Positions 1 through 64,000 of a stretch of DNA of 64,000 nucleotides are shown here, one piece after another; the stretch's first letter is position 1, and each line of letters starts with the position of its first letter. This DNA comes from Rhodospirillales bacterium. GTDB lineage: Bacteria; Pseudomonadota; Alphaproteobacteria; Rhodospirillales; Magnetospirillaceae. Below the pieces are notes generated by a model. The model had not been told where the DNA came from and did no database searches. It saw nothing but the letters and a program-made list of their open reading frames with translations. A program made the translations under genes and the position numbers. The stretch spans positions 1 through 64,000 of the forward strand of contig JACFNC010000017.1 of assembly GCA_019455065.1 (NCBI GenBank), in the 5' to 3' direction.

Positions 1-77
1 CTGCAATGGGCGTGAATTAAACCGGACAGCCGTGGGCTCGACCCGGCCATCCACGCCGCAATGCCAACGGGTTGCGG

Positions 78-563
78 TCAGGACGGCGGCTTGGGTCCCT
101 TGGCGGCGGGCATGGCGCCGGGCAGGCTGGTGCGGGCGGCGGGGGGCGACTCGCCCTGCCACTGGAAGTTGTCGGCATAGCTCTTCGGCTTGAGGTGGCG
201 GTCCGGCGTCTCGAACACCCGGTAGGCCCAGCCCTCGCGCTCGGCGAAGGCGATGGCGGCCTCCTTGGAGGGGAAATGCAGGGTGACCTGGCGCAAGGGG
301 TCCGCCGACGCCTCCCAGCCCATCAGCGGCTCGACCGCCAGCGCCGAGGCCGGCTCGAGCTCGAGGACCCAGTCGCGCACGTTGGCCACCCCCGCCTGCA
401 TGGCGTTGCGCGCCGGCCGATAGATGCGCGCCCGCGCCCCCCGCGCCGGCACCGGATCGGGCGAGCCGTGGAAGGTGCGCGGCTCGGCCCGCTTGCGCCG
501 GCCGTCCATGCGCAGCCCCTCCTCGATGCCCGGAAACTCGCCGTAGTTCACCCGCTCGGCCAT
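78..563 (-). CDS. NDUFS4-like ETC complex I accessory subunit
   Basis: This gene encodes a probable accessory subunit of respiratory complex I (NADH:quinone oxidoreductase), of the family that includes mitochondrial NDUFS4. Residues 45-136 carry the family core: ARIYRPARNAM at the start, then VEPLMGWEAS, then RPKSYADNF-type ending (here KPKSYADNFQW). About 44 residues precede the core and 25 low-complexity residues follow it, so the protein is longer than the usual ~100 residues. The ATG at 563 is the first in-frame start; a shorter start is possible. The family is known to sit on the peripheral arm near the NADH-oxidising module. No other complex I gene is in the window, which is usual for this standalone gene. 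Confidence 0.85.
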   Translation of the reverse strand: MAERVNYGEFPGIEEGLRMDGRRKRAEPRTFHGSPDPVPARGARARIYRPARNAMQAGVANVRDWVLELEPASALAVEPLMGWEASADPLRQVTLHFPSKEAAIAFAEREGWAYRVFETPDRHLKPKSYADNFQWQGESPPAARTSLPGAMPAAKGPKPPS

Positions 564-675
564 GCCCTCCTCGCCGCAAGTGGCAATCCGTTTCCATCTG
601 GAAGCGGATTCGGCGGCGTCAAGGGATGGGAATGCTTCCCTCTCCCCGAGGAGAGGGGCCGGTGAGGTGGGCCGG

Positions 676-1023
676 CTACGCCTTCTTGACGAATTCGGAC
701 TTCAGGTTGATCGCGCCGATGCCGTCGATCTTGCAGGCGATGTCGTGGCCGTCGGCCGCGTCGACCAGACGGATGCCCTTGACCTTGGTGCCGCCCTTGA
801 CGACCAGCGACGAGCCCTTGACCTTCAAATCCTTGATCACGGTGACCGCGTCGCCGTCGGCCAGCGGATTGCCGTGGGCATCGCGCACCCCCTGCTCCGG
901 AGCGGCCTCGGCGGCGGCGCCGGCCGCGCCCCACTCATGGGCGCATTCCGGGCACACCCACAGGCTGCCGTCCTGATAGGCGTAGGCGGAACCGCATTCG
1001 GGGCATTTCACGTCACTGTCCAT
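676..1023 (-). CDS. PhnA/YjdM-family zinc-ribbon protein
   Basis: This is a 115-residue PhnA-domain protein. The N-terminus has a zinc ribbon with two CPEC knuckles (Cys7/Cys10 and Cys24/Cys27). The C-terminal half contains the characteristic [15 protein letters not shown] segment and ends in KSEFVKKA, typical of the family. The family was named after the phosphonate-utilisation operon, but the E. coli protein is not needed for C-P cleavage and its true role is unsettled. The gene stands alone, with no phn genes nearby. Confidence 0.9.
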
Positions 1024-1142
1024 CGCCAGCCTCTCTGATCGCGAGGCGCGATCCTAGGCCAGCGAGCGGCGGAAGGGAACGGCAAGATGCGTGTGCCGCA
1101 ACGCCATTGTCGGGGCGGCGGCGGCTCTCTATCATCGGGGGC

Positions 1143-1505
1143 ATGGGCGAATCACGACTGCACGCATTGATGCGCGAGCGGGCCGAGGCGCGGTGGCGGG
1201 CGGCGCTGGCGGCAGCGCTCGGCGTGCTCGACGAGCTGGCGGCGGCCGGCATCGCGGCGGTGGTGGCGGGGTCGCTGGCCAAGGGGCCGTTCCTCGCCCA
1301 TTCCGACGTCGACTTCGTGGTCACCGGGCGGCCCGACCGCGCGCGGCGCCGGCAAGCCGAGGACATCGTGGCCCGCCGCATGGCCGCCGCCGGCCTGCCC
1401 TACGACCTGGTGTTCGCCGACTTCCTGGCCGACCGGCCACGCGCCGCCCTTCTCGAAGGTTATCTCGATGCATCCGATCTTCGCGCGCTTGCGGCCGCAG
1501 CTTGA
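1143..1505 (+). CDS. MNT-type nucleotidyltransferase antitoxin
   Basis: This 120-residue protein is a minimal nucleotidyltransferase. It has the signature GSLAKGPFLAHSDVDFVV, matching the GSx10DxD active site of MntA-type antitoxins. In characterised systems MntA adds AMP to the HepT toxin to silence it. The ATG at 1143 is preferred: the only upstream alternative is a TTG at 1107, while a G-rich stretch sits just before 1143. The gene overlaps the downstream HepT-like gene by 38 bp, as expected for a co-translated toxin-antitoxin pair. Confidence 0.8.
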   Translation: MGESRLHALMRERAEARWRAALAAALGVLDELAAAGIAAVVAGSLAKGPFLAHSDVDFVVTGRPDRARRRQAEDIVARRMAAAGLPYDLVFADFLADRPRAALLEGYLDASDLRALAAAA

Positions 1506-1932
1506 GCGGGCCAAGGAGGAGATGGCGCGCCTCGCCGCCTTCCGCGACGGCGCGAGCTTTCCCGACGAACGCACCGCGCGGTGGGGCATCGCCGTGGCCA
1601 CGGCGGCGGCGGTGGAGAACGTGTATGGCGGCGTCGAGGAGATCCTGAAGAGCATCGCCGCCAACATCGACGAGTCCCTGCCCCGCGGCGACCAGTGGCA
1701 CCGCGAACTGCTCGACCAGATGGCGGTGGCCGTGGACGCCCGGCCGGCCCTGATGACTGCGGAGTTGCGCGACCAGCTAGACGAGTTGCGCCAGTTCCGC
1801 CACCTCGTCCGCCACCGCTACGGCAGCGAGTTGGAGCCCGCGCGGGTGGAGGCGATGTACCGCCTGTGCGAAGCGGCGGTGGCCGAGTTCGAGCGCCAAT
1901 TCACACGGCTGGGGGCCGAGCTGTCGGGGTGA
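1468..1932 (+). CDS. HepT-like ribonuclease toxin
   Basis: This 154-residue, mostly helical protein follows and overlaps the MNT gene. Near residue 115 it has RHLVRHRY, which fits the RX4HXY catalytic motif of HEPN ribonucleases such as HepT. It is longer than the ~110-residue DUF86 HepT and belongs to the larger HepT-like group. The pairing with an upstream nucleotidyltransferase and the motif together support a type VII-like toxin-antitoxin module. The exact start is uncertain, because the first residues overlap the MNT coding sequence. Confidence 0.75.
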   Translation: MHPIFARLRPQLERAKEEMARLAAFRDGASFPDERTARWGIAVATAAAVENVYGGVEEILKSIAANIDESLPRGDQWHRELLDQMAVAVDARPALMTAELRDQLDELRQFRHLVRHRYGSELEPARVEAMYRLCEAAVAEFERQFTRLGAELSG

Positions 1933-1945
1933 GGGCGGCGGTGGT

Positions 1946-2034
1946 GGATCGCTTCGGCGCGGGGCGCCTCGCGATGACGCCGTATTTTTGCGAGTCCATT
2001 GCGAGCCGCAGGCGAAGCAATCCAGGAGTTTCCC
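1946..2034. repeat. Palindromic intergenic repeat (cgcaatgac family)
   Basis: Two inverted arms face each other: one with gatcgcttcggcgcg...ctcgcgatgac, the other with cattgcgagccgcaggcgaag. The same family recurs at 6978-7068, 13020, 13745, 41273 and 48535. It fills the gap between the HepT-like gene and the convergent hemerythrin gene, and could fold into a long hairpin in RNA. Confidence 0.8.
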
Positions 2035-2041
2035 GCCGGCC

Positions 2042-2692
2042 TCAGCGGACGAAGAACTCCTCCCACTCGGTGTCGCTCCACCACTCGGCCTCGAGGCCGT
2101 CGCAGGTGTCGCCGTAGGCGCGGCACAGGAAGCAGCCGTCGCCGCGCGTGAGCGCCGCGTCCTCGACCGGCGGATAGCGGAGCGGCAGGACCGCGCCCGC
2201 GTCGCGCGCCGCCGCCTCGGCCCCGCTCATCGGCCGGTCCGGCAACTCGTGGACGCCGCAGCGGGCGAGCCGGTCGACACCCTCGGGGTAGAGGACGGAG
2301 TTCTCGGCGTCGATGTGGCGCCACAGCGCCTGCGAGTAGCGCACCGCCAGGGCGCGCAGCCGGGCGCCGTCGTCCGCGGAGCGCGGCCGGCGTTCGAGAA
2401 GCGGCGCCATCTCGCGCAGCCACGCCCCCATCTCGGCGTGCTCGCGCAGGATGGCATGCACCGGCCCGCGGTCGGCCGGCAGCTCCGCCGCCGTCACCAA
2501 CGCCTCGAAGAACACCCGCTCCTCGCGGTCGTGATGGAAATGGCCGGCGTACTCGATGAAGAACGCGGCGAAGCGCCGGCCGTCGGCCGGGTCGGCCGTG
2601 CCGTCGAGAAGCCCCTCGACATAGGCGCGAAGCGAGCCCAGCACCCGATCGATCAGCACGTGTTCGTCCTGCAAGGCGTCGATGAGGTTCAT
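2042..2692 (-). CDS. Hemerythrin HHE domain protein
   Basis: This 216-residue protein has a hemerythrin-like four-helix fold. Candidate iron ligands are the His in LQDEH near the start, those in HFHHDREER, the His in LREHAEM, and the His/Glu of WRHIDAENSVLYP. Such proteins bind a di-iron centre and sense or handle oxygen, nitric oxide or iron. The C-terminal ~60 residues extend beyond the HHE domain and contain a CFLCRAYGDTC segment, possibly metal-binding. The ATG at 2692 (MNLIDALQDEH) is chosen because the longer frame starts at a poor TTG and adds Thr-rich residues unlike the family. Confidence 0.85.
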   Translation of the reverse strand: MNLIDALQDEHVLIDRVLGSLRAYVEGLLDGTADPADGRRFAAFFIEYAGHFHHDREERVFFEALVTAAELPADRGPVHAILREHAEMGAWLREMAPLLERRPRSADDGARLRALAVRYSQALWRHIDAENSVLYPEGVDRLARCGVHELPDRPMSGAEAAARDAGAVLPLRYPPVEDAALTRGDGCFLCRAYGDTCDGLEAEWWSDTEWEEFFVR

Positions 2693-2924
2693 TGGGCGAG
2701 TCGTCCTGGTGGTGGTGCTCAAAATCCCCGCGCGCGGAGACGCGGTGCTCCGGAGGGGTTGGTGCAGTTATCGTCGGTGCGGGCGGGGGCGGCAAGACCT
2801 CTTTCCCGTCACCCCCGGGCCTGACCCGGGGGGCCCCTTGGCGCACGCCTTCCGCTTGCAACACCATTGACGGTGCCCTCTTCTTTCGGGAAGCTTAGGC
2901 AACCAAAAGGGGTAAGGGGGCGGG
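2693..2924. other. Intergenic region with short inverted repeat
   Basis: This is the divergent gap between the hemerythrin gene and the NucS-like gene. It includes a GC-rich palindrome around 2808-2842 (cacccccgggcctgacccggggggcc). I see no coding sequence. Promoters for both flanking genes must lie here, but no convincing -35/-10 pair stands out. Confidence 0.5.
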
Positions 2925-4034
2925 ATGGACGAGATCAAGCTGTGGCAGGTCACGCTCGACCAGACGGGCGCGCCGGCGGTAGCCCCGGTCGAGAGCGTCG
3001 ATCGCACCGGCACCGAGGCCGAACTCGAGGAGATTCTGGTGCGCGCGCCCGATCTCCTGCTGCCCGGGCTGAAGCTCGTCGGCCGGCAGACGGAGACGCC
3101 GGGCGGCCCGCTCGACCTCCTCGGGATCGACGAGGACGGCCAGCTCGTGGTCTTCGAGCTCAAGCGCGGCACCCTCTGCCGCGACGCCGTGGCGCAGGTG
3201 ATCGACTATGCCTCCTTCCTGGCCGAACTCGACCCGGTGGAACTCGGCAGGCATATCGGCGAGCGGTCCGGCAAGCTGGGCATCGAAAAGATCGAGGAGT
3301 TCAGCACTTGGTATCAGGAGCAGTTCGGCCGTGACCTCGCCTCGCTGGGCAAGCCGCGGATGATGCTCGTCGGCCTCGGCGTCGATGATCGGGCGCGGCG
3401 GATGGTGGAGTTCCTGGCGCGCGGCGACATCGAAATCTCGCTTCTGACCTTCCATGGCTTCCAGCGCGACGGAAGCATGTATCTGGCGCGACAGGTGGAG
3501 GTGGCGCAGAGGCCGGTGAGCACGGCAGGCGGCATCAACAAGGCCGAAAATCTCAAGAAGCTGATGGCCCGCGCCCATGCCTTCGGCATCAGCGGCCCGT
3601 TCGAGGATGCGGCGGCGTTGTTGCGCCAGGAATTGGCCGGCTACGAGTGGCCGAACCAGAGCGGCTATACCTACTCGCTGCAGGAAACTGCGCCGTCGGG
3701 AAGCCCGACCCTGCGGGCCTATGTGTCGGTGAGAATTCCGGATGCCCCAGCCAAGAGCTTGCAGTTCACGTTTCATGCGCGGGCCATCAAGGCCGCCGGG
3801 TCGGCTTGGACCGATTTCATGAAGCTCCCGAAACTGAAGGTTTCCGTGAAACCGAGCGGCTATGCGGAGGTGACCGTCGGCGCATTGGAGTGGCAGACCC
3901 GCAAGGAAGAGTTCCGGGCGCTTTATGGCGCAATTGTCGACGGGTGGAAGGCCAAGCGGGAAGACGACAAGGTCAGCGATCTCGAAAAGATCGGCGAAGA
4001 TGCGCCGGAAGCTGTTGTGGTGGGGGCGGCGTGA
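2925..4034 (+). CDS. NucS/DUF91-like PD-(D/E)XK nuclease
   Basis: This 369-residue protein carries a RecB/NucS-type nuclease core. Asp64 in GGPLDLLGIDE, Glu78 and Lys80 in VVFELKRG, and Gln91xxxTyr95 in QVIDYAS match the D-(E/D)xK-QxxxY pattern, with Glu33 or Glu35 upstream as the usual helix acid. The C-terminal ~200 residues, rich in Lys and Tyr, are unassigned and may bind DNA. Archaeal and actinobacterial NucS cut mismatched or branched DNA; single proteobacterial DUF91 proteins are often found near mobile or defence genes. It lies immediately left of the AT-rich island. A G-rich stretch precedes the ATG. Confidence 0.75.
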   Translation: MDEIKLWQVTLDQTGAPAVAPVESVDRTGTEAELEEILVRAPDLLLPGLKLVGRQTETPGGPLDLLGIDEDGQLVVFELKRGTLCRDAVAQVIDYASFLAELDPVELGRHIGERSGKLGIEKIEEFSTWYQEQFGRDLASLGKPRMMLVGLGVDDRARRMVEFLARGDIEISLLTFHGFQRDGSMYLARQVEVAQRPVSTAGGINKAENLKKLMARAHAFGISGPFEDAAALLRQELAGYEWPNQSGYTYSLQETAPSGSPTLRAYVSVRIPDAPAKSLQFTFHARAIKAAGSAWTDFMKLPKLKVSVKPSGYAEVTVGALEWQTRKEEFRALYGAIVDGWKAKREDDKVSDLEKIGEDAPEAVVVGAA

Positions 4035-4133
4035 GGCGACGTGGCGTACCTGCGCCCGGGGCTCGACCGATCAGCGTCATCACTGATCTTACAGAAACGA
4101 CTGTCCCACCCTGAAGCAGAGGGGCTTATTAAG

Positions 4134-4218
4134 TGCACTGTCACCGTAACTGTCACCGTAACTGCTGTCACCGTAACTGCGTAACTGACCGTAACTGTCA
4201 CCGTAACGGCACCGTAAC
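4134..4218 (+). repeat. Clustered CTGTCACCGTAAC units, left end of island
   Basis: The unit CTGTCACCGTAAC occurs at 4139, 4150, 4165 and 4195, with partial copies (CTGACCGTAAC, GGCACCGTAAC) between and after. Spacing is irregular at about 11-15 bp and there are no unique spacers, so it is not a CRISPR array. The array is preceded by ggcttattaagtgca. Confidence 0.85.
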
Positions 4219-4410
4219 TCGGCTGGCGGAGGGCTCGTTGCTCCAGGAGCGCCCGACCGCCTTCGCGCTGCACCGTATCGAACGGGTCGCCCCCACGGGC
4301 GAGTATTTCCGCTTCAACGCCGCCGACGACGACGCGCGAGCCGTGTGGAGCTGACAACAGCATAACCCTAAGCATCTCAACAGAAATGTAAAATGAAAGA
4401 ATTTCTGCCT

Positions 4411-4441
4411 AGTTAGAGTTTCAGCAAAAGCCAATCTAACT
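4411..4441. promoter_or_regulatory. Inverted repeat upstream of island gene
   Basis: AGTTAGA (4411-4417) and TCTAACT (4435-4441) form a perfect 7-bp inverted repeat spaced by 17 bp, just upstream of the ribosome binding site of the island gene. It could be an operator or an RNA hairpin. No partner regulator is evident in the island. Confidence 0.3.
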
Positions 4442-4465
4442 GCCCATTATATAGAAGGAGTCGAA

Positions 4466-6136
4466 ATGGATTTTCTAAAATCTCTTAAGAGTCGCATCAT
4501 TAATCCTACGGATAATGCCACTGTGCCGCTCCAAAACGTAACTGTAAAAAATACAATAGCACGCACTAAAGATGCTGTCGCTTCATCCGCAGAGTACGCA
4601 AAAAATACAGCAGTAGTCGCATATACAGACACTCTAGACACCATCGTAACCGTCTATAACTCCGCAACTGTAATTCACAATCTTGAGTTTAAGCAGCTGG
4701 GTTCCGTTGAATTCTACTGTGATAAATTCGAGAAATACAAAGACCTTTGCTCTGAAACCATACACGAATACTTCCGCAGAACATTTGAGGTTGATAAGTC
4801 AACCATCGAAATGGTAGCTGATGTGCGCAACCGTCTGCCAGTGCCCGCAAAAACTGTCGACGACATCTTTGATCAATGCAAGCGTGAAGCGATACACCGT
4901 GCAGTTGCTTCTTTCGCGCTTGGTGGGATTCTACGGGATATCGATAGTCGTAGCGAGGCAAAGTACCACAACCTCTCCGAAACTTACAAAGAATTTAGCG
5001 ACCGCTCAGGACCTGCAATGACAGATAATCCAAATTTTGCAGCGTTAAGAGATATCCGCGCACAGACGCCAACGCTTAACAAACTTGACAACGCATATAA
5101 CAGCGATGATCCGCTTTTTCCAGCCGATGTGGATATTGATCATGTCATATCGAAAAAGGAATATTATTCCGATTTAATCATTCGCATAGGAACAACGGAT
5201 GAAGAATTTTACTCTATTATTAACTCCGAAGAAAATCTTGTATTCGCTGACAGATCATTTAATAGAAGTATGCAAGACAAAAACATCCATGAATTTCTGG
5301 ACCGACGTGGCCGGCCAGATTCTGAGAATCCCGAGCTGATTTACATCGACATAAAGCAGCAAGACGGCTCTACCCGGACGGTGACTGTCAACCGTAAGGA
5401 CGTCGAGAAAGTCTATGATCAAGCTGATGCAAAACGAAATGATCATCGCTTTGCCGCAGCCACGGAAGCTGCGACCACCGTAGTGAAGACAGGGGCAGCC
5501 ATGGCGGCTCAACAGGTGGTTGGGCTAATTATGGTCGAAACGGTAGATATATTTATCGACGAAATTCGCAATTTTGCGGTCAATGGCAGTGTTATAACAA
5601 GAGATGGGTGGGTTCAAAATGTCAAGGAGGCTACAGCCCGAATACAGGTTCGCCTCGCGGACCGTTTTGAGGAACGCCAGATATGGGCTCGGGCAAAATC
5701 CCTCGGCATCGAAGCCGGGGTTAGCGGAGCCTTGAGCGTAATTCCGCAAATTATTATTTCCATGATCATCAAAATGCCGTCTTTTGTGCTATCAATGATT
5801 CGCGAATGTACTCTTAGCATAATCCGTTCAGCTCGTGTATTAGCGAGCGAAGATCCCTACAAGTTCGATAGCCTTAAGGTTGTGCTGGCGGGGGCGGCGG
5901 CTGCTATTATTGGAGCATATGTAGGGCGGGCCATTAGCACGGCGATAGCCGGTGTACCACTGCTCAATCAGTTCAATACCCAAATCACGGACATAATTAC
6001 GGGTCTCTTGATGACCGCAGTGCCACTGGCCGCCATCCTAATTTTTGAAAAAAATAAGGAGAGATTCAACTTTGTCGCTGCAACCTGTGCAGGCGGTGTT
6101 CTCGGGACGCCCGCAACAAGCGGAGGAGAAGTATGA
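4466..6136 (+). CDS. Unknown protein: HNH-like motif plus membrane helices
   Basis: I do not recognise a named family for this 556-residue protein. Residues 223-275 look like an HNH nuclease core: Asp225-His226 in DVDIDHVISKKEYYSD, Asn257 in SEENLVFADRSF, and Asn266 with Lys272 in FNRSMQDKN. The N-terminal ~200 residues are predicted helical. The C-terminal third is hydrophobic, with likely membrane segments near 340-360, 425-450, 472-500 and 508-527. A strong ribosome site (agaaggag) precedes the ATG. AT-rich composition marks it as acquired. A membrane-tethered nuclease in a solitary island beside toxin-antitoxin genes suggests an anti-phage or conflict effector, but this is inference. Confidence 0.6.
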   Translation: MDFLKSLKSRIINPTDNATVPLQNVTVKNTIARTKDAVASSAEYAKNTAVVAYTDTLDTIVTVYNSATVIHNLEFKQLGSVEFYCDKFEKYKDLCSETIHEYFRRTFEVDKSTIEMVADVRNRLPVPAKTVDDIFDQCKREAIHRAVASFALGGILRDIDSRSEAKYHNLSETYKEFSDRSGPAMTDNPNFAALRDIRAQTPTLNKLDNAYNSDDPLFPADVDIDHVISKKEYYSDLIIRIGTTDEEFYSIINSEENLVFADRSFNRSMQDKNIHEFLDRRGRPDSENPELIYIDIKQQDGSTRTVTVNRKDVEKVYDQADAKRNDHRFAAATEAATTVVKTGAAMAAQQVVGLIMVETVDIFIDEIRNFAVNGSVITRDGWVQNVKEATARIQVRLADRFEERQIWARAKSLGIEAGVSGALSVIPQIIISMIIKMPSFVLSMIRECTLSIIRSARVLASEDPYKFDSLKVVLAGAAAAIIGAYVGRAISTAIAGVPLLNQFNTQITDIITGLLMTAVPLAAILIFEKNKERFNFVAATCAGGVLGTPATSGGEV

Positions 6137-6163
6137 TCAGCCATAAGACAGGCGCTTGAGAAC

Positions 6164-6211
6164 GTCATAATATGTACAGAGTCAGTAGTCATAATATGCA
6201 CAGAGTCAGTA
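6164..6211 (+). repeat. 24-bp tandem repeat after the island gene
   Basis: Two adjacent copies of a 24-bp unit, gtcataatatgYacagagtc plus agta, differ at one base (T or C). They lie between the stop codon of the island gene and the right-end inverted repeat. They may be left over from element insertion, or act as a binding site. Confidence 0.75.
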
Positions 6212-6245
6212 ATTGTCTAACAGTGCCAGTCTTTGAGGGCGGGGG

Positions 6246-6274
6246 TACGGTGACAGGGGTACGGTGACAGTGCA
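6246..6274 (-). repeat. Right-end inverted copies of the TGTCACCGTA unit
   Basis: Two copies of TACGGTGACAG lie at 6246-6256 and 6260-6270, the second followed by TGCA. Read on the minus strand this gives TGCACTGTCACCGTA, matching the left boundary at 4134. Confidence 0.8.
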
Positions 6275-6275
6275 T

Positions 6276-6379
6276 CCTATTGGACTCCCGCCCGGCCCAT
6301 CGCTCGCGGGCCTCCACAAGGTAACCTGGCGATAGGGTGGATGGCGTTCATATAGAGGATGCGGCCGGTCCGACTTCAC
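6276..6379 (-). pseudogene. Probable HepT (DUF86) remnant
   Basis: A GTG at 6379 overlaps the MNT stop codon as GTGA, the same arrangement as the intact MNT/HepT pair at 43540. The frame begins VKSDRP. After a shift of frame the next frame reads RILYMNAIHPIAR, which resembles the N-terminus of DUF86 toxins (SDR-x-YL-x-HILDAI). All similarity ends within about 100 bp, at the edge of the island. I infer a toxin gene truncated by insertion or deletion; the similarity is short. Confidence 0.35.
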
Positions 6380-6666
6380 AGCGGCCGCGCCTCGGCTTCG
6401 ATATAGGGCCGGAAATGAGGGCTCAGGCCGCGTTCCGTCACCACCTCGACGCGCCGCCCGAGCAGCCGCTCGAGGTCTTCCACCAGCCCGATATAGTCCG
6501 CGAAACCTCGGTTCGCGGCCATCTCGACAAGCAGGTCGACATCGCTGTCCGGCCGCTCCTCGCCCCGCGCCACCGATCCGAACAGGCGCAGGTTCGTCGC
6601 CCCGTACCGAGCGGCGAGGTCGAGAATGGCCTGGCGCCGGCCAACAAGATCATCCCGCAATGCCAT
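6376..6666 (-). CDS. Orphan MNT-type nucleotidyltransferase antitoxin
   Basis: This 96-residue MntA-like protein has GSVARGEERPDSDVDLLVE, the GSx10DxD nucleotidyltransferase active site, at residues 30-48. It ends in the family-typical FRPYIEAEARPL. Known relatives AMPylate a HepT toxin encoded immediately downstream. Here no intact HepT follows; only a short frameshifted stub remains before the island's right-end repeat. The start at 6666 (ATG, MALRDDLVGRRQ) gives the standard family length. A much longer upstream open frame on this strand is antisense noise. Confidence 0.85.
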   Translation of the reverse strand: MALRDDLVGRRQAILDLAARYGATNLRLFGSVARGEERPDSDVDLLVEMAANRGFADYIGLVEDLERLLGRRVEVVTERGLSPHFRPYIEAEARPL

Positions 6667-6850
6667 AGCGAAGTCCGCCGCGTCTCGGCCCAATCCTATA
6701 TCAAGAGACGGGCGAAGGGGCAAATTCCGTTGGCGGCGGTGGCGTGAGGCATGGGGGCGTGGATGCGCGGGTCGGCGCCCGCGCATGACGGTTGGGGGAG
6801 TGGCGCGGGGCATTGGCGGGGTGCGGGAAACGGCGTCTAAGCCCCGTTGT

Positions 6851-6923
6851 CCGTCGCCCCCGCGCAGGCGGGGGTCCATTAAGCCGTTGGCGGATATGGA
6901 TTCCCGCTTGCGCGGGAATGACG
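6851..6923. repeat. Palindromic intergenic repeat (cgcgggaatgac family)
   Basis: Facing arms gtcgcccccgcgcaggcggg and attcccgcttgcgcgggaat each form a stem. A second copy lies at 51397-51465. This type is widespread between genes of high-GC proteobacteria. Confidence 0.8.
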
Positions 6924-6977
6924 GCGAGGGATGGCGGCGGGGGTGCGGCCCGGGTTCGCGGGTGCCCGGGGTCGGGC

Positions 6978-7068
6978 TGGATTGCTTCGGCGCTGCGCTT
7001 CTCGCAATGACGGTTTCCTTTTCTCCGTCATTGCGACCGCGAGCGGAGCGTGGCGGGAAGCAATCCAG
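6978..7068. repeat. Palindromic intergenic repeat (cgcaatgac family)
   Basis: An inverted pair: ggattgcttcggcgctgcgc...tcgcaatgac and its mirror gtcattgcgaccgcgagcgg...gaagcaatcc. It is a complete two-arm copy of the repeat family also present at 1946 and 13745. Confidence 0.85.
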
Positions 7069-7079
7069 GTGCCCCTCCC

Positions 7080-9329
7080 CTACACGAACCGCGGCTTGTA
7101 CGTCCGCAGCGTCGAATACGGCGCCGGCCAGTCCATTTCGTAGCCCATCTCGGTCGCCGCGTGCCTGGTCCAGTACGGGTCGTACAGATGCGCCCGGGCC
7201 AGGGCGCACAGGTCCGCCCGCCCCGCGGCGATGATGGAGTTGACGTCGGTGTAGGAGGAGATGTTGCCGACCGCCATGGTGGGGATGTCGGCCTCCAGGC
7301 GCACCGCCTCGGCGAAGGGGGTCTGGAAGAGGCGGCCGTAGACCGGCTTCTGGTCGGCCACCACCTGGCCGGCCGAGACGTCGATGATGTCGACGCCGGC
7401 GGCCTTGAGGATGCGGGCGGCGGCCACGGCGTCCGCGGGGGTGAAGCCGCCGGGGGCCCAGTCGGTGGCCGAGATGCGCACCGAGATCGGCTTGGCCTCG
7501 GGCCACACGGCGCGCACCGCGTGGAACACCTCGAGCGGGAAGCGCAGGCGGTTCTCCAGGCTGCCGCCGTACTCGTCGGTGCGTTTGTTGGTCAGGGGCG
7601 AGAGGAAGCTCGACAGCAGATAGCCGTGGGCGAAATGCAGCTCGATCAGGTCGAAGCCGGCCGCCTCGGCGAGGTTGGCGGCCGTCACGAAGTCGTCGCG
7701 CACGCGGTCCATGTCGGCGCGGTCCATCTGGCGCGGCACCTGGTTCTCGTCGCGCCAGGGAATGGGCGACGGCGCCATGATCGGCCAGTTGCCCGCCTCC
7801 AGCGGCCGGTCCGAGCCCTCCCAGGCCAGCCGCGTCGAGGCCTTGCGACCGGCATGGCCGAGCTGCACCCCGATCTTGGCGGTGGAATAGGTGTGCACGT
7901 AGTCGACGATGCGCCGCCAGGCGGCGGCGTGGGCGTCGGTGTAGAGGCCGGCGCAGCCGGGCGAGATGCGGCCCTCGGCGCTCACGTCGGTCATCTCGGT
8001 CATCACCAGCCCGGCGCCGCCGGTGGCGCGGGCCCCGATATGCACCATGTGCCAGTCGTTGACCAAGCCGTCCTCGGCCATGTACTGGCACATCGCCGAC
8101 ACCACGACGCGGTTGTCGAGAGTGAGGTCGCGCAGGCGGAAGGGCGTGAACATCGGCGGCGGGGCGACGTTGCCGCGCCTGGCGTCGGGCAGCGCCCGGG
8201 CGGCGAACCAGGCATCGACCCTGGCGACGAAATCGGGGTCGCGCTGGCGCAGATTGTCGTGGGTGATGCGCAACGAGCGGGTGAGCAGGCTGAAGGCGAA
8301 CTGGAGGGGCTCGAGCCTGCCGTAATAGCGCTCGACGTTCTCGAACCATTCGAGGCTCACCTGGGCCGAGCGCTGCAGGCTCTCGACCACCGGCTTGCGG
8401 TCGGTCTCGTAGGCGAGCAGGGCCCGCTCGACGTCGCCGGGATGGGCGGTGACGGCGTCGACCAGGGCGATGGCGTCCTCCATCGCCAGCTTGGTGCCGG
8501 ACCCGATGGAGAAATGCGCGGTGTGCACGGCGTCGCCCAGCAGCACGACGTTCCCGTGGTGCCAGTTGGCGACGCGGACGGTGGGGAAGGTGCGCCAGAT
8601 CGAGCGGTTCTTGAGCAGCTTGTGGCCGGCCAGCTCCTCGGCGAACAGGCGCTCGCAATAGGCCACCGATTCGTCCTCGGTGGCCCGGTCCATGCCGGCC
8701 CGGCGCCAGGTGTCCTCGGTGCATTCGACGATGAAGGTGGCGTGGCCGGGCTCGTACTGATAGGCGTGCACGCGCCACAGGCCGCAGTCGTTCTCGCGGA
8801 AATAGAAGGTGAAGGCGTCGAACGGCTTGTCGGTGCCCAGCCAGATGAACTTGTTGCGGCGCCAGTCGAGGGCGGGTTGGAAGTGCTCGGCGTGGCGCTC
8901 GCGGACCATGGAATTGACGCCGTCGGCGGCGACGATCAGGTCGCAATCGGCGAAGCGGCCGAGGTCGGTGACCTCGTGGCCGGCGACCAGCTCGACGCCG
9001 AGTTCGGCGGCGCGCCGCCACAGCACGTCGAGCAGCGCCAGGCGGCTCATGCCGGCGAAGCCGTGGCCGGTCGAGGTCAGCACCTCGCCCTGGTAGTGGA
9101 CGTCGATGTCGTCCCAATGCACGAAGCGCTCGGTGATGGCGTCGTAGCTCTCGCGGTCGGCGGCGGCGAAACCGCCCATGGTGGCGTCGGAGAACACCAC
9201 GCCGAAGCCGAAGGTGTCGTCGACGCGGTTGCGCTCGTAGACGGTGATGCGCGCGTCGGGCCGCGCCTTCTTCATCAGGATGGAGAAGTACAGGGCGCCG
9301 GGGCCGCCGCCGATACAGGCTATCTTCAT
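7080..9329 (-). CDS. Anthraniloyl-CoA monooxygenase/reductase (salicylyl-CoA 5-hydroxylase family)
   Basis: This 749-residue two-domain flavoenzyme has an N-terminal FAD monooxygenase domain (residues 1-390; GGGPGALY dinucleotide motif at the start). The C-terminal part (about 395-749) is an old-yellow-enzyme FMN reductase ([15 protein letters not shown], then HIGARATGG and [12 protein letters not shown]). This fusion is diagnostic of 2-aminobenzoyl-CoA monooxygenase/reductase and salicylyl-CoA 5-hydroxylase, which hydroxylate and reduce the ring of the CoA thioester during aerobic degradation. The 2-aminobenzoate-type CoA ligase upstream favours the anthranilate substrate. GGAGCGAGCG precedes the ATG. 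A 913-bp repeat-filled gap separates it from the ligase gene. Confidence 0.88.
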
Positions 9330-10242
9330 CGCTCGCTCCGTTCCTTTCGCGACGGGTGCGCATTGGAATTAGTGCACCCGCGAGGTTGTCGTGCGCCGGC
9401 GGTCGGTCGCCCGGCGGTCCTTTCAGTCGCGCTCCCGGTCAGCGCGTTTTCGTTCTTGCCCCGTTGCCGGGGGTCAACCACCAAGACGCCAAGGGCGTCA
9501 AGGCCTTTACGTCCCCGTCCTGCCTAGCCTTCCCCTCGCCCGCTTGCGGGAGAGGGAGGGGCCCAAGCCGCAGGCTTGGGAGGGTGAGGGTATTTCCTCG
9601 CCGCGCCTTCGCGCGGCCCCTCACCCCGGCCCTCTCCCGCAGGCGGGAGAGGGGGCGCGCGCCGTTCTTCCTCACCCGCCTTGGCGCCCCCTTGGCGGCC
9701 TTGGCGGTTCACCCGCTTGAACACACACCGTACCGCCTTCCCCACCCCGCCGTGCGCTGGCGTGACCCCGGCGCATGGATTGCTTCGTCGCTGCGCTCCT
9801 CGCAATGACGGAAACTCCCCTCGCCCGCTTGCGGGAGAGGGAGGGGCCCAAGCCGCAGGCTTGGGAGGGTGAGGGTATTTCCTCGCCGCGCCTTCGCGCG
9901 GCCCCTCACCCCGGCCCTCTCCCGCAGGCGGGAGAGGGGGCGCGCGCCGTTCTTCCTCACCCGCCTTGGCGCCCCCTTGGCGGCCTTGGCGGTTCACCCG
10001 CTTGAACACACACCGTACCGCCTTCCCCACCCCGCCGTGCGCTGGCGTGACCCCGGCGCATGGATTGCTTCGTCGCTGCGCTCCTCGCAATGACGGAAAC
10101 TCCCCTCGCCCGCTTGCGGGAGAGGGAGGGGCCCAAGCCGCAGGCTTGGGAGGGTGAGGGTATTTCCTCGCCGCGCCTTCGCGCGGCCCCTCACCCCGGC
10201 CCTCTCCCGCAGGCGGGAGAGGGGGAGAGGCCCGCACGCCCC
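9330..10242. other. Repeat-filled gap between ligase and monooxygenase genes
   Basis: This 913-bp stretch has no credible gene. Positions 9330-9531 are non-repetitive apart from a short ccaagacgccaagggcgtca element near 9481. Positions 9532-10225 are the 285-bp tandem array. Confidence 0.8.
9532..10225. repeat. 2.4 tandem copies of a 285-bp composite repeat
   Basis: Copies start at 9532, 9817 and 10102; the period is exactly 285 bp. By eye the two complete copies look identical, and the third stops after 124 bp. Each unit combines a palindromic 'ctcgcccgcttgcgggagag' element, a copy of the cgcaatgac-family repeat and other short inverted repeats. Because 285 is divisible by three, long antisense frames run through it, but these are artefacts. 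Confidence 0.95.
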
Positions 10243-11907
10243 TCATTTTCCGCCCGCCTTTTCGCGTTCCTGGCGGCGCAGGACGAAGCGCTGGAGTTTG
10301 CCGGTCTGGGTCTTGGGCAGGTCGTCGACGAACTCGACGGCGCGCGGGTATTTGTAGGGCGCCACCTCGGCCTTGACGAAGTCCTGCAGCTCCTTGACCG
10401 TCCCGGCCGTCGCCTCGGCGCGGTCGTGGAGCACGACGAAGGCCTTGACGATGTTGCCGCGGGCCGGGTCGGGCGAGGCCACCACGGCGCATTCGCGCAC
10501 CTTGGGATGGGCCAGCAGCACGCTTTCCACCTCGGGGCCAGAGATGTTGTAGCCGGCCGAGATGATCATGTCGTCGCCGCGCGCCACGTACCAGAAATAG
10601 CCGTCGGCGTCCTGCTCGTAGATGTCGCCGGTGAGGTTCCAGCCGTCCTGCACATAGGTGCGCTGGCGCTCGGGGTCGTCCATGTAGCGGCAGCCGGTGG
10701 GGCCGATCACCGCCAGGCGGCCCTGGCTGCCGGGGGGCAGCGGGTTGCCGTCGTCGTCGAGGACGCGCGCCTGGTAGCCGGGAATGGCCTTGCCGGTCGA
10801 GCCGGGGCGGATGTCGGGCCCCGACGCCGAGATGAAGATGTGCATCATCTCGGTGGCGCCGATGCCGTCGATGATGCGGATGCCGGTGGCGGTGTGCCAG
10901 CCGTCCGAGGTGGGTTTGGGCAGGTGCTCGCCGGCCGAGACGCACATGCGCAAGCTCGAGATGTCGTAGCCGCCCACCATGTCGGTCATGGTGCGGTAGG
11001 CGGTGGGCGCGGTGGCCAGCACGGTGGCGCGGTAGCGCTGGATGGCCTCCAGCAGGGCCTCGGGGGTGGGCTTCTCGACCAACACCGTGGAGGCGCCGAA
11101 GCGCATGGGGAACAGGGTCTGCATGCCCAGCCCGAAGGTAAAGGCCAGGGGCGGCGAGCCCACGAACACGTCGTCGGGCCGCGTCACCGCCACGTAGCGC
11201 GGGAAGCAGTCGGCGCTGGCCAGGCAGTCGCGGTGGAAATGCACGGTGGCCTTGGGATTGCCGGTGGTACCCGAGGTGAAGGCGACCAGCGCCACGTCGT
11301 CGGCGGCGGTGGCGACGTTGGCGAAGTCGGCCGGCTTGCCGGCCATGGCGCGGTCGAGGCCGGCCCCGCCGTCGCCGCCCTTGCTGAAATACAGCAGGTT
11401 TTCGAGGCCCGGCGTGCGCGCCTTGGCCAGTTCCATCTCCTCGGCCAGGCTGGCCTCGCACAGGGCGTGGCGGATGCGGGCGCGCTCCAGCATGAAGCCC
11501 AGCTCCTTGGCGCGCAGCAGGGGCATGGTGGCGACGACGATGCCGCCGGCCTTCAAGACCGCGAACCAGCAGGCCACCAGCATCGGCGTGTTCATCGAGC
11601 GCAGCAGCACGCGCTCGCCGGGGATCAGGCCGAACTCCTCGACCAGGACGCGGGCGATGCGGTTGGCGCGGGCCAGCAGTTCGCCATAGGTCCAGGTGAC
11701 GCCGTCGAAATGCAGCACCGGGCGGTCGCGGTGGCCGGCCGCCGCCATGTCGTCGAGCAGGACGACGGCGGCGTTGAGGCGGTCGGGATAGGCCCGCAGC
11801 TCGGGCAGCGTCGAATAGTCCATTCGCGGCCACAGCTCGGGCGGCGGCAGCAGCGAGCGCACGAACTGGTCGGCATGCGCCGACGGAACGCCTCCGGGTT
11901 GCCACAT
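10243..11907 (-). CDS. 2-aminobenzoate-CoA ligase-type acyl-CoA synthetase
   Basis: This is a 554-residue ANL-superfamily ligase activating an aromatic acid with ATP and CoA. The ATP-binding loop is TSGTTGNPKA, the adenylation core is DGIGATEMMHIF, and the C-terminal catalytic lysine lies in KTQTGKLQR. Benzoate-CoA ligase-family features (LRAKELGFMLERARI, YISAGYNI-like SAGYNISGPEVE) and the downstream anthraniloyl-CoA monooxygenase point to 2-aminobenzoate. The ATG at 11907 follows gggagagacgacc with good spacing; a start at 11928 is also open. It is probably cotranscribed with the monooxygenase, despite the repeat array between them. Confidence 0.85.
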   Translation of the reverse strand: MWQPGGVPSAHADQFVRSLLPPPELWPRMDYSTLPELRAYPDRLNAAVVLLDDMAAAGHRDRPVLHFDGVTWTYGELLARANRIARVLVEEFGLIPGERVLLRSMNTPMLVACWFAVLKAGGIVVATMPLLRAKELGFMLERARIRHALCEASLAEEMELAKARTPGLENLLYFSKGGDGGAGLDRAMAGKPADFANVATAADDVALVAFTSGTTGNPKATVHFHRDCLASADCFPRYVAVTRPDDVFVGSPPLAFTFGLGMQTLFPMRFGASTVLVEKPTPEALLEAIQRYRATVLATAPTAYRTMTDMVGGYDISSLRMCVSAGEHLPKPTSDGWHTATGIRIIDGIGATEMMHIFISASGPDIRPGSTGKAIPGYQARVLDDDGNPLPPGSQGRLAVIGPTGCRYMDDPERQRTYVQDGWNLTGDIYEQDADGYFWYVARGDDMIISAGYNISGPEVESVLLAHPKVRECAVVASPDPARGNIVKAFVVLHDRAEATAGTVKELQDFVKAEVAPYKYPRAVEFVDDLPKTQTGKLQRFVLRRQEREKAGGK

Positions 11908-12012
11908 GGTCGTCTCTCCCCTGGTCATGGTGCGGCGCGTCCCCGCGCCCGTTGCGACCAGTGTCGACGTTTCGCGGGCAATTTCAATGCCCCCCGGAAG
12001 GCGAGCCGAACC

Positions 12013-12519
12013 TCACACCGCGCCATCGGCCCCCTCCTCCACCCGGCGGTCGGCGGCCGACACCGAGCCCTTGAGCCTGCCCAGCAGCTCGTAGAGCCGC
12101 GCCATGTCGTCGCGGCTCAGGCCCGCCGTCATGGCGGCGATCCAGGCGCGGTTGGCCGGCGCCATGCGGGCGAACTGGCGCCGCCCGGATTCGGTGAGGC
12201 GCACCCGCTGCACGCGGCGGTCGTCGGGTCTGGGGCGGCTGTCGACCAGGCCCTCGCGCACCAGCCGCTCGACCAGGGCGGTGACGTTGCCGTTGGACAC
12301 CATCAGCCGGCCCGACAGCTCGCCCATCGTCAGGCCGTCGGGGGCGCGGTCGAGCTGGGCCAGCACGTCGAAGCGCGGCAGCGTGGTGTCGAAGGAATCG
12401 CGCAGGCGCCGGCGCACCCGCCCCTCGATCATGGTGGCGCAGGTGAGCAGGCGCAGCCACATCCGCAGATCGAGGCGGTCGTCGGCCCTGAGGGCGGTTT
12501 CGTAATCGCTTTCGGCCAT
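12013..12519 (-). CDS. MarR-family regulator of the aminobenzoate cluster
   Basis: This 168-residue MarR protein has a winged helix-turn-helix: LTMGELSGRLMVSNGNVTALVERLVREGLV around residues 63-92, then the wing with RPRPDDRRVQRVRLTESG. Related regulators in this pathway repress the aromatic-acid operon until the CoA thioester binds. It lies between the ligase gene and the divergent RidA gene. An inverted repeat TTTTA-N4-TAAAA at 12547 sits just upstream of its own start and is a plausible operator for both directions. The ATG at 12519 gives standard family length; upstream frame is Arg-rich noise. Confidence 0.88.
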   Translation of the reverse strand: MAESDYETALRADDRLDLRMWLRLLTCATMIEGRVRRRLRDSFDTTLPRFDVLAQLDRAPDGLTMGELSGRLMVSNGNVTALVERLVREGLVDSRPRPDDRRVQRVRLTESGRRQFARMAPANRAWIAAMTAGLSRDDMARLYELLGRLKGSVSAADRRVEEGADGAV

Positions 12520-12546
12520 GGTTCCCGTCGCTTGCACGCCGAATTG

Positions 12547-12560
12547 TTTTAAGCCTAAAA
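12547..12560. promoter_or_regulatory. Candidate MarR operator
   Basis: TTTTAAGCCTAAAA is a near-palindrome (TTTTA and TAAAA arms, 4-bp centre) in the 77-bp gap between the divergent marR and ridA starts. Its low-GC character stands out against the flanks. MarR dimers typically bind such sites. Confidence 0.5.
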
Positions 12561-12596
12561 TAACTCCGGGGCATTTGCAACAAAGGATTAGAAGCG

Positions 12597-12989
12597 ATGG
12601 AGATACTCCAACCGCCGCACTGGCTGAAGCCGCGCGGCTACAGCAACGGCATGGCCGCCAAGGGCAAGATCGTGTGCATCGCCGGCCAGGTCGGCTGGAA
12701 CGCCGAGGAGAAGTTCGAGACCGACGACTTCGTCGGCCAGGTCGAGCAGGCGCTGCGGAACATCGTCGACGTGCTCGCCGAGGCCGGCGGCAAGCCCGGC
12801 GACATCCTGCGCATGACCTGGTACGTGACCTCGAAGGAGGAATACGTCGCCGACCGCAAGGGCCTGGGGGCGGCCTATCGCAGGGTGATGGGCAAGCACT
12901 ACCCGGCGATGACCGCGGTGCAGGTGACCGCCCTGATGGCCAGGCGCGCCAAGGTGGAGATCGAGGCGACGGCGGTGGTGCCGGATTAG
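12597..12989 (+). CDS. RidA-family enamine/imine deaminase
   Basis: This 130-residue YjgF/YER057c/UK114 protein starts at an ATG divergent from the MarR gene. The conserved stretch is GKIVCIAGQVGWNAEEK, followed by QVEQALRNIVDVLAEAGG and the late segment VEIEATAVVPD. RidA proteins hydrolyse reactive enamines and imines to ketones and ammonia. In the aerobic 2-aminobenzoate pathway the ring product carries an enamine-type nitrogen, so a dedicated deaminase here would release ammonia after the monooxygenase/reductase step. That link is inferred from position. Confidence 0.88.
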   Translation: MEILQPPHWLKPRGYSNGMAAKGKIVCIAGQVGWNAEEKFETDDFVGQVEQALRNIVDVLAEAGGKPGDILRMTWYVTSKEEYVADRKGLGAAYRRVMGKHYPAMTAVQVTALMARRAKVEIEATAVVPD

Positions 12990-13019
12990 CGGCGCCCCTC
13001 GCCCGCTTGGGGAGGCCGG

Positions 13020-13056
13020 CTGGATTGCTTCGTTGCTGCGCGCCTCGCAATGACCG
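13020..13056. repeat. Single-arm copy of the cgcaatgac repeat
   Basis: One arm only, ggattgcttcgttgctgcgc...ctcgcaatgac, lies after the ridA stop codon. Confidence 0.7.
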
Positions 13057-13121
13057 GGGTTGGGAAAGCACGCGTCATGGGAGCCGAGAGTCAGGGCGGC
13101 GCGGGCACGCCGTCTATCTGG

Positions 13122-13150
13122 TTGACGGATACCTTTTGCCAGTTTACCGT
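13122..13150 (+). promoter_or_regulatory. Candidate higBA promoter/operator
   Basis: TTGACG (13122-13127) resembles a -35 box. Read on the minus strand the region has two near-repeats, GGTAAAC and GGTATCC, spaced about 15 bp, just upstream of the toxin gene. Such sites are commonly bound by HigA to autoregulate the operon. No clear -10 box is seen. Confidence 0.3.
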
Positions 13151-13156
13151 TCGCGT

Positions 13157-13435
13157 ATGATCCGGTCAGCCGCGGACAAGCGCACCGCCAGATTCCTTGC
13201 CGGCGAGCGCGTTCCCGAGTTTCACGCGTTCGCGCGGCAGGCGCAGCGCCGGCTTGCCATCCTGCATGAGGCCAGCTGCGTCGAAGATCTGATGATGTTG
13301 CCCTCCAATCGCTTCCAGGCGCTCGCGGGCGACCGGGCCGGGCAATTCGGTATCCGCATCAACGATCAATGGCGGATCTGCTTCACATTCCACGAGGGAG
13401 ATGCCCATGACGTCGAAATCGTCGATTACCATTGA
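13157..13435 (+). CDS. higB: HigB-type RelE-superfamily toxin
   Basis: This 92-residue protein has the HigB/RelE fold signature: LASCVEDLMMLPSNRFQALAGDR-type middle segment, then GQFGIRINDQWRICFTF and the ending DVEIVDYH. HigB cuts mRNA on the ribosome. The gene precedes and overlaps the antitoxin gene by 29 bp, the usual reversed toxin-first order for HigBA. The ATG at 13157 (MIRSAADKRTARF) fits the family start. Confidence 0.88.
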   Translation: MIRSAADKRTARFLAGERVPEFHAFARQAQRRLAILHEASCVEDLMMLPSNRFQALAGDRAGQFGIRINDQWRICFTFHEGDAHDVEIVDYH

Positions 13436-13727
13436 CAGGGTGAACCTACCCGCTCCGCATCCCGGGGAAGTCCTGGCGGAAGAGTTGGCCGAGATCGGCA
13501 TTTCGGTGGCCGCCCTGGCGCGCGCGCTGGACGTGCCGCAGAGCCGCATGGCCGAAATCGTGGCCGGCAAGCGATCGGTGACCGCCGACACCGCCCTTCG
13601 GCTCGCCGCCTATTTCGGCACCTCGCCGCGCTTGTGGCTGAACCTTCAGGCCTCCTACGACCTTGCCGTCACCCAGGCCAAGGACGGTGCCCGCATCGCG
13701 GCCGTCGTGCGCCCCCGCGCCGCCTGA
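13407..13727 (+). CDS. higA: HigA-type XRE antitoxin
   Basis: This 106-residue antitoxin contains the VapI/HigA helix-turn-helix: HPGEVLAEELAEIGISVAALARALDVPQSRMAEIVAGKRSVTADTALRLAAYFGTSPRLWLNLQ is the hallmark arrangement. It binds HigB and represses its own operon. The ATG at 13407 is preferred over 13401, because the ribosome site gagggag abuts 13401 but lies six bases before 13407. It is translationally coupled to the toxin gene. Confidence 0.9.
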   Translation: MTSKSSITIDRVNLPAPHPGEVLAEELAEIGISVAALARALDVPQSRMAEIVAGKRSVTADTALRLAAYFGTSPRLWLNLQASYDLAVTQAKDGARIAAVVRPRAA

Positions 13728-13744
13728 GGCCAGCCGAGGCGACG

Positions 13745-13839
13745 GTGGATTGCTTCGTCGCTGCGCGGCTCGCGATGACGGGGTTGGGGAATGCGGTAGG
13801 AAACGGCGTCTTTGCGAGCCGAGAGGCGACGCAATCCGC
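13745..13839. repeat. Palindromic intergenic repeat (cgcaatgac family)
   Basis: Two facing arms: ggattgcttcgtcgctgcgc...gcgatgacgg and tttgcgagccgagaggcgac...gcaatcc. It lies between higA and the next secreted-protein gene. Confidence 0.8.
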
Positions 13840-13892
13840 TGGTGGGCGGGGCTCGGCTGTAATCGGCGGCGGGGCGGCCCCATGTCAGGCGG

Positions 13893-14528
13893 ATGAGCGC
13901 GCGCGCCCGTGTCCTCGCCCTTACCCTCGCCGTCCTGCTGCTCGCCGCCGCGGCGCGGCCGGCGGACGTGGCGGGGTGGGGGGCGGCGCGCTGGGGGATG
14001 ACGGCGGGCGAGTTGGGGGACGCCTTCGCCGGGCGCCTGGAGGCGTTGCCGGGGCGCTGGGAGTACGGCGGCGCCTATGCCGAGCTGGCGCTGCCCGAGG
14101 TCGCCTACGGCGGCGTGCGCTTCCTCGCCCATTTCCAGATGAACGCCGGGACGGGGCGGTTGCAGCAGGTGCTGCTGCAGGCCGGGCGGGCGACGCCGGC
14201 GGGGTTCGCCGGCCTGCTCGACGCCCTGGAGGGCGACTACGGGGCGCCCGACCTGGTCTGCGAGGAGCCCTTGAACCGCCGCGACCCGATGCGCCTGGAA
14301 TACGTGTGGATCTTCCCGACCACCACCATCCACGCCACCTTCCTCGACTTCGACACCGACAGCGTGTTCTCCGAGGATCCCAACCGCCCGCACGACCCCA
14401 GGCGGCCCCGCTACGAGCGCCGCCGCAACCTCGATCTGCCGCGCCGCGTGCTGTTGCGCTTCCACCCCAGCGGGCGGGCCGACCTGATGGGGCGCGACGG
14501 CTGCCGGGCGGCGTCCGGCGCCCCGTAA
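13893..14528 (+). CDS. Unknown secreted protein
   Basis: This 211-residue protein has a clear signal peptide (RARVLALTLAVLLLAAAARPA, residues 4-24). I recognise no domain in the mature part. The segment AGWGAARWGMTAGEL resembles the start of periplasmic proteins that begin with a 'WG.s..ev' motif. The C-terminus is basic (RRPRYERRRNLDLPRR). It is followed 67 bp later by the GH17 gene on the same strand, so a shared role in the envelope is possible but unproven. Confidence 0.65.
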   Translation: MSARARVLALTLAVLLLAAAARPADVAGWGAARWGMTAGELGDAFAGRLEALPGRWEYGGAYAELALPEVAYGGVRFLAHFQMNAGTGRLQQVLLQAGRATPAGFAGLLDALEGDYGAPDLVCEEPLNRRDPMRLEYVWIFPTTTIHATFLDFDTDSVFSEDPNRPHDPRRPRYERRRNLDLPRRVLLRFHPSGRADLMGRDGCRAASGAP

Positions 14529-14595
14529 TTTCCGCGCTTGCGCCCATGCCCGATTTCGCGTAACCGCTTGGCCGTCCCGCGTCGCGGTCACGGCC

Positions 14596-16242
14596 ATGGC
14601 ATCCCGTTTTCTCAACCTCGCCCTGTTTATCGCGGTCGCCGTCGTGGCCGCCGGCCTGTGGGCCTGGGCCGGGCGGCCGGTGGCGCTGCCCGACGTGCCC
14701 GACGGGCGCCTGCGCTGCCTGTCCTACTCACCGTTCAGCGAGAACGAGCTGCCGTCGGACCCCGACAGCGTGGTGCCGCGCCAGCGCATCGCCGCGGATC
14801 TGAAGCTGCTGTCCGGCTACACCGGCTGCGTGCGCACCTATTCCGCCCTGCACGGCCTGTCGGCGGTGGCCGAGCTGGCCGCCGCGAACGGCATGGAGGT
14901 GCTGCTGGGCATCTGGATCGGCAGCAACCACGCCGACAACGCCCGCGAGATCGAGGCCGCCCTGGCCTCCGCCGCCGCCCACCCGCAGGCGGTGCGCGGC
15001 ATCGTCGTCGGCAACGAGGTGCTGCTGCGGCGCGAACTGACCGCCGACCAGCTGATGGACGTCATCCGCAAGGTGCGCGCCGGCACCGCCCTGCCCGTCA
15101 CCTATGCCGACGTCTGGGAGTTCTGGCTGCGCAATCCGCAGGTGGCGACGCTGACCGACTTCGTGACCGTGCACATCCTGCCGTTCTGGGAGGACGAGCC
15201 GATCGCCGTCGATCACGCCCAGGCGCATCTGGGCGCCATCCTCGACAAGGTGCGGGGAAGCTTTCCCGGCAAGCCGATCCTGATCGGCGAGACCGGCTGG
15301 CCGAGCGCCGGGCGCAGCCGCGAGGGCGCGGTGCCCGGCCCCCTCAACCAGGCCCGCTTCGTGCGCGAGTTCGTTGTGATGGCCGGCGAGCGGGGCATGG
15401 ACTACAACCTGATCGAGGCCTTCGACCAGCCGTGGAAGCGCCGCAACGAGGGCACCGTGGGCGGCCACTGGGGCATCTTCGACGCCGACCGCAATCCCAA
15501 GTTCGCCCTGAGCGGCCCGGTCAGCGACCTGCCGTCGTGGCCGCTGCACGCGATGGCGACGACGCTGCTGTCGGCGGCCTTCGCGCTGTGGGGGGTGACA
15601 ACGGGGCGGCGGCTCGCCCCCTGGCGCTGGGCGGCGGTGGCGGCGCTCGGCCACGTCGCCGGGGCGGTGTTCGTCTTCCAGATCCGCAACGTCCTGGCCG
15701 CCGGCATCGGCCCGGCCGGGCTGCTGCTGGGCCTCGGCGGCCTGGCGCTGGCGGCGGGCGGGGCGGCGGCCCTGCTGCATCGCCTGACCGGCGACGGCAG
15801 ACCGGCGCGGCCGGCGACGGCGCCGGAACTGGCGGCGTGGCTGCGCCGGCCGGCGGCGCCCGGCCCCGAGCTGTGGCTGGGGGCGCTGCGGCTGGCCACC
15901 CTGTTCGGCACCGCGAGCGTGGCGCTGAAGCTGGCGCTCGATCCGCGCTATCTGGATTTCCCGATCTTCGCCTATGCGCTGCCGGCGGCGGCGTGGCTGC
16001 TGCTGGCGCCGGGCGGACGCGGCGGCGGGGAGCGGCGGCCCGAGGAGGGCTGGCTGGCCATCGTCATCCTGCTGTCGGTGCCGGTGGGCCTGTGGCGCGA
16101 GGGCGTCAACCTCGAGGCGTGGGCGTGGAACATTATCGCCCTGGCGGTGGCGTGGCCGGCCCGGCGCCAGGCGTGGCGCGAGGCGGCGCGGCTATTCGCC
16201 CTCGGCCGCCGCGTCGAGGCGGGCGGCGCGGAGCAGCCCTAG
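14596..16242 (+). CDS. Membrane-anchored GH17 glucanase/transglycosylase
   Basis: This 548-residue protein has an N-terminal membrane anchor (residues 5-25), a GH17 catalytic domain (about 38-310) and five or six C-terminal membrane helices (320-525). Likely catalytic residues are Glu142 in IVVGNEVLL (acid/base) and Glu233 in LIGETGWPS (nucleophile). Bacterial GH17 proteins with this layout act on periplasmic or exported beta-1,3-glucans, sometimes as chain-modifying transglycosylases (as with rhizobial NdvC). Its position next to the polysaccharide locus suggests glucan processing. Its 3' end overlaps the convergent membrane-protein gene by 51 bp. Confidence 0.8.
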   Translation: MASRFLNLALFIAVAVVAAGLWAWAGRPVALPDVPDGRLRCLSYSPFSENELPSDPDSVVPRQRIAADLKLLSGYTGCVRTYSALHGLSAVAELAAANGMEVLLGIWIGSNHADNAREIEAALASAAAHPQAVRGIVVGNEVLLRRELTADQLMDVIRKVRAGTALPVTYADVWEFWLRNPQVATLTDFVTVHILPFWEDEPIAVDHAQAHLGAILDKVRGSFPGKPILIGETGWPSAGRSREGAVPGPLNQARFVREFVVMAGERGMDYNLIEAFDQPWKRRNEGTVGGHWGIFDADRNPKFALSGPVSDLPSWPLHAMATTLLSAAFALWGVTTGRRLAPWRWAAVAALGHVAGAVFVFQIRNVLAAGIGPAGLLLGLGGLALAAGGAAALLHRLTGDGRPARPATAPELAAWLRRPAAPGPELWLGALRLATLFGTASVALKLALDPRYLDFPIFAYALPAAAWLLLAPGGRGGGERRPEEGWLAIVILLSVPVGLWREGVNLEAWAWNIIALAVAWPARRQAWREAARLFALGRRVEAGGAEQP

Positions 16243-16581
16243 GAGCAGGCCGGGCACCGCCCATTCGAGATTGTAGAGCACCGCCCCGGCGGCGCCCGCC
16301 GCCACCGCCGCCACCGCCAGCCCCGCCGCCGCCCGCCGCGGTGCGACCAGCGCGGCCAGCGCCAGCGCCACCGACGCCGCGGCGAGAAGGCGGTGATGGA
16401 ACAGGAAGATCAGCGCCTGGCGGCCCGCGCACCACGCCGGCCCGCCGGGATTGTCGCACAACAGGCCCATCGCCTGCGGCTCGACCACCAGATGGCGCAG
16501 CAGAAGCGCCGCCGCGAAGGCGGCGACGCCAGCGATGAGGGCAAGGCGAAGGGGGGAGGAGGACGTGGGGAGGGAAGGCAT
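16192..16581 (-). CDS. Small polytopic membrane protein, unknown
   Basis: This 129-residue protein has about three or four hydrophobic helices: LRLALIAGVAAFAAALLL, LLAAASVALALAALVA, GLAVAAVAAGAAGAVL and VPGLLLGLL. No family is recognised. The loop LLCDNPGGPAWCAGR with two cysteines may form a periplasmic disulfide. The ATG at 16581 is chosen because upstream residues in the longer frame are low-quality and lie in a likely promoter region. It ends inside the 3' end of the GH17 gene. Confidence 0.6.
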   Translation of the reverse strand: MPSLPTSSSPLRLALIAGVAAFAAALLLRHLVVEPQAMGLLCDNPGGPAWCAGRQALIFLFHHRLLAAASVALALAALVAPRRAAAGLAVAAVAAGAAGAVLYNLEWAVPGLLLGLLRAARLDAAAEGE

Positions 16582-16817
16582 GCTCAGTGCGGTCGGTGTG
16601 GGGCGATGGCGGAGGGTGCCAGAATCCGGGATCAAACTCAACGAGGCCCGCGAGCGTGCCCGACTGACTTTGCGAAAGCATTCACCATTCACTCGAACGT
16701 CAATAGATCTTCAAACCATTATCGATTACTTAATTTCCGCTTGGGATGGTAGCGCCGGAAAATTCTAGCGAGCTCACCCATTCATGTGATATCGGTGGCT
16801 CGCTGTTGGGGGGATGC

Positions 16818-17594
16818 GTGCAGACGAATTTTCTCGAAGTTACCGAGCTCGCAGGCGACAAGGTAACTAAAGAACAGGTCATCCGCCATTGTAATAGATA
16901 TTACTGGGCGGGGCACTATTGCCGTGGCAAGGATGTCATCGAGGCCGCTTGTGGCACTGGCCAGGGGCTCGAATATTTGCAGTCCATTTCACGGACTCTG
17001 CGCGGGGGTGACTACTCCGAACCAATAGTCGGCATCGCTCGGCAGCATTACGGGGATTGCCTTTCGGTAGAGCGCTTTGACGCCCAAGCAATGCCGGTGG
17101 ACAACCAGTCTGCCGATCTGGTGATTCTGTTCGAGGCCATCTACTATCTTCCAGACGTTAAGAAATTCGTTGGCGAGTGCGCACGCATTTTGCGACCTGG
17201 CGGGATGGTGTTGATCTGCAGCGCCAACAAGGACCTTTATGATTTCAACCCCAGCCCCCACACCTACAAGTATTACGGGGTCGTCGAACTCGGCGCGCTG
17301 GTAGCGCGCCACGGGTTTACAGCGGAGTTCTTCGGCGACACCCCGGTCGCCTCCGCCGGTAGCTGGGAAAAGGCGCTCCGTTGGGCCAAGGCCACCGCCG
17401 TGCGTCTAGGCCTGATGCCCAGGACGATGTCCGGCAAGAAACTGCTCAAATGGCTCGTCTTCGGTGGCCTGGTGGACATGCCCCGCGAGATCGACGCGGC
17501 CACCGCCCCCGTGGTCACGCCCAAGCCCATCCCGAGCGACCAACCCTACAACGACTACAAGGTCGTCTATTGCGCGGCGCGGCTGCCCGCCTAA
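16818..17594 (+). CDS. SAM-dependent methyltransferase, polysaccharide locus (arm 1)
   Basis: This class I methyltransferase has motif I VIEAACGTGQGLEYL, then DLVILFEAIYYLPD and LRPGGMVLICSANKD. The GTG at 16818 is chosen: it follows a run of G residues and aligns the N-terminus (VQTNFLEVTELAGDKV) residue for residue with the ATG start of its paralogue at 38859 (MSTDFLDVTELAGDEV). An ATG at 16746 gives a 24-residue extension absent from the paralogue. The target is unknown; methylation of a nucleotide sugar or glycan is likely from context. It is the first gene of the forward unit, and its composition is lower in GC than its paralogue's. Confidence 0.8.
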   Translation: MQTNFLEVTELAGDKVTKEQVIRHCNRYYWAGHYCRGKDVIEAACGTGQGLEYLQSISRTLRGGDYSEPIVGIARQHYGDCLSVERFDAQAMPVDNQSADLVILFEAIYYLPDVKKFVGECARILRPGGMVLICSANKDLYDFNPSPHTYKYYGVVELGALVARHGFTAEFFGDTPVASAGSWEKALRWAKATAVRLGLMPRTMSGKKLLKWLVFGGLVDMPREIDAATAPVVTPKPIPSDQPYNDYKVVYCAARLPA

Positions 17595-17611
17595 TCCCTC
17601 GCAGGACCTCG

Positions 17612-18529
17612 ATGACGATAAATCGTTGGCACCGGAACTATTTGATCCGCCGTTATCTCTACGGTCCTTGCCTCAAGGCGGCGTCGCACTTCCTTTTCGC
17701 CCTCCGCGGCCTATTTCCGCGGCGGCTCTATGCGCTGTCCAGGCCGATATTCGTCATCGGCTGCTCGCGCTCGGGCACGACCGTGTTCATGGACTGGTTC
17801 CGTCGCCACCCCGACCTGTGCGACTGGTCGGAGGCGGCCCAGATCATGGAGTTGGATTTCTACGACCCGGAACTCGATCATCTGCGTACAGCGAAGGATG
17901 CCACCGCCTTCGAAGCATTCCGCATCGCGTTCCTGTTCGGCATGCGGACGCGGCTCGAAGGAAAAAAAATCTTCGCCACGAAGCATCCCGAAAACAGCTT
18001 CCGAATCGCTTTCATCCAGGCCATTTTCCCCGATGCCGCGTTCATCCATGTGATGCGTGATGGCTGCGCGGTTGCGGTCTCAAACTACCACCGCACCAAG
18101 ATTGACCCCTTCCGCCGCAACTGGCCCTTCGGCCAATTCCCCAAGCCCCCGAAATGGCGCGAATATTTGGCCTATTCGCCAATCCGGCAATTCGCCCTTC
18201 AATGGGTTGATACGATCCTTCATATCCGCAAGGCCGCCAGCGAGGAGATCGCGCCGGAGAATTACCTCGAAGTCTCGTATGAGGATTTCTGTCGCGACCC
18301 TGCTGCGCTGCTGGCCCGGGTCGACACCTTCTGCCGCCTGGACCCCGCCCGCAGGGGCTCACCGCCCGCGGAACCCCTTCGCGATCAAGATCACTTGTGG
18401 CGCCGGCGCATCACCGAGGTCGAGGCCGAGGAGTTGCTGGCCATCGTGTCGCCCTTGAACGCACAGATCGGCATTACGTCCCAGGGCGCCGAGGAACGCT
18501 CGCCTGCCGTCGCGGAGGCGGCGGGCTAA
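17612..18529 (+). CDS. PAPS-dependent sulfotransferase
   Basis: This 305-residue sulfotransferase has the 5'-phosphosulfate-binding loop IGCSRSGTTVFMDWF (residues 49-63). The 3'-phosphate-binding region HVMRDGCAVAVSNYHRTK follows, with the usual Arg-Asp after a strand. Such enzymes move sulfate from PAPS to a sugar hydroxyl. In a polysaccharide locus it predicts a sulfated surface glycan. The ATG at 17612 follows gcaggacctcg, 17 bp after the methyltransferase stop, so the two are probably cotranscribed. Confidence 0.85.
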   Translation: MTINRWHRNYLIRRYLYGPCLKAASHFLFALRGLFPRRLYALSRPIFVIGCSRSGTTVFMDWFRRHPDLCDWSEAAQIMELDFYDPELDHLRTAKDATAFEAFRIAFLFGMRTRLEGKKIFATKHPENSFRIAFIQAIFPDAAFIHVMRDGCAVAVSNYHRTKIDPFRRNWPFGQFPKPPKWREYLAYSPIRQFALQWVDTILHIRKAASEEIAPENYLEVSYEDFCRDPAALLARVDTFCRLDPARRGSPPAEPLRDQDHLWRRRITEVEAEELLAIVSPLNAQIGITSQGAEERSPAVAEAAG

Positions 18530-18532
18530 CCG

Positions 18533-20422
18533 ATGTGCGGAATCGCCGGCATCATCGTGCGCGACCCGAAGCCGCCAGCCGAGCTCGCGGCCCGCGCCAC
18601 TGCCATGGGCGAGGCGCTCGCCCACCGCGGCCCTGACGGCGCCGGGGTATGGGCGGATGCGGAGGGGACCGCCGCCCTCGCCCACCGGCGGCTGGCGATT
18701 ATCGACCTCACCGCCGACGGCGCCCAGCCCATGTCCCGTCCCGGCAGTTGCCCCACCCTCGTCTACAACGGCGAAATCTATAACTATGTCGAACTGCGCC
18801 AATCCTTGGAGCAGGAGGGACTCCGCTTTCAGGGGCGGTCGGATTCCGAGGTCCTATTGGGTGCTCTGGAGCATTGGGGCATCGCCGAGACCCTGCCGCG
18901 CCTGGCCGGGATGTTCGCCTTTGGGCTTTGGGATTCGCGGGCCCGCACGCTGACCTTGGCACGCGACCGGGCGGGAAAGAAGCCCCTCTACATTCACAAC
19001 GACGGCAAGCGGCTTATCTTCGCATCCGAACTGCGGGCCCTGGAGAGGGTGGGTCGCTTCCCGATCCGGCATGAAGCGATTCGCCACTACCTGAGCCTAG
19101 GGTTCATCCCGGCGCCCCAGACCATATTCGAGGACGTCGAGGAGGTTCCGCCCGGTTATTGGCTACGGTTCGGTCCGGATCTCAGGGAGGAGCGTCATGC
19201 CTATTGGACGCTGCCCGGCGGGACGGTGGTTGCTTCCACTTTCGCCGAGGCGGTCGAGGAGAGCGAGCATCGACTAAGCTTGGCGGTTCGGCAACGGCTG
19301 CGCGCCGATGTCCCGGTGGGCATCTTCTTGTCCGGAGGGATCGACAGCGGCCTCATCACCGCCCTGGCGGCCCAAGCGACCGACACGCCGGTCAAGACCT
19401 TCACGGTCGGGTTCACCGCGGCCCAGGAGGTTGATGAGTCGCTGCTGGCCGGGCTCGTGGCGGCGCGCTACGGAACACAACACCATTCCATCACTCTCAA
19501 TCCGGATATCGAGGAACTTCTGCCGACAGTGGCCAAAGCCTATGGCGAACCCATGGGAGACGCGTCGGCGTTGCCGACCTTCGTCGTGACCCGCGAAGCG
19601 AGTCGACATGTGAAGGTCGTGCTGAACGGCGAGGGGGCCGATGAATTGTTCGCCGGCTATCGGCGTCACCGGGCAATCAAGCTTCTGGCGAAGGCCCGCG
19701 CCCCGCTCAACCTGATACCCGGCACGGCTTGGCGAGCGCTTGCCCGCCTTCTTCCCACGCCCGCCGCCGCCCGCACGCCCTACGCGTTCCTCCACCGCTT
19801 CGTCCGGGGGATCGATCAGGCGCCGATGGACCGTTATCTCGCCTGGACAGCCGACACCTTCACCGAGGCGGAGCAACAATCGTTGTGGGCGGGGGGCGCT
19901 CCAGGCAGCGAAACCTCACGCATGCTCGATGCGGCCTTTCCCGGCCTTTCCGACCTCGGCGCCGTGCGTCAGTTCATGGCCCTCGATTTCCGCTTGGCAA
20001 TGGCCGACTGCCTCCTGCCGAAGCTCGACATCGCGACCATGGCCCACGGCCTGGAAGCGCGCTGCCCTTTCCTCGACCACCGCTTGGTGGATTGGGTGTC
20101 CACCCTTGATCCGGGCATTGTGCTTCGCGGACGCACCAACAAACCGATACTTCGAGAGTTGGCGCGGCGGCACCTGCCGCAGGCGGTGGCGGGTGCGCCC
20201 AAACGCGGATTCGAGATTCCGTTGGTCCGTTGGATGACGCGTGACCTGCATTCCATGGTGCAGGATAACTGCCGAAGCCGGGGCGGGCTCCTGGCCGAGG
20301 TTTTCGATCCATCCGCCTTGAACGCCTTTCTCGACCGACGTTGGCAAATGGACGACGCACGATGGGCGAAACGGGCTTGGCTGCTCTTGATGCTTGCGCT
20401 ATGGAACGAGGGCCGTGCATGA
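18533..20422 (+). CDS. asnB: Asparagine synthetase B-type amidotransferase (arm 1)
   Basis: This 629-residue enzyme has an N-terminal class II glutaminase domain with catalytic Cys2 (MCGIAGIIV) and a C-terminal synthetase domain with the PP-loop LSGGIDSGLITALAA. It would take ammonia from glutamine to amidate a carboxylate after adenylation. In polysaccharide loci such proteins are thought to amidate uronic acids or amino-acid substituents, so aspartate need not be the substrate. The gene starts 3 bp after the sulfotransferase stop and overlaps the next gene by 4 bp. A paralogue is at 36800-38683. Confidence 0.88.
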   Translation: MCGIAGIIVRDPKPPAELAARATAMGEALAHRGPDGAGVWADAEGTAALAHRRLAIIDLTADGAQPMSRPGSCPTLVYNGEIYNYVELRQSLEQEGLRFQGRSDSEVLLGALEHWGIAETLPRLAGMFAFGLWDSRARTLTLARDRAGKKPLYIHNDGKRLIFASELRALERVGRFPIRHEAIRHYLSLGFIPAPQTIFEDVEEVPPGYWLRFGPDLREERHAYWTLPGGTVVASTFAEAVEESEHRLSLAVRQRLRADVPVGIFLSGGIDSGLITALAAQATDTPVKTFTVGFTAAQEVDESLLAGLVAARYGTQHHSITLNPDIEELLPTVAKAYGEPMGDASALPTFVVTREASRHVKVVLNGEGADELFAGYRRHRAIKLLAKARAPLNLIPGTAWRALARLLPTPAAARTPYAFLHRFVRGIDQAPMDRYLAWTADTFTEAEQQSLWAGGAPGSETSRMLDAAFPGLSDLGAVRQFMALDFRLAMADCLLPKLDIATMAHGLEARCPFLDHRLVDWVSTLDPGIVLRGRTNKPILRELARRHLPQAVAGAPKRGFEIPLVRWMTRDLHSMVQDNCRSRGGLLAEVFDPSALNAFLDRRWQMDDARWAKRAWLLLMLALWNEGRA

Positions 20423-21675
20423 GAATTGCGATTGTGACCCCGGACGACTTGTCCACCTTGACATTCTGCAAGCCTTTCGCGCTGCGGCTGGCCGGTCATC
20501 CAAGCGTCACCGTTTACTCGTTCAGTTCGGTCGATCTCTACCGTGCCGAGATCACCGCCCTGCCGACGATCCATGTCGAAATCCCGATGGCCCGATTTCT
20601 CAGCCTCGCCGAGGACTGGAGCTACTTCTGGCGCCTGCGACGGATCTTCGCGGAAAATCGAATCGACGTTGCCATCTTGTTCACCACCAAACCCAACATT
20701 TATGGCGCGCTGGCCGCCCGGGCGGCAGGGGTTAAGACGGTCGCCATAGCGGTGCGGGGTCTCGGTTCCGCCTTTCTCGCGGACAGCAGGCCGAAAGCGC
20801 GGCTGCTGAAGGCCATCACCACGACTCTGTACCGGGCGGCCTGCACCGCGGCCAACTGGGTCTGGTTCACAAACCGCAATGATCGCGAATATTTCATCTC
20901 GCGAAAGATCGTCCCGCAACCGAAGACGTTCCTCACCAGCAACGCCGTCAACTTGACCGATTTCTCGGTTGAGAGCGTCGCACCGAAGGCGGTGGCGGCC
21001 CTGCGCCAGGAATTGGCGATGGCCGAGGACGACCGCGCCGTCATCATGGTCGCGCGGCTGATATGGCCGAAAGGAATTCGCGAGTTCGCCGAGGCCGCGA
21101 GGCTGCTCCGCGAACGGCTGCCCAACCTGACCTTCCTTCTGGTCGCGCCCGAGGAGAAAGGCAGTCCCAACAGCGTCCCTCCCGACTATGTCCGCGAAAT
21201 GGAACGAGTCGCCAATTTCCGGTGGCTCGGATTCCGAAAGGACGTCCGCGAGCTTTACGCCTTGGCCGGCTTGGCGGTCTTGCCGTCCTACTACAAGGAA
21301 GGCGGATATCCTCGCGCCCTTCTCGAGCCGATGGCGTTGGGCAAGCCGGTAATCGCGGCAGATACAGAAGATTGCCGAGCCCCGGTCGAAGACGGGGTAA
21401 ATGGCTATGTCATACCGCCGAAGGACGCCGCGGCGTTGGCCGACCGGATCGCCCGGATCATGGAAGACGATGAATTGCGCAAATCATTCGGCCAGCAGTC
21501 CCTGGCCATCGTCCGCGCCCGCTTCGACGACCGTGTCGTCGCCGAGGAGGTGCTGGAGCGGCTGGGTATCCGCGGAGCCGTTGACGCCGCCGCCGCCGAA
21601 GACCCGACGGCGTCCGGGCCTACCGTTCACGCGGCCAATGCCGCCTACCCGATGGGCCCTGGCCATCGACCCTGA
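20419..21675 (+). CDS. GT4-family glycosyltransferase
   Basis: This 418-residue protein has a GT-B fold typical of family GT4. The C-terminal domain has VARLIWPKGIREFAEAARLL, the nucleotide-sugar region LPSYYKEGGYPRALLEPMALGKPVIA (E-x7-E type), and FARD-like tail segments. The closest functional group by eye is undecaprenyl-phosphate-linked or galactosyl transferases such as PglA/Cap1E. It probably adds a sugar to the lipid-linked repeat unit. The start ATG overlaps the asnB stop (ATGA), indicating translational coupling. Confidence 0.85.
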   Translation: MRIAIVTPDDLSTLTFCKPFALRLAGHPSVTVYSFSSVDLYRAEITALPTIHVEIPMARFLSLAEDWSYFWRLRRIFAENRIDVAILFTTKPNIYGALAARAAGVKTVAIAVRGLGSAFLADSRPKARLLKAITTTLYRAACTAANWVWFTNRNDREYFISRKIVPQPKTFLTSNAVNLTDFSVESVAPKAVAALRQELAMAEDDRAVIMVARLIWPKGIREFAEAARLLRERLPNLTFLLVAPEEKGSPNSVPPDYVREMERVANFRWLGFRKDVRELYALAGLAVLPSYYKEGGYPRALLEPMALGKPVIAADTEDCRAPVEDGVNGYVIPPKDAAALADRIARIMEDDELRKSFGQQSLAIVRARFDDRVVAEEVLERLGIRGAVDAAAAEDPTASGPTVHAANAAYPMGPGHRP

Positions 21676-21689
21676 CAGGAGGGCTTGCC

Positions 21690-22577
21690 ATGACGATCCC
21701 TATTCCGCCCAACGCTCCGATACCTGCCGAAGCTCTGGCCAGCCCGTCGCCTCTGCACGACCTGTTGCGCCTCATCTGGTATCGCAAATGGTCGATTGGC
21801 CTGATCACCGCCTGCTGCGGGGGGCTGGCCATCGCCATGGCGTACTCCATGACGCCCTATTATCGAGCGAGCGTTCTGCTCGATCCGGTGCTGAAGATCG
21901 ACCAGAGCGCCGGCGGTGGCTGGCAGGGAGCCAGCCCGTTGATCGGCTTGTCGCTGGGCAAGGGCGACGAAGCCACCGAGACTAGCGTTGCGGTCCTGAC
22001 GTCGCGGGAATTCACCGAGTCTTTCCTCCGCGAAAAGCATCTTTTGCCGGTGTTGTTTCCCAAGCGCTGGGACGGCGAAGCCGGGAGGTGGAAGACAATA
22101 GACGGCAAATCCAGCGAACCGACCGCCTGGGAAGCCTATTCCTATTTCGACGAATCCGTGAGGAAGGTGGTCAAAAACGCCAATGACCACCTGTACCGCC
22201 TGCAGATCGAGTGGAAGGACCCGGCGGTGGCCGCCGAATGGGCCAACGACCTGGTCATTCGGTTGAATGCGCTGATGCGCGAGCAGGCGATCTCCGAGGG
22301 ACAGAAACACCTCGACAGCTTGCTCGACCTCTTGGCAACCACCCCGGACGTCGCCGCCAAGGAAACGATCTCGCGGCTGACCGAAGGCCCCATTCTCAAA
22401 ATCACGATGGCCAAGACGCGCGAGCAGTACGCCTTCGAGATCGTCGACGCCGCCATTCCGGCGAAGGATCCGATACGGCCAAAGAAATTCATGATGGCGT
22501 TCCTCGGGCTGCTTGTCGGGGCCTTCCTCGGTGGTCTGCAGGCCGTGTTGCGGGCCCCGCCCCCACGGCGAGGCTAG
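21690..22577 (+). CDS. Wzz-like polysaccharide co-polymerase
   Basis: This 295-residue protein has the two-helix Wzz layout: first membrane segment about residues 36-54 (SIGLITACCGGLAIAMAYSM) and second at about 272-290 (FMMAFLGLLVGAFLGGL), preceded by the Pro-rich PAKDPIRPKK. The region between is periplasmic and helical. Wzz proteins set chain length of Wzy-polymerised glycans. An aggaggg ribosome site precedes the ATG. It ends 1 bp from the convergent methyltransferase stop codon, marking the meeting point of the two transcription units. Confidence 0.82.
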   Translation: MTIPIPPNAPIPAEALASPSPLHDLLRLIWYRKWSIGLITACCGGLAIAMAYSMTPYYRASVLLDPVLKIDQSAGGGWQGASPLIGLSLGKGDEATETSVAVLTSREFTESFLREKHLLPVLFPKRWDGEAGRWKTIDGKSSEPTAWEAYSYFDESVRKVVKNANDHLYRLQIEWKDPAVAAEWANDLVIRLNALMREQAISEGQKHLDSLLDLLATTPDVAAKETISRLTEGPILKITMAKTREQYAFEIVDAAIPAKDPIRPKKFMMAFLGLLVGAFLGGLQAVLRAPPPRRG

Positions 22578-22578
22578 A

Positions 22579-23604
22579 CTAGCAGCCGGCGCGGCCCGCC
22601 GTTTCAGTTGGCTTGGTGGCGCTCACGAACACCCCCGCGGCCAAGAGATCTTCCAGCGGCAGACCGCGATAGGGCGGTGCCAGCCGCGGCCGTATCCGCT
22701 CCACGAGCGCTACTTGTGCGTCGCTGTAGTCCTGGCCCGCCCGTAACTGCCGGCTGTAAGGATTGATGTTGTCCTTGACGCCCACGGTCTTGGTGTAGGC
22801 GTAGGACGCGTCATAGCCGCGGGCCGCGAATTGGGCCCGATAGTAGTCGATCAGCCGCCGGTTGGGCCGCCCGGTATGTGAACTCATGGCGCCGTAGACG
22901 GCGTCGCAGAAGGTCAGGAAGATCAAAGGATTATGGCCCCCCCGGCTGAACATACCGTGGTCGCTGAGGTCGATCTTGTGGGCCATGCGACCTCCCGGGA
23001 CCAACAGCCGGTCCATCACCGCCATGCCCGTGTCAGGATCGTAGAGATGGGCAAGAACGGCATATGAAAGGATAATGTCGAAACGTTCGCCCGGCAGGGT
23101 GGCCTCGGCGTCCTCGATTCCGATTCCGTGCACGTAGCTCAGGCGGTCGGCGTCAAACACCGGTTCCGCGCCACTCAGGTCGACGGCGGCATCAAAACGA
23201 CGGCGTTGCTCGGCATCCTCCAGGCTATCCCGCAAGGCCCGATAGACCTGCAACTGCTGGGCCGGATCCCGACGCGAATAGAAGCGATCCAGGCAGACGA
23301 CCCGGCGTGCACCCCTAGCCAGTAGACACAGCGCGACCCCCAGATTGTCGCCCGGGCCGAGCTCGAGGATGGTGGCGTCATGAAGGCGCTCGTCGTCGAT
23401 ACCGCCGAACGTGGAATAGTCGTCCAACACGCGACGGATATAGGCAAGGCTTGCCGCCGCATCGAGATCGCGGTGGGTTGCGCCTTGCTCGGAATCGTGT
23501 TGGCCCGCCGCAAAACGGCGCTTCGCCCGCGTGTTCTCCAACAGAAAGTAAGCCACGCAGAACAGTTGCGAGCGTTTTGCCAGGCGGTTCAGTGCGTCCC
23601 TCAT
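22579..23604 (-). CDS. SAM-dependent methyltransferase (end of reverse unit)
   Basis: This 341-residue class I methyltransferase has the SAM motif ATILELGPGDNLGVALCLLARGA and a later PGGRMAHKIDLSDHG stretch; the FDIILSYAVLAHLYD segment fills motif II. Long methyltransferases with a 'LELGPGDSLG' motif are common in capsule and LPS loci and usually methylate sugars. The start ATG overlaps the stop codon of the upstream triple glycosyltransferase gene (ATGA). It is the last gene of the reverse unit. Confidence 0.82.
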   Translation of the reverse strand: MRDALNRLAKRSQLFCVAYFLLENTRAKRRFAAGQHDSEQGATHRDLDAAASLAYIRRVLDDYSTFGGIDDERLHDATILELGPGDNLGVALCLLARGARRVVCLDRFYSRRDPAQQLQVYRALRDSLEDAEQRRRFDAAVDLSGAEPVFDADRLSYVHGIGIEDAEATLPGERFDIILSYAVLAHLYDPDTGMAVMDRLLVPGGRMAHKIDLSDHGMFSRGGHNPLIFLTFCDAVYGAMSSHTGRPNRRLIDYYRAQFAARGYDASYAYTKTVGVKDNINPYSRQLRAGQDYSDAQVALVERIRPRLAPPYRGLPLEDLLAAGVFVSATKPTETAGRAGC

Positions 23605-26600
23605 TGCCAGCGTCGCTCCTTCAGAATTTCGTCATAGACAGATTCCAATTTCCGTACGGTGGCGCGGATGTCATGCGCCGCCAGGACGTCTTCCCGGGCC
23701 GCGTAGCCGAGAGCGGCGCGGCTCGCCGCGTCCGACACCAAGGTCCGTAGAGCCTCCGCCAGCGGGCCCACCTCGCCGGCGGGAACCAGCTTGCCGGTCA
23801 CTCCGTCCCTAACCAGATCGGGAACGCCGCCGACCGAAGTGGCGACGACCGCCCGGCCAAGGGCCATAGCTTCCATGACCGACCGTGGTACGCCCTCGCT
23901 GAGCGACGGCAGCACGAAGATGTCGGCCATCGCGACGATGCGTAACGCATCCGTCCGATAGCCGGTGAAACGCACCGCATCACGCAGGTCATGCCGCTCG
24001 ATCAAGGTCTCCAGCCGATCCCGGAATTGCCGGTATTCCGGATTGCACTCGTCACCGACGATGTAGAGGCGGGTGGCGGGGGCCGTGACACGGACTGCCG
24101 CCAGGGCCTCGACCAGCAAATCCACGCCCTTCAACGGCGATACTTGGCCGACATAGACGATGTTGCAGGTGGACGCGTCCCAGCCCAGCTCTTGCTTCAG
24201 GGCCGCTTCGGCGGCCGACGACGGCGCCTCCAGGGTGTCGAGGTCAATGCCGTTCGGCACGATGCGAATCTTGCGTGTGTGTCTTTGGACGAGACGAGGG
24301 TAGCGACGATCGCGGTTGATCGGCGATTGAAAGAGGACCCGGTCGGCCAGCCGGTAGCCCACCCGATCCAGCAGCGGGTTGTCGAGATGCCCCTTCACAT
24401 ACCAAATCACCGGAATGCCGGCGAGCTTCGCGGCCGGCCCCGCAATCAGCAGAGCCCGCAGATTGTGGCATTGCAGTACATCGACCTCGCCCTCGAGCAG
24501 CGTTCGGCGCAGCGACCAGGCGTAGCGCAACGCCGCCAGGGCGCTGCTGAGGCGGCCGATCAGACCCTGGCCAAGAAGGGCGCCGCCGTAGCGGCCGAGG
24601 CGTTCGGGCGGGGAAACCACTTGCGTGGCGATTCCCATGTCCCGCAGGTCATCGAGGAAGGCGGCGTCGCGCTGAGCGATGAACAGCGGCCGGTGACGCC
24701 GGCGATCCAGATGTTTGAGCATCCCCAAGGTGAAGCGCAGATTGCCGTAGGGATTGTCGAACACATAGGGTTCGAAGACGGCTATGTGGATCGGCGGCCG
24801 GTTTGACGCCGGCGTCCCGTTCAGCACCGCGTCGTAGAGCGCTTCGCTGTTGCGCACCAGGGCGGCAATCGAAAACTCGCTACGAATGCGCTCGCGCCCC
24901 GCAGCGCCCAAGGCCCGCGCCTGGTGGCGGTCGGCGAGCAGGCCGGTAACGGCGTCGGCCAGCCCCCGGGCGTCGCCGGGGGGGACCAGCAGGCCGGTCT
25001 GTCGGTGGGTGATCAGCTCGTTGCAGCCCTCGGTGTCGAAGGAGACGCAAGGGAGGCCGCACGCCATGGCCTCCATCACGGCGTTGGGAAGCCCCTCGTA
25101 GTGGGCGGCGTGTACGTAGAGGTCGAGGGTATCGAGGAAGCGCGGGACATCGTCGAGCCAGCCATGCACGATCACGTGGTGATCGAGGCCCAGTTCGCGA
25201 ATCCGCGCCTCGATCTTGGCGCGCAACGGGCCGTCGCCGGCCAAGTGAAGTTCGCAAGCGAAATTGGCGTCGACGAGATGGCGGAGCGCTTTGAGAAGGG
25301 TTTCGTGATCCTTGGCAGGGACCATGCCGCCGACGAACCCGATGCGCGGCCGGCCGGATGGGGACGAGCCGCGCGCAAGCGGAAAGGCGTCGGTGTCGAT
25401 GCCGTTGCCCACCACCGACACCTTGCGCCTTGGCAGCAGCCGGTGGCTGACATAGTAGCGTGCGCCGTGCCCGGAATTGGCGATCATCAGATCGGTGAAG
25501 GGCGCCAGCGCGCGTTCGATCAGACGCTTGCCGCGCGACTTGATGCGCGGGGCCGTGCGCTCGCCGATGACGATATGGGGAACCCGGGCCAGCACCGCCG
25601 CCAGCCGTCCCACATAGTTCGGCGACTGCCCGATGGTGTGCACGAGGGCCGGCTTGAGTTCGCGCAGGCGGCGGCGCGTTTCGAGAACCGCCCACAGACG
25701 GCCACGAGCGTAGGGAACGATGACGACGGGAATGCCGAACGACCGAAACCGATCACCCCACGGCCCGTCCTCGAAGACGATCACGGCGGGACTGAAGCGG
25801 CGGCGGTCGAGGCCTTCGAGCAGCATCAGCAACTGCCTCTCGGCCCCGCCCACGACCAGGGCAGCAATATTGAACACGATGGTGCGGGGGGCTGACGCGT
25901 CGGGCCGCCCTTCCTCGTCGCTCCAGGGAAAGGTGGCAACGCCTCGGGACACCCGTGCCCCCCGCCACGGCCACGGGAGGCGGCCGAGCAGCGACCAGCG
26001 CGGCCGCGCCGTTGCCACGTCGATGACTTCGAAACCGCCAGCCCGGCCGTAGGTGTGGCAACCAGCGACGCCCGGAATCGCTTGCGCCGAAAGCATGCTT
26101 AAGGGCTCTTCACGGTAGCGGGTGGGTGACCATTCGACGACCCGATGAAAGACGACCGCCTCGCCATAGCGCCGGCCGCATAGCTGGGCCGGCCGGATCC
26201 ATTCCCCGGCGGCGGTCTGGAACAGCGGCCCCGCCATGCGGGCGCGCCACGGATCGACGACGATGGGATTGGCCGGGTGCGGACGCCACGGCCCCATCGG
26301 GATGTCCGCCTGGAACAGATGCAGGGCGTCATCGCCGTCGCTGCCGGCGGCGCGAAGGACGACGAACATCCACATCGCGCCATCCTTCTCCACCAGCGTG
26401 GCATCGGCGGCATCCACTCCCGACAACAGCTCCGCCACCGGCCGCCAGCGGTCGGGGACCTGCTCGCATTCATAGAGCTCGACCTTTCCGGCCCGCCGCG
26501 ATTCGGGCACCATCCACCAGCGCCCGTCCCAGGCGAAGACCTGCGGGTAGGACAGGTGCCAGGGTCGCTCCAGCACGCGCACCGGGGCCAGCGCCCGGCC

Positions 26601-27542
26601 CTCCGCGTCGAGTTCGCGGACGCTGACGACGCCCCGGCCGAGAGTGCGGATCCATTCCTCGCAGACCAGGAAGAGGCGGTCGTCGGCCGCCCACAGGAAG
26701 GGGTCGGCAAGATAGCTGCCGTCGCCGGTGGGCACGCGCACCCAGCCGCCCCGGTCGCCGACCCGGCCATCCGGCGAGGCGGGGCCGGCGCGCCGCAGCG
26801 CCACATACCACTCGTCCTCAAAAAAGGCGCTGCGCAGTACCCGATGCACCAGGCGGGCGGCCATGCCGATAGCATGGGAAGCGAGCGTCGGCGCCCCCAC
26901 GGCCGGAACGGCGGCGGAAGGCGCGGCCGGCTCCGGGGTCCAGGTTATGGCGCCCCCATGACCGCGGCTCCAGGCGGCGACGCGATGAACGGTGACCTCC
27001 GCCGCCATCCACAGCAGGCGCGCCGCGCCGAGGCGGGCCGAATAGGGGCTGGCCTTGACGTAAAACCGATGCGCCGCCGGTCCCTCCGGGCCGGTCCGCA
27101 GGATGCGCCCGCCCAGGCGTTCGCCATCGACCGGGCTATAGGGCTCGTCGAGCATCAGGCGCCAGCAGGGCCGGTCCGCCGGCCCGCCGTCCGACCGCGC
27201 GGTGAGGTCGAGCACGAGATCGGCCTCACCCGGCGACGCCTCGGGCAGCGAATGCCAGCCGGGCGGAAAGACCCCCGGCGACAGCGGCTCGCGGGCCGTT
27301 CGCACCGCGGCCAACAGGCGGCGTTCGAGCGGCGCGATCAGCGCCGCGATCAGCCGCGTCCGCCGGTCGTCGGCCAGGTCCGGCGGGCCGACCCAGCGGG
27401 TTCCGGGCGCGGCGGCACAGCGCATCAGGCGGACGCCGTCGAGGCCCAGCAGGCGCTCGAGCAGGGACGCCAGCCACCACGGCGGCGGCGCGGCGGGCGC
27501 CACGACGCCGATGCGGCCGACCGCTTCTTCCTGGGCCGCCAT
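23601..27542 (-). CDS. Triple-module protein: GINT1-like domain plus two GT4 glycosyltransferases
   Basis: This 1313-residue protein appears to be three units in one chain. Residues 1-220 are poorly conserved, formyltransferase-like. Residues 245-545 resemble the N-terminal beta-propeller domain of glucosamine inositolphosphorylceramide transferases (ADPFLWAADDRLFLVCEEW, then ELYECEQVPDRW and GVDAADATLVEKDG). Residues 553-905 are a GT4 domain (GGAERQLLMLLEGL; YEGLPNAVMEAMACGLPCVS). Residues 918-1313 are a second GT4 (SEGVPRSVMEAMALGRAVVA). It would add at least two sugars to the repeat unit. The frame is open throughout without frameshift, and its start overlaps the polymerase stop by 1 bp (TGATG). 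Confidence 0.82.
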   Translation of the reverse strand: MAAQEEAVGRIGVVAPAAPPPWWLASLLERLLGLDGVRLMRCAAAPGTRWVGPPDLADDRRTRLIAALIAPLERRLLAAVRTAREPLSPGVFPPGWHSLPEASPGEADLVLDLTARSDGGPADRPCWRLMLDEPYSPVDGERLGGRILRTGPEGPAAHRFYVKASPYSARLGAARLLWMAAEVTVHRVAAWSRGHGGAITWTPEPAAPSAAVPAVGAPTLASHAIGMAARLVHRVLRSAFFEDEWYVALRRAGPASPDGRVGDRGGWVRVPTGDGSYLADPFLWAADDRLFLVCEEWIRTLGRGVVSVRELDAEGRALAPVRVLERPWHLSYPQVFAWDGRWWMVPESRRAGKVELYECEQVPDRWRPVAELLSGVDAADATLVEKDGAMWMFVVLRAAGSDGDDALHLFQADIPMGPWRPHPANPIVVDPWRARMAGPLFQTAAGEWIRPAQLCGRRYGEAVVFHRVVEWSPTRYREEPLSMLSAQAIPGVAGCHTYGRAGGFEVIDVATARPRWSLLGRLPWPWRGARVSRGVATFPWSDEEGRPDASAPRTIVFNIAALVVGGAERQLLMLLEGLDRRRFSPAVIVFEDGPWGDRFRSFGIPVVIVPYARGRLWAVLETRRRLRELKPALVHTIGQSPNYVGRLAAVLARVPHIVIGERTAPRIKSRGKRLIERALAPFTDLMIANSGHGARYYVSHRLLPRRKVSVVGNGIDTDAFPLARGSSPSGRPRIGFVGGMVPAKDHETLLKALRHLVDANFACELHLAGDGPLRAKIEARIRELGLDHHVIVHGWLDDVPRFLDTLDLYVHAAHYEGLPNAVMEAMACGLPCVSFDTEGCNELITHRQTGLLVPPGDARGLADAVTGLLADRHQARALGAAGRERIRSEFSIAALVRNSEALYDAVLNGTPASNRPPIHIAVFEPYVFDNPYGNLRFTLGMLKHLDRRRHRPLFIAQRDAAFLDDLRDMGIATQVVSPPERLGRYGGALLGQGLIGRLSSALAALRYAWSLRRTLLEGEVDVLQCHNLRALLIAGPAAKLAGIPVIWYVKGHLDNPLLDRVGYRLADRVLFQSPINRDRRYPRLVQRHTRKIRIVPNGIDLDTLEAPSSAAEAALKQELGWDASTCNIVYVGQVSPLKGVDLLVEALAAVRVTAPATRLYIVGDECNPEYRQFRDRLETLIERHDLRDAVRFTGYRTDALRIVAMADIFVLPSLSEGVPRSVMEAMALGRAVVATSVGGVPDLVRDGVTGKLVPAGEVGPLAEALRTLVSDAASRAALGYAAREDVLAAHDIRATVRKLESVYDEILKERRWQ

Positions 27543-29041
27543 CAGCGCATGACCGCCGCCGGCCGCATCGATTCCAGCCGCCGCAACAGGAGCACGATCA
27601 GAATGAAGGGGAGGATCTTGAGATCGGCATAGACGAAGGCTTGGGACAGACCGCTTTTAAAGGAAAACGGCACGAAATACAGAAGATAAAAAACGTAAAG
27701 TACTATGAAATATCTCGTTACACCCGGCCGAAAAGCCATCCTGGAAAGGACCGTATTCATCCATCCAAAAAAGAGCATTGCGATGACAATTCCATACACT
27801 CCGAAATTGAGGAACAGCTCCGCAAACATACTAAACCCACGGGCAACAGTGCCGGCCTGGTTCTGATCATATCCGTAGAATAACAACGTAAATTTAGCTG
27901 AAGCCCAGAGATGGTCGTATTTTTCAGGAAAAAAAACAGTCGGTATCCTAAGAATACCATGCGTCAAGAAACTCTTCCCCATCCAGTATTCTATTTGAGA
28001 TGGAACCTTTTGCAGGACCATGAAATACGTAATGGAAGTATCGAACACATTTGCCATAAAAAACAAAACCCTATCCACATCCAGTTCTTTATTTCCACCC
28101 CCTGTCCGGTAGATCCCATAACCGATTGCCAATACAAACAGCGCCACTCCCCCGAGTAACATTCCGCCCACTTGCAGCACCCTGCGGGCGGCGCTGACGG
28201 GTATGGCCGATTCCGATCGGCCGCGTCGCAGAACAGCTTGCGCGACCAGGACGCCAACCACCGACATGACAAGAACCAGCCGGGAGCCGCGGATCGAATT
28301 GGACAGGACCACCAAATAAAGGATCGATGCGCCGGAGAGTGAGAAGATGCGCCGGTTCGGATCGCCGATAAAATAGACCAGCACGGCAATATTCATTAAG
28401 AAAGCGAGTTCGAGAAACACTCCAAAACCACCGCTGGTTATGTCCTCTCCCCCCCGGCTGCGCTCCTCCGGGCGTCCAAGGAAGGCATCGATCGGCATGC
28501 CCGAACGCACAAACAGCGCCGCCCAGGCGAGTATCGCCACAACACCGAGGATCAACACCGCGCGGTCTGTAACCCAGGGGGTCAGCAAGTCCCGGCCCTC
28601 GCCCGAAGGACGCACCGGGGACCGCGTGCCGATCCACATGCCGACGGCATAGGTCGCCAGCCCGAAGAGGCCATAGAGGCTGCCGATGCGGGCCGCTTGC
28701 CAATTCTCGACAAAAAAGTCGCCTTCCCCCACCCAAGCCGTCCCTGAAACATAGAGGGCCGGATTGACCACTTGGTAGATCAAGAAAAAGAAAAGAAAAA
28801 TGAAGTTGGCGTCGGTAACGCCCCGGCTGAAAGCCATGAGAATGAGGCAAGCCCAAGCCAGGGTCACCATGGCGAGCGCCGCGCCGAGCAGTTCCGACTG
28901 GCTGGGGATCAACCAGTAAGCCGCGAGCATGCCGGCAGGCCCAAGCCAAAGCAGTACATAGTAGCCGATGAGCGTCGGCCGCGACGCCGTTCGAAGGCGG
29001 TGGGACAAGCCCGTCCCTGCTCCAGGCTCGATCGGCGCCAT
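27542..29041 (-). CDS. Wzy-like O-antigen polymerase
   Basis: This 499-residue protein is almost wholly hydrophobic, with about 11-12 membrane helices and a larger periplasmic loop between residues 175 and 200. Sequence conservation in Wzy is low, so the call rests on topology and context: it lies between glycosyltransferase and deacetylase genes in a locus with Wzx and Wzz partners. The 27650-28150 stretch has lower GC than neighbouring genes, as polymerase genes often do. Wzy joins lipid-linked repeat units in the periplasm. Confidence 0.75.
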   Translation of the reverse strand: MAPIEPGAGTGLSHRLRTASRPTLIGYYVLLWLGPAGMLAAYWLIPSQSELLGAALAMVTLAWACLILMAFSRGVTDANFIFLFFFLIYQVVNPALYVSGTAWVGEGDFFVENWQAARIGSLYGLFGLATYAVGMWIGTRSPVRPSGEGRDLLTPWVTDRAVLILGVVAILAWAALFVRSGMPIDAFLGRPEERSRGGEDITSGGFGVFLELAFLMNIAVLVYFIGDPNRRIFSLSGASILYLVVLSNSIRGSRLVLVMSVVGVLVAQAVLRRGRSESAIPVSAARRVLQVGGMLLGGVALFVLAIGYGIYRTGGGNKELDVDRVLFFMANVFDTSITYFMVLQKVPSQIEYWMGKSFLTHGILRIPTVFFPEKYDHLWASAKFTLLFYGYDQNQAGTVARGFSMFAELFLNFGVYGIVIAMLFFGWMNTVLSRMAFRPGVTRYFIVLYVFYLLYFVPFSFKSGLSQAFVYADLKILPFILIVLLLRRLESMRPAAVMR

Positions 29042-29064
29042 CCCCCCCCCCTTGCGCGACCATG

Positions 29065-30054
29065 TTAGCAGGCGATCTTCATGCCCGATTCCCGGGCGAA
29101 ATCAGTGGTAAACTCGCCCAGCGTGGCCCCTTGGAATTTTCCCTGAGCTGCGGAAAACACCGCTTCCAGGTCATCATAGAGGCGCTCGATGCTCTGGGCC
29201 GTGGGAAAGGTCGGGCTACCGCCGGGCATGAATTCCGACGAGTGCAGCATGAATTCGACGTAAGGCCGCCCCTGTAGGGCGGCCGTTTCGATCAGCCTGA
29301 TCATGGCCTTGCGATTGCGCCCGATCGGCCGCAGCCAATGCACCGGCGGCGCAGCCCTGTGGAGCACCCGTCCGGGCAGCGACGAGCGCCCAAGGGCCTG
29401 GCGCAGCGGGTCGAGCCACGCGCCGCCGTTCCTGGCGATGGTCATCGGCACTTCGAGCAGCGGGCTGTCGCCGGGGCGGCCGATATCGTCGAGGTCCATC
29501 CAGTAGGGACGGTCCGGGAAATCGCGATAGTCGCTTCCGCCCCCACCGCCGGGCGCTCCGGGCAGGTGACGCCAACTGACATGGGGGGTGACCGAGCAAT
29601 CGATCCGGTAGCCAAACTCCACCAGCAGGCGGGCATAACGGCCGTCCATCGCCCAGCGCCCGGCGCGGTGGCTGATCATCTTGACCCCGAAGGTGTCTTC
29701 GAGAAGTCCCGTGATGAAGGCGATCTTGTCGCGCATCACCGCATCCGGATAGTCGATCAGGTAGGGATGATGAGCGTTGTCGTCCGCCGTCAGGGGCTCG
29801 ATCGGGGGCGAGTTCCAGGCGTGCAGGTGCATGCCGACCTCGCCGGTCTTCCGCGCCAGCACGTCGCGGGCGAAGTCGACGTAGGCCGGCGATGTCGCCA
29901 TCTCGTAGTTGGTCAGATAGGTGGGCCTCTGCCCGAACCGCTCGCAAAGCGCCTGGAAACGTGGCAGGAAGCGGGCGTTCTCGCAGGTCATTCGAGGGTT
30001 GCGCGCCCACAGATTGTCGCCCTCGACGTCAATGGTGATTAGAAAAGCCGGCAA
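29065..30054 (-). CDS. Polysaccharide deacetylase (NodB-like)
   Basis: This 329-residue protein fits carbohydrate esterase family 4-like deacetylases: FLITIDVEGDNLW near the start supplies the metal/catalytic Asp region, GEVGMHLHAWNSPP a His motif, and SHRAGRWAMD a further motif. It would remove acetyl groups from glycan amino sugars. I place the start at TTG 30054 (LPAFLITID), preceded by ggaaggggc; the longer frame to 30120 would overlap the upstream gene by 61 bp with unlikely sequence. It immediately follows the FemAB-like gene. Confidence 0.75.
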   Translation of the reverse strand: MPAFLITIDVEGDNLWARNPRMTCENARFLPRFQALCERFGQRPTYLTNYEMATSPAYVDFARDVLARKTGEVGMHLHAWNSPPIEPLTADDNAHHPYLIDYPDAVMRDKIAFITGLLEDTFGVKMISHRAGRWAMDGRYARLLVEFGYRIDCSVTPHVSWRHLPGAPGGGGGSDYRDFPDRPYWMDLDDIGRPGDSPLLEVPMTIARNGGAWLDPLRQALGRSSLPGRVLHRAAPPVHWLRPIGRNRKAMIRLIETAALQGRPYVEFMLHSSEFMPGGSPTFPTAQSIERLYDDLEAVFSAAQGKFQGATLGEFTTDFARESGMKIAC

Positions 30055-30059
30055 AGACG

Positions 30060-30797
30060 TCAGCCCCTTCCCACGACCGCCGCGCGCGACAGAAACCCGC
30101 GCGCAAGATAGAGCGGCCACGAAAGATAATCATATTCCTCGACGATCGACCCACCGAAACTCGCTTTGAATTGGCTTATCCGCTCCAAAGCAGGATCGTC
30201 GGTCATCTTGGAATAGCCACCGAGATCGTAGTGCCTAAGTCCCAGCCGTTGGAAATGCAGCATGTCTTGAAAATGTAAGAACCTATTTGCCCAGCCTATA
30301 ACCGGACCGGCGACGGTATCGTCCGTCCGAATTGCCGAATACAGTAGCCGGACCCGCGAAACCGCCTTGTCCATAACATAGGCATGCATCGCCAGGGCAT
30401 GTCCTTCGAATTGGGCACAGGTAATCGGCAAGTCGTTCCCGAACGACAGGAGGTGCTCGGGCCGAAGGGCTGGCAGTTTACGTACCGCCGCAAAAATATT
30501 GAAGAAGGACCGGAACGTCTCGGTATCGACCGCATCCGAGCAAGTTACCCCTTCCTTCTCAGCCCGACGGATTTCGTTCCGCGTCGTCTTCCGGCAGCCG
30601 GCAAGCAGGACGTCGCCGGTTTGCTCAAGGTTGACCAAGATCGTAAAACGTGGCTCGCACACGAAACCCAGCACCGGTTGCCCCCGACGGCATTGCATGA
30701 CATGCAGAAAACCGAGTGCCCGGTGCGGTCTGGGGGAACTGCCGAACCATTCAGTGCAGTAACTCAATGGACCCCTTGAAACGGTCGTCCGAATCAT
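30060..30797 (-). CDS. FemAB-like/GNAT acyltransferase
   Basis: This 245-residue protein resembles FemAB-related GNAT acyltransferases: TTRNEIRRAEKEGVTC is the 'R-x-x-I-R+A-x-K-x-G' motif of the family, and DLGGYSKMTDDPALERISQFKASFGG is the typical C-terminal segment. These enzymes transfer amino-acyl or acyl groups in cell-wall or exopolysaccharide pathways. In a glycan locus it probably decorates a sugar amine with an acyl or aminoacyl group. Start is the ATG at 30797. Confidence 0.78.
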   Translation of the reverse strand: MIRTTVSRGPLSYCTEWFGSSPRPHRALGFLHVMQCRRGQPVLGFVCEPRFTILVNLEQTGDVLLAGCRKTTRNEIRRAEKEGVTCSDAVDTETFRSFFNIFAAVRKLPALRPEHLLSFGNDLPITCAQFEGHALAMHAYVMDKAVSRVRLLYSAIRTDDTVAGPVIGWANRFLHFQDMLHFQRLGLRHYDLGGYSKMTDDPALERISQFKASFGGSIVEEYDYLSWPLYLARGFLSRAAVVGRG

Positions 30798-30838
30798 CCT
30801 TGAGAAACCGCAGGCATTGCAACCTCCACAGACAAACT

Positions 30839-31705
30839 TTACGCCGTCGCTGGTTTTTGGGTGGAGACGATGACGATCTTGAAGGTTGTGCAGAGCGCCT
30901 CCAACATCCGCTTGCCTCCCGGGATTTGGTTCAGCGCTGACAAACGAGAGCCCCGCAGGCGAGGGTGGTTGAGGACTTCGAGCTCAACCTGTTGTCCGGC
31001 GTCGATGAATGCATTCTGATAAGCAGTAACCGGCCTGTAGATCGTCTCCCTTACGCTGTAATCGTAATAAACGTTCACGCGCTGCCAGAAATCCATTGCG
31101 GCGACGGCCTTCCATCCCGGCTCCTTCCCCGCGAGCACCGCGGCGGCCACCATGCACCACCGCAGCCGGTTCTTAGGCAGCCAATGAACCAGCGGCATGT
31201 CGAGATGCCGCTCGACCGGACTCCACCTCCCGATGAACCAATGATAGCCCCAGCCACCCGCCGTCGTCATCCGCGTTATGTCACCGACGGCGGCGGGCAG
31301 ATCCAAAACATGCTCAAAGACACTACTGGAATAGACGAGATGAAAGAAACCATCGTCGAATCCTGGCCCTCCCGCGTTCTTTCCGATCCGCAGCAGGCCT
31401 GGCTCATAGAGGCCAGCTTCCCGCAGCCCCGGTTCTGCGTAGCGTATCCATTGTTCGTCGACCTCCAACCCATAGGCTTGCCAACCCTGCCGTCGCAACA
31501 GCGCGACCGACTGCCCCCGCCCGCAGCCGAAATCAAGGACCCGGAACTCATGTCTCGGCACGCCGGCTTCAGCGCGTTTCCGTTCTAAGAAGTCCTGTAG
31601 GCCAGGATCGACGCGGTAGGAATCAATATCGCGCAAGGTGAGCGGCTGATATTTGTCATCAACGTAGCAATCGCCTTCATCATCCACCATGCTCAGACCA
31701 GTCAA
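30839..31705 (-). CDS. SAM-dependent methyltransferase (paralogue of 35867 gene)
   Basis: This 288-residue class I methyltransferase has FRVLDFGCGRGQSVALLRRQGW, VYSSSVFEHVLDL and a distinctive GGWGYHWFIGRWSPVE region. It is strongly similar along its length to the protein at 35867-36712, so the pair arose by duplication. The start is a TTG at 31705, which has GGAG seven bases upstream and overlaps the preceding stop codon (TTGA); an ATG at 31690 lacks a ribosome site. The substrate is unknown. Confidence 0.82.
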   Translation of the reverse strand: MTGLSMVDDEGDCYVDDKYQPLTLRDIDSYRVDPGLQDFLERKRAEAGVPRHEFRVLDFGCGRGQSVALLRRQGWQAYGLEVDEQWIRYAEPGLREAGLYEPGLLRIGKNAGGPGFDDGFFHLVYSSSVFEHVLDLPAAVGDITRMTTAGGWGYHWFIGRWSPVERHLDMPLVHWLPKNRLRWCMVAAAVLAGKEPGWKAVAAMDFWQRVNVYYDYSVRETIYRPVTAYQNAFIDAGQQVELEVLNHPRLRGSRLSALNQIPGGKRMLEALCTTFKIVIVSTQKPATA

Positions 31706-32706
31706 CCTGCAACTCCCACGGTGTGAATTCCGAAAATGGCATGCATATCGTGAGCCTCGACGTCAACCTCCCACAACATCTTACCGTTTGCCAGGTCGTA
31801 GGCGGCGATCCGCGCGGGGTTCGGATATATTTCAACCTCAGGATTGGCAAACCGTTTCAGCCAGGCGACCTTTTCGCGAAATTTCGTCTTTCGCACCTTT
31901 GTGAATCCCACCACCACGCGCTCGCCGTCCAACACCGTCAGACCTCGACACCACCCGAGCGGTCCGTCCTTGCCAGAGATCGCATTCAGGTCCACGCGGC
32001 GCACCATCTCCCGCGTCGAGCAATCGAAAACGACAATGTTGCCGTCCACCGTCGTGAAATAGACCCTGCCCCCGTGGACGACGCCGTCATGGACATAGTT
32101 GACGAGGATCTCCAGGTTGGGCTGACTGCGGTCCGTCAGACACAGGGCGTCACGCTGCCAGGCCCTCGTCGCCCAAAGATCGTCGCCGACGAAGAAGGCG
32201 TAATTGGGATGGGACTTGTGCGGCTTTGTGCTCAACACCTTGCGATAATCGGTATCGGGTGAGAACCGTGACCACAACGGGTCTTCATTTACGCTATAGG
32301 CGTCAATGACATCACCCTGTTCGGTCATCACGACAACCATATCCAGGCCGGTGCTCACAACGACGAGAGCGCCGTCCGGCCGCACGGCCACATGGTGAAC
32401 GTCATTGAACCAGGGGTGGCTGAGATAGCCGACCTGCTCGAAGTCCGGCAGCGAATAGAAGACCACCTCGGTCGATGTCGGAACGAACAACCGATTGCCG
32501 ACCACCGTGCCCGCCTTGAAACAGACCGCGGCATTCTCGTCATCGGGCCTGGCCTCGGGCGGAGTGACGTACTTCACCTTGCGCTCCACCCTGCCGGTTT
32601 CCGGGTGCACGCAAAGAATCACTGCGTGATCATATAGGTGCCAGGACGGCCGTTTCTTGTCATCGCGCTGGTGGCCGCCCAGCACATAATAACCATCCGT
32701 CGACAT
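31702..32706 (-). CDS. Beta-propeller-like protein of polysaccharide locus, unknown
   Basis: This 334-residue protein has repeated strand-rich segments such as DGALVVVSTGLDMVVVM, GRVYFTTVDGNIVVFDC and GERVVVGFTKV, spaced as in WD-like or NHL-like propellers. No signal peptide is seen, so it is probably cytoplasmic. I do not recognise a specific family. It is coupled to the methyltransferase downstream by a 4-bp overlap. It might act as a glycan-modifying enzyme or scaffold, but there is no catalytic motif that I can name. Confidence 0.6.
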   Translation of the reverse strand: MSTDGYYVLGGHQRDDKKRPSWHLYDHAVILCVHPETGRVERKVKYVTPPEARPDDENAAVCFKAGTVVGNRLFVPTSTEVVFYSLPDFEQVGYLSHPWFNDVHHVAVRPDGALVVVSTGLDMVVVMTEQGDVIDAYSVNEDPLWSRFSPDTDYRKVLSTKPHKSHPNYAFFVGDDLWATRAWQRDALCLTDRSQPNLEILVNYVHDGVVHGGRVYFTTVDGNIVVFDCSTREMVRRVDLNAISGKDGPLGWCRGLTVLDGERVVVGFTKVRKTKFREKVAWLKRFANPEVEIYPNPARIAAYDLANGKMLWEVDVEAHDMHAIFGIHTVGVAG

Positions 32707-32775
32707 TCGCCACTCCGTTCACACCATCACTAGTACAAAACCCTCAAAAATCCTTACCAGAAGAACGGCAAGAAG

Positions 32776-34185
32776 TTATGCTCGACCACCCGTCGCAGCC
32801 GATCCTTCGGCGGGAACGTCGCCATCAGAACCCGTGCCCTCGCTTCTGGCCGGAACAGTCGGCACGACCGTGTTCGACTTGCGCAAGAGAGCGCCAAACA
32901 CCGTCGGCACCAATCCCAATTTGGAGTACACCGCCGCTCCCAAGGCTCCCGCCCTCAACACGGCCGTCGCCAGGGTTGCAAGAGCCGCCCCGGTGGTTCC
33001 CCACGCCCCCACCAGGATGATGCTGAGAAGGGTGTTGACAGTCGCCGTCCCGACTGTGATCCCGGCGAACAGGGTCTGTTGACCAGTCATGGTCATGACG
33101 GCGCCCACGACCCCGGTGCCGGCCGCGATCAGATGACCGACAGCCAGTATGATCAGCAGATGGAAACCCGCTTGGTATTCAAGGCCATAGAAGCCCAGCA
33201 GGGTGCGGCCGAACAACACCATTATGGCCACCATCGGCAGGGTCAACACGGTCACCAGAAGGGCGCCACGGGTCAGCAATGCCTGCATGGCGGCTCGCTC
33301 GCCCCGGGCATGATGGGCGGCAAAAACGGGGGAAAGGGTGGTGACCGCGACGCCCTGAAAAAAGCCGAGCAGACTGGAGAGAGCGACGGCCGTCGCGTAG
33401 ATGCCGGCCTCGCGCGGCGGGGCCAGCGAGCCAAGGACCAGCATGTCGGCTCGCGCCGTCACCTCTGACGCCGCGTTGACCACGAGGAGAGGAAAAGCCA
33501 CTCGCATCCAGCCGGCGGAGTCATGACGAGGTTGATGCGCCAGCCGTTCCCGCGGCAACGCCCTCGCCAACAGCGCCGCCCCGAGCAGGATGCCGCAGCT
33601 CGTCGCCAGCGCAATCCATCCCAATGCCCACTCGGCATCGGCCTTCACGCCAAAAACCCCGACTACAGCCAGCCCGGCCAATACAACCAGGCCCCCTTTC
33701 GGCACCAGCACGTCATTGATCAGCGCTCGGACGGGCTGCTGAAACCCGAAGAATGCGTCGCGTATCCATTGGCCAACCACCAGCAGCGCCAGCAGCAAGC
33801 CGCTCAACGCCAACGTGCCGGGCGTCCAACTCGCCGGCAACCCCGGAAGGGCCTTGGCAAGCAGCGCGACGAGCGCGGCGACGGCGACCGCCACGGCAAG
33901 CTGCAGCAACAGTGTTCGTCGAAGCAGTCCCCGCAGCAATCCCCACGATTGCTCAGCCACATAAGTGGCGACGAAGCGAATGATCACGCTGCCCAACCCC
34001 AGCCTGACCACCATCACCCCGAGGAACACCCAGTTCAATGCCAGCGCATAGCGGCCGAACTCCTCGGCCCCCAACGCCCGCGCCACCAGCACCTGGGCCA
34101 GGAACGCCAGCCCCATCCCGCTGACGTTGCAGAGCGTCACCCATGAGGCGCGTCCCAGAAGGCCACCACGCAGCCGGTCGATCAT
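32776..34185 (-). CDS. Wzx-like polysaccharide flippase
   Basis: This 469-residue protein has 12-14 membrane helices and the MATE/MOP-superfamily Wzx start ASWVTLCNVSGMGLAFLAQVLVARALGAEEFGRYALALNWV. Wzx flips lipid-linked oligosaccharide across the inner membrane. The ATG at 34185 (MIDRLRGGLLGR), preceded by ggaaggcgcc, is preferred to a GTG at 34251. The C-terminus has a ~30-residue Ser/Thr/Gly-rich tail beyond the last helix. With the polymerase and Wzz-like genes it completes a Wzx/Wzy-type pathway. Confidence 0.88.
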   Translation of the reverse strand: MIDRLRGGLLGRASWVTLCNVSGMGLAFLAQVLVARALGAEEFGRYALALNWVFLGVMVVRLGLGSVIIRFVATYVAEQSWGLLRGLLRRTLLLQLAVAVAVAALVALLAKALPGLPASWTPGTLALSGLLLALLVVGQWIRDAFFGFQQPVRALINDVLVPKGGLVVLAGLAVVGVFGVKADAEWALGWIALATSCGILLGAALLARALPRERLAHQPRHDSAGWMRVAFPLLVVNAASEVTARADMLVLGSLAPPREAGIYATAVALSSLLGFFQGVAVTTLSPVFAAHHARGERAAMQALLTRGALLVTVLTLPMVAIMVLFGRTLLGFYGLEYQAGFHLLIILAVGHLIAAGTGVVGAVMTMTGQQTLFAGITVGTATVNTLLSIILVGAWGTTGAALATLATAVLRAGALGAAVYSKLGLVPTVFGALLRKSNTVVPTVPARSEGTGSDGDVPAEGSAATGGRA

Positions 34186-34406
34186 CGGTGCGGCGCCTTC
34201 CGCACCAGTCGTAATGCAGAGATGCTTTGGAGGAATATCATACCTAGCCACAGTACTTTGGCAATTATTTGCAAAAAAGCCAAACGGTCAAACCTCACGA
34301 AATAAAATGTCTGGCGACTTGGCTAGACATGTCTGCCACGGGAGGACCAAGGCTTGGAGGCTAGGGGTGGTTGCCGCGCTTATTTTCTTACCTTCATTGA
34401 GCCGCT

Positions 34407-35015
34407 CTATCCCCTTACAGTGCTCCAAAAGCTGACAGGATGTTCGAGCCCCCATCTCGAGCCTGGCTCCCACCGATCAAAACGCTCCAATTGGTCAAAT
34501 TGCGCAAAAACATCTTCATGCACTGGGTTTACATAGCAGATCCGAATAACCCGCGCCGTCCCCTTCCATGAGGAAACTAAGTCGCGCAAAACCTGTTGGA
34601 GTGTTTCTCGACCGAAGGGGTTGTACATATAGAGAATAGTCGTATGCGAAAAATCAAATGCTTGAGCTTTCCCACATATGATTCGAATTGGAGTCTTGCC
34701 CTTTCTGAGTTTGCGGGCGTTCCTCTGAGCAATGGCGCATAGTGCCTCTGACATTTCCACGCCGACGACCTCGTGCATGGGCATTCGGGCGGCGCAAGCC
34801 AACACGCGTCCCATGCCACAACCGAGATCGACAAATACATCGTTGGGGGTCGGTTGCACCCGCCGAAGGACGGAAACGATTGCGGGATAGGAAGTCATCG
34901 AATAGGGATACTGGTCCGCCTCGTCAAACGTCACAAACCCACGGGTAGTGACCCCCAGCCTTGCCTCCCAATAATAGTTTTGAAGTCGTTGAAGCTGCCG
35001 GGCTAGCGAAACCAT
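34407..35015 (-). CDS. SAM-dependent methyltransferase
   Basis: This 202-residue class I methyltransferase has VFVDLGCGMGRVLACAARMP as motif I and a YMYNPFG sequence at the motif IV position. It belongs to a small-methyltransferase group common in glycan loci. Its ATG lies immediately after the previous gene's stop codon at 35016 with no gap, indicating coupling. A 221-bp AT-richer gap separates it from the flippase gene. Confidence 0.78.
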   Translation of the reverse strand: MVSLARQLQRLQNYYWEARLGVTTRGFVTFDEADQYPYSMTSYPAIVSVLRRVQPTPNDVFVDLGCGMGRVLACAARMPMHEVVGVEMSEALCAIAQRNARKLRKGKTPIRIICGKAQAFDFSHTTILYMYNPFGRETLQQVLRDLVSSWKGTARVIRICYVNPVHEDVFAQFDQLERFDRWEPGSRWGLEHPVSFWSTVRG

Positions 35016-35870
35016 CTATCTCTCTTCCCGCGTGCACATCGGCCGGCTGAACACGAATTCGTTGCAGCCGACGGAATGGGTCGTCGTCATGTTCTCCAAC
35101 TGCAACCCATGCTTTTGGTGCAGGTAGCAGAACATCTCGCCGGCGGTGGCGACCTCGTAGGGATAGCCGCCCACCCAATCGCGGACATCGTGCCAGAAAC
35201 TCATCCCGCGGCTCCGCTCGTTCCGATAGGCGGCGATGATTCGGAAGGGATTGCGGAAGGTGATCAGGTGGCGGACGATGAAATTGGCGACATAGGCGCC
35301 TTCCATCAGCCATTTAACGGGCAGCGGGGAATGCACGTAGGTGCGTTTGATGGCCAGCCACAGATTGGAGCCGGCGAAGCGACGGTCCACCTTGTTGTAG
35401 ATCGACAGCGCCAGCAGGCCGCCCGGTTTGACCTTGGCGGCGGCCGCGTCGACGGCGGTCCACAGGTCCCCGGTGTGATGGAGCACCCCCCAAGAATAAA
35501 CAATATCGGCCGGCGCCAGGCTTGCCATGAACTCAGGATCGAGAACAGATCCCCGCAGCACCTGCCATCGTGCCGGCTCGACATTGGCGAGCGAACGCAG
35601 GCGGTCGGTGGTACGCACCGAATCGGCGTCGAAGTCGAACGACACCACGCGGTCCGCCCCCAGCCCGACGGCGGCAAGCGAAAACAAGCCACTGCCGCTG
35701 CCGATGTCCAAGAAGGTCCGCCCGACGAGATTATCAACACCGAGCAAGTCGCGCATGGACTGCATCGCCAGTTCGACGCGCTCCTGGGAGAAATGGCTGT
35801 CGACGAAACTTTCCCAGTTTTTGCCGAAGCCGAAACGTATCGCAGTGTCGTTCGCCATGCTGGTCCTCAT
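35016..35870 (-). CDS. SAM-dependent methyltransferase
   Basis: This 284-residue class I methyltransferase shows TFLDIGSGSGLFSLAAVGLGA, the motif II acid in VVSFDFDADSV, and DIVYSWGVLHHTGDL. Proteins with 'YSWGVLHHTG' are frequent in LPS and capsule clusters. The ATG at 35870 overlaps the stop of the upstream methyltransferase gene (ATGA) and is preferred to an upstream frame extension. The C-terminal part, GGYPYEVATAGEMFCYL, is typical of this group. Confidence 0.8.
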   Translation of the reverse strand: MRTSMANDTAIRFGFGKNWESFVDSHFSQERVELAMQSMRDLLGVDNLVGRTFLDIGSGSGLFSLAAVGLGADRVVSFDFDADSVRTTDRLRSLANVEPARWQVLRGSVLDPEFMASLAPADIVYSWGVLHHTGDLWTAVDAAAAKVKPGGLLALSIYNKVDRRFAGSNLWLAIKRTYVHSPLPVKWLMEGAYVANFIVRHLITFRNPFRIIAAYRNERSRGMSFWHDVRDWVGGYPYEVATAGEMFCYLHQKHGLQLENMTTTHSVGCNEFVFSRPMCTREER

Positions 35871-36712
35871 AACGTGCTGACCGGTTTCTCGGTGGAAAGG
35901 ATTACGGTCTTGAACGCTGTGCAGGCCGCTTCCACCAGGCGTACCCCCCCCGGTATCCAACCAATTGCGGAGCCATGAAGTTGGCTTAGGCGCGGGTGGT
36001 TGAGGGTGTCAAGCGCGACGCGCTGACCTGCTTGTTGAAATGCCCGCCGGTAGTCGGCAACCGACCGGTACACAGTCTGGTCGACACTGAAATCGTAGTA
36101 AAATTTGACGCGCTGCCAGAAACCCATCCCGGCAACGGTCTGCCATCCCGGCTCCATCCCGGCAACCACCGCCGCCGCCACCATCCAGCGCCGCAAGAAG
36201 TTCTTCGGCATCCAGTGTATCAAAGGCATGCCAAGATGGCCCTCGATCGGGCTCCACCGGCCGATGAACCAGTGGTACCCCCAACCGCCGGGAGCCGTGA
36301 CGCGGGTAATTTCACCGACCGCGGCGTCCAGGTCGAAGACATGTTCGAAGACGCTGCTGGAATAGACGACATTGAAGAACCCATCCTCGAACCCCGGCCC
36401 GCCGACTGTCCGACCGAGACGAAGGACTCCTGGCTCGTAGGCGCCCGCATCACGCAGGCCGGGCTCGGCGAACCTAATCCACTTGTCATGGACTTCCAAT
36501 CCGTATGCCTGCCAACCAAGGCGCCGCAACCCAGCCACCGATTGGCCGCGACCGCATCCGAAATCAAGAATCCGGAACTGGTCTTGCCGCAGACCTGACC
36601 CTGCACACTTGCGCTCAAGAAAATCCAACAAGCCCGGATTCACCCGATAGGCGCTTATTTCGTCCAGGCTCAAGGCATGATCCTGGTCATGGATATAAAT
36701 GTCTCCGCCCAT
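35867..36712 (-). CDS. SAM-dependent methyltransferase (paralogue of 30839 gene)
   Basis: This 281-residue protein carries FRILDFGCGRGQSVAGLRRLGW and the paralogue-defining GGWGYHWFIGRWSPIE region. It aligns along its full length with the product of 30839-31705. I choose the ATG at 36712 (MGGDIYIHD), which aligns with the paralogue's N-terminus and has gagggg upstream; a GTG at 36793 is also open. It follows asnB of the reverse unit and is coupled to the next methyltransferase gene by a 4-bp overlap. Confidence 0.8.
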   Translation of the reverse strand: MGGDIYIHDQDHALSLDEISAYRVNPGLLDFLERKCAGSGLRQDQFRILDFGCGRGQSVAGLRRLGWQAYGLEVHDKWIRFAEPGLRDAGAYEPGVLRLGRTVGGPGFEDGFFNVVYSSSVFEHVFDLDAAVGEITRVTAPGGWGYHWFIGRWSPIEGHLGMPLIHWMPKNFLRRWMVAAAVVAGMEPGWQTVAGMGFWQRVKFYYDFSVDQTVYRSVADYRRAFQQAGQRVALDTLNHPRLSQLHGSAIGWIPGGVRLVEAACTAFKTVILSTEKPVSTL

Positions 36713-36799
36713 GATTAGCGCCGCCCCTCGCTTACCCCCAAGAGTCCCGAAACTATCGGCCACCAGGCGCTCTTGCCTGACATCGCCTTCCACGCCCGG

Positions 36800-38683
36800 T
36801 CACGCATCGTGCCGACACAACCACCGTTCGAGGACCAACAAGTCGAGCAGCAGCTTGCCGTGGCTGCGTACTCCCTTGGAATGCTCGGAAACCAGACGGG
36901 CCACCTCCTTCGCCCGCAGGACTCCCCTCTGCCGCGCCCTTTCACCGAGAAGGGTGTCCTCGAGCGATTGGCGCAGCGGCCCCCGCAGCCATTCATCGAG
37001 CGGTATGGCAAAGCCCTTCTTGCGCCCCTCAACCACGTCCTTCGGCAACCTATCTGCAAAATAGGTGCGCATCAGGGTTTTCGTCTGGGTCGCGGAGATT
37101 TTGTCTCTCCATGAGATGGCCAGCGACTTCTCAACCACTCGGAGATCGAGCAGCGGAACCCGCACTTCCAGCGAAGCCAGCATGCTCATCATGTCGACCT
37201 TTCGCAGAACGTCGTCGACCATGAACAGGCCGACGTCGTGGCGCATGACGGCATCGAGGCCGCCAGCATGGTCGCTCGACATCAGCTGGGCAATTTCCGG
37301 GTCGGCGAGGTGCGGCCGCAACCGGTCGCCCGCCAGATCGCGCATCGTAACGCCGTTCATATGCTTCTGAAGGCCCATGTACAGGCGCTCAGGGGTCTGG
37401 CGAAAAACCCCCGCCGCGAAACCGAGACGCCGGCCGAGCCGGCTTCGGCTTCCCATCAACCGCGTGGCGCCGCCTGCGGCGCCGGCAACCAACCGTCGAA
37501 GCATGGGGGGAAGGGCGCCGTGGGCTTTGCTGAGTTGAAGATAGCGCCGGTAGGACTGATAGCCGCCCCACTGCTCATCCCCGCCGTCACCCGACAGAAT
37601 CACCTTTACGCGGTCCCGCGCGAACCGGCTGATCAGGAAGGTCGGCAAGGCCGAATCGTCGGCAAACGGCAGGTCGAAGTGATCGAAGAGGCGCTCCCAA
37701 TGCGACAACAGGTCCTTCGGATCGGCGTCTAGCGCGTGGTGCTCCGTTCCAAAGCGCTCGGCGACCGACGCGGCTACCCGCCCTTCATCGAAGATTCCGC
37801 TCTTCTGGAACCCGACCGTGAATGTCTTAATCGACCCGCTCGCCGTCTCGGCCAGCAGCGCCGTCACAATTCCGGAATCAATACCGCCACTCAAGAACAC
37901 GCCAACAGGTACGTCCGCCACCACCTGGAGCCGCAAAGCGTCGCGGATCAGGGCTACCAGTTCCTCCATGTCCTCGGCCCGGCAGCGCCGCACCCCGCGC
38001 TCCGCCGCCTTGGCGCCGACGTCCCAATAGCAACCGCTGCGAACCTGCCCCTCCGACCACGTCAGCCAATGCCCCGGCAAAAGCTGATGTATCTCGCGAA
38101 ACCCCGTGTGTTGGCGCGGCATGTATCCGCTGCCCAGGTAGAACGGGATCATTCTGAGATCCGGGCGTCGATCGACTTCGGCGAGGGCGAGCAGGCCCTT
38201 GATCTCGCTGGCGAAGGCAAGACACTCGCCAAGACGGGTATAATAGAGGGTCTTGATGCCGATAGGATCGCGCGCCAGAAACAGGCGCTGGCGCGTCGTA
38301 TCCCATATCGCGAAGGCAAACATGCCGTTCAGTTTTTCGAGGCAGCCTTCCCCCCAGCGAATATATGCCTTGAGCAGCACTTCGCTGTCCGACCGAGTTT
38401 CGAATATCTCGCCGACGGAAATCAATTCCTCGCGAAGTTCGGCGAAATTATAGATTTCTCCATTGAACGATAAAACGAACCCGCGCGGGTCGGTCATCGG
38501 CTGGGCGCCGCCCGCCAGGTCGAGAATGGCTAGCCGACGGTGCCCCAATCCGCAGGATTCGCCGATCCACTGCCCATGACCGTCGGGGCCGCGATGTTGA
38601 AGGGGTTGACTGAGGGCGGCTATCGCCCGCTCCAGGTGTTCCAGCTGGGCGTTCCGGTCGACGATCCCGCATATTCCACACAA
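36800..38683 (-). CDS. asnB: Asparagine synthetase B-type amidotransferase (arm 2)
   Basis: This 627-residue enzyme has catalytic Cys2 (CGICGIVDRN), glutaminase motifs such as SFNGEIYNFAEL, and the synthetase PP-loop FLSGGIDSGIVTALLA. The start codon is TTG at 38683: Cys must be residue 2 for the autocatalytic N-terminal nucleophile, and ggagcg lies a short distance upstream. It heads the long reverse unit. With the paralogue at 18533 it gives the locus two glutamine-dependent amidating enzymes, likely for different carboxylated sugars or substituents. Confidence 0.88.
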   Translation of the reverse strand: MCGICGIVDRNAQLEHLERAIAALSQPLQHRGPDGHGQWIGESCGLGHRRLAILDLAGGAQPMTDPRGFVLSFNGEIYNFAELREELISVGEIFETRSDSEVLLKAYIRWGEGCLEKLNGMFAFAIWDTTRQRLFLARDPIGIKTLYYTRLGECLAFASEIKGLLALAEVDRRPDLRMIPFYLGSGYMPRQHTGFREIHQLLPGHWLTWSEGQVRSGCYWDVGAKAAERGVRRCRAEDMEELVALIRDALRLQVVADVPVGVFLSGGIDSGIVTALLAETASGSIKTFTVGFQKSGIFDEGRVAASVAERFGTEHHALDADPKDLLSHWERLFDHFDLPFADDSALPTFLISRFARDRVKVILSGDGGDEQWGGYQSYRRYLQLSKAHGALPPMLRRLVAGAAGGATRLMGSRSRLGRRLGFAAGVFRQTPERLYMGLQKHMNGVTMRDLAGDRLRPHLADPEIAQLMSSDHAGGLDAVMRHDVGLFMVDDVLRKVDMMSMLASLEVRVPLLDLRVVEKSLAISWRDKISATQTKTLMRTYFADRLPKDVVEGRKKGFAIPLDEWLRGPLRQSLEDTLLGERARQRGVLRAKEVARLVSEHSKGVRSHGKLLLDLLVLERWLCRHDA

Positions 38684-38858
38684 GTTCTACGCTCCAGTAT
38701 TTTCCCCGAAACGGCTCGAAATAGACGTTCTGGAGATTGCCTCTATTTTCCAGCCTGGGTAAACTGTTTGCTTATTTATAGGGTGGGACGTCTTCTGCGA
38801 AGCACGTTTCGGGGCCATAAGCGGCCGAAGCGCCTCCCCAATCCCCCGAGGTCACCGC

Positions 38859-39632
38859 ATGAGCACCGATTTCCTGGACGTCACCGAACTGGCCGGCGAC
38901 GAGGTCACCGCCGAGCAGGTGGAACGGATGTGCCACCGCTACTACTGGGCCGGCCGCCATTGCGAGGGCAAGGACATCGTCGAGGTGGCCTGCGGCACCG
39001 GGCAGGGCCTCGGCTATCTGGCGGCCAGGGCGCGCAGCCTGGTCGGCGGCGACTTCTCGCAGGCCATGGTCGACCGCGCCGCCGCCCACTACGGAAGCCG
39101 CGTGGAGGTGCGCCGCTTCGACGCCCAGGACATGCCCTTCGCCGACGCCAGCCTGGACGCGGTACTGATCTTCGAGGCCCTGTACTACCTGCCCGACGCC
39201 GAGCGCTTCGCCGCCGAGTGCCGGCGCGTCCTGCGCCCCGGCGGCAAGGTGCTGGTGGCCAACGCCAACAAGGACCTGTACGACTTCAACCCCAGCCCCC
39301 ACAGCCACGTCTATCACGGCGCCGCCGAGCTGGCCGGGCTGTTCGCCGGGCACGGCTTCGCCGTCGAGACGTTCGGCCACTTGGACACCGCCGCCGTGTC
39401 GCCGCGCCAGAAGCTGCTGCGCCCGGTCAAGAAGATGGCCGGCGCGCTGGGACTGATCCCCAAGACCATGGAGGGCAAGAAGCGGCTGAAACGGCTGGTG
39501 TTCGGCGGCCTGGTCACCATGCCCGCCGAGATCGCCGACAACATGTGCCCCTATGTCGCGCCGACACCCATTCCCGCCGACCGTGCGGACACCCGGCACA
39601 AGGTCATCTACGCCCTCGCGACCCTGCCGTAG
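38859..39632 (+). CDS. SAM-dependent methyltransferase (paralogue of 16818 gene)
   Basis: This 257-residue class I methyltransferase has IVEVACGTGQGLGYLAARA, DAVLIFEALYYLPDAERF and LRPGGKVLVANANKDLYDF. It is clearly paralogous to the 16818 gene at the other end of the locus. The GC-rich codon use here matches the core genome better than its paralogue's does, which hints that the arm 1 copy came with transferred DNA. It is divergent from asnB of the reverse unit across a 175-bp promoter gap. Confidence 0.85.
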   Translation: MSTDFLDVTELAGDEVTAEQVERMCHRYYWAGRHCEGKDIVEVACGTGQGLGYLAARARSLVGGDFSQAMVDRAAAHYGSRVEVRRFDAQDMPFADASLDAVLIFEALYYLPDAERFAAECRRVLRPGGKVLVANANKDLYDFNPSPHSHVYHGAAELAGLFAGHGFAVETFGHLDTAAVSPRQKLLRPVKKMAGALGLIPKTMEGKKRLKRLVFGGLVTMPAEIADNMCPYVAPTPIPADRADTRHKVIYALATLP

Positions 39633-39770
39633 GGCTCGCCGCCGACCATCCCGACGGGCCTCCGACGCCGACGGGGAACATTCCCGCCGCCCGCGGTGTT
39701 GCACCCTCATTCCAAAGGAGCAGCCCGGCGCCGCCCGGCGTCCGGCGACCACTGTGAAGGAGGTCCAATC

Positions 39771-39977
39771 ATGGCACGAGGAGTCGGAGGTCAATCTCCC
39801 GCCAACGTGGCGCATTTCCTGAAGGGCATCGATTTCCCGGCGAAGAAGGCCGATCTCGTGAAGCATGCCAAGGGCCAGAACGCCGACAAGGAGGTCCTGG
39901 ACGTGCTCAACCATATGCCCGAGCGCGAATACAATACCATGGCGGACGTCATGAAGGGCGTCGGCCAGGCGGAGTGA
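39771..39977 (+). CDS. DUF2795 protein
   Basis: This 68-residue protein has the DUF2795 pattern: ANVAHFLKGIDFPAKKADLVKHAK, then ADKEVLDVLNHMPEREYNTMADVMKGVG. The domain is helical and of unknown function, often stress-induced. A perfect aaggaggt ribosome site precedes the ATG, predicting high expression. Confidence 0.88.
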   Translation: MARGVGGQSPANVAHFLKGIDFPAKKADLVKHAKGQNADKEVLDVLNHMPEREYNTMADVMKGVGQAE

Positions 39978-40109
39978 CGGGCAATGCGGCGGCGGCCGGC
40001 TAGAGGCCGCCGCCGTTCCCTATCGCCCGGCGCCAACGCGGAAATCGCTTGAACTGCGCCGACGGACCCCCATCCTGCTTTGGCATAGCGGCAGGCGCAG
40101 GGGAACCCG

Positions 40110-41231
40110 ATGCAATCGTGCGACGTGCTGGTGATCGGCGGCGGCATCGCCGGCGCCTCGGCGGCCCATGAGCTGGCCGCCGACCGCACGGTCGTCGTGC
40201 TGGAGCAAGAGAGCCAACCCGGCTATCACGCCACCGGGCGCTCGGCCGCGCTGTTCCGCGAAAGCTATCCCCATCCGACGACCCGCGCCCTGGCGGCCGC
40301 CAGCCGCGACTTCCTGGAACGTCCGCCGGCCGGCTTCGGCGACCACCCGCTTCTGTCGCCGCGGGGCGCCCTGCTGATCGCCCGCGCGGACCGGGCCGCG
40401 ATGCTGGACGACATGGCGGCGGAACTGCGGACACGGGGGCTGGTCGTTGAACCATGCGACGAGGCGGCGGCGCGGCGGCTGGTTCCGGTGCTGCGGGCGG
40501 GAACGGTGGCGGCGGCGCTTTACGAACCCGGTGCCTGCGACGTCGACGTGAACGCCCTGCACCAGGGCTATCTGCGCGGCCTGCGCGCCCGCGGCGGGCG
40601 CCTGATCGCCGACGCCGCGGCGGAACGGATCGAGCGACGCGGCGGTCGCTGGCGGATCGCCGTCGGCGACGAGGTGTTCTCGGCCCCGATCCTGGTCAAT
40701 GCCGCCGGAGCCTGGGCCGACGCGGTGGCGGCCCTGGCCGGGGTGGCGCCGCTGGGCCTGATGCCGCTGCGGCGCACCGCCGTGACCTTCGATCCGCCGC
40801 CCAGCATCGAGGTGAGCGGCTGGCCGATGGTGCTGGACGCCGGCGGCGCGTTCTACTTCAAGCCCGAAGGCGGCCGCCTGCTCGCCTCGCCGGCCGACGA
40901 GACCCCCTCGCCGCCCACCGACGCCCAGCCCGACGAGTACGACGTCGCCCTGGCCATCGACCGAATCGAAGCCGCGACCGAGATCACCGTGCGCCGCGTG
41001 GTGTCGCGCTGGGCGGGCCTGCGCACCTTCGCGCCCGACCGCGCGCCGGTGGCAGGCTTCGACCCGGGGGCGGAAGGCTTCTTCTGGCTGGCCGGCCAGG
41101 GCGGCACAGGCGTCGTCACCGCCCCCGCGCTGGCCCGCCTGACCGCCGCCCTGATCGCCGGCAGGTCCGACGCGGCGCTGGCCGGCCCGGGGCTGAACGA
41201 ATCGGCGCTGGGCCCGGCGCGGCTGCGGTGA
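40110..41231 (+). CDS. DadA/DauA-like FAD-dependent amine oxidoreductase
   Basis: This 373-residue flavoprotein begins with the FAD-binding VLVIGGGIAGASAAHELA and has HATGRSAALFRESYPHPTTRALAAASRDF, closely matching the pattern in D-arginine dehydrogenase-type proteins. The C-terminal GLRTFAPDRAPVAGFDP and LAGQGGTGVVTAPALARL complete the DAO fold. It probably oxidises a D-amino acid or similar amine. It sits near polyamine genes (decarboxylase, agmatinase), which fits arginine-related metabolism, but substrate is not established. Confidence 0.78.
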   Translation: MQSCDVLVIGGGIAGASAAHELAADRTVVVLEQESQPGYHATGRSAALFRESYPHPTTRALAAASRDFLERPPAGFGDHPLLSPRGALLIARADRAAMLDDMAAELRTRGLVVEPCDEAAARRLVPVLRAGTVAAALYEPGACDVDVNALHQGYLRGLRARGGRLIADAAAERIERRGGRWRIAVGDEVFSAPILVNAAGAWADAVAALAGVAPLGLMPLRRTAVTFDPPPSIEVSGWPMVLDAGGAFYFKPEGGRLLASPADETPSPPTDAQPDEYDVALAIDRIEAATEITVRRVVSRWAGLRTFAPDRAPVAGFDPGAEGFFWLAGQGGTGVVTAPALARLTAALIAGRSDAALAGPGLNESALGPARLR

Positions 41232-41272
41232 GACCACGGTTGACGCATCGGGGCCGTTCTTCCACGTTAGGC

Positions 41273-41357
41273 CTCATCGCGAGGCGCCCGTGGCGCCCGT
41301 GGCGATCCAGCATATTTGCTGGATTGCTCCGTTGGCGTCGCCACCTCGCAATACCCG
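41273..41357. repeat. Palindromic intergenic repeat (cgcaatgac family)
   Basis: Two arms meet at catatttgctggattgctcc; the left is a degenerate tcatcgcgaggcgcccgtgg and the right ends tcgcaatacccg. It lies between the flavoprotein and rhodanese genes. Confidence 0.65.
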
Positions 41358-41382
41358 TCAAAGGCCGAGTCAGGAAACACCG

Positions 41383-41793
41383 ATGCATCTGAAGAAGGGC
41401 TACAAGGCACTGCTCGAAGAGGCGGGGCGGCGCGTGACGACGGTGCCGCTGGCCGAGGCGCGCGCGCTGTGGGAACGGCCGGACGTGCAGTTCGTCGACT
41501 TGCGCGACGTGCGCGAGCTGGAGCGCGAGGGCATGATCCCGGGCGCGTTCCACGCCCCGCGCGGCATGCTGGAGTTCTGGATCGACCCGGAAAGCCCCTA
41601 CTACAAGGACGTCTTCGGCAGCGGCAAGACCTTCGTCTTCTACTGCCAGTCGGCGTGGCGCTCGGCCCTGGCCACCCTGGCGGTGCAGGAGATGGGCCTT
41701 GCCCCGGTGTGCCATCTCGAGGGCGGATTCCGCGCCTGGAAGGACGCCGGCCTGCCCACCGCGGAGCGTCCGCCACACCATCCCAGGAAATGA
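41383..41793 (+). CDS. Rhodanese-domain protein
   Basis: This 136-residue single-domain rhodanese has VQFVDLRDVRELEREGMIPGA and the active-site loop FYCQSAWRSALA with the sulfur-accepting Cys. The C-terminal CHLEGGFRAWKDAGLPT is typical. It would transfer sulfane sulfur, for example to cyanide or thioredoxin-like partners. Start at the ATG 41383 after caggaaacaccg. Confidence 0.88.
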   Translation: MHLKKGYKALLEEAGRRVTTVPLAEARALWERPDVQFVDLRDVRELEREGMIPGAFHAPRGMLEFWIDPESPYYKDVFGSGKTFVFYCQSAWRSALATLAVQEMGLAPVCHLEGGFRAWKDAGLPTAERPPHHPRK

Positions 41794-41931
41794 ATTAGCG
41801 GACACTCATCGAGGTTGACATCGCTGCCCGAAAGGTCATATACGGGCGCATCCCAACAGACCAAAGCACGGCATTCGGCACGGCGGAGGCGAGGCGGGTT
41901 TCCCCATCTGCTCACGCTCATGAGGGCAACC

Positions 41932-43077
41932 ATGACCACACCTTTCTCGGGCGCCGAGGCCATCGTGTCCGCGTTGCGTCCCAACGATCCGATCCTTCTG
42001 CTGCGGGCCGACGAGGCCCGCGCGGCGGCACGCGCCTGCGTGGACGCCTTTCCCGGCACCGTCGCCTATGCGGTCAAGGTATGCGACCGCCCGGACGTGC
42101 TGAAGGCGCTGGCCGACGGCGGCATCCGCCACTGGGACGTGGCCTCGCTGCACGAGGTGCGCGCCGTGCTGTCGGTGGCGCCCGACGCGGTGCTGCACTA
42201 CATGAACCCGATCAAGGCCCTGGCCCACATCGCCGCGGCCCACGATCTGGGCGTGCGCACCTTCGCCTTCGACTGCGAGCGCGAGCTGCACAAGATCGCC
42301 CAGGCGACCGCCGGCGACCGCGAGGTCATCCCGGTCGTGCGCCTGCGCGTGCCCAACGACAAGGCGCGCTTCCCGCTCGACGGCAAGTTCGGCTGCTCCG
42401 AAGCCGAGGCGACGGCGCTCTTGCGGCTGGCCGTGGAGATGGGCTACCGGCCCGGCATCACCTTCCACGTCGGCTCGCAGTGCGAGAGCCCCGACGCCTA
42501 TCGCGTGGCCACCGAAATCGCCTGCCGCGTCGCCGTCGAGGCCGGCATCGAGCCGTCGATCCTCGACATCGGCGGCGGCTTTCCGGCCGCCTATCGCGGC
42601 GACGAGCCCAGCTTCGGGTCCTGCGCGGCGGCGGCGAAGGCGGGTCTGGACGCGTTCTTCCCGGCCTTCGGCGGGGTGTTCCAGTGCGAGCCCGGGCGGC
42701 TGCTGGCGGCGCCGGCGGCCTCGGTGCTGGTGCGGGTCGAGCTGCGCAAGGGCAACAACCTGTTCCTCAACGACGGCTATTACGGCCTGCTGAGCGAGCT
42801 GAAGTGGATGACCGGCCTGCACCCGGTGCGCCTGGTGCGCCCCGGCCGCGCCAGCCAGGCACCGCTGCAACCGTTCGCCTTCTTCGGGCCGACCTGCGAT
42901 TCGATCGACGCCATGGAGGGGCCGTACCACCTGCCGGGCGACATCGACGAGGGCGACTGGATCGAGATTTCGCTGCTCGGCGCCTACTCGACCGTGCTGG
43001 CGACCCGCTTCAACGGCTTCCCCGAGGCCCGCGTGATCGAGGTGAGGGAAACAAAGGAACTGCGCGAGGCGGCGTGA
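41932..43077 (+). CDS. Type III PLP ornithine/lysine decarboxylase
   Basis: This 381-residue enzyme is a eukaryotic-like ornithine decarboxylase-type PLP protein: TVAYAVKVCDRPDVL holds the Schiff-base lysine, FHVGSQCESP the central motif, DIGGGFPA a phosphate-binding Gly loop, and FGPTCDSIDAM the catalytic Cys from the partner subunit. It would make putrescine or cadaverine. The ATG at 41932 is preferred to an upstream frame of 39 more residues. With the agmatinase at 43916 it indicates two routes to putrescine. A strong terminator follows. Confidence 0.87.
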   Translation: MTTPFSGAEAIVSALRPNDPILLLRADEARAAARACVDAFPGTVAYAVKVCDRPDVLKALADGGIRHWDVASLHEVRAVLSVAPDAVLHYMNPIKALAHIAAAHDLGVRTFAFDCERELHKIAQATAGDREVIPVVRLRVPNDKARFPLDGKFGCSEAEATALLRLAVEMGYRPGITFHVGSQCESPDAYRVATEIACRVAVEAGIEPSILDIGGGFPAAYRGDEPSFGSCAAAAKAGLDAFFPAFGGVFQCEPGRLLAAPAASVLVRVELRKGNNLFLNDGYYGLLSELKWMTGLHPVRLVRPGRASQAPLQPFAFFGPTCDSIDAMEGPYHLPGDIDEGDWIEISLLGAYSTVLATRFNGFPEARVIEVRETKELREAA

Positions 43078-43107
43078 GGGCGCGCCTCGTGGCGGCAATT
43101 GTTTTCG

Positions 43108-43140
43108 ACATGGCCGGGCTCGTCCCGGCCATGTTCTTTT
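43108..43140 (+). terminator. Rho-independent terminator after decarboxylase gene
   Basis: The stem ACATGGCCGGG / CCCGGCCATGT (11 bp, 5-base loop) is followed by TCTTTT. It lies 31 bp after the decarboxylase stop codon. A second GC-rich hairpin (gcccccggggcaagcccggg) lies just beyond. Confidence 0.88.
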
Positions 43141-43237
43141 AGAGCCCCCCGGGGCAAGCCCGGGGGTGAGGGCGGGCTTTCTATTCTTCCGGTTCGTGCC
43201 GCCTGGCCACCTCGATCGCTGCGGGAAGCGCATCAAT

Positions 43238-43540
43238 CTATCGCGGCATGTTCACCGTCGCCGTCCGGTGCACGATCTTTGGGTCCGAGCCTTCATAATT
43301 GTGCACGAGGATATTGCGCATGGCGATGATCTGGCGCCATGGAATATCTGGAAATTGCACCCGGAACGCTTCCGGCACATGTCGGGCAGCCTCACCGACG
43401 AGCTCAATCGCCCGCACGGTCGCGAGGAACGTTCGTTCATCGGCGGCCAAGTCTTCAGCACTCATTGAACCGACGAACTCATTGGCCTTCCCGGCATAGG
43501 AAAGCATATCGAAGAGGAAATCTGAAAATAGCCGCGTCAC
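43238..43540 (-). CDS. HepT (DUF86) toxin with in-frame amber stop
   Basis: This 100-residue HEPN protein has the RX4HXY catalytic motif RNILVHNY and the DUF86 segments RAIELVGEAARHVP and DIPWRQIIAMRN. It starts with GTG overlapping the MNT stop (GTGA). The frame ends at a TAG (43240-43238) just after TVNMPR, but if that codon is read through the same frame continues IDALPAAIEVARRHEPEE to a TAG at 43181. Related proteins do extend past this point with a Pro-rich helix. So this is either a nonsense-truncated toxin or a slightly short natural variant. Confidence 0.8.
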   Translation of the reverse strand: MTRLFSDFLFDMLSYAGKANEFVGSMSAEDLAADERTFLATVRAIELVGEAARHVPEAFRVQFPDIPWRQIIAMRNILVHNYEGSDPKIVHRTATVNMPR

Positions 43541-43830
43541 AGCATCCGCACTTCGGCCAAGATGCGGCGCCCAATGCGAGGCTTGAGGGCAGCCCTGTTG
43601 ACGATCTCGACGTTCATTCCGAGCGCGTCGCTCAACTCGACTTGCAGGCCGGCTTGTTCGAGGAGTCCGGCTTCGTCGCCGAGTTCGACGAGGATGTCGA
43701 GGTCGCTGCCCTCACGCTGTCGACCGCGCGCATACGAGCCGAAAATGCCCATAGAGCGAAGGCCGAAGCGACGACGCAACTCAGGCTGAAGCACCTGAAG
43801 CTTATCGATGATGTCTTCGAGAGGACGCAT
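43537..43830 (-). CDS. MNT-type nucleotidyltransferase antitoxin
   Basis: This 97-residue MntA-like protein has GSYARGRQREGSDLDILVEL, the GSx10DxD active site. It immediately precedes and overlaps the HepT gene by 4 bp, the standard order for this toxin-antitoxin pair. It would silence the toxin by AMPylation. The C-terminus KPRIGRRILAEVRML matches the family. Confidence 0.88.
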   Translation of the reverse strand: MRPLEDIIDKLQVLQPELRRRFGLRSMGIFGSYARGRQREGSDLDILVELGDEAGLLEQAGLQVELSDALGMNVEIVNRAALKPRIGRRILAEVRML

Positions 43831-43915
43831 GGGTCACATCCAAAACGTGTTCCCACAATATATCCCCCGCCCGTGGCTGAATCCAGCCGGGGCAAACGCG
43901 GGCCGGGGGTACGTA

Positions 43916-44800
43916 CTACGCGGTCAGCGCCAGGTACTCCCAGGCCACCGTGGCGGCGGCGAGCGCGGTGATGTCGGCGACGTCGTAGGGCGGGCAGACC
44001 TCGACGACGTCCATGCCGACGAAGTTCACGCCCGTCAGCCGGCGCAGGATGGCCAGCACCTGCCAGGTGAACAGCCCGCCCACCTCGGGCGTGCCGGTGC
44101 CCGGGGCCTGGCTGGGGTCGAGGGCGTCGACGTCGAAGGACAGATAGGCCGGCCGCTCGCCGACCAGGGCGCGCACCGCGGCGGCCACCGCCTTCGGCCC
44201 GTCGAGGTGGACGTCCTCGGCGGTGACGACGCGCACCCCCTGCGCCTCGGTCCAATCCCGCACCTCGCCCGGAACCGGCGAGCGGATTCCGATCTGGATC
44301 ATGTGGTGGGGGGCCACCAACCCCTCGTCGATGGCGTGGCGGAACACCGAGCCGTGCGACACCGCCTGGCCGAAGGTATCGGGCCAGGTGTCGACGTGGC
44401 CGTCGAAATGGACCATCGCCAGCGGCCCGGTGCGGGCCGCCAGCGCGCGCAACAGGCCGAGGGTGACGGTGTGGTCGCCGCCCAGCGCAACGAGATGTCC
44501 GATGGGCGCCGCCTGCTCGGCGATCGCCTTCATCGCCCCCTCGACGTCGCCGTGCGGCAGCACGAAGTCGCCGACGTCGGCGAGGTCGCCGGCGGCGGGA
44601 TCCTGGCGGAACACCGGGTGCTCGCCGTCGCACAGCATGCGGCTGGCCATCCGGATGGCGTTGGGGGCGAAGCGCGCCCCCGGCCGGAAGCTGGTGCCGA
44701 GGTCGAACGGGATGCCGGCCACGCAGCGCCGCGCCTGCGGCGACGTGTTGCGGGTGCCGAGGAAGGTGGTCGGCAGGGCATAGGGCGGTTGGCCGGTCAT
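43916..44800 (-). CDS. speB: Agmatinase-like ureohydrolase
   Basis: This 294-residue enzyme has the manganese-binding motifs of the arginase/agmatinase family: GGDHTV, MVHFDGHVDTW (a DxHxD variant) and SFDVDALDPSQAPGTGTPE. It hydrolyses a guanidino compound to an amine and urea; agmatine is the most likely substrate, but guanidinobutyrate is possible. The ATG at 44800 (MTGQPPYALP) gives standard length. It follows a MarR gene and a class I amidotransferase gene on the same strand, suggesting one regulated amine-catabolism unit. Confidence 0.85.
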   Translation of the reverse strand: MTGQPPYALPTTFLGTRNTSPQARRCVAGIPFDLGTSFRPGARFAPNAIRMASRMLCDGEHPVFRQDPAAGDLADVGDFVLPHGDVEGAMKAIAEQAAPIGHLVALGGDHTVTLGLLRALAARTGPLAMVHFDGHVDTWPDTFGQAVSHGSVFRHAIDEGLVAPHHMIQIGIRSPVPGEVRDWTEAQGVRVVTAEDVHLDGPKAVAAAVRALVGERPAYLSFDVDALDPSQAPGTGTPEVGGLFTWQVLAILRRLTGVNFVGMDVVEVCPPYDVADITALAAATVAWEYLALTA

Positions 44801-44899
44801 GGCGCGCGACTCCCTGGAAAACGCCCTGGGATACATGCATCCGCCGGCGCCGTCACGCCCAAAAAGCGCACCGTGGGCACCCTCTTCCATACGACGCGA

Positions 44900-45358
44900 T
44901 CACCCAAGGCGGCGAAGCAGCCGGACCACGGCCTCACGCTCGCGTGGCGAGAGGGGAGATAGAATTTCGGCAGAGACCGCGCGTGCCGCCTCGATGACCT
45001 CGTCCACGGTCGCCCTGCCCCGTTCGGAGAGCCGAAGCACCACCCGCCGCCGGTCCGCGGGGTCCGGCTTGCGGTCGACCAGCCCGCGATCGACCAGCCG
45101 CGTCACCACTCCCTGCATGGTTGCCGCATCCATCGCCGTGAGGCGGCCCAGGCGGTTCTGCGACACGCCGCCGGCCTCGCGAATTTTGACCAAGGCCGCC
45201 CATTGCGTGGGCGTCAGGGTCGGGATGCGTTCCTGGAAGATCGCCGAGGCCCGCTGATGCGCCCGGCGGAGCAGGAAGCCCACCTGTTCCTCGAGCACAT
45301 AGCCGGCGACCCCCGCCGCCCCTTCCGCGTGCGTTCGCGGCATCGGCTCGTCGGCCAT
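44900..45358 (-). CDS. MarR-family regulator
   Basis: This 152-residue MarR has VSQNRLGRLTAMDAATMQGVVTRLVDRGLV as the helix-turn-helix and the wing DPADRRRVVLRLSERG. It begins 1 bp from the amidotransferase stop codon and precedes the agmatinase gene, so it probably controls this three-gene unit in response to an amine or aromatic ligand. No matching operator could be identified with confidence. Confidence 0.87.
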   Translation of the reverse strand: MADEPMPRTHAEGAAGVAGYVLEEQVGFLLRRAHQRASAIFQERIPTLTPTQWAALVKIREAGGVSQNRLGRLTAMDAATMQGVVTRLVDRGLVDRKPDPADRRRVVLRLSERGRATVDEVIEAARAVSAEILSPLSPREREAVVRLLRRLG

Positions 45359-45359
45359 T

Positions 45360-46229
45360 TCACCCGCCCGCCCGCTCGGCCGCCCGCGGGCGAACCTGGA
45401 AGCTCAGCCAGTTGGCGATCTCGGCCCGGCGCCGCCCGGAATCGAGGATGCCCTCGCCGATGCCGTACAGCCAAGCGACGTCCCGGCGGCCCGGGTTGGC
45501 GTGCAGCGCGCGCAGATCGGTGACCAGCCTATCCAACGCCGGCTGGTCGGCGACAAGGCCGGCCTCGATCATCGCCCCGCCATGGCGCGCCATGACAGCG
45601 CCGATCTCGTTGAGGTCGTATTCCGGATGATATTGGACGCCCCAGCACGTCCCAGCGGCATGGCGGATTTCGGCGGCCTGGATGTCACTCATGGCGTTGC
45701 CGGCGAGAACGGTCATGCGCTCGGGCGGGACGGCCACCTCGTCCAAATGCACGGCGATGGCGTCGAAGACGCCGCGTTTGCCCTCGTACATCGGGTGCAG
45801 GGCGCCCGCCGCGGTAGGGGCGATGTGGCGGGCGAACCCGATTTCCCGGCCCTTGGGGTTGGGGCGCACCACGCCGCCGGCGGCCACGGTGGCCACCTGA
45901 AGGCCCCAGCAACTGCCGAACATCGGCACGCCGGCCTGGAACACCGCCGCGGCCAGTTCGACCTGCCGGCGCACCGCCGGCACATCCTGGTAGACGTTGA
46001 GGGCCGATCCGCTCCACGCGACGCCGTCAAAATCGCCGAGCCCGACCCAGGACGGCACGGCATCCCCGCCCTCGTCGGCCGGATGAACAACATGACAGGC
46101 CACGTCGGGATCCAGTTCGCGCAGGACGGCGACGTAATGCTCGCCCGTGGGCCGGCCGCCCTGGGCGCGGTGTCGGGCATTGACCTCGCGGGTGTTGCCG
46201 TCGACGACCAGCAGTCTGAGCGATCCCAT
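45360..46229 (-). CDS. Class I glutamine amidotransferase (GATase1)
   Basis: This 289-residue protein has a class I amidotransferase fold: the nucleophile Cys lies in FGSCWGLQVA, with the catalytic His/Glu in GVQYHPEYD. GATase1 proteins next to polyamine genes may act as gamma-glutamyl hydrolases (PuuD-like), but the 'GSCWG' motif is closer to the GMP-synthase group of stand-alone amidotransferases. The partner or substrate is not known. It heads a unit with MarR and agmatinase genes. Confidence 0.82.
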   Translation of the reverse strand: MGSLRLLVVDGNTREVNARHRAQGGRPTGEHYVAVLRELDPDVACHVVHPADEGGDAVPSWVGLGDFDGVAWSGSALNVYQDVPAVRRQVELAAAVFQAGVPMFGSCWGLQVATVAAGGVVRPNPKGREIGFARHIAPTAAGALHPMYEGKRGVFDAIAVHLDEVAVPPERMTVLAGNAMSDIQAAEIRHAAGTCWGVQYHPEYDLNEIGAVMARHGGAMIEAGLVADQPALDRLVTDLRALHANPGRRDVAWLYGIGEGILDSGRRRAEIANWLSFQVRPRAAERAGG

Positions 46230-46372
46230 TCCCGATGCCTCGGCGGTTCACGGAGCCCGACGCGACCGACGATGGCTGCCCGGGCCCGAGGCTGTCAAGA
46301 AGCGGTTTCCGTATGGGTCGCCGCGCGCCTCGCAATGACTCCGTACTGGGCATCCCCGCAACCCGCATTTCC

Positions 46373-46415
46373 TGTGAAGCGCTTAACAGAGGGCGGCGGG
46401 GGGATGGGGGAATAT
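46373..46415 (+). promoter_or_regulatory. Class II Crp/Fnr-type promoter (curlin-like gene 1)
   Basis: The 16-bp site TGTGAAGCGCTTAACA (46373-46388; on the minus strand TGTTAAGCGCTTCACA) is followed after exactly 21 bp by GAATAT (46410-46415), a -10-like hexamer. The same site-21-hexamer geometry recurs at five other places in this region. The ATG is 63 bp after the hexamer. Confidence 0.7.
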
Positions 46416-46478
46416 GCGTCCCGTGAGCGGCCGGGGCGTGGTGCCCCGGCGCAGACAGAGACAAAGGAGACACCTATC

Positions 46479-46874
46479 ATGAGCATCCGTCGTTCCAGCC
46501 TGATCGCCCTCGCCGCCCTCGCCACCGTCGCCGTCGCCGGCCCCTCCTTCGCCGGGGAGAAGGGCGGGGTGCCGCTGGTCAGCAACAACACCGTGGTCGC
46601 CACCAACGTCGCCGCCGGCATCGGCAACACCGCCAAGCAGGACATCTTCGCCAGCCAGCGCGGCGGCGGGATGAAGTCGGGCCCGATGTTCGGCTCCAAC
46701 TCGATCTTCGCCGACAACACCGCGGCGGGCATCGGCAACAAGGCCAAGCAGACCCTCGACGTGCACCAGCGTGCGCCCAAGGGCGTGTTCGGCAGCAACA
46801 CCGTCGACGCCCGCAACCTCGCCGCCGGCATCGGCAACTACGCCCGCCAGGACATCTACGCGCGCCAGCGCTAA
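46479..46874 (+). CDS. Curlin-like secreted repeat protein 1
   Basis: This 131-residue protein has a signal peptide (cleavage near SFA-GE, residue 25). Three repeats follow, each with a GxxNxAxQ core: GIGNTAKQ (47-54), GIGNKAKQ (84-91) and GIGNYARQ (117-124). The repeats are Asn/Gln/Gly-rich, with upstream N-x5-N spacing like curlin repeats (S-x5-Q-x-G-x2-N-x-A-x3-Q). I infer an exported amyloid-type subunit or nucleator, supported by the CsgG-like gene nearby. An acaaaggagac ribosome site precedes the ATG. Curlin homology by motif is not proof of amyloid. Confidence 0.72.
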   Translation: MSIRRSSLIALAALATVAVAGPSFAGEKGGVPLVSNNTVVATNVAAGIGNTAKQDIFASQRGGGMKSGPMFGSNSIFADNTAAGIGNKAKQTLDVHQRAPKGVFGSNTVDARNLAAGIGNYARQDIYARQR

Positions 46875-46902
46875 CGCGGCTTCCCGCCGCCCTGCCGGAA
46901 CG

Positions 46903-46942
46903 CCGACCGGAAGCCCCGCGCTTCCGGTCGGTCGTTGTTTCG
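46903..46942 (+). terminator. Terminator after curlin-like gene 1
   Basis: The stem CCGACCGGAAGC / GCTTCCGGTCGG (12 bp, loop cccgc) is followed by tcgttgttt. A similar stem ends the duplicated gene on the other strand. Confidence 0.8.
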
Positions 46943-47006
46943 AGCGACGTCCGTGCCGGCCAAATGACCATTGCGCACGGCCCCGCACGATGATGGAGTA
47001 CCAGCC

Positions 47007-47387
47007 ATGAGGAAGCTTGCCGTCGCACTGCCCCTGGCCGCGGCGATCCTGTCCGGGATTGCCCCGTCCGCCTACGCCCAGGCCCGCAGCTGCGTCACCA
47101 TCAATGGCGAGACGAGATGCAGCGAGGGCCAGCAGTCCCTGTCCTGCTCGACCGTCAACGGCCGCACGACCTGCCTGGAGGGGCCCGGCCGCCTGGACTG
47201 TCGCTCGATAAACGGGGAAACCACCTGCACCGCCTCCCCCGAGCCCGCCGACCCCACCGAGACGCCAAACGCCGACGACGAGGACGACTTCGTGGAGGAG
47301 GAGGCCATCGACTCCGAGGCCACGATCCATCGCGACGGCACCGGCCTGCGCGTCCGCGCCGGCGGGGTGGATATCCGCATCGACTAA
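47007..47387 (+). CDS. Secreted Cys-repeat protein, unknown
   Basis: This 126-residue protein has a signal peptide ending near SAYA-QA (residue 24). It then has three tandem 18-residue repeats, each with a Cys pair: SCVTINGETRCSEG, SCSTVNGRTTCLEG and DCRSINGETTCTAS (Cys29/38, 47/56, 65/74). The regular spacing suggests stacked disulfide-linked hairpins. An acidic linker (DDEDDFVEEEAIDSE) and a short C-terminal strand GLRVRAGGVDIRID follow. It may be cotranscribed with curlin-like gene 1 by readthrough. No known family is recognised. Confidence 0.7.
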   Translation: MRKLAVALPLAAAILSGIAPSAYAQARSCVTINGETRCSEGQQSLSCSTVNGRTTCLEGPGRLDCRSINGETTCTASPEPADPTETPNADDEDDFVEEEAIDSEATIHRDGTGLRVRAGGVDIRID

Positions 47388-47560
47388 ACGTACGCGCTCC
47401 GCACCCGAGGTCCGGTGGTCCCGGATTGCCGGGTCAAGCCCGGCAATGACGGAGAAAATCGTGCCTCCGTCTGCATGCGTTCAACCCCGGGCGTCCCCCC
47501 GGGGGTCCCGGGTATTGCCGGGGCGTGCCCGCCAACGAACCCATAGGAACGATCGTTTCC
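47388..47560. repeat. Intergenic short inverted repeats
   Basis: This gap holds short palindromic elements: cggattgccgggtcaagccc...ggcaatgacgg (47419-47454) and a second with cccccgggggtcccgg. A copy of the first type lies at 53961-53995. No gene is seen. Confidence 0.65.
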
Positions 47561-47603
47561 TGTGGCCCGGTTCACAGACCGCGCCTCGCCCGCTCCGTAG
47601 ACT
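47561..47603 (+). promoter_or_regulatory. Class II Crp/Fnr-type promoter (DUF1150 gene)
   Basis: The site TGTGGCCCGGTTCACA (47561-47576) is followed after 21 bp by TAGACT (47598-47603). The DUF1150 ATG lies 37 bp downstream. Confidence 0.75.
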
Positions 47604-47640
47604 GCTCCCTACGACACACCCACTCGCAAGGAGTTCAGTC

Positions 47641-47874
47641 ATGTGCCAGTCGACCACTTATCAGGACGAGGCGTTGCGCCGATTGTCGAAGAAGCAGTTC
47701 GAGTATCTCGGCGTGTTCGATCACGCCTACATCCGCGCCGTGACCGTGAGCGGCGGGGGTACCGTCTACGCGATTCATTCCGCCGACGGACGGCTGCTTT
47801 GCCACACCTCCGACCGGCAGAGCGCGCTGATGGCGCTGTTCGAGCAGGATCTCACGCCGCTGACCGTCCACTGA
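47641..47874 (+). CDS. DUF1150 family protein
   Basis: This 77-residue protein fits the alphaproteobacterial DUF1150 family: LSKKQFEYLGVFDHAYIRAV, then VYAIHSADGRLLCHTSDRQSALMALFEQD and the typical ending PLTVH. Function is unknown; family members are often stress- or growth-phase-linked. A strong aaggagt site precedes the ATG. It is the first gene after a class II promoter and probably cotranscribed with the 47896 gene, 21 bp downstream. Confidence 0.85.
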   Translation: MCQSTTYQDEALRRLSKKQFEYLGVFDHAYIRAVTVSGGGTVYAIHSADGRLLCHTSDRQSALMALFEQDLTPLTVH

Positions 47875-47895
47875 CCGGAAAGCGGGAGAGCCGCC

Positions 47896-48447
47896 ATGAC
47901 ATTTCGCACCCGCCTCGCCGCCGCGGCGGCGGCCGTCGCCCTCACCCTCGCCACCGGAGCCGCCGGCCAGGAGGCCGGTGGCCTGGGGGTGACCAGCGAG
48001 GGCCTCGGCCCCTCGGCGCTGCCTTCGCCCCTGCCGGCGATGGGCGGCCCGCTGTACCAGGCCCCGGTCAACGTCCAGGCGGCCAATCCGGCCCGCGGGC
48101 GGCAGGCCGAGCATCAGCAGGCGATCGCCCGCATCCGCGGCGACGCCGGCTTTCTCGAAGGCTTCCACCGCGGCCAGCCCCTGGCCCCCAGCCGCCAGCC
48201 GCCACCGGAATTCTTCGATCCCGGGTTCGTGCTGATCGAGCCCTTCGTCATCAACAATTTCGGCAGCGCGGTCAGCATCGACCTTGAAGAAGGCGCCCTG
48301 ACCACCCCCGAGGACGGCGGCGACGGGACCTTCACACCTGTTCCCCTGCCGTCGGCCGCGCCGACCATCAACAACGTCGGCAGCATCGTCAACGTCGCTT
48401 CCGGCACCGGCAACGTCGCCCAGCAGACCATCGTCATCGGCCGCTGA
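47896..48447 (+). CDS. Secreted protein with curlin-like C-terminal motif
   Basis: This 183-residue protein has a signal peptide (LAAAAAAVALTLATGAAGQEA). The C-terminal half has two Asn-rich strands, FVINNFGSAVSIDLEEG and TINNVGSIVNVASGTGNVAQQTIVIG; the second includes GTGNVAQQ, matching the GxxNxAxQ core of the curlin-like proteins in this region. It may be an adaptor or minor subunit of the same fibre system. The gene follows the DUF1150 gene closely on the same strand. No family is otherwise recognised. Confidence 0.65.
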   Translation: MTFRTRLAAAAAAVALTLATGAAGQEAGGLGVTSEGLGPSALPSPLPAMGGPLYQAPVNVQAANPARGRQAEHQQAIARIRGDAGFLEGFHRGQPLAPSRQPPPEFFDPGFVLIEPFVINNFGSAVSIDLEEGALTTPEDGGDGTFTPVPLPSAAPTINNVGSIVNVASGTGNVAQQTIVIGR

Positions 48448-48534
48448 CGCGGCCGGTGACGTTTCCCGACGTTCGTGCGCGGACCATCAGCAAACGCTCG
48501 CGGCATCGTCAGGACTCCCGTCAGAAAGGGATCT

Positions 48535-48670
48535 GGATTGCTTCGCCTGCGGCTCGCAATGACGTGGGTCGGCGAGAGACGTTTGTAAGGTCGTCATCGC
48601 GAGGAGCGAAGCGACGAAGCGATCCAGAGTGGCTGGTCGCGCGTGCGCTCGCCTGCGGCTCGCAATGACC
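48535..48670. repeat. Three-arm palindromic intergenic repeat
   Basis: Three arms of the cgcaatgac family: ggattgcttcgcctgcggct...gcaatgacg, then gtcatcgcgaggagcgaagc...gcgatcc, then gctcgcctgcggctcgcaat. The first two form an inverted pair. The element fills most of the 272-bp gap after the 47896 gene. Confidence 0.8.
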
Positions 48671-48719
48671 GGTTGAGAAAATAATGGGTTAGAAAGAAAT
48701 ACGGACGTGTCCGCCGCGC

Positions 48720-49055
48720 TCAGTCGCGCGGCGTCACGATGCAGTAGGTCTCGGACAGGGCGCCCAGGGACACCGTCGCCGACTTGCCGTCGGACAGGCG
48801 CACGACGACGCGCCCGGCGCGGCTGGCCAAACCCATCGACACCGGATCGCGGTCGATGGCGTCGACCACCCGCTGCCCGTCGCGCCAGCACTCGAGCCGG
48901 CTGTTGCGGCTCGACGGCGAGACCTCGATCCCACCGCTGCCCAGTTCGGCCTTCGCGGGCCCGCTTTCGACGATGGTGGCGGCGGAGGGACCGGCCCAGG
49001 CCGTCAGAGCCGCCGTCAGCGCCAGCATGGCTTTCGTTTTCACTGCTGCCTCCAT
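48720..49055 (-). CDS. Small secreted CWxxG protein
   Basis: This 111-residue protein has a signal peptide (MLALTAALTAWAGPSAA). The mature part has RLECWRDGQRVVD followed by a strand-rich segment and a second Cys in ETYCIV, likely disulfide-linked. It resembles the 56576 protein (RLTCWQNGAKIIE ... AYTTCMV) in size, cysteine placement and pattern, so they form a small family within this locus. The role is unknown; chaperone-like or CsgH-like functions could be considered but have no direct support. It has its own class II promoter. Confidence 0.65.
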   Translation of the reverse strand: MEAAVKTKAMLALTAALTAWAGPSAATIVESGPAKAELGSGGIEVSPSSRNSRLECWRDGQRVVDAIDRDPVSMGLASRAGRVVVRLSDGKSATVSLGALSETYCIVTPRD

Positions 49056-49074
49056 TGAAACCAGTTGTCCGGTC

Positions 49075-49117
49075 TGAATAGCAGCGCCGCCGCCGACCGG
49101 CTGTGAACCGGCCGACA
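49075..49117 (-). promoter_or_regulatory. Class II Crp/Fnr-type promoter (48720 gene)
   Basis: On the minus strand the site TGTCGGCCGGTTCACA (49117-49102) is followed after 21 bp by TATTCA (49080-49075), 19 bp before the ATG. Confidence 0.75.
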
Positions 49118-49140
49118 GCGGCGCCCTTTTCCCGGCGGGA

Positions 49141-50673
49141 TCAACCGCCTCCCGGCAGCACCGCAACCTGCATCGACCGGCTCCTGACCACCGTGTTCGG
49201 CAGCGCCGCGAAGGCCCGGAGAACATCGTTCAAGGATGCCTGGGGGATGACCTCGAGATCGGCGGCCTTGTACTGCTCGGGCAGCCCCATCCCGACCTCA
49301 TGCGGCGAGGCGACGCAGGCGATCTGCTCGCGCGCCCCGGGCTGGTCCATGCGGATGTTGAAGGGCCGCTGCGGGCCGGGCGGGATCTCGACCTGGGTGT
49401 TCGCCGCGAGGAACGGGTCGGGCTGGAAGCGGTTGGGGAAGATTCGCGCCACCGACCCGTCACCGTCGGCGTAGTAGCAGTAGAGGAAGCCGTCGGCGGT
49501 GGTCTGGGCTCGCACCACCAGTGCCTCGCCCGGCCGGTAGGTCGGCTGCGGGCCGCGGTCGCTGGCCAGGATGACGTCGGGCGCCGCGAACGATGCCGTT
49601 TCCGGCTCGGCCGGTTTCGGGCGCCCCTGCTCGACCGGCGGCAGCGCCCGGGCGGTCGCCGACCCCAGCATGCGATAGTAAAGGTCGAAGTCGACCCGAC
49701 CGGTGGCGATGAGGTCGTGGTCGGCCTGATAACGCCCCACGGCGGCGCGGGTGGCGGCGTCGTCGTTGCCATCGGTCGCTCCGTCGTAATAGCCGTCCGC
49801 CCGCAGCACCCGCTGGGCGAAGGTGACGCGTTCGGCGGGCGACATGTCGTCGTACCAGCTGCGGGCCTGGGCCATGTAGGCCGGGTTCGTCTGCTCGATG
49901 CCGAGGCACTGCCAGTACGGCACCCGCGCCAGCTTGCCCAGCACCTCGATGGCGCTGAGTTCGATCAGGGTGCGCACCGCCTGGTGCATGCCCTCGGAGC
50001 GGTTGAGCGAGACGTTGAAGGACAGCCCGGCCTTGTGAATCATGCCGCCGGCGTCGGCGCCGCGGCCAGACGAGACGACGGCGATCGAATTGCTGGCCGT
50101 GACGCCGGGCAGGATGCGCCGCGTCACCAGCTCGCCGACGCTGAGGTCGACCGAGATCATCGAGACGATCTGGTCGGCGGAGATCGCGAGGTCGACCTTT
50201 GGCAGGGATATGCCGGCGCTGGCCGCCTCGGCGATCACGTTCTCGTCGAGCTGGGTGATGGCGCCGCGCACGTAATAGGAGGGCGCGCGGAATTCGGGCC
50301 GCACGCCGACCATCCAGTAGAGGGCGTTGACGCTGTCGAGCGCCGGCTCGAAGTCGACGAAGCTGAAGGCGTTGCTGCGTTCGGACATGCGGGAGATGGC
50401 GGTGATCAGCATCTCCTTGGTGCCGCCCAGCAGCCGCCCCGTCTCGTCCGGGACGCCGTTGCTGGTGACGTAAATGTCCTGCTTGCCGTGCTTCCACAGA
50501 AGCGTGTCCATGCAGCGCAATGCTTCCGAGAAGCTGGAAATGGTCTTGACCGGCGCGGTCGACGGCTGGCGGATGACCGCCGCCTTCTCCGGCGCCGTGC
50601 AGGCCGAGGTGAACAAGACCGAGAGCGCGAGGATGCTCGCCGAGAGGCGAAGGTACCGTTCCTTGTGCGACAT
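49141..50673 (-). CDS. CsgG-like lipoprotein with PG-binding and DUF4384 regions
   Basis: This 510-residue protein has a lipoprotein signal (LSVLFTSAC, Cys25). Residues 40-257 resemble CsgG, the curli export channel: YYVRGAITQLDENV, a Val/Leu-rich transmembrane-type region VSMISVDLSVGELVTRRILPG, and GMHQAVRTLIELSAIEVLGKL. Residues 290-335 match a peptidoglycan-binding repeat (GYYDGATDGNDDAATRAAVG), and 378-465 a DUF4384 region (YRPGEALVVRAQTTADGFLYCYY). CsgG forms an outer-membrane secretion pore, so this is the likely exporter of the repeat proteins here. The PG-binding domain could anchor it to the wall. A start at 50712 with GGAG upstream is also possible. Confidence 0.75.
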   Translation of the reverse strand: MSHKERYLRLSASILALSVLFTSACTAPEKAAVIRQPSTAPVKTISSFSEALRCMDTLLWKHGKQDIYVTSNGVPDETGRLLGGTKEMLITAISRMSERSNAFSFVDFEPALDSVNALYWMVGVRPEFRAPSYYVRGAITQLDENVIAEAASAGISLPKVDLAISADQIVSMISVDLSVGELVTRRILPGVTASNSIAVVSSGRGADAGGMIHKAGLSFNVSLNRSEGMHQAVRTLIELSAIEVLGKLARVPYWQCLGIEQTNPAYMAQARSWYDDMSPAERVTFAQRVLRADGYYDGATDGNDDAATRAAVGRYQADHDLIATGRVDFDLYYRMLGSATARALPPVEQGRPKPAEPETASFAAPDVILASDRGPQPTYRPGEALVVRAQTTADGFLYCYYADGDGSVARIFPNRFQPDPFLAANTQVEIPPGPQRPFNIRMDQPGAREQIACVASPHEVGMGLPEQYKAADLEVIPQASLNDVLRAFAALPNTVVRSRSMQVAVLPGGG

Positions 50674-50780
50674 GGCGCGGTAGCCTGGAGGGAGTGAGTG
50701 GTGATGGGTCATATTTGTCGGGCTCCGTGGTTGGACGAGATTTCTTTCGGGGAAGCGGCCCGGTCGCCTCCTGCCCGCAA

Positions 50781-50817
50781 AAGCAAAACCGACCGGAAGC
50801 GCCAGCCTCCGGTCGGT
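50781..50817 (-). terminator. Terminator after curlin-like gene 2
   Basis: On the minus strand the stem ACCGACCGG / CCGGTCGGT (9 bp) is followed by TTTTGCTTTT, 36 bp after the curlin-like gene 2 stop. The CsgG-like gene lies downstream on the same strand, so readthrough at this terminator might set the ratio of subunit to channel. Confidence 0.8.
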
Positions 50818-50852
50818 TCGTGGGCGGAACGAACTGGGTCGTTCGGCCGGAC

Positions 50853-51248
50853 TTAGCGCTGGCGCGCGTAGATGTCCTGGCGGGCGTAGTTGTGGATGCC
50901 GGCGGCCAGGTTGCGAGCGTCGACGGTGTTGCTGCCGAACACGCCCTTGGGCGCACGCTGGTGAACGTCGAGGGTCTGCTTGGCCTTGTTGCCGATGCCC
51001 GCCGCGGTGTTGTCGGCGAAGATCGAGTTGGAGCCGAACATCGGGCCCGACTTCATCCCGCCGCCGCGCTGGCTGGCGAAGATGTCCTGCTTGGCGGTGT
51101 TGCCGATGCCGGCGGCGACGTTGGTGGCGACCACGGTGTTGTTGCTGACCAGCGGCACCCCGCCCTTCTCCCCGGCGAAGGAGGGGCCGGCGACGGCGAC
51201 GGTGGCGAGGGCGGCGAGGGCGATCAGGCTGGAACGACGGATGCTCAT
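50853..51248 (-). CDS. Curlin-like secreted repeat protein 2
   Basis: This 131-residue protein is identical to curlin-like protein 1 except at one position: His119 replaces Gly in the third repeat (GIHNYARQ for GIGNYARQ). Repeats 1 and 2 are unchanged (GIGNTAKQ, GIGNKAKQ). The gene and its promoter are an inverted duplicate of 46357-46874. It lies upstream of the CsgG-like gene on the same strand, the arrangement expected if subunit and channel are co-regulated. The altered third repeat may change nucleation, or be neutral. Confidence 0.72.
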   Translation of the reverse strand: MSIRRSSLIALAALATVAVAGPSFAGEKGGVPLVSNNTVVATNVAAGIGNTAKQDIFASQRGGGMKSGPMFGSNSIFADNTAAGIGNKAKQTLDVHQRAPKGVFGSNTVDARNLAAGIHNYARQDIYARQR

Positions 51249-51311
51249 GATAGGTGTCTCCTTTGTCTCTGTCTGCGCCGGGGCACCACGCCCCGGCCGC
51301 TCACGGGACGC

Positions 51312-51354
51312 ATATTCCCCCATCCCCCCGCCGCCCTCTGTTAAGCGCTTCACA
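51312..51354 (-). promoter_or_regulatory. Class II Crp/Fnr-type promoter (curlin-like gene 2)
   Basis: On the plus strand the site reads TGTTAAGCGCTTCACA (51339-51354); the minus-strand hexamer GAATAT (51317-51312) follows after 21 bp. The sequence is identical to the promoter at 46373. Confidence 0.7.
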
Positions 51355-51396
51355 GGAAATGCGGGTTGCGCAGAAATCTCGCCCACCCTGCTGCGG

Positions 51397-51465
51397 TCAT
51401 TCCCGCGAAAGCGGGAATCCATACACGTCAGTCGTTTATGGACCCCCGCTTCCGCGGGGGTGACG
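51397..51465. repeat. Palindromic intergenic repeat (cgcgggaatgac family)
   Basis: Facing arms gtcattcccgcgaaagcggg and cccccgcttccgcgggggtg, the same family as 6851-6923. Confidence 0.85.
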
Positions 51466-51599
51466 AAAAGGTCAAGCGGCGCCCGCCTGCGGCAATGACG
51501 AGGGTCGGAAAGGACGAAAGTCGTGGTAACCGTGCGCCGCGATGACCAGGAATAAGGTCGATCCGAAAGAACCGTGCGGGGCCGCGACGCCGCAGCCAT

Positions 51600-53078
51600 A
51601 TGCTGGAACAGCGCGGTTCTTCCCGGTCGAGGAGCGACATGCCGATGCGGGCGCGGCGCGGCGCGGCGGCGGTGATCGCGGGCCTTCTGGCGGTGGCGGG
51701 CTTCACCCTCCACCGGCATGCCGGGGGCCTGCTCGCGGCCATTGGACTGGATGTCGCGGCGCCGGTCGAGAACGTCGTCGCGCTGGCCGGCGGCGTGCTG
51801 GGCTGGCTGGGACTCGCCTATCTCGGCGTCGCCCTCACCGACGCCGCGGTCGCGCGAGCAACGGCAGGATCGCTGCGCGGACCGCCGCCCCGCCTGATCC
51901 AGGACCTGGCGCGCGTGGTGCTGTTCGCGGCCGCCGTCGTCGCCATCCTTGCCTATGTCTTCGACCTGCCGGTGGGCGGCCTGCTCGCGACCTCGGGCGT
52001 GCTGGTGGCGGTGATCGGTTTTGCACTGCGCAACATGATCGCCGACGTGTTCTCGGGGATCGCGTTGAACGTCGAGCACCCCTACCGCATCGGCGACTGG
52101 GTCGAGGTGGCGCCGGGGGTGACCGGCCGGGTGGCCGAGATCAATTGGCGCGCCACCCGCCTGGTGACCCGCGACCAAGTGTCGGTGGTGGTGCCGAACG
52201 GCCTGATCGCCGGCAGCCGCTTCCTCAACTACAGCTATCCCGAGCGCCACTACCGGGCCAATCTGCGACTGGCCCTGGACGCCGCGATTCCGGTCGAGCG
52301 GGCGAAGCGCATCCTGCTCGCCGCCGCCCTGGGGGCGCCGCGGGTACTGGCCGAGCCCCGGCCGCAGGTGCAGGCCGAGGGTCTGGACGAGCGTGGCGTC
52401 TGCTACGTGGTGCGCTATTGGGTGGCCGACTATGCCGACGACAATCCGTGCCGCGACGCCGTGATGTCGAACATCGCCCGCGCCCTCCAGCAGGCCGGCA
52501 TCGGCCCGGCCTTTCCGCATCGCGAAGTGGCACTCACGCGGCCGGCGGAGCGGCGCGCCCGGATGGGGCTGGCCGACATGCTGCGCCGCGTGGCGCTGTT
52601 CCGGGAGTTCGACGAGAGCGATGTCGAGGTGCTGGCCGCCATGGCACGGGAACGGCCGTTCCGGGAGGGCGAGCGCATCGTCGCCCAGGGCGAGGCGGGG
52701 GATTCGCTGTTCCTGCTTGCGGAGGGAGCGCTGGACGTGCGGGTCGCAGCGGCCGAGGGCGAGCGTCCGGCGACGGTCGACCGCATGCTTCCCGGCGAGG
52801 TGTTCGGCGAGGTGTCGCTGCTGACCGGACAGCCGCGCAGCGCTTCAATCTGCGCCGCCACCGACGGCATCGTCTACGAAATCCGCAAGGAACATCTGGA
52901 ACCCATCCTGCGCCGCCGCCCGCGCCTGGCGGAGGAACTGGCGGCGCTGATGAGCCGGCGCCAGAGCGCCAACCGCGAACGCATGGAGGCGGCCTCGACC
53001 GCCCCCGGCGCGCCGCCCGCAGCCGCCGAGCACCATGACCTGCTCGAAAGGCTGCGGGGCTTCTTCGGCCTGTCCTGA
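51600..53078 (+). CDS. MscS-type mechanosensitive channel with cNMP-binding domain
   Basis: This 492-residue protein has four likely N-terminal membrane helices (about 22-40, 58-80, 103-123, 128-150). The MscS core follows (GVLVAVIGFALRNMIADVFSGIAL, then VEHPYRIGDWVEV). A C-terminal cyclic-nucleotide-binding domain (about 345-460) has REGERIVAQGEAGDSLFLLAEG and GEVFGEVSLLTGQPRSASICA, with Glu and Arg-Ser at ligand positions. Channels of this class are thought to be tuned by cAMP or cGMP. The adjacent CHASE2 cyclase and Crp-like genes make cAMP control plausible. The start may be 51600 or 51639. Confidence 0.88.
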   Translation: MLEQRGSSRSRSDMPMRARRGAAAVIAGLLAVAGFTLHRHAGGLLAAIGLDVAAPVENVVALAGGVLGWLGLAYLGVALTDAAVARATAGSLRGPPPRLIQDLARVVLFAAAVVAILAYVFDLPVGGLLATSGVLVAVIGFALRNMIADVFSGIALNVEHPYRIGDWVEVAPGVTGRVAEINWRATRLVTRDQVSVVVPNGLIAGSRFLNYSYPERHYRANLRLALDAAIPVERAKRILLAAALGAPRVLAEPRPQVQAEGLDERGVCYVVRYWVADYADDNPCRDAVMSNIARALQQAGIGPAFPHREVALTRPAERRARMGLADMLRRVALFREFDESDVEVLAAMARERPFREGERIVAQGEAGDSLFLLAEGALDVRVAAAEGERPATVDRMLPGEVFGEVSLLTGQPRSASICAATDGIVYEIRKEHLEPILRRRPRLAEELAALMSRRQSANRERMEAASTAPGAPPAAAEHHDLLERLRGFFGLS

Positions 53079-53085
53079 CCCTGGG

Positions 53086-53787
53086 TCAGGCCCCGACCGG
53101 GCGGAACTGCACCCGCCGGTTCTCCGGCGCTTCCGGATTGCGCGACAGGGGTTCGCTCTCGCCCAGGCCCTCGACCACCAGCCGGCCGGGATCGATGTCC
53201 CAGGTACGCGCCAGATAGGCCTTGACCGCCTCGGCGCGCCGCAGCGACAGGCCCAGGTTGTAGGGCGCCGAGCCGCTTGAGTCGGTGTGGCCCTCGACCA
53301 CCAGCGCGAGGTCGGCCTCCTCGGTCAGCAGCTTGCCGAGCTGATCGAGGAAGGGGCGCGATTCCAGCATAAGGTCGGCCGAGTCGAAGCCGAACTGGAT
53401 GCGGTAGCCGATGGTCGTCGGCTTGGCGACGGGCGCCTCGGCCGGGGCGGTCGCCGGCGCGGCCTCGTCGGGCGCGGAGGGCTCGGCGGGGGCCGGCGCC
53501 GGCAGCGCGGCCGGAACGACCTCGGGGGCGGCGGGGGCCTGCGGCGCCGCAACCGTCGCCGCGGCGTCGGCGATCGCCGCCGGGCGGCTCGCCTGGGGCT
53601 TGACGAGGCCGGCCACGATCTCGATGCTGCGCGTCCGGCGCGGCGAATCGGGAACCAGATAGCCGCGCAACTCGTCGACCGACGGCGTCGCCTCCAGCAT
53701 CATCACCTCTTCGGCGGCGGCCGTTCCGGCGCCGAGGGCGGGCACGGCAAGCAGCAGGGCCGCGGTGGTCATCATCAGGGTCTTCAT
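53086..53787 (-). CDS. OmpA-family envelope protein
   Basis: This 233-residue protein has a signal peptide (TAALLLAVPALGAGTAAA), a Pro/Ala-rich linker (about 70-125) and an OmpA peptidoglycan-binding domain (about 127-233): FGFDSADLMLESRPFLDQL, then VEGHTDSSGSAPYNLGLSLRRAEAVKAYL and NRRVQFRPV. It would anchor the outer envelope to peptidoglycan. Its gene starts downstream of a class II promoter of the shared type, tying it to the amyloid-like genes. Confidence 0.88.
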   Translation of the reverse strand: MKTLMMTTAALLLAVPALGAGTAAAEEVMMLEATPSVDELRGYLVPDSPRRTRSIEIVAGLVKPQASRPAAIADAAATVAAPQAPAAPEVVPAALPAPAPAEPSAPDEAAPATAPAEAPVAKPTTIGYRIQFGFDSADLMLESRPFLDQLGKLLTEEADLALVVEGHTDSSGSAPYNLGLSLRRAEAVKAYLARTWDIDPGRLVVEGLGESEPLSRNPEAPENRRVQFRPVGA

Positions 53788-53821
53788 GGTTTGCCTCCTG
53801 TTGGCTCACTAGATGGGCGCC

Positions 53822-53864
53822 ACCCTAACGACGCTCCCGCCCGCGGGCTGTGAAGCGGTCCACA
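53822..53864 (-). promoter_or_regulatory. Class II Crp/Fnr-type promoter (OmpA-family gene)
   Basis: On the minus strand the site TGTGGACCGCTTCACA (53864-53849) is followed after 21 bp by TAGGGT (53827-53822), 34 bp before the ATG. On the plus strand the site reads TGTGA-N6-CCACA, one base off the E. coli Crp consensus. Confidence 0.75.
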
Positions 53865-54027
53865 GCGCCGGCCGAATCTTGCGGAGGATTGCCGGCCCCG
53901 GCGGGCGGGCGCATGTCAAGGGAGGTTCCTCCAAGTCGTCCTCGGCCTCGCCCCGGGGGCCTTGGATTGCAGGGTCAAGCCCGGCAATGACGCGCGGGAC
54001 TGATTCACGGGCCAAGCGGAGGGCGGC

Positions 54028-55854
54028 ATGGAGCGGCCGGTGTCCGTCGCCGAGGGCATCGTCATGGCGGCAGGGGCGGCCCTGCTGGCCCTGGCCGCGG
54101 TGGAGGCCCTGCCGCCGCTGGCGGCGGCCGACCGCTTCGTCGAGGACGTGGCGGTGGCCCGCCTGGCCCCGCCCCTGCCCCAGCACGCCGGAATCGCCAT
54201 CGTCGCGATCACCGAGGACACCCTGGCCCGCCTGCCCTATCGCTCGCCGCTCGACCGCGGGCTGGTGGCCGAGGCCATCGCCCATCTGCGGATCAAGGGG
54301 GCACGCGCGATCGGCCTCGATTTGCTGATCGATCAGCCGACCGAGCCCGCCAAGGACGCCGCCCTGCGCGCCGCCCTGACCGCCCCGGGCGCCCCGGTGA
54401 TCGCCCTGGCGGCGGGCCTCTCGACCCCGCTTACCCCCCGCCAGCGCGCCTTCCACGACGCCTTCCTGTCCGCCGTCGCCAAGGGCCACGGCAACCTCGC
54501 CAAGGACCGCCTGGACGGCGTGGTGCGCCGCCACGTTCCCAGCCTCGACGGCCTGCCCAGCTTTCCAGCCGCGCTGGCGGCCACCCAGAGGGCGGCCGCC
54601 CCGCCCCGGACCTTCACCATCGCCTGGCGCCGCACCGCCGACGGCAGCGGCCCCTTTCCCGTCTACCCGGTGGACGCATTGGCGTTCCTGCCCGAGGCCT
54701 GGCTGGCGGGCAAGATCGTCCTGATCGGCTACGTCGTGCCCGACGCCGACCGCCACCGCGCCCCACCGTCGGTCGGTGCCGGCCCGCTGCCGGGAGTGGA
54801 GATTCAGGCGCAGGTGCTGGCGCAGATTCTGGACGGGCGGTCCGCCCCCCAGGCGGGATGGCCGTGGCGGGTGTTCGCCCTGCTGCTGGTCGCGGGCGGC
54901 GGCGCGGCCCTGGCGCTCGCCGGATGGCGGCCGGCGTGGCTGGCGCCGGCGGCGCTCGGCGGGCTGGCGGCACTGTGGGCGGCGGCGGCGGCCAGCGTCG
55001 CCCTGGGCGGGCCGCTGCTCTCGCCGCTCGCCCCCAGCCTGGCTTGGCTGGGCGCCATCGGCGGCGCCTCGGCGCTGGCGGCGGTGCGCGAGCGGCGCAC
55101 GCGGACCGCCCTGGGCGGGCTGTTCGCCGCCCATCTGTCGGCCCCAGTGGCGGAACAAATCTGGCGCGAGCGAAACGTCTTTCTGCGCGGCGGGCGCCCC
55201 CGCCCGCAGGCCTTGATGGCCACCGTGCTGTTTTCGGACGTGGAGGGGTTCACGCCGGCATCGGAGGCCCTGGGGCCGGAACGGCTGATGGCGTGGCTCG
55301 AGGAATATATGGAAGCGATGACCGACGTCGTGGTCGCCCATGACGGAGTGGTCCTGCGGTTCATCGGCGACGGCATCCTGGCCGCCTTCGGCGTGCCCAT
55401 TCCGCGCAGGGACCCTGACGCGGTGCGTGGTGACGCCCGCCGCTCCGTGGACTGCGCCCTGGCCATGGAGGACGCCGTGCGGCGGCTGAACGCCACCGTC
55501 GTGGCGCGGGGCCTGCCGGCCTATCGCGTGCGCGTCGGCATCGTCACCGGACCGATGGTCGGCGGCAGCATCGGGGCGCGCAAGCATCTGGAATACACCC
55601 TGATGGGCGACAGCGTGAATACGGCCGCCCGCCTGGAGGCGCTGGCGAAGACCGTGGAGGCGGCCGCCGACAGCCCGTGCCGCATCCTGGTCGGCGCGAG
55701 CACCTGGGACCTGGTGGGCGATGCGTTCGAGGGGCAAACCATCGGCGAGGTGGCTCTGAAGGGCAAGCGGCAGCGGGTTGGCGTGTATCAGATCTTCGGC
55801 CGGGCCGGGGCCGGGCCGGCCGCCGCCGGCCGGGCGGCCGGTACGGCGGTCTGA
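54028..55854 (+). CDS. CHASE2-domain class III adenylate/guanylate cyclase
   Basis: This 608-residue protein has an N-terminal membrane anchor, a periplasmic CHASE2 sensor (about 40-260), three membrane helices (about 285-355) and a class III cyclase domain (about 390-590). Cyclase motifs are VLFSDVEGFT and RFIGDGILAAFG (metal-binding Asp residues) and EYTLMGDSVNTAARLEAL. An Arg replaces the lysine often seen before FIGD, so nucleotide specificity (cAMP or cGMP) is uncertain. It probably makes a cyclic nucleotide in response to an extracellular or periplasmic signal. It ends 67 bp inside the convergent Crp-like gene. Confidence 0.87.
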   Translation: MERPVSVAEGIVMAAGAALLALAAVEALPPLAAADRFVEDVAVARLAPPLPQHAGIAIVAITEDTLARLPYRSPLDRGLVAEAIAHLRIKGARAIGLDLLIDQPTEPAKDAALRAALTAPGAPVIALAAGLSTPLTPRQRAFHDAFLSAVAKGHGNLAKDRLDGVVRRHVPSLDGLPSFPAALAATQRAAAPPRTFTIAWRRTADGSGPFPVYPVDALAFLPEAWLAGKIVLIGYVVPDADRHRAPPSVGAGPLPGVEIQAQVLAQILDGRSAPQAGWPWRVFALLLVAGGGAALALAGWRPAWLAPAALGGLAALWAAAAASVALGGPLLSPLAPSLAWLGAIGGASALAAVRERRTRTALGGLFAAHLSAPVAEQIWRERNVFLRGGRPRPQALMATVLFSDVEGFTPASEALGPERLMAWLEEYMEAMTDVVVAHDGVVLRFIGDGILAAFGVPIPRRDPDAVRGDARRSVDCALAMEDAVRRLNATVVARGLPAYRVRVGIVTGPMVGGSIGARKHLEYTLMGDSVNTAARLEALAKTVEAAADSPCRILVGASTWDLVGDAFEGQTIGEVALKGKRQRVGVYQIFGRAGAGPAAAGRAAGTAV

Positions 55855-56564
55855 TCCGCCTCGGCATCGCCCGCCAGGGCGCCAAGCGACGCGGCGTCGG
55901 CGACGGTGATGTAGCCGTTCCGGATGGCGATCCACCCCGCCTTCTGCCATTCGCCGAGATACTTGTTCACACTTTCACGGGTCACGCCAACCACCGAGCC
56001 CAACTGCTGCTGCGAAAGCTTGAGGTCGATGCACACACCGGCCTTGGCGGGGATGCCGAAGGCGCTGGCGAGTTGCAGCAGGGCGCGCGCCAGCCGCGCC
56101 GGCACGTCGAGAAAGATCGCGTCCTCGAAATGGGTGCTGGTGCGCCGGAGACGTTGGCAGAGAACGGCGAGCAGGCGCTGGGCGACGCGCGGATGGCGGT
56201 CGAGGAAAGGCAGGAAATGGCGGCGCTCCAAGATCAGCAGCTCGCAAGTCTCCATGGCGACGGCGTCGGCGGTGCGGGGCTCGCCGTCGAGCAGGGCGAT
56301 CTCGCCGAACACGTCACCGGGCTTGAGGATGTTGAGCACAAGTTCCTTGCCGTCGGCGGAATGGTTGCAGATCTTTACCCGCCCCCGGACCACCGCCATC
56401 ATGCCGTCACCTGGATCACCGCGCTGGAAGATCACCGCATCGGCCTCGTGCCGGACGACCACGGCATAATCGGCAAGCCGCGCGCGGTCCGCGGGATCGA
56501 GGCTACCCAGCAGCGCGTTGCGCGCCAGGATGGCCTCCTTGTCGATGGGAAAGGCGCGCGCCAT
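55788..56564 (-). CDS. Crp/Fnr-family regulator
   Basis: This 258-residue protein has a cNMP-binding domain (FGEIALLDGEPRTADAVA, with Glu88, Arg98 and Thr99 at the usual ligand positions) and a helix-turn-helix (LSQQQLGSVVGVTRESVNKYLGEW, 183-206). Recognition residues Arg196, Glu197 and Lys201 parallel Arg180, Glu181 and Arg185 of E. coli Crp, which read TGTGA half-sites. That matches the TTCACA half-sites of the six class II promoters in this region. No Fnr-type cysteine cluster is seen. The C-terminal ~25 residues are Ala/Pro-rich. It follows the 56576 gene by 11 bp. Confidence 0.88.
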   Translation of the reverse strand: MARAFPIDKEAILARNALLGSLDPADRARLADYAVVVRHEADAVIFQRGDPGDGMMAVVRGRVKICNHSADGKELVLNILKPGDVFGEIALLDGEPRTADAVAMETCELLILERRHFLPFLDRHPRVAQRLLAVLCQRLRRTSTHFEDAIFLDVPARLARALLQLASAFGIPAKAGVCIDLKLSQQQLGSVVGVTRESVNKYLGEWQKAGWIAIRNGYITVADAASLGALAGDAEADQTAVPAARPAAAGPAPARPKI

Positions 56565-56575
56565 GACGCCGGCGC

Positions 56576-56917
56576 CTAGCGGGCCTCGGGCCGCGCGGCC
56601 GCCCGCCTGTCGCTGCTCTTCACCATGCAGGTCGTGTAGGCGTTGGCCGAAAACAGCACCGCCGTCTCGCCGCCCACCAGGCTGCGTGCCGAAGTGCGGG
56701 TGCCAAAGCGAGAGAGCGCGACGGACAACTCCGACAGCCCGTCCTCCTCGATGATCTTGGCGCCGTTCTGCCAGCAGGTCAGCCGGAAGGGGCCGTCGGG
56801 CAGCAGGCGCAGGCCGGACATGCCTTCCTCGGCGGGCTCCTCGCGCACGACCTCGGCGCTCGCGGGGACGGCTAGAACGAGGGAGAGGATAACGAAAAAG
56901 GCGGCCTGGAAGGGCAT
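56576..56917 (-). CDS. Small secreted CWxxG protein
   Basis: This 113-residue protein has a signal peptide (FFVILSLVLAVPASAE). The mature part has RLTCWQNGAKIIE, strand-rich sequence and a second Cys in AYTTCMV. It resembles the 48720 protein in layout and cysteine placement. It precedes the Crp-like gene by 11 bp on the same strand, so the two are probably cotranscribed. The role is unknown. Confidence 0.65.
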   Translation of the reverse strand: MPFQAAFFVILSLVLAVPASAEVVREEPAEEGMSGLRLLPDGPFRLTCWQNGAKIIEEDGLSELSVALSRFGTRTSARSLVGGETAVLFSANAYTTCMVKSSDRRAAARPEAR

Positions 56918-57010
56918 GGCACTGCTCCTGGTCAGGCGAGCGATCAGGGGTCTCTGATTAGGATGAGATGGGGCGGATTCGAGTGAATAAAAGAGAAGCG
57001 ACAAAGATCG

Positions 57011-57023
57011 TACCAACTTGGTA
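57011..57023. promoter_or_regulatory. Palindrome in divergent gap
   Basis: TACCAACTTGGTA is a perfect palindrome apart from its central base. It lies between the 56576 gene and the divergent caspase-like gene and could be an operator. Confidence 0.35.
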
Positions 57024-57103
57024 GTACCCCATGCGCCAAGATCGGCCATTTTCGTTAGAACTGCTTCTTAAAAATACCTTATAATCGTCTTGGTTCGTGT
57101 CCC

Positions 57104-59614
57104 ATGTATTTGCTTTTGAAGCATCACAGTGGTGTTCGCGCTTCAATGTTGGGACGACACCGCATTGTAGACATCGTAGCGGGATGGCGACGCGTCTTTC
57201 GTGAGGGCGCGGCGCTGGTAGTCGTGGTCGTTGGGCTGTGCCTCATCGCCGCAAACGCCACCGCCGCCACGGAGCGGCGGGTCGCGCTGGTCGTCGGCAT
57301 GGGCGCCTACAGCTATGCTCCGCATCTGCCCAATCCGCCCAACGATGCGCGCTCCATGGCCAAAAAGCTGGCGAAGCTGGGGTTCGACGTGGACGAGCGG
57401 GTCGACGTCGATTTCCGCGACCTCGCCCGCGCGCTGCGCGAGTTCGGGATCAAGGCGCAGATGGCGGACGTGGCCGTATTCTATTACGCCGGCCACGGCA
57501 TGCAGGTGGACGGCGAAAACTATCTGATTCCGATCGATGCCCGCCTGGAGCGCGAGCGCGACCTGGTCTACGAGGCGATGGCCCTGGATCTGGCAATGGG
57601 CGAGGTGGCCCAGGCGCGCACGCTGGGCATCGTGATCCTGGACGCCTGCCGCAACAATCCCTTCGTCGAACGCCTGATCCGGGTGGCCGCGCAGCCGTCG
57701 CGCGCCGTCTCGATCGGCCAGGGGCTGGCGCGGGTCGACGATCCGCCGAAGGACACCATGGTGGCGATGGCCACCCGAGCCGACGCCGTGGCCGAGGACG
57801 GCGACGGATCCAACAGCCCCTTCACCCAGGCGATGCTTGAGTTCCTGGAAGTGCCCGGCCTGGAACTCGGGCTGTTCTTCCGCAAGGTGCGCGACGCCGT
57901 GCTCAGGGTGACGCGCGGCCGCCAGGAGCCCTACACCTTCGGCTCGCTGGGCGCCGAGCCCTTCTTCTTCAACCCGCTGCCACCGAACCGCCAACCGGTC
58001 ATCCCGGCACTCGCCCCGGTCGAGTTCAACGACAGTGCGGTGGCGCGACCGCTGGCCATCGACGGCCTGACGGACCCCGACGGCGACCGCCTGGTGGTGC
58101 GGCTGACCGGCCTGCCCCGCGGCGGCAACGTGCGGCTGGGCGACCGCACGCTGCTGATCGGCGACGCGCTGACGCCGGAGCAGTTGAAAAACGTGAGCTT
58201 CACCCCCGACGGCAGCTTCCGCGGCCAGGCCGGCCCCCTCACCTTCTCGGTCGAGGACGGCCGCGGCGCCGTCGTGTTCGGCAGCCTGTTCGTCAAAATC
58301 ATCCCGTCCAACCGCCCGCCCACCGTGGCCGCCAAAGAACTGGTGCAGGTGGTGGCCAATCCGCTGGGCCTGCGGGCGCCGGTCGATCCCGACGGCGACG
58401 CCTTGACGATCACGGTGACCGCGGTGCCGAAGGTCGGAACGATCCGGACCGGCGCCGGCGCCGTGGTCAAGGCCGGCGACCGTCTGGACGCGGCCGGACT
58501 GGAGTCCTTGAGTTTCGATCCCGGCGCGGCGCCGCCCGGCGAGGCCGGCAGCTTCGCCTTCCTGGTCGACGACGGCAAGGGCGGCCGCGCCGAGGCCAGC
58601 CTGCGCGTCAGCGTGGTCGAGCACCCCGCCCCGACGGTGGCGGCGGCATCGGCGCCCCCCGCGCCGGCGCCGGCCGCGCCAGAGCCGCAGGCCGCACCTG
58701 TGGCGCAGGCTGCCGCGACTGCCCAACCCGCGGTGCCGCCCGAGGCCGAGGAGCCGCCGACCCAGATCGCCGCCGCCATCGCACCGACTCCGCCCCCCGC
58801 AGCGCCGCGCCGACCGCAACCCGCCGCCGCACCCGCGCCCGCCCCACCGCCGCCGACGCCCAAGCCGCCGGCGCAACCCGCCGTGGGCGTGTTCCCGACC
58901 GAAGGTGCGCTGCGCGACTGCGACGAATGCCCGGCGCTGGTCGAGATCCGTCCTGGCAGCTTCGTGATGGGGGCGGCGGGAGAGGACCCGAGTTCGCGGC
59001 CGGAGCACAAGGTGACGCTGAAGAGCGGCTTCGCCATCGGCAAGTACGAGGTCACGGCCGGCGAATGGCGGGCCTGCGTGGCGGCCGGCGGCTGCCGCGA
59101 GGTGCCGGAGCTGGAGGGGACCGCGAACAACCTGCCGGCCCGCAACCTCGACTGGGACGACGCCCAGTCCTACCTCACCTGGCTGTCGAAGAAGTCGGGC
59201 AAGAAGTATCGGCTGCCCAGCGAGGCGGAGTGGGAATACGCGGCGCGCGGGGGCACGCGGAGCACCTATTGGTGGGGCGCCGACCTGGGCAAGGGCAAGG
59301 CGAACTGCAAGGATTGCGGCGGCGACTACGACCGCAAGACGCCGGCCCGGGTGGACGCCCATCCCGCCAACCCCTTCGGCCTGCACGGCACCGCAGGGGG
59401 CGTCGCGGAATGGGTGGCGGACTGCTGGTCGCCGTCGCATGCCGGCGCCCCGACCGACGGCGCGGTGCGCGACTCCCGCAACTGCCGCCAGCGCGTGGTG
59501 CGCGGCGGGTCGTGGCGCAACGACCACACCTACGCCACCTCGGCCAGCCGCTTCTACTACGACGCCGACGTACGCTACATCGCCAACGGCTTTCGGGTGG
59601 TGCGGCAGCCCTAG
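57104..59614 (+). CDS. Caspase-like protein with C-terminal SUMF1/FGE domain
   Basis: This 836-residue protein has an N-terminal membrane segment (about 36-53) and a peptidase C14-like domain (57-300) with the catalytic pair His131 in FYYAGHGMQ and Cys182 in ILDACRNNPF. Residues ~320-520 hold two strand-rich repeats (PDGDRLVVRLTGLP; PDGDALTITVTAVP) like cadherin-type Ig-fold repeats. A Pro/Ala-rich linker leads to a SUMF1/formylglycine-enzyme-like domain (about 609-836: FVMGAAGEDPSSRPEH, GEWRACVAAGG, RGGSWRNDH, NGFRVVR). Such fusions are thought to be processing or signalling proteins of the envelope. A later start at 57146 is possible. Confidence 0.83.
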   Translation: MYLLLKHHSGVRASMLGRHRIVDIVAGWRRVFREGAALVVVVVGLCLIAANATAATERRVALVVGMGAYSYAPHLPNPPNDARSMAKKLAKLGFDVDERVDVDFRDLARALREFGIKAQMADVAVFYYAGHGMQVDGENYLIPIDARLERERDLVYEAMALDLAMGEVAQARTLGIVILDACRNNPFVERLIRVAAQPSRAVSIGQGLARVDDPPKDTMVAMATRADAVAEDGDGSNSPFTQAMLEFLEVPGLELGLFFRKVRDAVLRVTRGRQEPYTFGSLGAEPFFFNPLPPNRQPVIPALAPVEFNDSAVARPLAIDGLTDPDGDRLVVRLTGLPRGGNVRLGDRTLLIGDALTPEQLKNVSFTPDGSFRGQAGPLTFSVEDGRGAVVFGSLFVKIIPSNRPPTVAAKELVQVVANPLGLRAPVDPDGDALTITVTAVPKVGTIRTGAGAVVKAGDRLDAAGLESLSFDPGAAPPGEAGSFAFLVDDGKGGRAEASLRVSVVEHPAPTVAAASAPPAPAPAAPEPQAAPVAQAAATAQPAVPPEAEEPPTQIAAAIAPTPPPAAPRRPQPAAAPAPAPPPPTPKPPAQPAVGVFPTEGALRDCDECPALVEIRPGSFVMGAAGEDPSSRPEHKVTLKSGFAIGKYEVTAGEWRACVAAGGCREVPELEGTANNLPARNLDWDDAQSYLTWLSKKSGKKYRLPSEAEWEYAARGGTRSTYWWGADLGKGKANCKDCGGDYDRKTPARVDAHPANPFGLHGTAGGVAEWVADCWSPSHAGAPTDGAVRDSRNCRQRVVRGGSWRNDHTYATSASRFYYDADVRYIANGFRVVRQP

Positions 59615-59653
59615 GGCCTTCCACGGCCGCCGGGCGGGGCATAGGCTGGGGCG

Positions 59654-60289
59654 ATGACGTTCCTGTTCGACGGACCGCGCGAGGCCGCGGCGACCATCCT
59701 TCTGGCCCACGGCGCCGGCGCACCGATGGATTCGCCAGCGCTGTCCGGCTACGCCAACGCGCTGGCCGGGGCCGGCCTGCGCGTGGCCCGCTTCGAATTC
59801 GCCTACATGGCCGCGCGCCGGACCGCGGGGACGCGGAAGCCGCCGCCCCGGGCGGAGACGCTGCAACGCGAATACGTGGACGCCGTCGCAGCGCTCGACG
59901 CGCCGGGCCGGCTGGTGATCGGCGGCAAGTCCATGGGCGGGCGCGTCGCCAGCATGGTCGCCGACGAGCTGTACGCCGAAGGCCGGATCGCCGGGCTGCT
60001 GTGCCTGGGCTATCCCTTCCATCCGGTCGGCAGGCCGGAGCGCCTGCGCACCGCGCATCTCGCCGCCCTGCGCACGCCGGCCTTGATCGTGCAGGGCACG
60101 CGCGACCCCTTCGGCACCCGCGACGAGGTCGCGGCCTATGCCCTGGCGCCGACCATCGACATTCTGTGGCTGGAGGACGGCGACCACGACCTGCGGCCCC
60201 GCAAGGCGGTGTCCGGCCTGAGCGCCGCCGACCATCTGCGGACGATGGCGGAGGGCGTGGCGCGGTGGGTCCGGGGGCTGGGGGCCTGA
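59654..60289 (+). CDS. Alpha/beta-hydrolase of the Tex30/KANL3 type
   Basis: This 211-residue protein has the alpha/beta-hydrolase pattern: LLAHGAGAPMDSP near the start, the nucleophile elbow GGKSMGGRVASMVA, and later DPFGTRDEV and DGDHDLRPRK for the acid and His. The GxSxG motif and small size fit the KANL3/Tex30-type group of unknown substrate. It follows the caspase-like gene by 39 bp on the same strand, so cotranscription is likely. Confidence 0.82.
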   Translation: MTFLFDGPREAAATILLAHGAGAPMDSPALSGYANALAGAGLRVARFEFAYMAARRTAGTRKPPPRAETLQREYVDAVAALDAPGRLVIGGKSMGGRVASMVADELYAEGRIAGLLCLGYPFHPVGRPERLRTAHLAALRTPALIVQGTRDPFGTRDEVAAYALAPTIDILWLEDGDHDLRPRKAVSGLSAADHLRTMAEGVARWVRGLGA

Positions 60290-60377
60290 CAGCGCGCGGC
60301 GCCCGTGGATGCGCGGATCAAGTCCGCGCATGACGGCCGACCATCACGGAGGGGGGCCCGCCGCCCCCCGGCGGCGG

Positions 60378-60800
60378 TCACTTCACGTAGACCGTGATCT
60401 TCTTCGAGGCGACGGGCTTGTCGTGCGGGAAGTGTTTGTAGTCGCCCATCAGGAGTTGAAGGGTGTGCCTGCCGGGCGGCAATTCGAGCTGGGTCTCGGT
60501 CTCGCCGGCCCCGAAATGCAGGTGGTTGCGGTCCGACGGGATGGGCTCGTCATTGGGCGGCAGGTCGGTGTCGACGAGCAGATGATGGTGGCCGGTGTTC
60601 GGGTGGTCGATATCCTTCGGTGCCACCCCCATGCCGCGCAGACCGAACCAGACCCGGAACGGGCTGCGGACGGTCTCGCCGTCGTTCGGCCAGCCGATGT
60701 AGAGATAGGCGTCCTCGGGCGAGGGCGTGCTCTGGGCCAACGCCGCCGATCCCCCCATCATCAGGGCCGCCGACATGGCGGCAACGATCATCTTGCTCAT
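60378..60800 (-). CDS. DUF4399 secreted protein 1
   Basis: This 140-residue protein has a signal peptide (AAMSAALMMGGSAALA). The DUF4399 core follows: YIGWPNDGETVRSPFRVWFGLRGMGVAP, then GHHHLLVDTDLPP and LPPGRHTLQLLMGDYKHF. The His-rich patches suggest metal binding. It overlaps its paralogue upstream by 4 bp (ATGA). The family is periplasmic and of unknown role. Confidence 0.85.
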   Translation of the reverse strand: MSKMIVAAMSAALMMGGSAALAQSTPSPEDAYLYIGWPNDGETVRSPFRVWFGLRGMGVAPKDIDHPNTGHHHLLVDTDLPPNDEPIPSDRNHLHFGAGETETQLELPPGRHTLQLLMGDYKHFPHDKPVASKKITVYVK

Positions 60801-61231
60801 CGCTCTCCTCCTGGAACGATCACGGTAATCCTTTCGCTCACAAGCGGCGGATCGAAGGGGAAGTGGTCGTGATCCCCGAGCACTAGTTGCAGGGTGTGCC
60901 GCCCCGGCGGCAGCTCGATTCGGGCCTCGGATTGCCCATTCCCGAAATGAAGGTTGTTGCGGTCGTTGGGGATCGGCTCGCCGGGTGGCGGGAGATCCGT
61001 GTCGACGAGGACGTGATGATGGCCAATATCGGGCCATTTCACGTTGGCGGGCGCGACCCCCATGTTTCTCAAACCCATGCGAAGCCACAACTTCCCCCCT
61101 TCGATGACCTGCCCGTTCTTTGGCCAGATGATGTAGAGGCGTGCGCCCTGGGGCGCGGGCACGTTTTGCGCGGCGACCGGCCCGCCCAGTATCGCCAGGG
61201 CCGCCGCGACGGTTGCGGTGAGACGCATCAT
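60797..61231 (-). CDS. DUF4399 secreted protein 2
   Basis: This 144-residue paralogue of the preceding protein has a signal peptide (ATVAAALAILGGPVAAQ) and the same core: YIIWPKNGQVIEGGKLWLRMGLRNMGVAP, GHHHVLVDTDLPP, LPPGRHTLQLVLGDHDHF. Start is the ATG-ATG pair at 61231/61228. The tandem pair arose by duplication and is translationally coupled. Confidence 0.85.
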   Translation of the reverse strand: MMRLTATVAAALAILGGPVAAQNVPAPQGARLYIIWPKNGQVIEGGKLWLRMGLRNMGVAPANVKWPDIGHHHVLVDTDLPPPGEPIPNDRNNLHFGNGQSEARIELPPGRHTLQLVLGDHDHFPFDPPLVSERITVIVPGGER

Positions 61232-61411
61232 CACGGTCGTTACTCCCGGTTGGAAAACCTGCGTCCAAGTTTGTGAAATGGTGTGCCGGCCACACGGCGC
61301 GCGATGCGAAGTCGTATTAGTTCCAAGAGAGCAGCCCCACCATCGTCCGCACCGGCGGCATCCCACGTCTGCGCACTCCCCATCGGCGGCGCGGCGTTCG
61401 CATACTGACCC

Positions 61412-62536
61412 ATGATCGAGCGCATGGCGCCCGCGTGGTTGCTAATGCTCGCCGCGACGGCCGTGGGCGGACCGGCGGCGGCGGAAGGCATCGTGCTGTC
61501 GTCGACGGCCCCCGGCATGACGGTGGGGCGAATGATCGCGGACGACGAGACCCTGCGCCTGCCCGAGGGCTCGCTCACCACGCTGCTCCTTCCAACCGGC
61601 CAGACCCTCACCCTGGCCGGGCCATACGACGGCAAGCCCGCGCCGCCGCAGGGTGGCGGCGGCGCGAGCGGCGGCCTTGCGGACTGGAAGGGGCTGGACC
61701 TGTCGTCGCTGGGCGGCACCCGCGGGGAACGGCTGGCGCGCGTCGCGATTCCGGACGCCGCGGCGCCGCTGAGCATCGACGCCAGCATGGCGGGAACCTG
61801 GTGCGTCCTTTCCGGGACCCCGTTGCGGCTGGCCGCCCCGAAAGCGGCTGGGGCCGCCACGCTCCATCTCGAGGACGCGCGCACGAAGGCGACCGCCGTG
61901 GTCTCATGGCCGGACGGGAAGGACCAGCCCTGGCCGCCGCAACTGCCGGTCGCCGACGGAACCACCATCCTGGCCCGCCCCCAAGGCGCCGACGCCCCCC
62001 ATCCCATCCGGTTCCGCGCCACCGACGACGGCGCGGCGGACGACTTCTCGCGGGTGGTGTCGTGGTCGCGGGCGGGGTGCTACCGCCAGGCGGCGCCGTT
62101 CCTGCGCGAAATCGGCGCCCAGGTGGCGCCGTTCGAGCTGTATTTGTCGACGAATCGCGGGCGCACGCCGCGCTACGTCATCGGCGAAACCGTGACCCTG
62201 GTGCTGCAAAGCAACCGGCCGGCCAACCTTCGCTGCTACCTGCTGAGGGACGCCAGCGTCTCGCCGCTGTTCCTGGAGCCGCCCGGCTTCGTGCGGCTGG
62301 CGGACCACACGGAACTGCGCATTCCCGGCGAGCGGGTCGCCATCGAGATCGCCGCCCTGCCGCCGCCCGGGGTGGGCGAGGTGCGCTGCTACGCGGTCGA
62401 CCCGGCCGGCGGTTCGAAGCTTGCCATTCCCGGCGACGCCCTCACCGACCCCACCGGGCAGCGCCTCGACCGCCTGTTCGGCGGCCTTTCGGAGGGCAGG
62501 GTCGCCCGCGCGACCCTGCATATCCGCATCGACTGA
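61412..62536 (+). CDS. Secreted DUF4384-like protein
   Basis: This 374-residue protein has a signal peptide (WLLMLAATAVGGPAAAE). Its C-terminal third (about 255-345) resembles DUF4384: YVIGETVTLVLQSNRPANLRCYLLRDASVSPLFLEPP, closely parallel to the same region of the CsgG-like protein. The N-terminal part has strand-rich sequence and two cysteines. DUF4384 is often attached to envelope or caspase proteins. It is divergent from the DUF4399 pair. Confidence 0.72.
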   Translation: MIERMAPAWLLMLAATAVGGPAAAEGIVLSSTAPGMTVGRMIADDETLRLPEGSLTTLLLPTGQTLTLAGPYDGKPAPPQGGGGASGGLADWKGLDLSSLGGTRGERLARVAIPDAAAPLSIDASMAGTWCVLSGTPLRLAAPKAAGAATLHLEDARTKATAVVSWPDGKDQPWPPQLPVADGTTILARPQGADAPHPIRFRATDDGAADDFSRVVSWSRAGCYRQAAPFLREIGAQVAPFELYLSTNRGRTPRYVIGETVTLVLQSNRPANLRCYLLRDASVSPLFLEPPGFVRLADHTELRIPGERVAIEIAALPPPGVGEVRCYAVDPAGGSKLAIPGDALTDPTGQRLDRLFGGLSEGRVARATLHIRID

Positions 62537-62554
62537 GGGTCCCGGCCCCTCCGC

Positions 62555-62920
62555 CTATCGCTGGAGCGCAAATCCGTATTGCCCGGCGAAGTTGGCGACG
62601 CCCCCGGCGACGCTTGTGGTGACCAGGGTGCCGGCGTCAACCGCGCCGCCCCGCCCGCCTGCCTGCATCGCGCCCAGGTTCTGCCGCGCCGCGTTGCCGA
62701 TGCCGGCGGCGACGTTGTTGGCCACCGTCGTTTCCGTGCTGACCAGCGGTCCGGGACCGAAGAACTGGCCGGCCGCCATGGGATGGCCGCCCGGCTGCAT
62801 CATCATCACCATCGGCGGGGCGCCGGACACCGGGATCCCCCCGGTCTTGGCCTCGCCACCGAATGCCGGGCCGCAGGCCAGCGAAAGAGCGGCCAGCATC
62901 GCGCACAACAAAGTCTTCAT
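62555..62920 (-). CDS. Curlin-like secreted repeat protein 3
   Basis: This 121-residue protein has a signal peptide (LLCAMLAALSLACGPAFG). It has one clear repeat, VANNVAAGIGNAARQNLGAMQ, and a degenerate one, TSVAGGVANFAGQYGFALQ, both with the GxxNxAxQ core. A Met/Pro/Gly-rich linker lies between the signal and repeats. It differs from curlin-like proteins 1 and 2 outside the repeats and probably has a distinct role, for example a minor or nucleating subunit. A class II promoter lies upstream. Confidence 0.7.
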   Translation of the reverse strand: MKTLLCAMLAALSLACGPAFGGEAKTGGIPVSGAPPMVMMMQPGGHPMAAGQFFGPGPLVSTETTVANNVAAGIGNAARQNLGAMQAGGRGGAVDAGTLVTTSVAGGVANFAGQYGFALQR

Positions 62921-62976
62921 AACGGACACTCCTCTCGTCGCACCGGGGCCGATCCCCGGCGATCGCGTCAGGGGCC

Positions 62977-63019
62977 AGTCTAGCGGCCGCGCGCGCCCCT
63001 TGCTGTCGACGGGTTCACA
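62977..63019 (-). promoter_or_regulatory. Class II Crp/Fnr-type promoter (curlin-like gene 3)
   Basis: On the plus strand the site reads TGTCGACGGGTTCACA (63004-63019). On the minus strand TAGACT (62982-62977) follows after 21 bp, 56 bp before the gene's ATG. The plus-strand direction toward the 63104 gene has no matching hexamer. Confidence 0.72.
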
Positions 63020-63103
63020 GTTACCGAGCGTTGGGCGGCCGGCTCGAACAATTCGAGCCTCGCGCGTGTTGTAGCTGGCAGGCGAGATGACGAGGAGGGG
63101 ACG

Positions 63104-63502
63104 ATGCTTGATTTTGGTTGGCGGGCTCCGGCGATGGCGCTGGTGCCCTTGATGCTGGCCGCGTGCGCGAGCGAGCCGCCGCCGGCGAGCCTGCAGGCGG
63201 CCCGGGTGCAGGTCGGGCAGGCGACGGCGCCGACGCCCGACGCGCAGTTGCACCTGCAAGAGGCGCGCGAGAAGCTGAACGCGGCGGAGCAGGCCGCCGC
63301 CAGCGACGACATGGCGGAGGCCGACATGCTGGCGCAGGAGGCCTTGGCCAACGCGCAACTGGCCCGGGCGTCCGTGCAGGCCGCCGAAGCCGAGCAGGCG
63401 GTGCGCGACGTCGAGCGCGCGATTCAGGCGCTGCGCGCCGAAACAAATCCAGGTGCGCCTCCCGCCGCCGCCGCGCCCGCCCAACCCACCGGCACGAGAT
63501 AG
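63104..63502 (+). CDS. DUF4398 lipoprotein
   Basis: This 132-residue protein has a lipoprotein signal (LVPLMLAAC). The mature part is a long helix with LHLQEAREKLNAAEQAAASDDMAEADMLAQEALANAQLARA, the DUF4398 pattern. These are envelope proteins, often paired with OmpA-domain proteins, as here with the next gene, 9 bp downstream. Confidence 0.82.
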   Translation: MLDFGWRAPAMALVPLMLAACASEPPPASLQAARVQVGQATAPTPDAQLHLQEAREKLNAAEQAAASDDMAEADMLAQEALANAQLARASVQAAEAEQAVRDVERAIQALRAETNPGAPPAAAAPAQPTGTR

Positions 63503-63511
63503 GAGGAGAGC

Positions 63512-64000
63512 ATGACCGCGATCCGAATGGCAACCGGGCTGCTGGGGCTGGCGCTGCTCTCCGGTTGCGCAACCGCCGCCGTGGACGAGGCCGCCATGCA
63601 ACAGGCCGAGGCCGCCCTGCAAAGCGTCCAGACGGACGCCCAGATCAACGCCGCCGCCCCCGTGGCGGTGCGTCAGGCGGCGGAATCCTACGCCACCGCG
63701 CAGGCCGCCGCCAAACAAGGCGAAAGCGCCCGCGCCGAGCATTTCGCCTATATGACCGTCAAGAACTCCGAACTGGCGCGCGCGCAGACGCGCGAACGCA
63801 TGGCGGTGGCGCGCCGCCAGGAGCTGGCGAACCAGAGCGCAGAGCTGCGCCTTCAGGCGGCGCAGACGCGGGCCGAGGACTTGGCGCAGCAGCTTCAGGC
63901 CCGTGAGGCGGAACGTACGCGGACGGGCACGGTGATCGCCACCTACGACCTGCCGTTCGCGACCGGCAGCGCGTCGCTCCAGCCCGGCGCCACGACCCGC
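63512..64000 (+). CDS. DUF4398-OmpA-like lipoprotein (partial)
   Basis: This gene runs past the right edge of the window; 163 codons are visible with no stop. It has a lipoprotein signal (LGLALLSGC) and a DUF4398-like helix (VRQAAESYATAQAAAKQGESARAEHFAYMTVKNSELARAQ), followed by a coiled coil. The last visible residues, YDLPFATGSASLQPGATTR, match the start of an OmpA domain (usually F-F-x-F-x-S-x-x-L). An aggaggag ribosome site precedes the ATG. Confidence 0.8.
   Translation, partial: MTAIRMATGLLGLALLSGCATAAVDEAAMQQAEAALQSVQTDAQINAAAPVAVRQAAESYATAQAAAKQGESARAEHFAYMTVKNSELARAQTRERMAVARRQELANQSAELRLQAAQTRAEDLAQQLQAREAERTRTGTVIATYDLPFATGSASLQPGATTR

What the first reader, a model, noticed from the sequence alone, without database searches (positions are those of the whole stretch)
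23601..27542. Triple-module glycan enzyme joining a GINT1-like domain with two GT4 domains
One 1313-residue open frame holds a degenerate N-terminal part, a domain like that of plant glucosamine inositolphosphorylceramide transferases, and two complete GT4 domains with separate E-x7-E regions. The frame has no break, and it overlaps neighbours at both ends, so it is a genuine fusion. It suggests that two consecutive transfers happen in one polypeptide.
Basis: partly seen in the sequence, partly recalled or inferred. Interest (0 to 1): 0.62.

Follow-up and report, generated by a model that had tools for sequence, protein, structure and literature searches.

The report
Four-part sugar-polymer enzyme fusion
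A bacterium has joined two ordinary sugar-transferring enzymes to a helper protein, usually a separate gene, that is widespread in bacterial slime-polymer gene clusters and of unknown function; the joined gene looks real and hints at what the helper works with, but its activity is untested.

Summary
One unbroken 1313-residue frame (23601-27542, minus strand) overlaps both neighbours in a Wzx/Wzy-type exopolysaccharide cluster of an alphaproteobacterium. It has four folded parts, not three: a degenerate formyltransferase fold (7-212), a five-bladed propeller of the GH43/GH62/GH130 kind (245-515, Pfam GINT1_N) and two GT4 domains, each with E-x7-E. The 'GINT1' label misleads: the shared part is the N-terminal extension of plant GINT1, not its GT64 transferase. 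The formyltransferase-propeller pair is a common stand-alone bacterial protein; of 146 other distinct family members examined none is joined to GT4 domains, one is joined to a GT28-type domain. In a Rhodoferax MAG the propeller gene is followed directly by two GT4 genes. Tandem GT4-GT4 frames occur elsewhere in this order, so the novelty is the joining. All 24 propeller columns invariant in 55 aligned members are intact. Both GT4 domains lack an Arg that most relatives have (G739, Q1133). Best reading: a fused assembly-line protein adding two successive sugars to a lipid-linked repeat, with the propeller gripping or modifying that glycan. Activity is inferred, not shown.

The parts
23601..27542 (-). 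Whole fused gene, 1313 aa
26907..27524 (-). Residues 7-212: degenerate formyltransferase-fold domain, without the His motif (HHGD) seen in 11 of 104 relatives with a long N-terminal part
   Evidence: AlphaFold2 model pLDDT 80.7; Foldseek best 6v2t E 1.2e-4; VIA-align Z 10.8, all 50 rows shown formyltransferase-fold enzymes; motif count
26811..26906 (-). Residues 213-244: helical connector (helix 217-240)
25998..26810 (-). Residues 245-515: five-bladed beta-propeller; Pfam GINT1_N matches residues 276-483
   Evidence: Pfam; model pLDDT mostly above 90; Foldseek; VIA-align Z 22.1, rmsd 2.8 over 237 residues to a GH130 phosphorylase
25887..25997 (-). Residues 516-552: linker, predicted disordered from residue 526
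   Evidence: pLDDT below 50 for 526-551
24819..25886 (-). Residues 553-908: first GT4 domain
   Evidence: Pfam; NCBIfam TIGR03088 stretch 554-907, protein total 311 bits, below its cut-off of 409
25071..25097 (-). E-x7-E motif of the first GT4 (residues 816-824)
   Evidence: the two Glu conserved in 87 and 89 of 92 relatives
24786..24818 (-). Residues 909-919: short linker between the GT4 domains
   Evidence: domain bounds; no in-frame start codon from residue 907 to 926
23619..24785 (-). Residues 920-1308: second GT4 domain
   Evidence: Pfam; PDB relatives 4xso E 2.7e-21 and 3c4q E 4.6e-19
23871..23897 (-). E-x7-E motif of the second GT4 (residues 1216-1224)
   Evidence: the two Glu conserved in 81 and 80 of 83 relatives
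27542..29041 (-). Upstream neighbour, Wzy-like polymerase (context)
   Evidence: PF14296 E 5.3e-9
32776..34251 (-). Wzx-like flippase (context)
   Evidence: PF01943 E 1.9e-21
21690..22577 (+). Wzz-like chain-length protein (context)
   Evidence: PF02706 E 3.3e-8
22579..23604 (-). Downstream neighbour, methyltransferase-like, overlaps by 4 bases (context)

Best explanation
A cytoplasmic assembly-line protein for the lipid-linked repeat unit of a Wzx/Wzy-type exopolysaccharide. The two GT4 domains add two successive sugars to the growing undecaprenyl-linked oligosaccharide. The propeller, whose pocket is fully conserved, holds or modifies the acceptor glycan. The formyltransferase-like domain is a non-catalytic relic or scaffold. 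The gene arose when a stand-alone formyltransferase-fold/propeller gene was joined to two GT4 genes. Shown: one frame, four modules, folds, conserved motifs, cluster context, separate genes elsewhere. Inferred: activity of both GT4s, order of action, role of the propeller, cellular location, lipid carrier.
For: Domains and folds. Both GT4s keep E-x7-E and the Lys common in relatives. Wzy, Wzx and Wzz genes lie nearby. The propeller is fused to a different, GT28-type transferase domain in another genome (L165), and in L117 the propeller gene is followed by two GT4 genes in tandem, so it keeps company with transferases more than once. 52 of 80 genome-contig loci hold a GT4-like ORF in the flank held (no random-region control was run). 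24 columns of the propeller are invariant in 55 of 55 aligned members, the window included.
Against: No activity or product is known. Both GT4s lack the Arg that 65 of 92 and 59 of 83 relatives have, so one or both could be weak or altered. The GT4 genes next to the propeller gene in L117, L043, L065 and L086 are only 25-35% identical to the fused ones and are not shown to be orthologues. No close relative with the same fusion was found to prove that it is maintained.
Confidence: 0.5

Rival explanations
1. The propeller is itself catalytic: a phosphorylase- or transferase-type enzyme, like the GH130 and GT108 propellers, so the protein carries three active centres.
For: Best VIA-align rows are GH130 phosphorylases; a mannoside synthase is among the first ten. 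An invariant residue lies at or next to the inner strand of every blade (D280, H329/S331, D380, R435, H496), also in a more GINT1-like subfamily. hhalign against GH43 pairs D280 and D380 with GH43 Asp positions. GT108 shows that a five-bladed propeller can be a glycosyltransferase (PMC8476585 and PMC8950772, passages).
Against: A shared fold shows no function; the leading GH130, GH62 and GH43 rows differ little in Z. The GH43 hhalign match is weak (probability 10.6, E 0.0029) and the GH130 one is nil. That R435 stands where GH43 has its acid is inferred from spacing and a recalled GH43 triad, not from superposed coordinates.
Confidence: 0.25
2. The propeller and the N-terminal domain are inactive binding or scaffold parts that only position the GT4 domains.
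For: The N-terminal domain lacks the HHGD motif kept by 11 of 104 relatives with a long N-terminal part and is less conserved than the propeller (mean column conservation 0.33 against 0.54).
Against: Strict invariance of the propeller pocket across distant phyla and its existence as a separate gene argue against a mere scaffold.
Confidence: 0.2
3. The fusion is an artefact of an indel in the assembly: two or three adjacent overlapping genes.
For: Relatives are separate genes. A stop lies in the +1 frame at residue 907, at the end of the first GT4, and an in-frame GTG at 906.
Against: A three-gene origin needs two independent indels. At the first linker the other frames stay open to residues 572 and 596, inside the GT4. 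Apart from GTG 906 no in-frame start precedes the second GT4's first strand. GC3 is high throughout. Other tandem GT4 frames exist in the order.
Confidence: 0.05

Closest known systems
Stand-alone bacterial GINT1_N proteins (PF24793), about 480-610 aa with an N-terminal formyltransferase-like part or about 300 aa without
   Same: Same module as residues 1-515 (or its propeller), 23-36% identical in the 54 relatives aligned; the six plasmid cases read lie beside polysaccharide-type genes in all six
   Different: End a median of 8 residues after the propeller; none of 146 carries GT4 domains
Plant GINT1 (GT64)
   Same: Shares the GINT1_N domain by Pfam's definition
   Different: Its transferase is GT64; no GT64 match here, two GT4 instead
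Tandem GT4-GT4 proteins of the same order (L213, L218, L219)
   Same: Two GT4 domains in one frame of 833-876 aa
   Different: No match to the window's first 550 residues
GINT1_N plus GT28-type fusion in genome G590 (L165, 701 aa)
   Same: Propeller fused in front of a GT28-type transferase domain
   Different: One GT28-type domain instead of two GT4; no formyltransferase-like part (GINT1_N starts at residue 8)
GH43/GH62/GH130 and GT108 five-bladed propellers
   Same: Fold of residues 245-515 (GT108 from papers)
   Different: Sequence similarity only marginal: 49 of 55 members match PF04616 at E up to 0.5, best 1.9e-7; the window 0.037, below the cut-off

Membership tests
Pfam PF24793 GINT1_N | Profile score over the curated cut-off | tested here: met
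   97.9 bits against 27
Plant GINT1-type transferase | GT64 catalytic domain | tested here: not met
   No GT64 or exostosin family among the 7 Pfam matches up to E 0.01
GT4 glycosyltransferases | Two profile-supported GT4 domains with E-x7-E | tested here: met
GT4 glycosyltransferases | Basic Arg/Lys pair in the C-terminal domain (role recalled) | tested here: inconclusive
   Lys kept (K744, K1138); Arg site is G739 and Q1133, while 65 of 92 and 59 of 83 relatives have Arg
GH43-type glycosidases | Five-bladed propeller fold | tested here: met
GH43-type glycosidases | Pfam PF04616 score over cut-off | tested here: not met
   13.8 bits against 32.2
GH43-type glycosidases | Asp-Asp-Glu triad (recalled) | tested here: inconclusive
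   hhalign with 9 GH43 proteins pairs D280 and D380 with GH43 Asp columns; the match ends before the Glu
GH130 / GT108 | Catalytic Asp and phosphate-binding residues in register | not testable with these tools
   No coordinates of the alignment were available; profile comparison with 5 GH130 proteins gave nothing
Formyltransferases (PF00551) | Fold | tested here: met
   relative L015 matches PF00551 at E 0.00099, below cut-off
Formyltransferases (PF00551) | Sequence profile and His motif in the window protein | tested here: not met
   No PF00551 match for the window; no HHGD; hhalign with 22 formyltransferases no hit

The most novel reading that the evidence does not exclude
The GINT1_N propeller is an unrecognised, very widespread bacterial carbohydrate-active enzyme of polysaccharide assembly working by non-hydrolytic transfer or phosphorolysis, and this fusion makes a three-centre enzyme that builds or edits a repeat unit in one polypeptide. 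It would also give plant GINT1 a second active site.
Probability: 0.2. Interest if true: 0.72.

Novelty: new variant of a known kind. Interest (0 to 1): 0.4.

Why it matters
GINT1_N proteins occur in hundreds of bacterial genomes (421 relatives in one scan), and my searches of the held paper library found nothing on the Pfam accession or on the full GINT name together with exopolysaccharide. A natural fusion to two transferases suggests which step the domain belongs to and gives one protein in which the pocket and both transferase sites can be mutated separately. It also corrects an annotation trap: 'glucosamine inositolphosphorylceramide transferase' is misleading for bacterial proteins that only share the propeller.

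Tried and rejected
Rejected: that residues 245-545 are a GINT-type transferase (no GT64 match). Rejected: that the two GT4s are a recent internal duplication; they are 30% identical to each other (98-102 bits), and the first scores higher (up to 149 bits) and the second as high or higher (up to 117 bits) with unrelated loci. Rejected: that the GT4 genes beside the propeller genes in L117, L043, L065 and L086 are clear orthologues (25-35% identity). Led nowhere: profile comparison of the N-terminal part with 22 formyltransferases and of the propeller with 5 GH130 proteins; PDB sequence search with A3 (best E 0.032); PF24793 in papers (0 papers); the GINT1 paper itself is not held; Rfam and tRNA scans empty. 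Papers: PMC8950772, PMC8476585, PMC7980081 and PMC9113257, passages only; PMC11288761, only reference-list passages came up; all others search listings only.

Limits: the genome-contig scan kept the best 80 of 421 relatives. Genome-search loci carry about 1500 bases of flank, and not all matches became loci; for the rest I saw only the open-frame lengths in the table (all matches apart from the window's: 292-959 aa), and the 959-aa one was fetched as L164 and has no GT4 match. Identical stretches were counted once in the 146 (158 ORFs, 147 distinct with the window's). Some ORFs of 750-960 aa look overlong at the N-terminus in GC-rich DNA; the five of them given to Pfam (L040, L044, L065, L069, L110) and L164 showed only PF24793 and weak PF04616. 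The 11 long-frame loci were chosen by frame length; 3 of 11 showed two GT4 domains, which is no frequency.

Full report
What is there. The frame 23601-27542 on the minus strand encodes 1313 residues without an internal stop. The window is 66.9% G+C; GC3 is high in every block of the frame and the two other frames hold 25 and 16 stops. The gene overlaps its upstream neighbour as TGATG and its downstream neighbour as ATGA. Neighbours include a Wzy-like polymerase, a Wzx-like flippase, a Wzz-like protein, several methyltransferases, two asparagine synthases, a FemAB-like protein and a sulfotransferase, so this is a polysaccharide cluster. The class is Alphaproteobacteria: a genome marked 'same class' (G377, locus L022) shares its sequence with contig VWVY01000007.1, titled Rhizobiales bacterium SYSU XM002 (locus L092).

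Anatomy. Pfam gives GINT1_N at 276-483 and two GT4 regions. An AlphaFold2 model of residues 1-551 on an alignment of 55 members (A3) is confident in the propeller (pLDDT mostly above 90) and disordered after 525. Foldseek and VIA-align place residues 245-515 among GH43, GH117, GH62 and GH130 propellers; best VIA-align row Z 22.1, rmsd 2.8, 237 residues, a GH130 phosphorylase, with GH62 and GH43 rows within 1-3 units. Predicted alone, residues 1-212 (pLDDT 80.7) match formyltransferases: Foldseek best 6v2t E 1.2e-4, and all 50 VIA-align rows shown, Z 9.7-10.8, are formyltransferase-fold enzymes. By sequence the window domain has no such match; relative L015 does weakly (E 0.00099), and 11 of 104 relatives with a long N-terminal part keep an HHGD motif that the window lacks.

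The pocket. In 55 aligned members, 24 propeller columns are identical in all 55, the window included. D280, D380 and H496 lie in the inner strands of blades I, III and V, H329/S331 at that of blade II and R435 next to that of blade IV; the blade assignment is mine, from the DSSP strand list. The same pocket residues are invariant in 9 proteins that include a more GINT1-like subfamily. This argues that the domain binds or turns over something specific. A weak hhalign match to GH43 pairs D280 and D380 with GH43 Asp columns (probability 10.6, E 0.0029). By spacing, R435 would stand where GH43 has its acid Glu; that last step uses a recalled triad and is inference.

The GT4 domains. Both keep both Glu of E-x7-E and the Lys conserved in 82 of 92 and 76 of 83 relatives. 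Both lack the Arg found in 65 of 92 and 59 of 83. They are 30% identical to each other, and the first is closer to other GT4s than to its partner, so they are not a recent duplication.

Distribution. GINT1_N occurs in 2 of 55 genomes of the family, 21 of 317 of the order (20 over the cut-off), 22 of 385 of the class and 49 of 398 of the phylum (48 over the cut-off); samples overlap. A scan of named genomes gave 421 relatives, of which 80 were kept, with titles from Proteobacteria, Chloroflexi, Planctomycetes, Acidobacteria, Cyanobacteria and others. tblastn found 72 plasmid records and one phage-collection record. Among 146 other distinct ORFs none has a GT4 domain; the chain ends a median of 8 residues after the propeller; 104 have 150 or more residues before it and 34 fewer than 60. 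One, L122/L165, continues for 430 residues and carries a GT28-type C-terminal domain. In the 80 named loci, 52 hold a GT4-like ORF in the held flank, 4 have one directly downstream on the same strand, 13 directly upstream. L117 has propeller, GT4, GT4 in a row. Tandem GT4 frames without the propeller are found in the same order (L213, L218, L219; 3 of 11 long-frame loci chosen).

Interpretation. The fusion is genuine with high probability, and rare in what I examined. The architecture ties the propeller to the transfer step of repeat-unit assembly. I give 0.5 to two successive transfers with the propeller engaging the same glycan, 0.25 to a catalytic propeller, 0.2 to a passive scaffold and 0.05 to an assembly artefact. 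The GT64 activity of plant GINT1 does not carry over: GINT belongs to GT64 and is about twice as long as the related GMT with an additional domain (PMC9113257, passage).

Novelty. No new fold or mechanism is shown: it is a new combination of known domains, built on a widespread and little-studied family. Searches for PF24793, and for the full GINT name together with exopolysaccharide, found no paper in the held library.

Noticed in passing
L165:1378-3483 (genome G590): GINT1_N propeller fused to a GT28-type C-terminal domain in one 701-aa frame, another transferase fusion of the same domain.
   Followed up: partly
window 31702-32706 (-): 334-aa protein with weak, sub-cut-off hits to beta-propeller families (PF03478, PF13360); possibly a second propeller in the cluster.
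   Followed up: no
window 18533-20422 (+) and 36800-38683 (-): Two full asparagine synthase genes within one polysaccharide cluster.
   Followed up: no
window 16746-17594, 22579-23604, 30839-31705, 34407-35015, 35016-35960, 35867-36793: Six methyltransferase-like genes around the cluster, perhaps a heavily methylated glycan.
   Followed up: no
window 29065-30120 (-): 351-aa protein without a Pfam match up to E 0.01 next to Wzy; one similar ORF lies beside a GINT1_N gene in L044.
   Followed up: no
L034, L035, L039: The propeller gene and a convergent GT4 gene overlap by about 85-88 bases at their 3' ends in three plasmids.
   Followed up: no
window 57143-60331 (-) and 53809-55950 (-): Long frames of 1062 and 713 aa without any Pfam match at E 1e-5; not checked for being real genes, as long opposite-strand frames overlap them.
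   Followed up: no

Follow-up and report, generated by a model that had tools for sequence, protein, structure and literature searches.

Curli and Fap are regarded as separate systems whose exporters are unrelated. In the curli (csg) system of Escherichia coli, a CsgG-family outer-membrane lipoprotein stands beside small secreted repeat proteins, and the HfaA/HfaB/HfaD holdfast anchor of Caulobacter likewise brings together an alphaproteobacterial CsgG relative and amyloid-like clients. Here, we analyzed a 64,000-nucleotide stretch of a Rhodospirillales genome (contig JACFNC010000017.1, positions 1 to 64,000; hereafter, the window), which contains an island that is conserved but unnamed in Azospirillum-like bacteria and that codes for a CsgG-like lipoprotein and small secreted repeat proteins. 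Judged by sequence, the repeats look more like those of the Pseudomonas amyloid FapC than like those of curli. The pairing of a CsgG-type channel with small secreted repeat proteins suggests an uncharacterised way to build amyloid-like surface fibres.

Gene Content and Conservation of the Island

The island includes the gene of RepA1 (46479-46874, plus strand, with aaaggag 5' of the start), a secreted 131-aa candidate fibre subunit in which a signal peptide is followed by GGVPL and by three N-x5-N-x-AAG-x-x-N-x-A-x-Q-x5-Q repeats. RepA2 (50853-51248, minus strand) is 99% identical to it in amino acids, with one G to H change in the third repeat. The two are copies of one gene, held in the left (46357-46874) and right (50853-51370) arms of a 518-bp inverted repeat (99% identity, five mismatches) that bracket a 4-kb block including the channel gene (49141-50673, minus strand). 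Also within this block are two conserved island members, a secreted cysteine protein with three CxTINGxTxC-like motifs and no Pfam match (47007-47387, plus strand) and a 77-aa DUF1150 protein without a signal peptide (47641-47874, plus strand; E = 1.2e-10). They are followed by RepB (47896-48447, plus strand), a secreted candidate minor subunit or nucleator with a mature start GGLGV, a conserved 'RGDAGYLxGFxxGQPLAxSRQPP' domain, and one C-terminal repeat. CW1 (48720-49028, minus strand), a small secreted CW-x-x-G...C protein and candidate accessory factor, is encoded immediately 3' of the channel gene.

Beyond the right arm lie genes for an MscS-type channel with a cyclic-nucleotide-binding domain (51639-53078, plus strand), also a neighbour in loci L060, L061, L063, L101, and L102, and for an OmpA-domain periplasmic protein (53086-53787, minus strand) that is close to the channel gene in most loci. 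Three further conserved members are a CHASE2 adenylate/guanylate cyclase (54028-55854, plus strand), a Crp/Fnr regulator (55788-56564, minus strand), and a secreted caspase (C14)-Ig-like-SUMF1 protein (57146-59614, plus strand); CW2, a second small CW-x-x-G protein (56576-56917, minus strand), lies between the last two. The remainder comprises two DUF4399 proteins (60378-60800 and 60797-61231, both minus strand), a second DUF4384-like secreted protein (61412-62536, plus strand; E = 0.0013, below the cut-off), RepA3 (62555-62920, minus strand; a secreted 121-aa protein with two repeats and a mature TGGIPV), a DUF4398 lipoprotein-like gene (63134-63502, plus strand), and an OmpA-type lipoprotein (63512-64000, plus strand) that extends beyond the window end. 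The order RepA-DUF4398-OmpA was seen again in locus L071. The OmpA, DUF4398, DUF4399, and caspase-SUMF1 neighbours are as given in the preliminary description, and the CHASE2 cyclase and Crp are present too; the start of the RepA3 gene was corrected to about 62920.

Synteny of the island extends to Azospirillum and other alphaproteobacteria. On an A. ramasamyi plasmid the gene order is the same and the channel orthologue (RefSeq WP_111069504) is 65% identical; the annotation records no function, listing the channel only as 'DUF4384 domain-containing protein' and the subunits as 'hypothetical protein'. From this conserved synteny we conclude that the channel and the secreted repeat proteins belong together as a set. 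In distant relatives the subunit's place is taken by other secreted repeat proteins, and when the class was searched with the repeat profile, in a sample that included channel orthologues with other clients, the repeats turned up in this genome only. Channel orthologues in loci L065, L069, L070, and L105 have no obvious client nearby; conversely, the 91%-complete genome G049 (L071) has a RepA gene, and a full-length channel gene was not found in it. A link to the glycan biosynthesis cluster at about 16-38 kb was considered and dropped because this cluster is not syntenic and lies outside the conserved island.

The Candidate Channel Has a Predicted CsgG Fold

The protein encoded at 49141-50673 had been described as a CsgG-like lipoprotein fused to a peptidoglycan-binding repeat and DUF4384, and the analysis confirmed this. 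A CsgG domain (residues about 40-250; Pfam E = 0.0029, below the cut-off) is followed by PG_binding_1 (281-335; 5e-11) and DUF4384 (378-458; 1.6e-19), and this fusion is kept in orthologues. The NCBIfam model closest to the channel domain, that of HfaB, matched with an E value of 1.5e-5 and 24.3 bits, against an equivalog cut-off of 300 bits, and hhalign comparison with E. coli CsgG gave 91% (E = 9.4e-7). By inspection, an outer-membrane lipoprotein signal is present: the signal peptide of the window protein ends in ...SAC, and orthologues have lipoboxes of the L-x-[AG]-C type. When the AlphaFold model, a monomer prediction of moderate confidence (pLDDT 71), was searched with Foldseek, the 19 best PDB matches were all CsgG (E = 7.4e-7, prob 1.00). 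A PDB sequence search with the channel alignment returned nothing relevant, and none of the papers searched had both DUF4384 and CsgG.

The reported lack of CsgE and CsgF holds for the whole genome. No CsgE match was found in it at E<=1, while the E. coli control was detected, and the best genome match to CsgF (E = 0.83, on another contig) is below the cut-off. Alphaproteobacterial curli can also be without CsgE (PMC3521004).

The Repeats Are Nearer to FapC Than to Curlin

Motif counts confirmed G-x-x-N-x-A-x-Q repeats in three small secreted proteins and at the C terminus of a fourth: three copies each in RepA1 and RepA2, two in RepA3, and one in RepB. At least three copies arose in 0/20,000 shuffles of the mature RepA1 sequence, at least two in 2/20,000 shuffles of RepA3, and at least one in 148/20,000 shuffles of RepB; because of this last figure, the case for the single RepB repeat is made mainly by its conservation in orthologues (there are two repeats in Azospirillum). 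Positions of the full consensus, N-x5-N-x-A-A-G-x-x-N-x-A-x-Q-x5-Q, are near-invariant among 38 distinct units compared. Every such repeat protein found in a search of the genome maps to the island.

The likeness to curlin that had been proposed for these repeats was not borne out. The curlin family PF07012 (Q-x-G-x2-N) had no Pfam match in island members or in the genome at E<=10, the curlin regular expression failed, and hhalign comparison with CsgA gave E values of 0.3-0.4, with 61/200 shuffles scoring equally well. Comparison with FapC, represented by three repeats from one FapC, gave 66% probability and E = 5.6e-5, a score reached by 0/200 shuffles and 0/150 column permutations. Since a single-unit HMMER profile did not clearly detect FapC (nor CsgA at all), this similarity is a profile-level one seen with hhalign. 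The strict FapB/FapC regular expression G-x4-N-x3-G-x6-N matched 0/38 units, the last Asn always being Gln. RepA is predicted to form three strand-turn-strand units (pLDDT 71, again moderate confidence). FapC was the best PDB match of this model in Foldseek (TM 0.16, prob 0.33) and CsgA the second, both with poor TM-scores, and ice-binding beta-helices ranked below them. PDB sequence searches with repeat, RepB, and CW alignments returned nothing relevant.

A Shared N-Terminal Motif

Most candidate clients have in common a mature N-terminal GG[VIL]x[LIVP] segment, found in 30/139 secreted proteins at the loci versus 3/158 elsewhere. This segment is a possible export tag; the Azospirillum RepA proteins are without it. 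RepA is weakly linked to the other types of client: phmmer related RepA to two GGVKIGGN-type clients at 2e-4, and hhalign shuffles were mixed (0-16/60 equally good).

Proposed Model and Alternatives

On balance, the island probably encodes an exporter of the CsgG family that is anchored to peptidoglycan and secretes repeat subunits of Fap-like type. Our inferred scheme, which covers export, attachment to the wall, assembly of fibres, and regulation, treats it as a CsgG/HfaB-type system that would export surface fibres. In the outer membrane, the lipoprotein would form an oligomeric pore of the CsgG type. Its PG_binding_1 and DUF4384 domains, at the C terminus, would lie in the periplasm and, with help from OmpA-domain proteins, tie the pore to peptidoglycan. 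Unfolded RepA1, RepA2, RepA3, and RepB would be delivered to the periplasm via Sec, recruited there, probably by the GG[VIL]x[LIVP] segment, and exported by way of the pore. Once outside the cell, RepA would build Fap-like cross-beta fibres in which each repeat is one strand-turn-strand unit of the stack; RepB, with one or two repeats behind its conserved domain, would serve as their nucleator or base. The CW proteins may stand in for the missing CsgE/CsgF/CsgC helpers, and expression may be under cAMP control through the CHASE2 cyclase and Crp.

The relation to HfaB and the glycan cluster in the window could instead point to a holdfast-anchor-like complex, in which a distant HfaB analogue displays small RepA/RepB multimers at the cell surface, where they would hold a polysaccharide in place and would not make free fibres. 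We consider this unlikely, as the channel falls far short of the HfaB equivalog cut-off, HfaA and HfaD NCBIfam models match none of the window repeat and neighbouring proteins scanned, and the glycan genes are outside the conserved island. Somewhat less likely still is that the CsgG-like protein serves as a scaffold, either periplasmic or ring-type, or as an envelope-stress lipoprotein, and conducts no proteins; the repeat proteins would then be beta-solenoids of the surface or periplasm with no relation to it. FlgT and the LPHT ring are indeed among its weaker structural matches (ranks 20 and 30), the caspase-SUMF1, OmpA, and DUF4384 neighbours recall envelope proteins, and clients differ from locus to locus; however, the E value of CsgG is better than theirs by roughly three orders of magnitude, the Pfam alignment extends over the part of CsgG with its two transmembrane hairpins, and repeat proteins are found again beside the channel in other loci. 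The ice-binding beta-helices among the structural matches recall a further reading, which we find improbable: instead of amyloids, the RepA proteins might be beta-solenoids that stay soluble and bind, for instance, ice or surfaces, exported by the channel or by another route. FapC and CsgA rank ahead of these helices, the Asn/Gln positions hardly vary, which is also the case in functional amyloids, and the FapC profile match also speaks against it.

Relation to Known Systems

Of the variant export system first proposed, what stands is a CsgG-fold lipoprotein with PG-binding and DUF4384 domains, syntenic with secreted repeat proteins and without CsgE/CsgF; what falls is the curlin nature of the repeats. 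More speculatively, and with appreciable doubt, the island may belong to a third bacterial functional-amyloid machine besides curli and Fap, in which a channel with the CsgG fold, fixed to the wall through a PG-binding domain of its own and under cAMP control, would serve interchangeable repeat clients recognised by the GG[VIL]x[LIVP] tag; these clients would be Fap-like in Azospirillaceae and have different repeats in other Alphaproteobacteria. If a CsgG-type channel is indeed paired with Fap-like subunits, plant-associated Azospirillum may have unrecognised amyloid-like surface fibres, annotated as 'hypothetical' and 'DUF4384'. The shared N-terminal motif is a candidate export signal that can be tested directly.

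The HfaB model of the Caulobacter holdfast anchor differs from the island channel in having no PG_binding_1/DUF4384 part. With curli, the island would share the principle of exporting Sec-delivered unfolded subunits; it differs in its FapC-matching repeats and in its channel architecture. With Fap (FapB/FapC) of Pseudomonas it shares a repeat core, N-x-A-A-G-x-G-N-x3-Q/N, in register with the imperfect repeats of FapC (PDB 9u4u, 9nqd) and usually present in three copies with variable linkers between. Unlike in Fap, the exporter is CsgG-like, and neither a FapF-type barrel nor the FapD protease or FapE was recognised among the island genes. The combination of Fap-like subunits and a CsgG-type channel would mean that such systems can recombine their subunits with different exporters and that a wall anchor can sit within the pore protein.

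A gene island combining a CsgG-like lipoprotein with repeat proteins

The window is part of contig 26 of a 3.96-Mb genome. Gene calls and Pfam scans bore out the preliminary description of 46.4-64 kb, which was right about the repeats, the CsgG-like lipoprotein with its extra domains, and their neighbours. The island encodes three repeat proteins (RepA1, 46479-46874(+); RepA2, 50853-51248(-); RepA3, 62555-62920(-)), a fourth with one repeat at its end (RepB, 47896-48447(+)), and a lipoprotein with CsgG-like, PG_binding_1 and DUF4384 domains (the predicted channel, 49141-50673(-)). OmpA, DUF4398, two DUF4399, caspase-SUMF1 and two small CW-x-x-G proteins are also present. A cAMP-related set beside the island (51639-56564; cNMP-binding MscS channel, CHASE2 cyclase and Crp/Fnr regulator) is kept in Azospirillum and in the related locus L101. 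A small secreted protein (47007-47387(+)) with three CxTINGxTxC-like motifs matches no Pfam family and is conserved across island loci. Elsewhere, a lower-GC glycan biosynthesis cluster (16000-38000; asparagine synthases, methyltransferases, Wzz-like and flippase-like proteins) has no synteny with the island, and 4001-6000, where GC falls to 0.48 versus about 0.68 and no confident gene was called, is a probable foreign patch.

Mature RepA1 contains three copies of G-x-x-N-x-A-x-Q, a number equalled in 0/20,000 shuffles; the repeats exceed chance expectation. Across 38 distinct units from 13 homologues the repeat reads N-x5-N-x-A-A-G-x-x-N-x-A-x-Q-x5-Q, with N, N, G, N, A, Q and Q near-invariant. 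The island is the sole site of these repeats found in this genome.

The repeats had been likened to curlin, but this label does not hold. The subunits have no Pfam curlin match, and hhalign comparison of their profile with CsgA was poor (E 0.3-0.4; 61/200 shuffles equally good; for CsgB, 11/200). Comparison with Pseudomonas FapC, using its three imperfect repeats as given in a PDB alignment, yielded E 5.6e-5, a score reached by 0/200 shuffles and 0/150 periodicity-preserving column permutations; the reversed sequence failed to do so. We call the repeats Fap-like. They share with FapC the core N-x-A-A-G-x-G-N-x3-Q/N and do not match the strict Fap regex (PMC3792158). The predicted structure of mature RepA1 comprises three strand-turn-strand units (pLDDT 71.5). 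Foldseek, which draws on sequence too and so is not fully independent of the profile signal, ranked the FapC fibril first (E 4e-4) and the CsgA fibril second (E 0.06) among PDB structures, with TM-scores of only 0.13-0.16. These results hint at, rather than prove, an amyloid fold.

The predicted channel and its putative clients

Channel assignment rests on several comparisons: Pfam CsgG was sub-threshold (0.0029), NCBIfam HfaB matched at 1.5e-5, 13 orthologues aligned with E. coli CsgG (hhalign, 91%, E 9.4e-7), and the best 19 PDB matches of the AlphaFold model (pLDDT 71) were CsgG (E 7.4e-7). The order CsgG, PG_binding_1, DUF4384 is retained in most orthologues across Alphaproteobacteria; that of L069 lacks the PG-binding segment, and neither this locus nor its relative L105 has obvious clients.

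RepA, RepB and other presumed clients usually carry GG[VIL]x[LIVP] within a few residues of the mature start. Among secreted proteins chosen by a crude signal-peptide rule, 30/139 at the loci carry the motif, against 3/158 in a background of 800 kb that two of these genomes supplied; the p-value of 3e-8 overstates independence since the loci proteins are partly homologous. Of those 30, two or three do not look like clients, and the motif is missing from the RepA proteins of Azospirillum. We hypothesize that it may act as an export tag, like the CsgA N-terminus. Export of the repeat proteins through the channel is plausible as a prediction; putative properties comprise amyloid formation, activity as a pore and binding to the wall.

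Conservation and rearrangement of the island

Telmatospirillum and Azospirillum are the closest named relatives for the locus, and homologues of most island genes co-occur repeatedly elsewhere. L101, for example, contains a second DUF4384-like secreted protein (DUF4384-2), two DUF4399, caspase-SUMF1, channel, Crp, CHASE2-cyclase, OmpA, MscS, RepB, DUF1150 and the Cys-motif protein. Azospirillum sp. TSO35-2, A. doebereinerae and A. ramasamyi share one order: two DUF4399, channel, OmpA, CW-x-x-G, DUF4384-2, cyclase and caspase-SUMF1, then RepB, Crp and the Cys-motif protein encoded on the opposite strand. RepA comes next where the contig extends far enough. In A. ramasamyi the island is immediately preceded by genes for a sigma-70 family factor and a zf-HC2 protein (L151:9142-10470). 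RefSeq annotates the channel as 'DUF4384 domain-containing protein' and the subunits as 'hypothetical protein'. At more distant loci (L064, L066, L067, L102-L104), secreted repeat proteins of a GGVKIGGN... type near the channel replace RepA. Between repeat client and channel gene, L103:10211-10519, L104:10561-10842, L066:10146-10472 and L067:8471-8755 encode small secreted proteins with mature starts like QELNKR or REYNKR, candidate second partners in non-Azospirillum loci. At L071:8137-10135 a RepA-type gene adjoins DUF4398 and OmpA genes, an arrangement that the window shows at 62555-64000; that genome yielded no full-length channel gene.

RepA1 and RepA2 lie within 518-bp inverted arms (46357-46874 and 50853-51370; 99% identical, five mismatches), one on each side of the 4-kb channel block. 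With the MscS gene as reference, this block is oriented oppositely to that in L060 and L061, consistent with a past inversion by recombination between the copies.

Comparison with known systems

CsgE and CsgF are missing, as they can be from alphaproteobacterial curli systems (PMC3521004). DUF4384 and CsgG appear together in no paper of the literature searched. A close functional analogue is HfaABD (PMC6707917).
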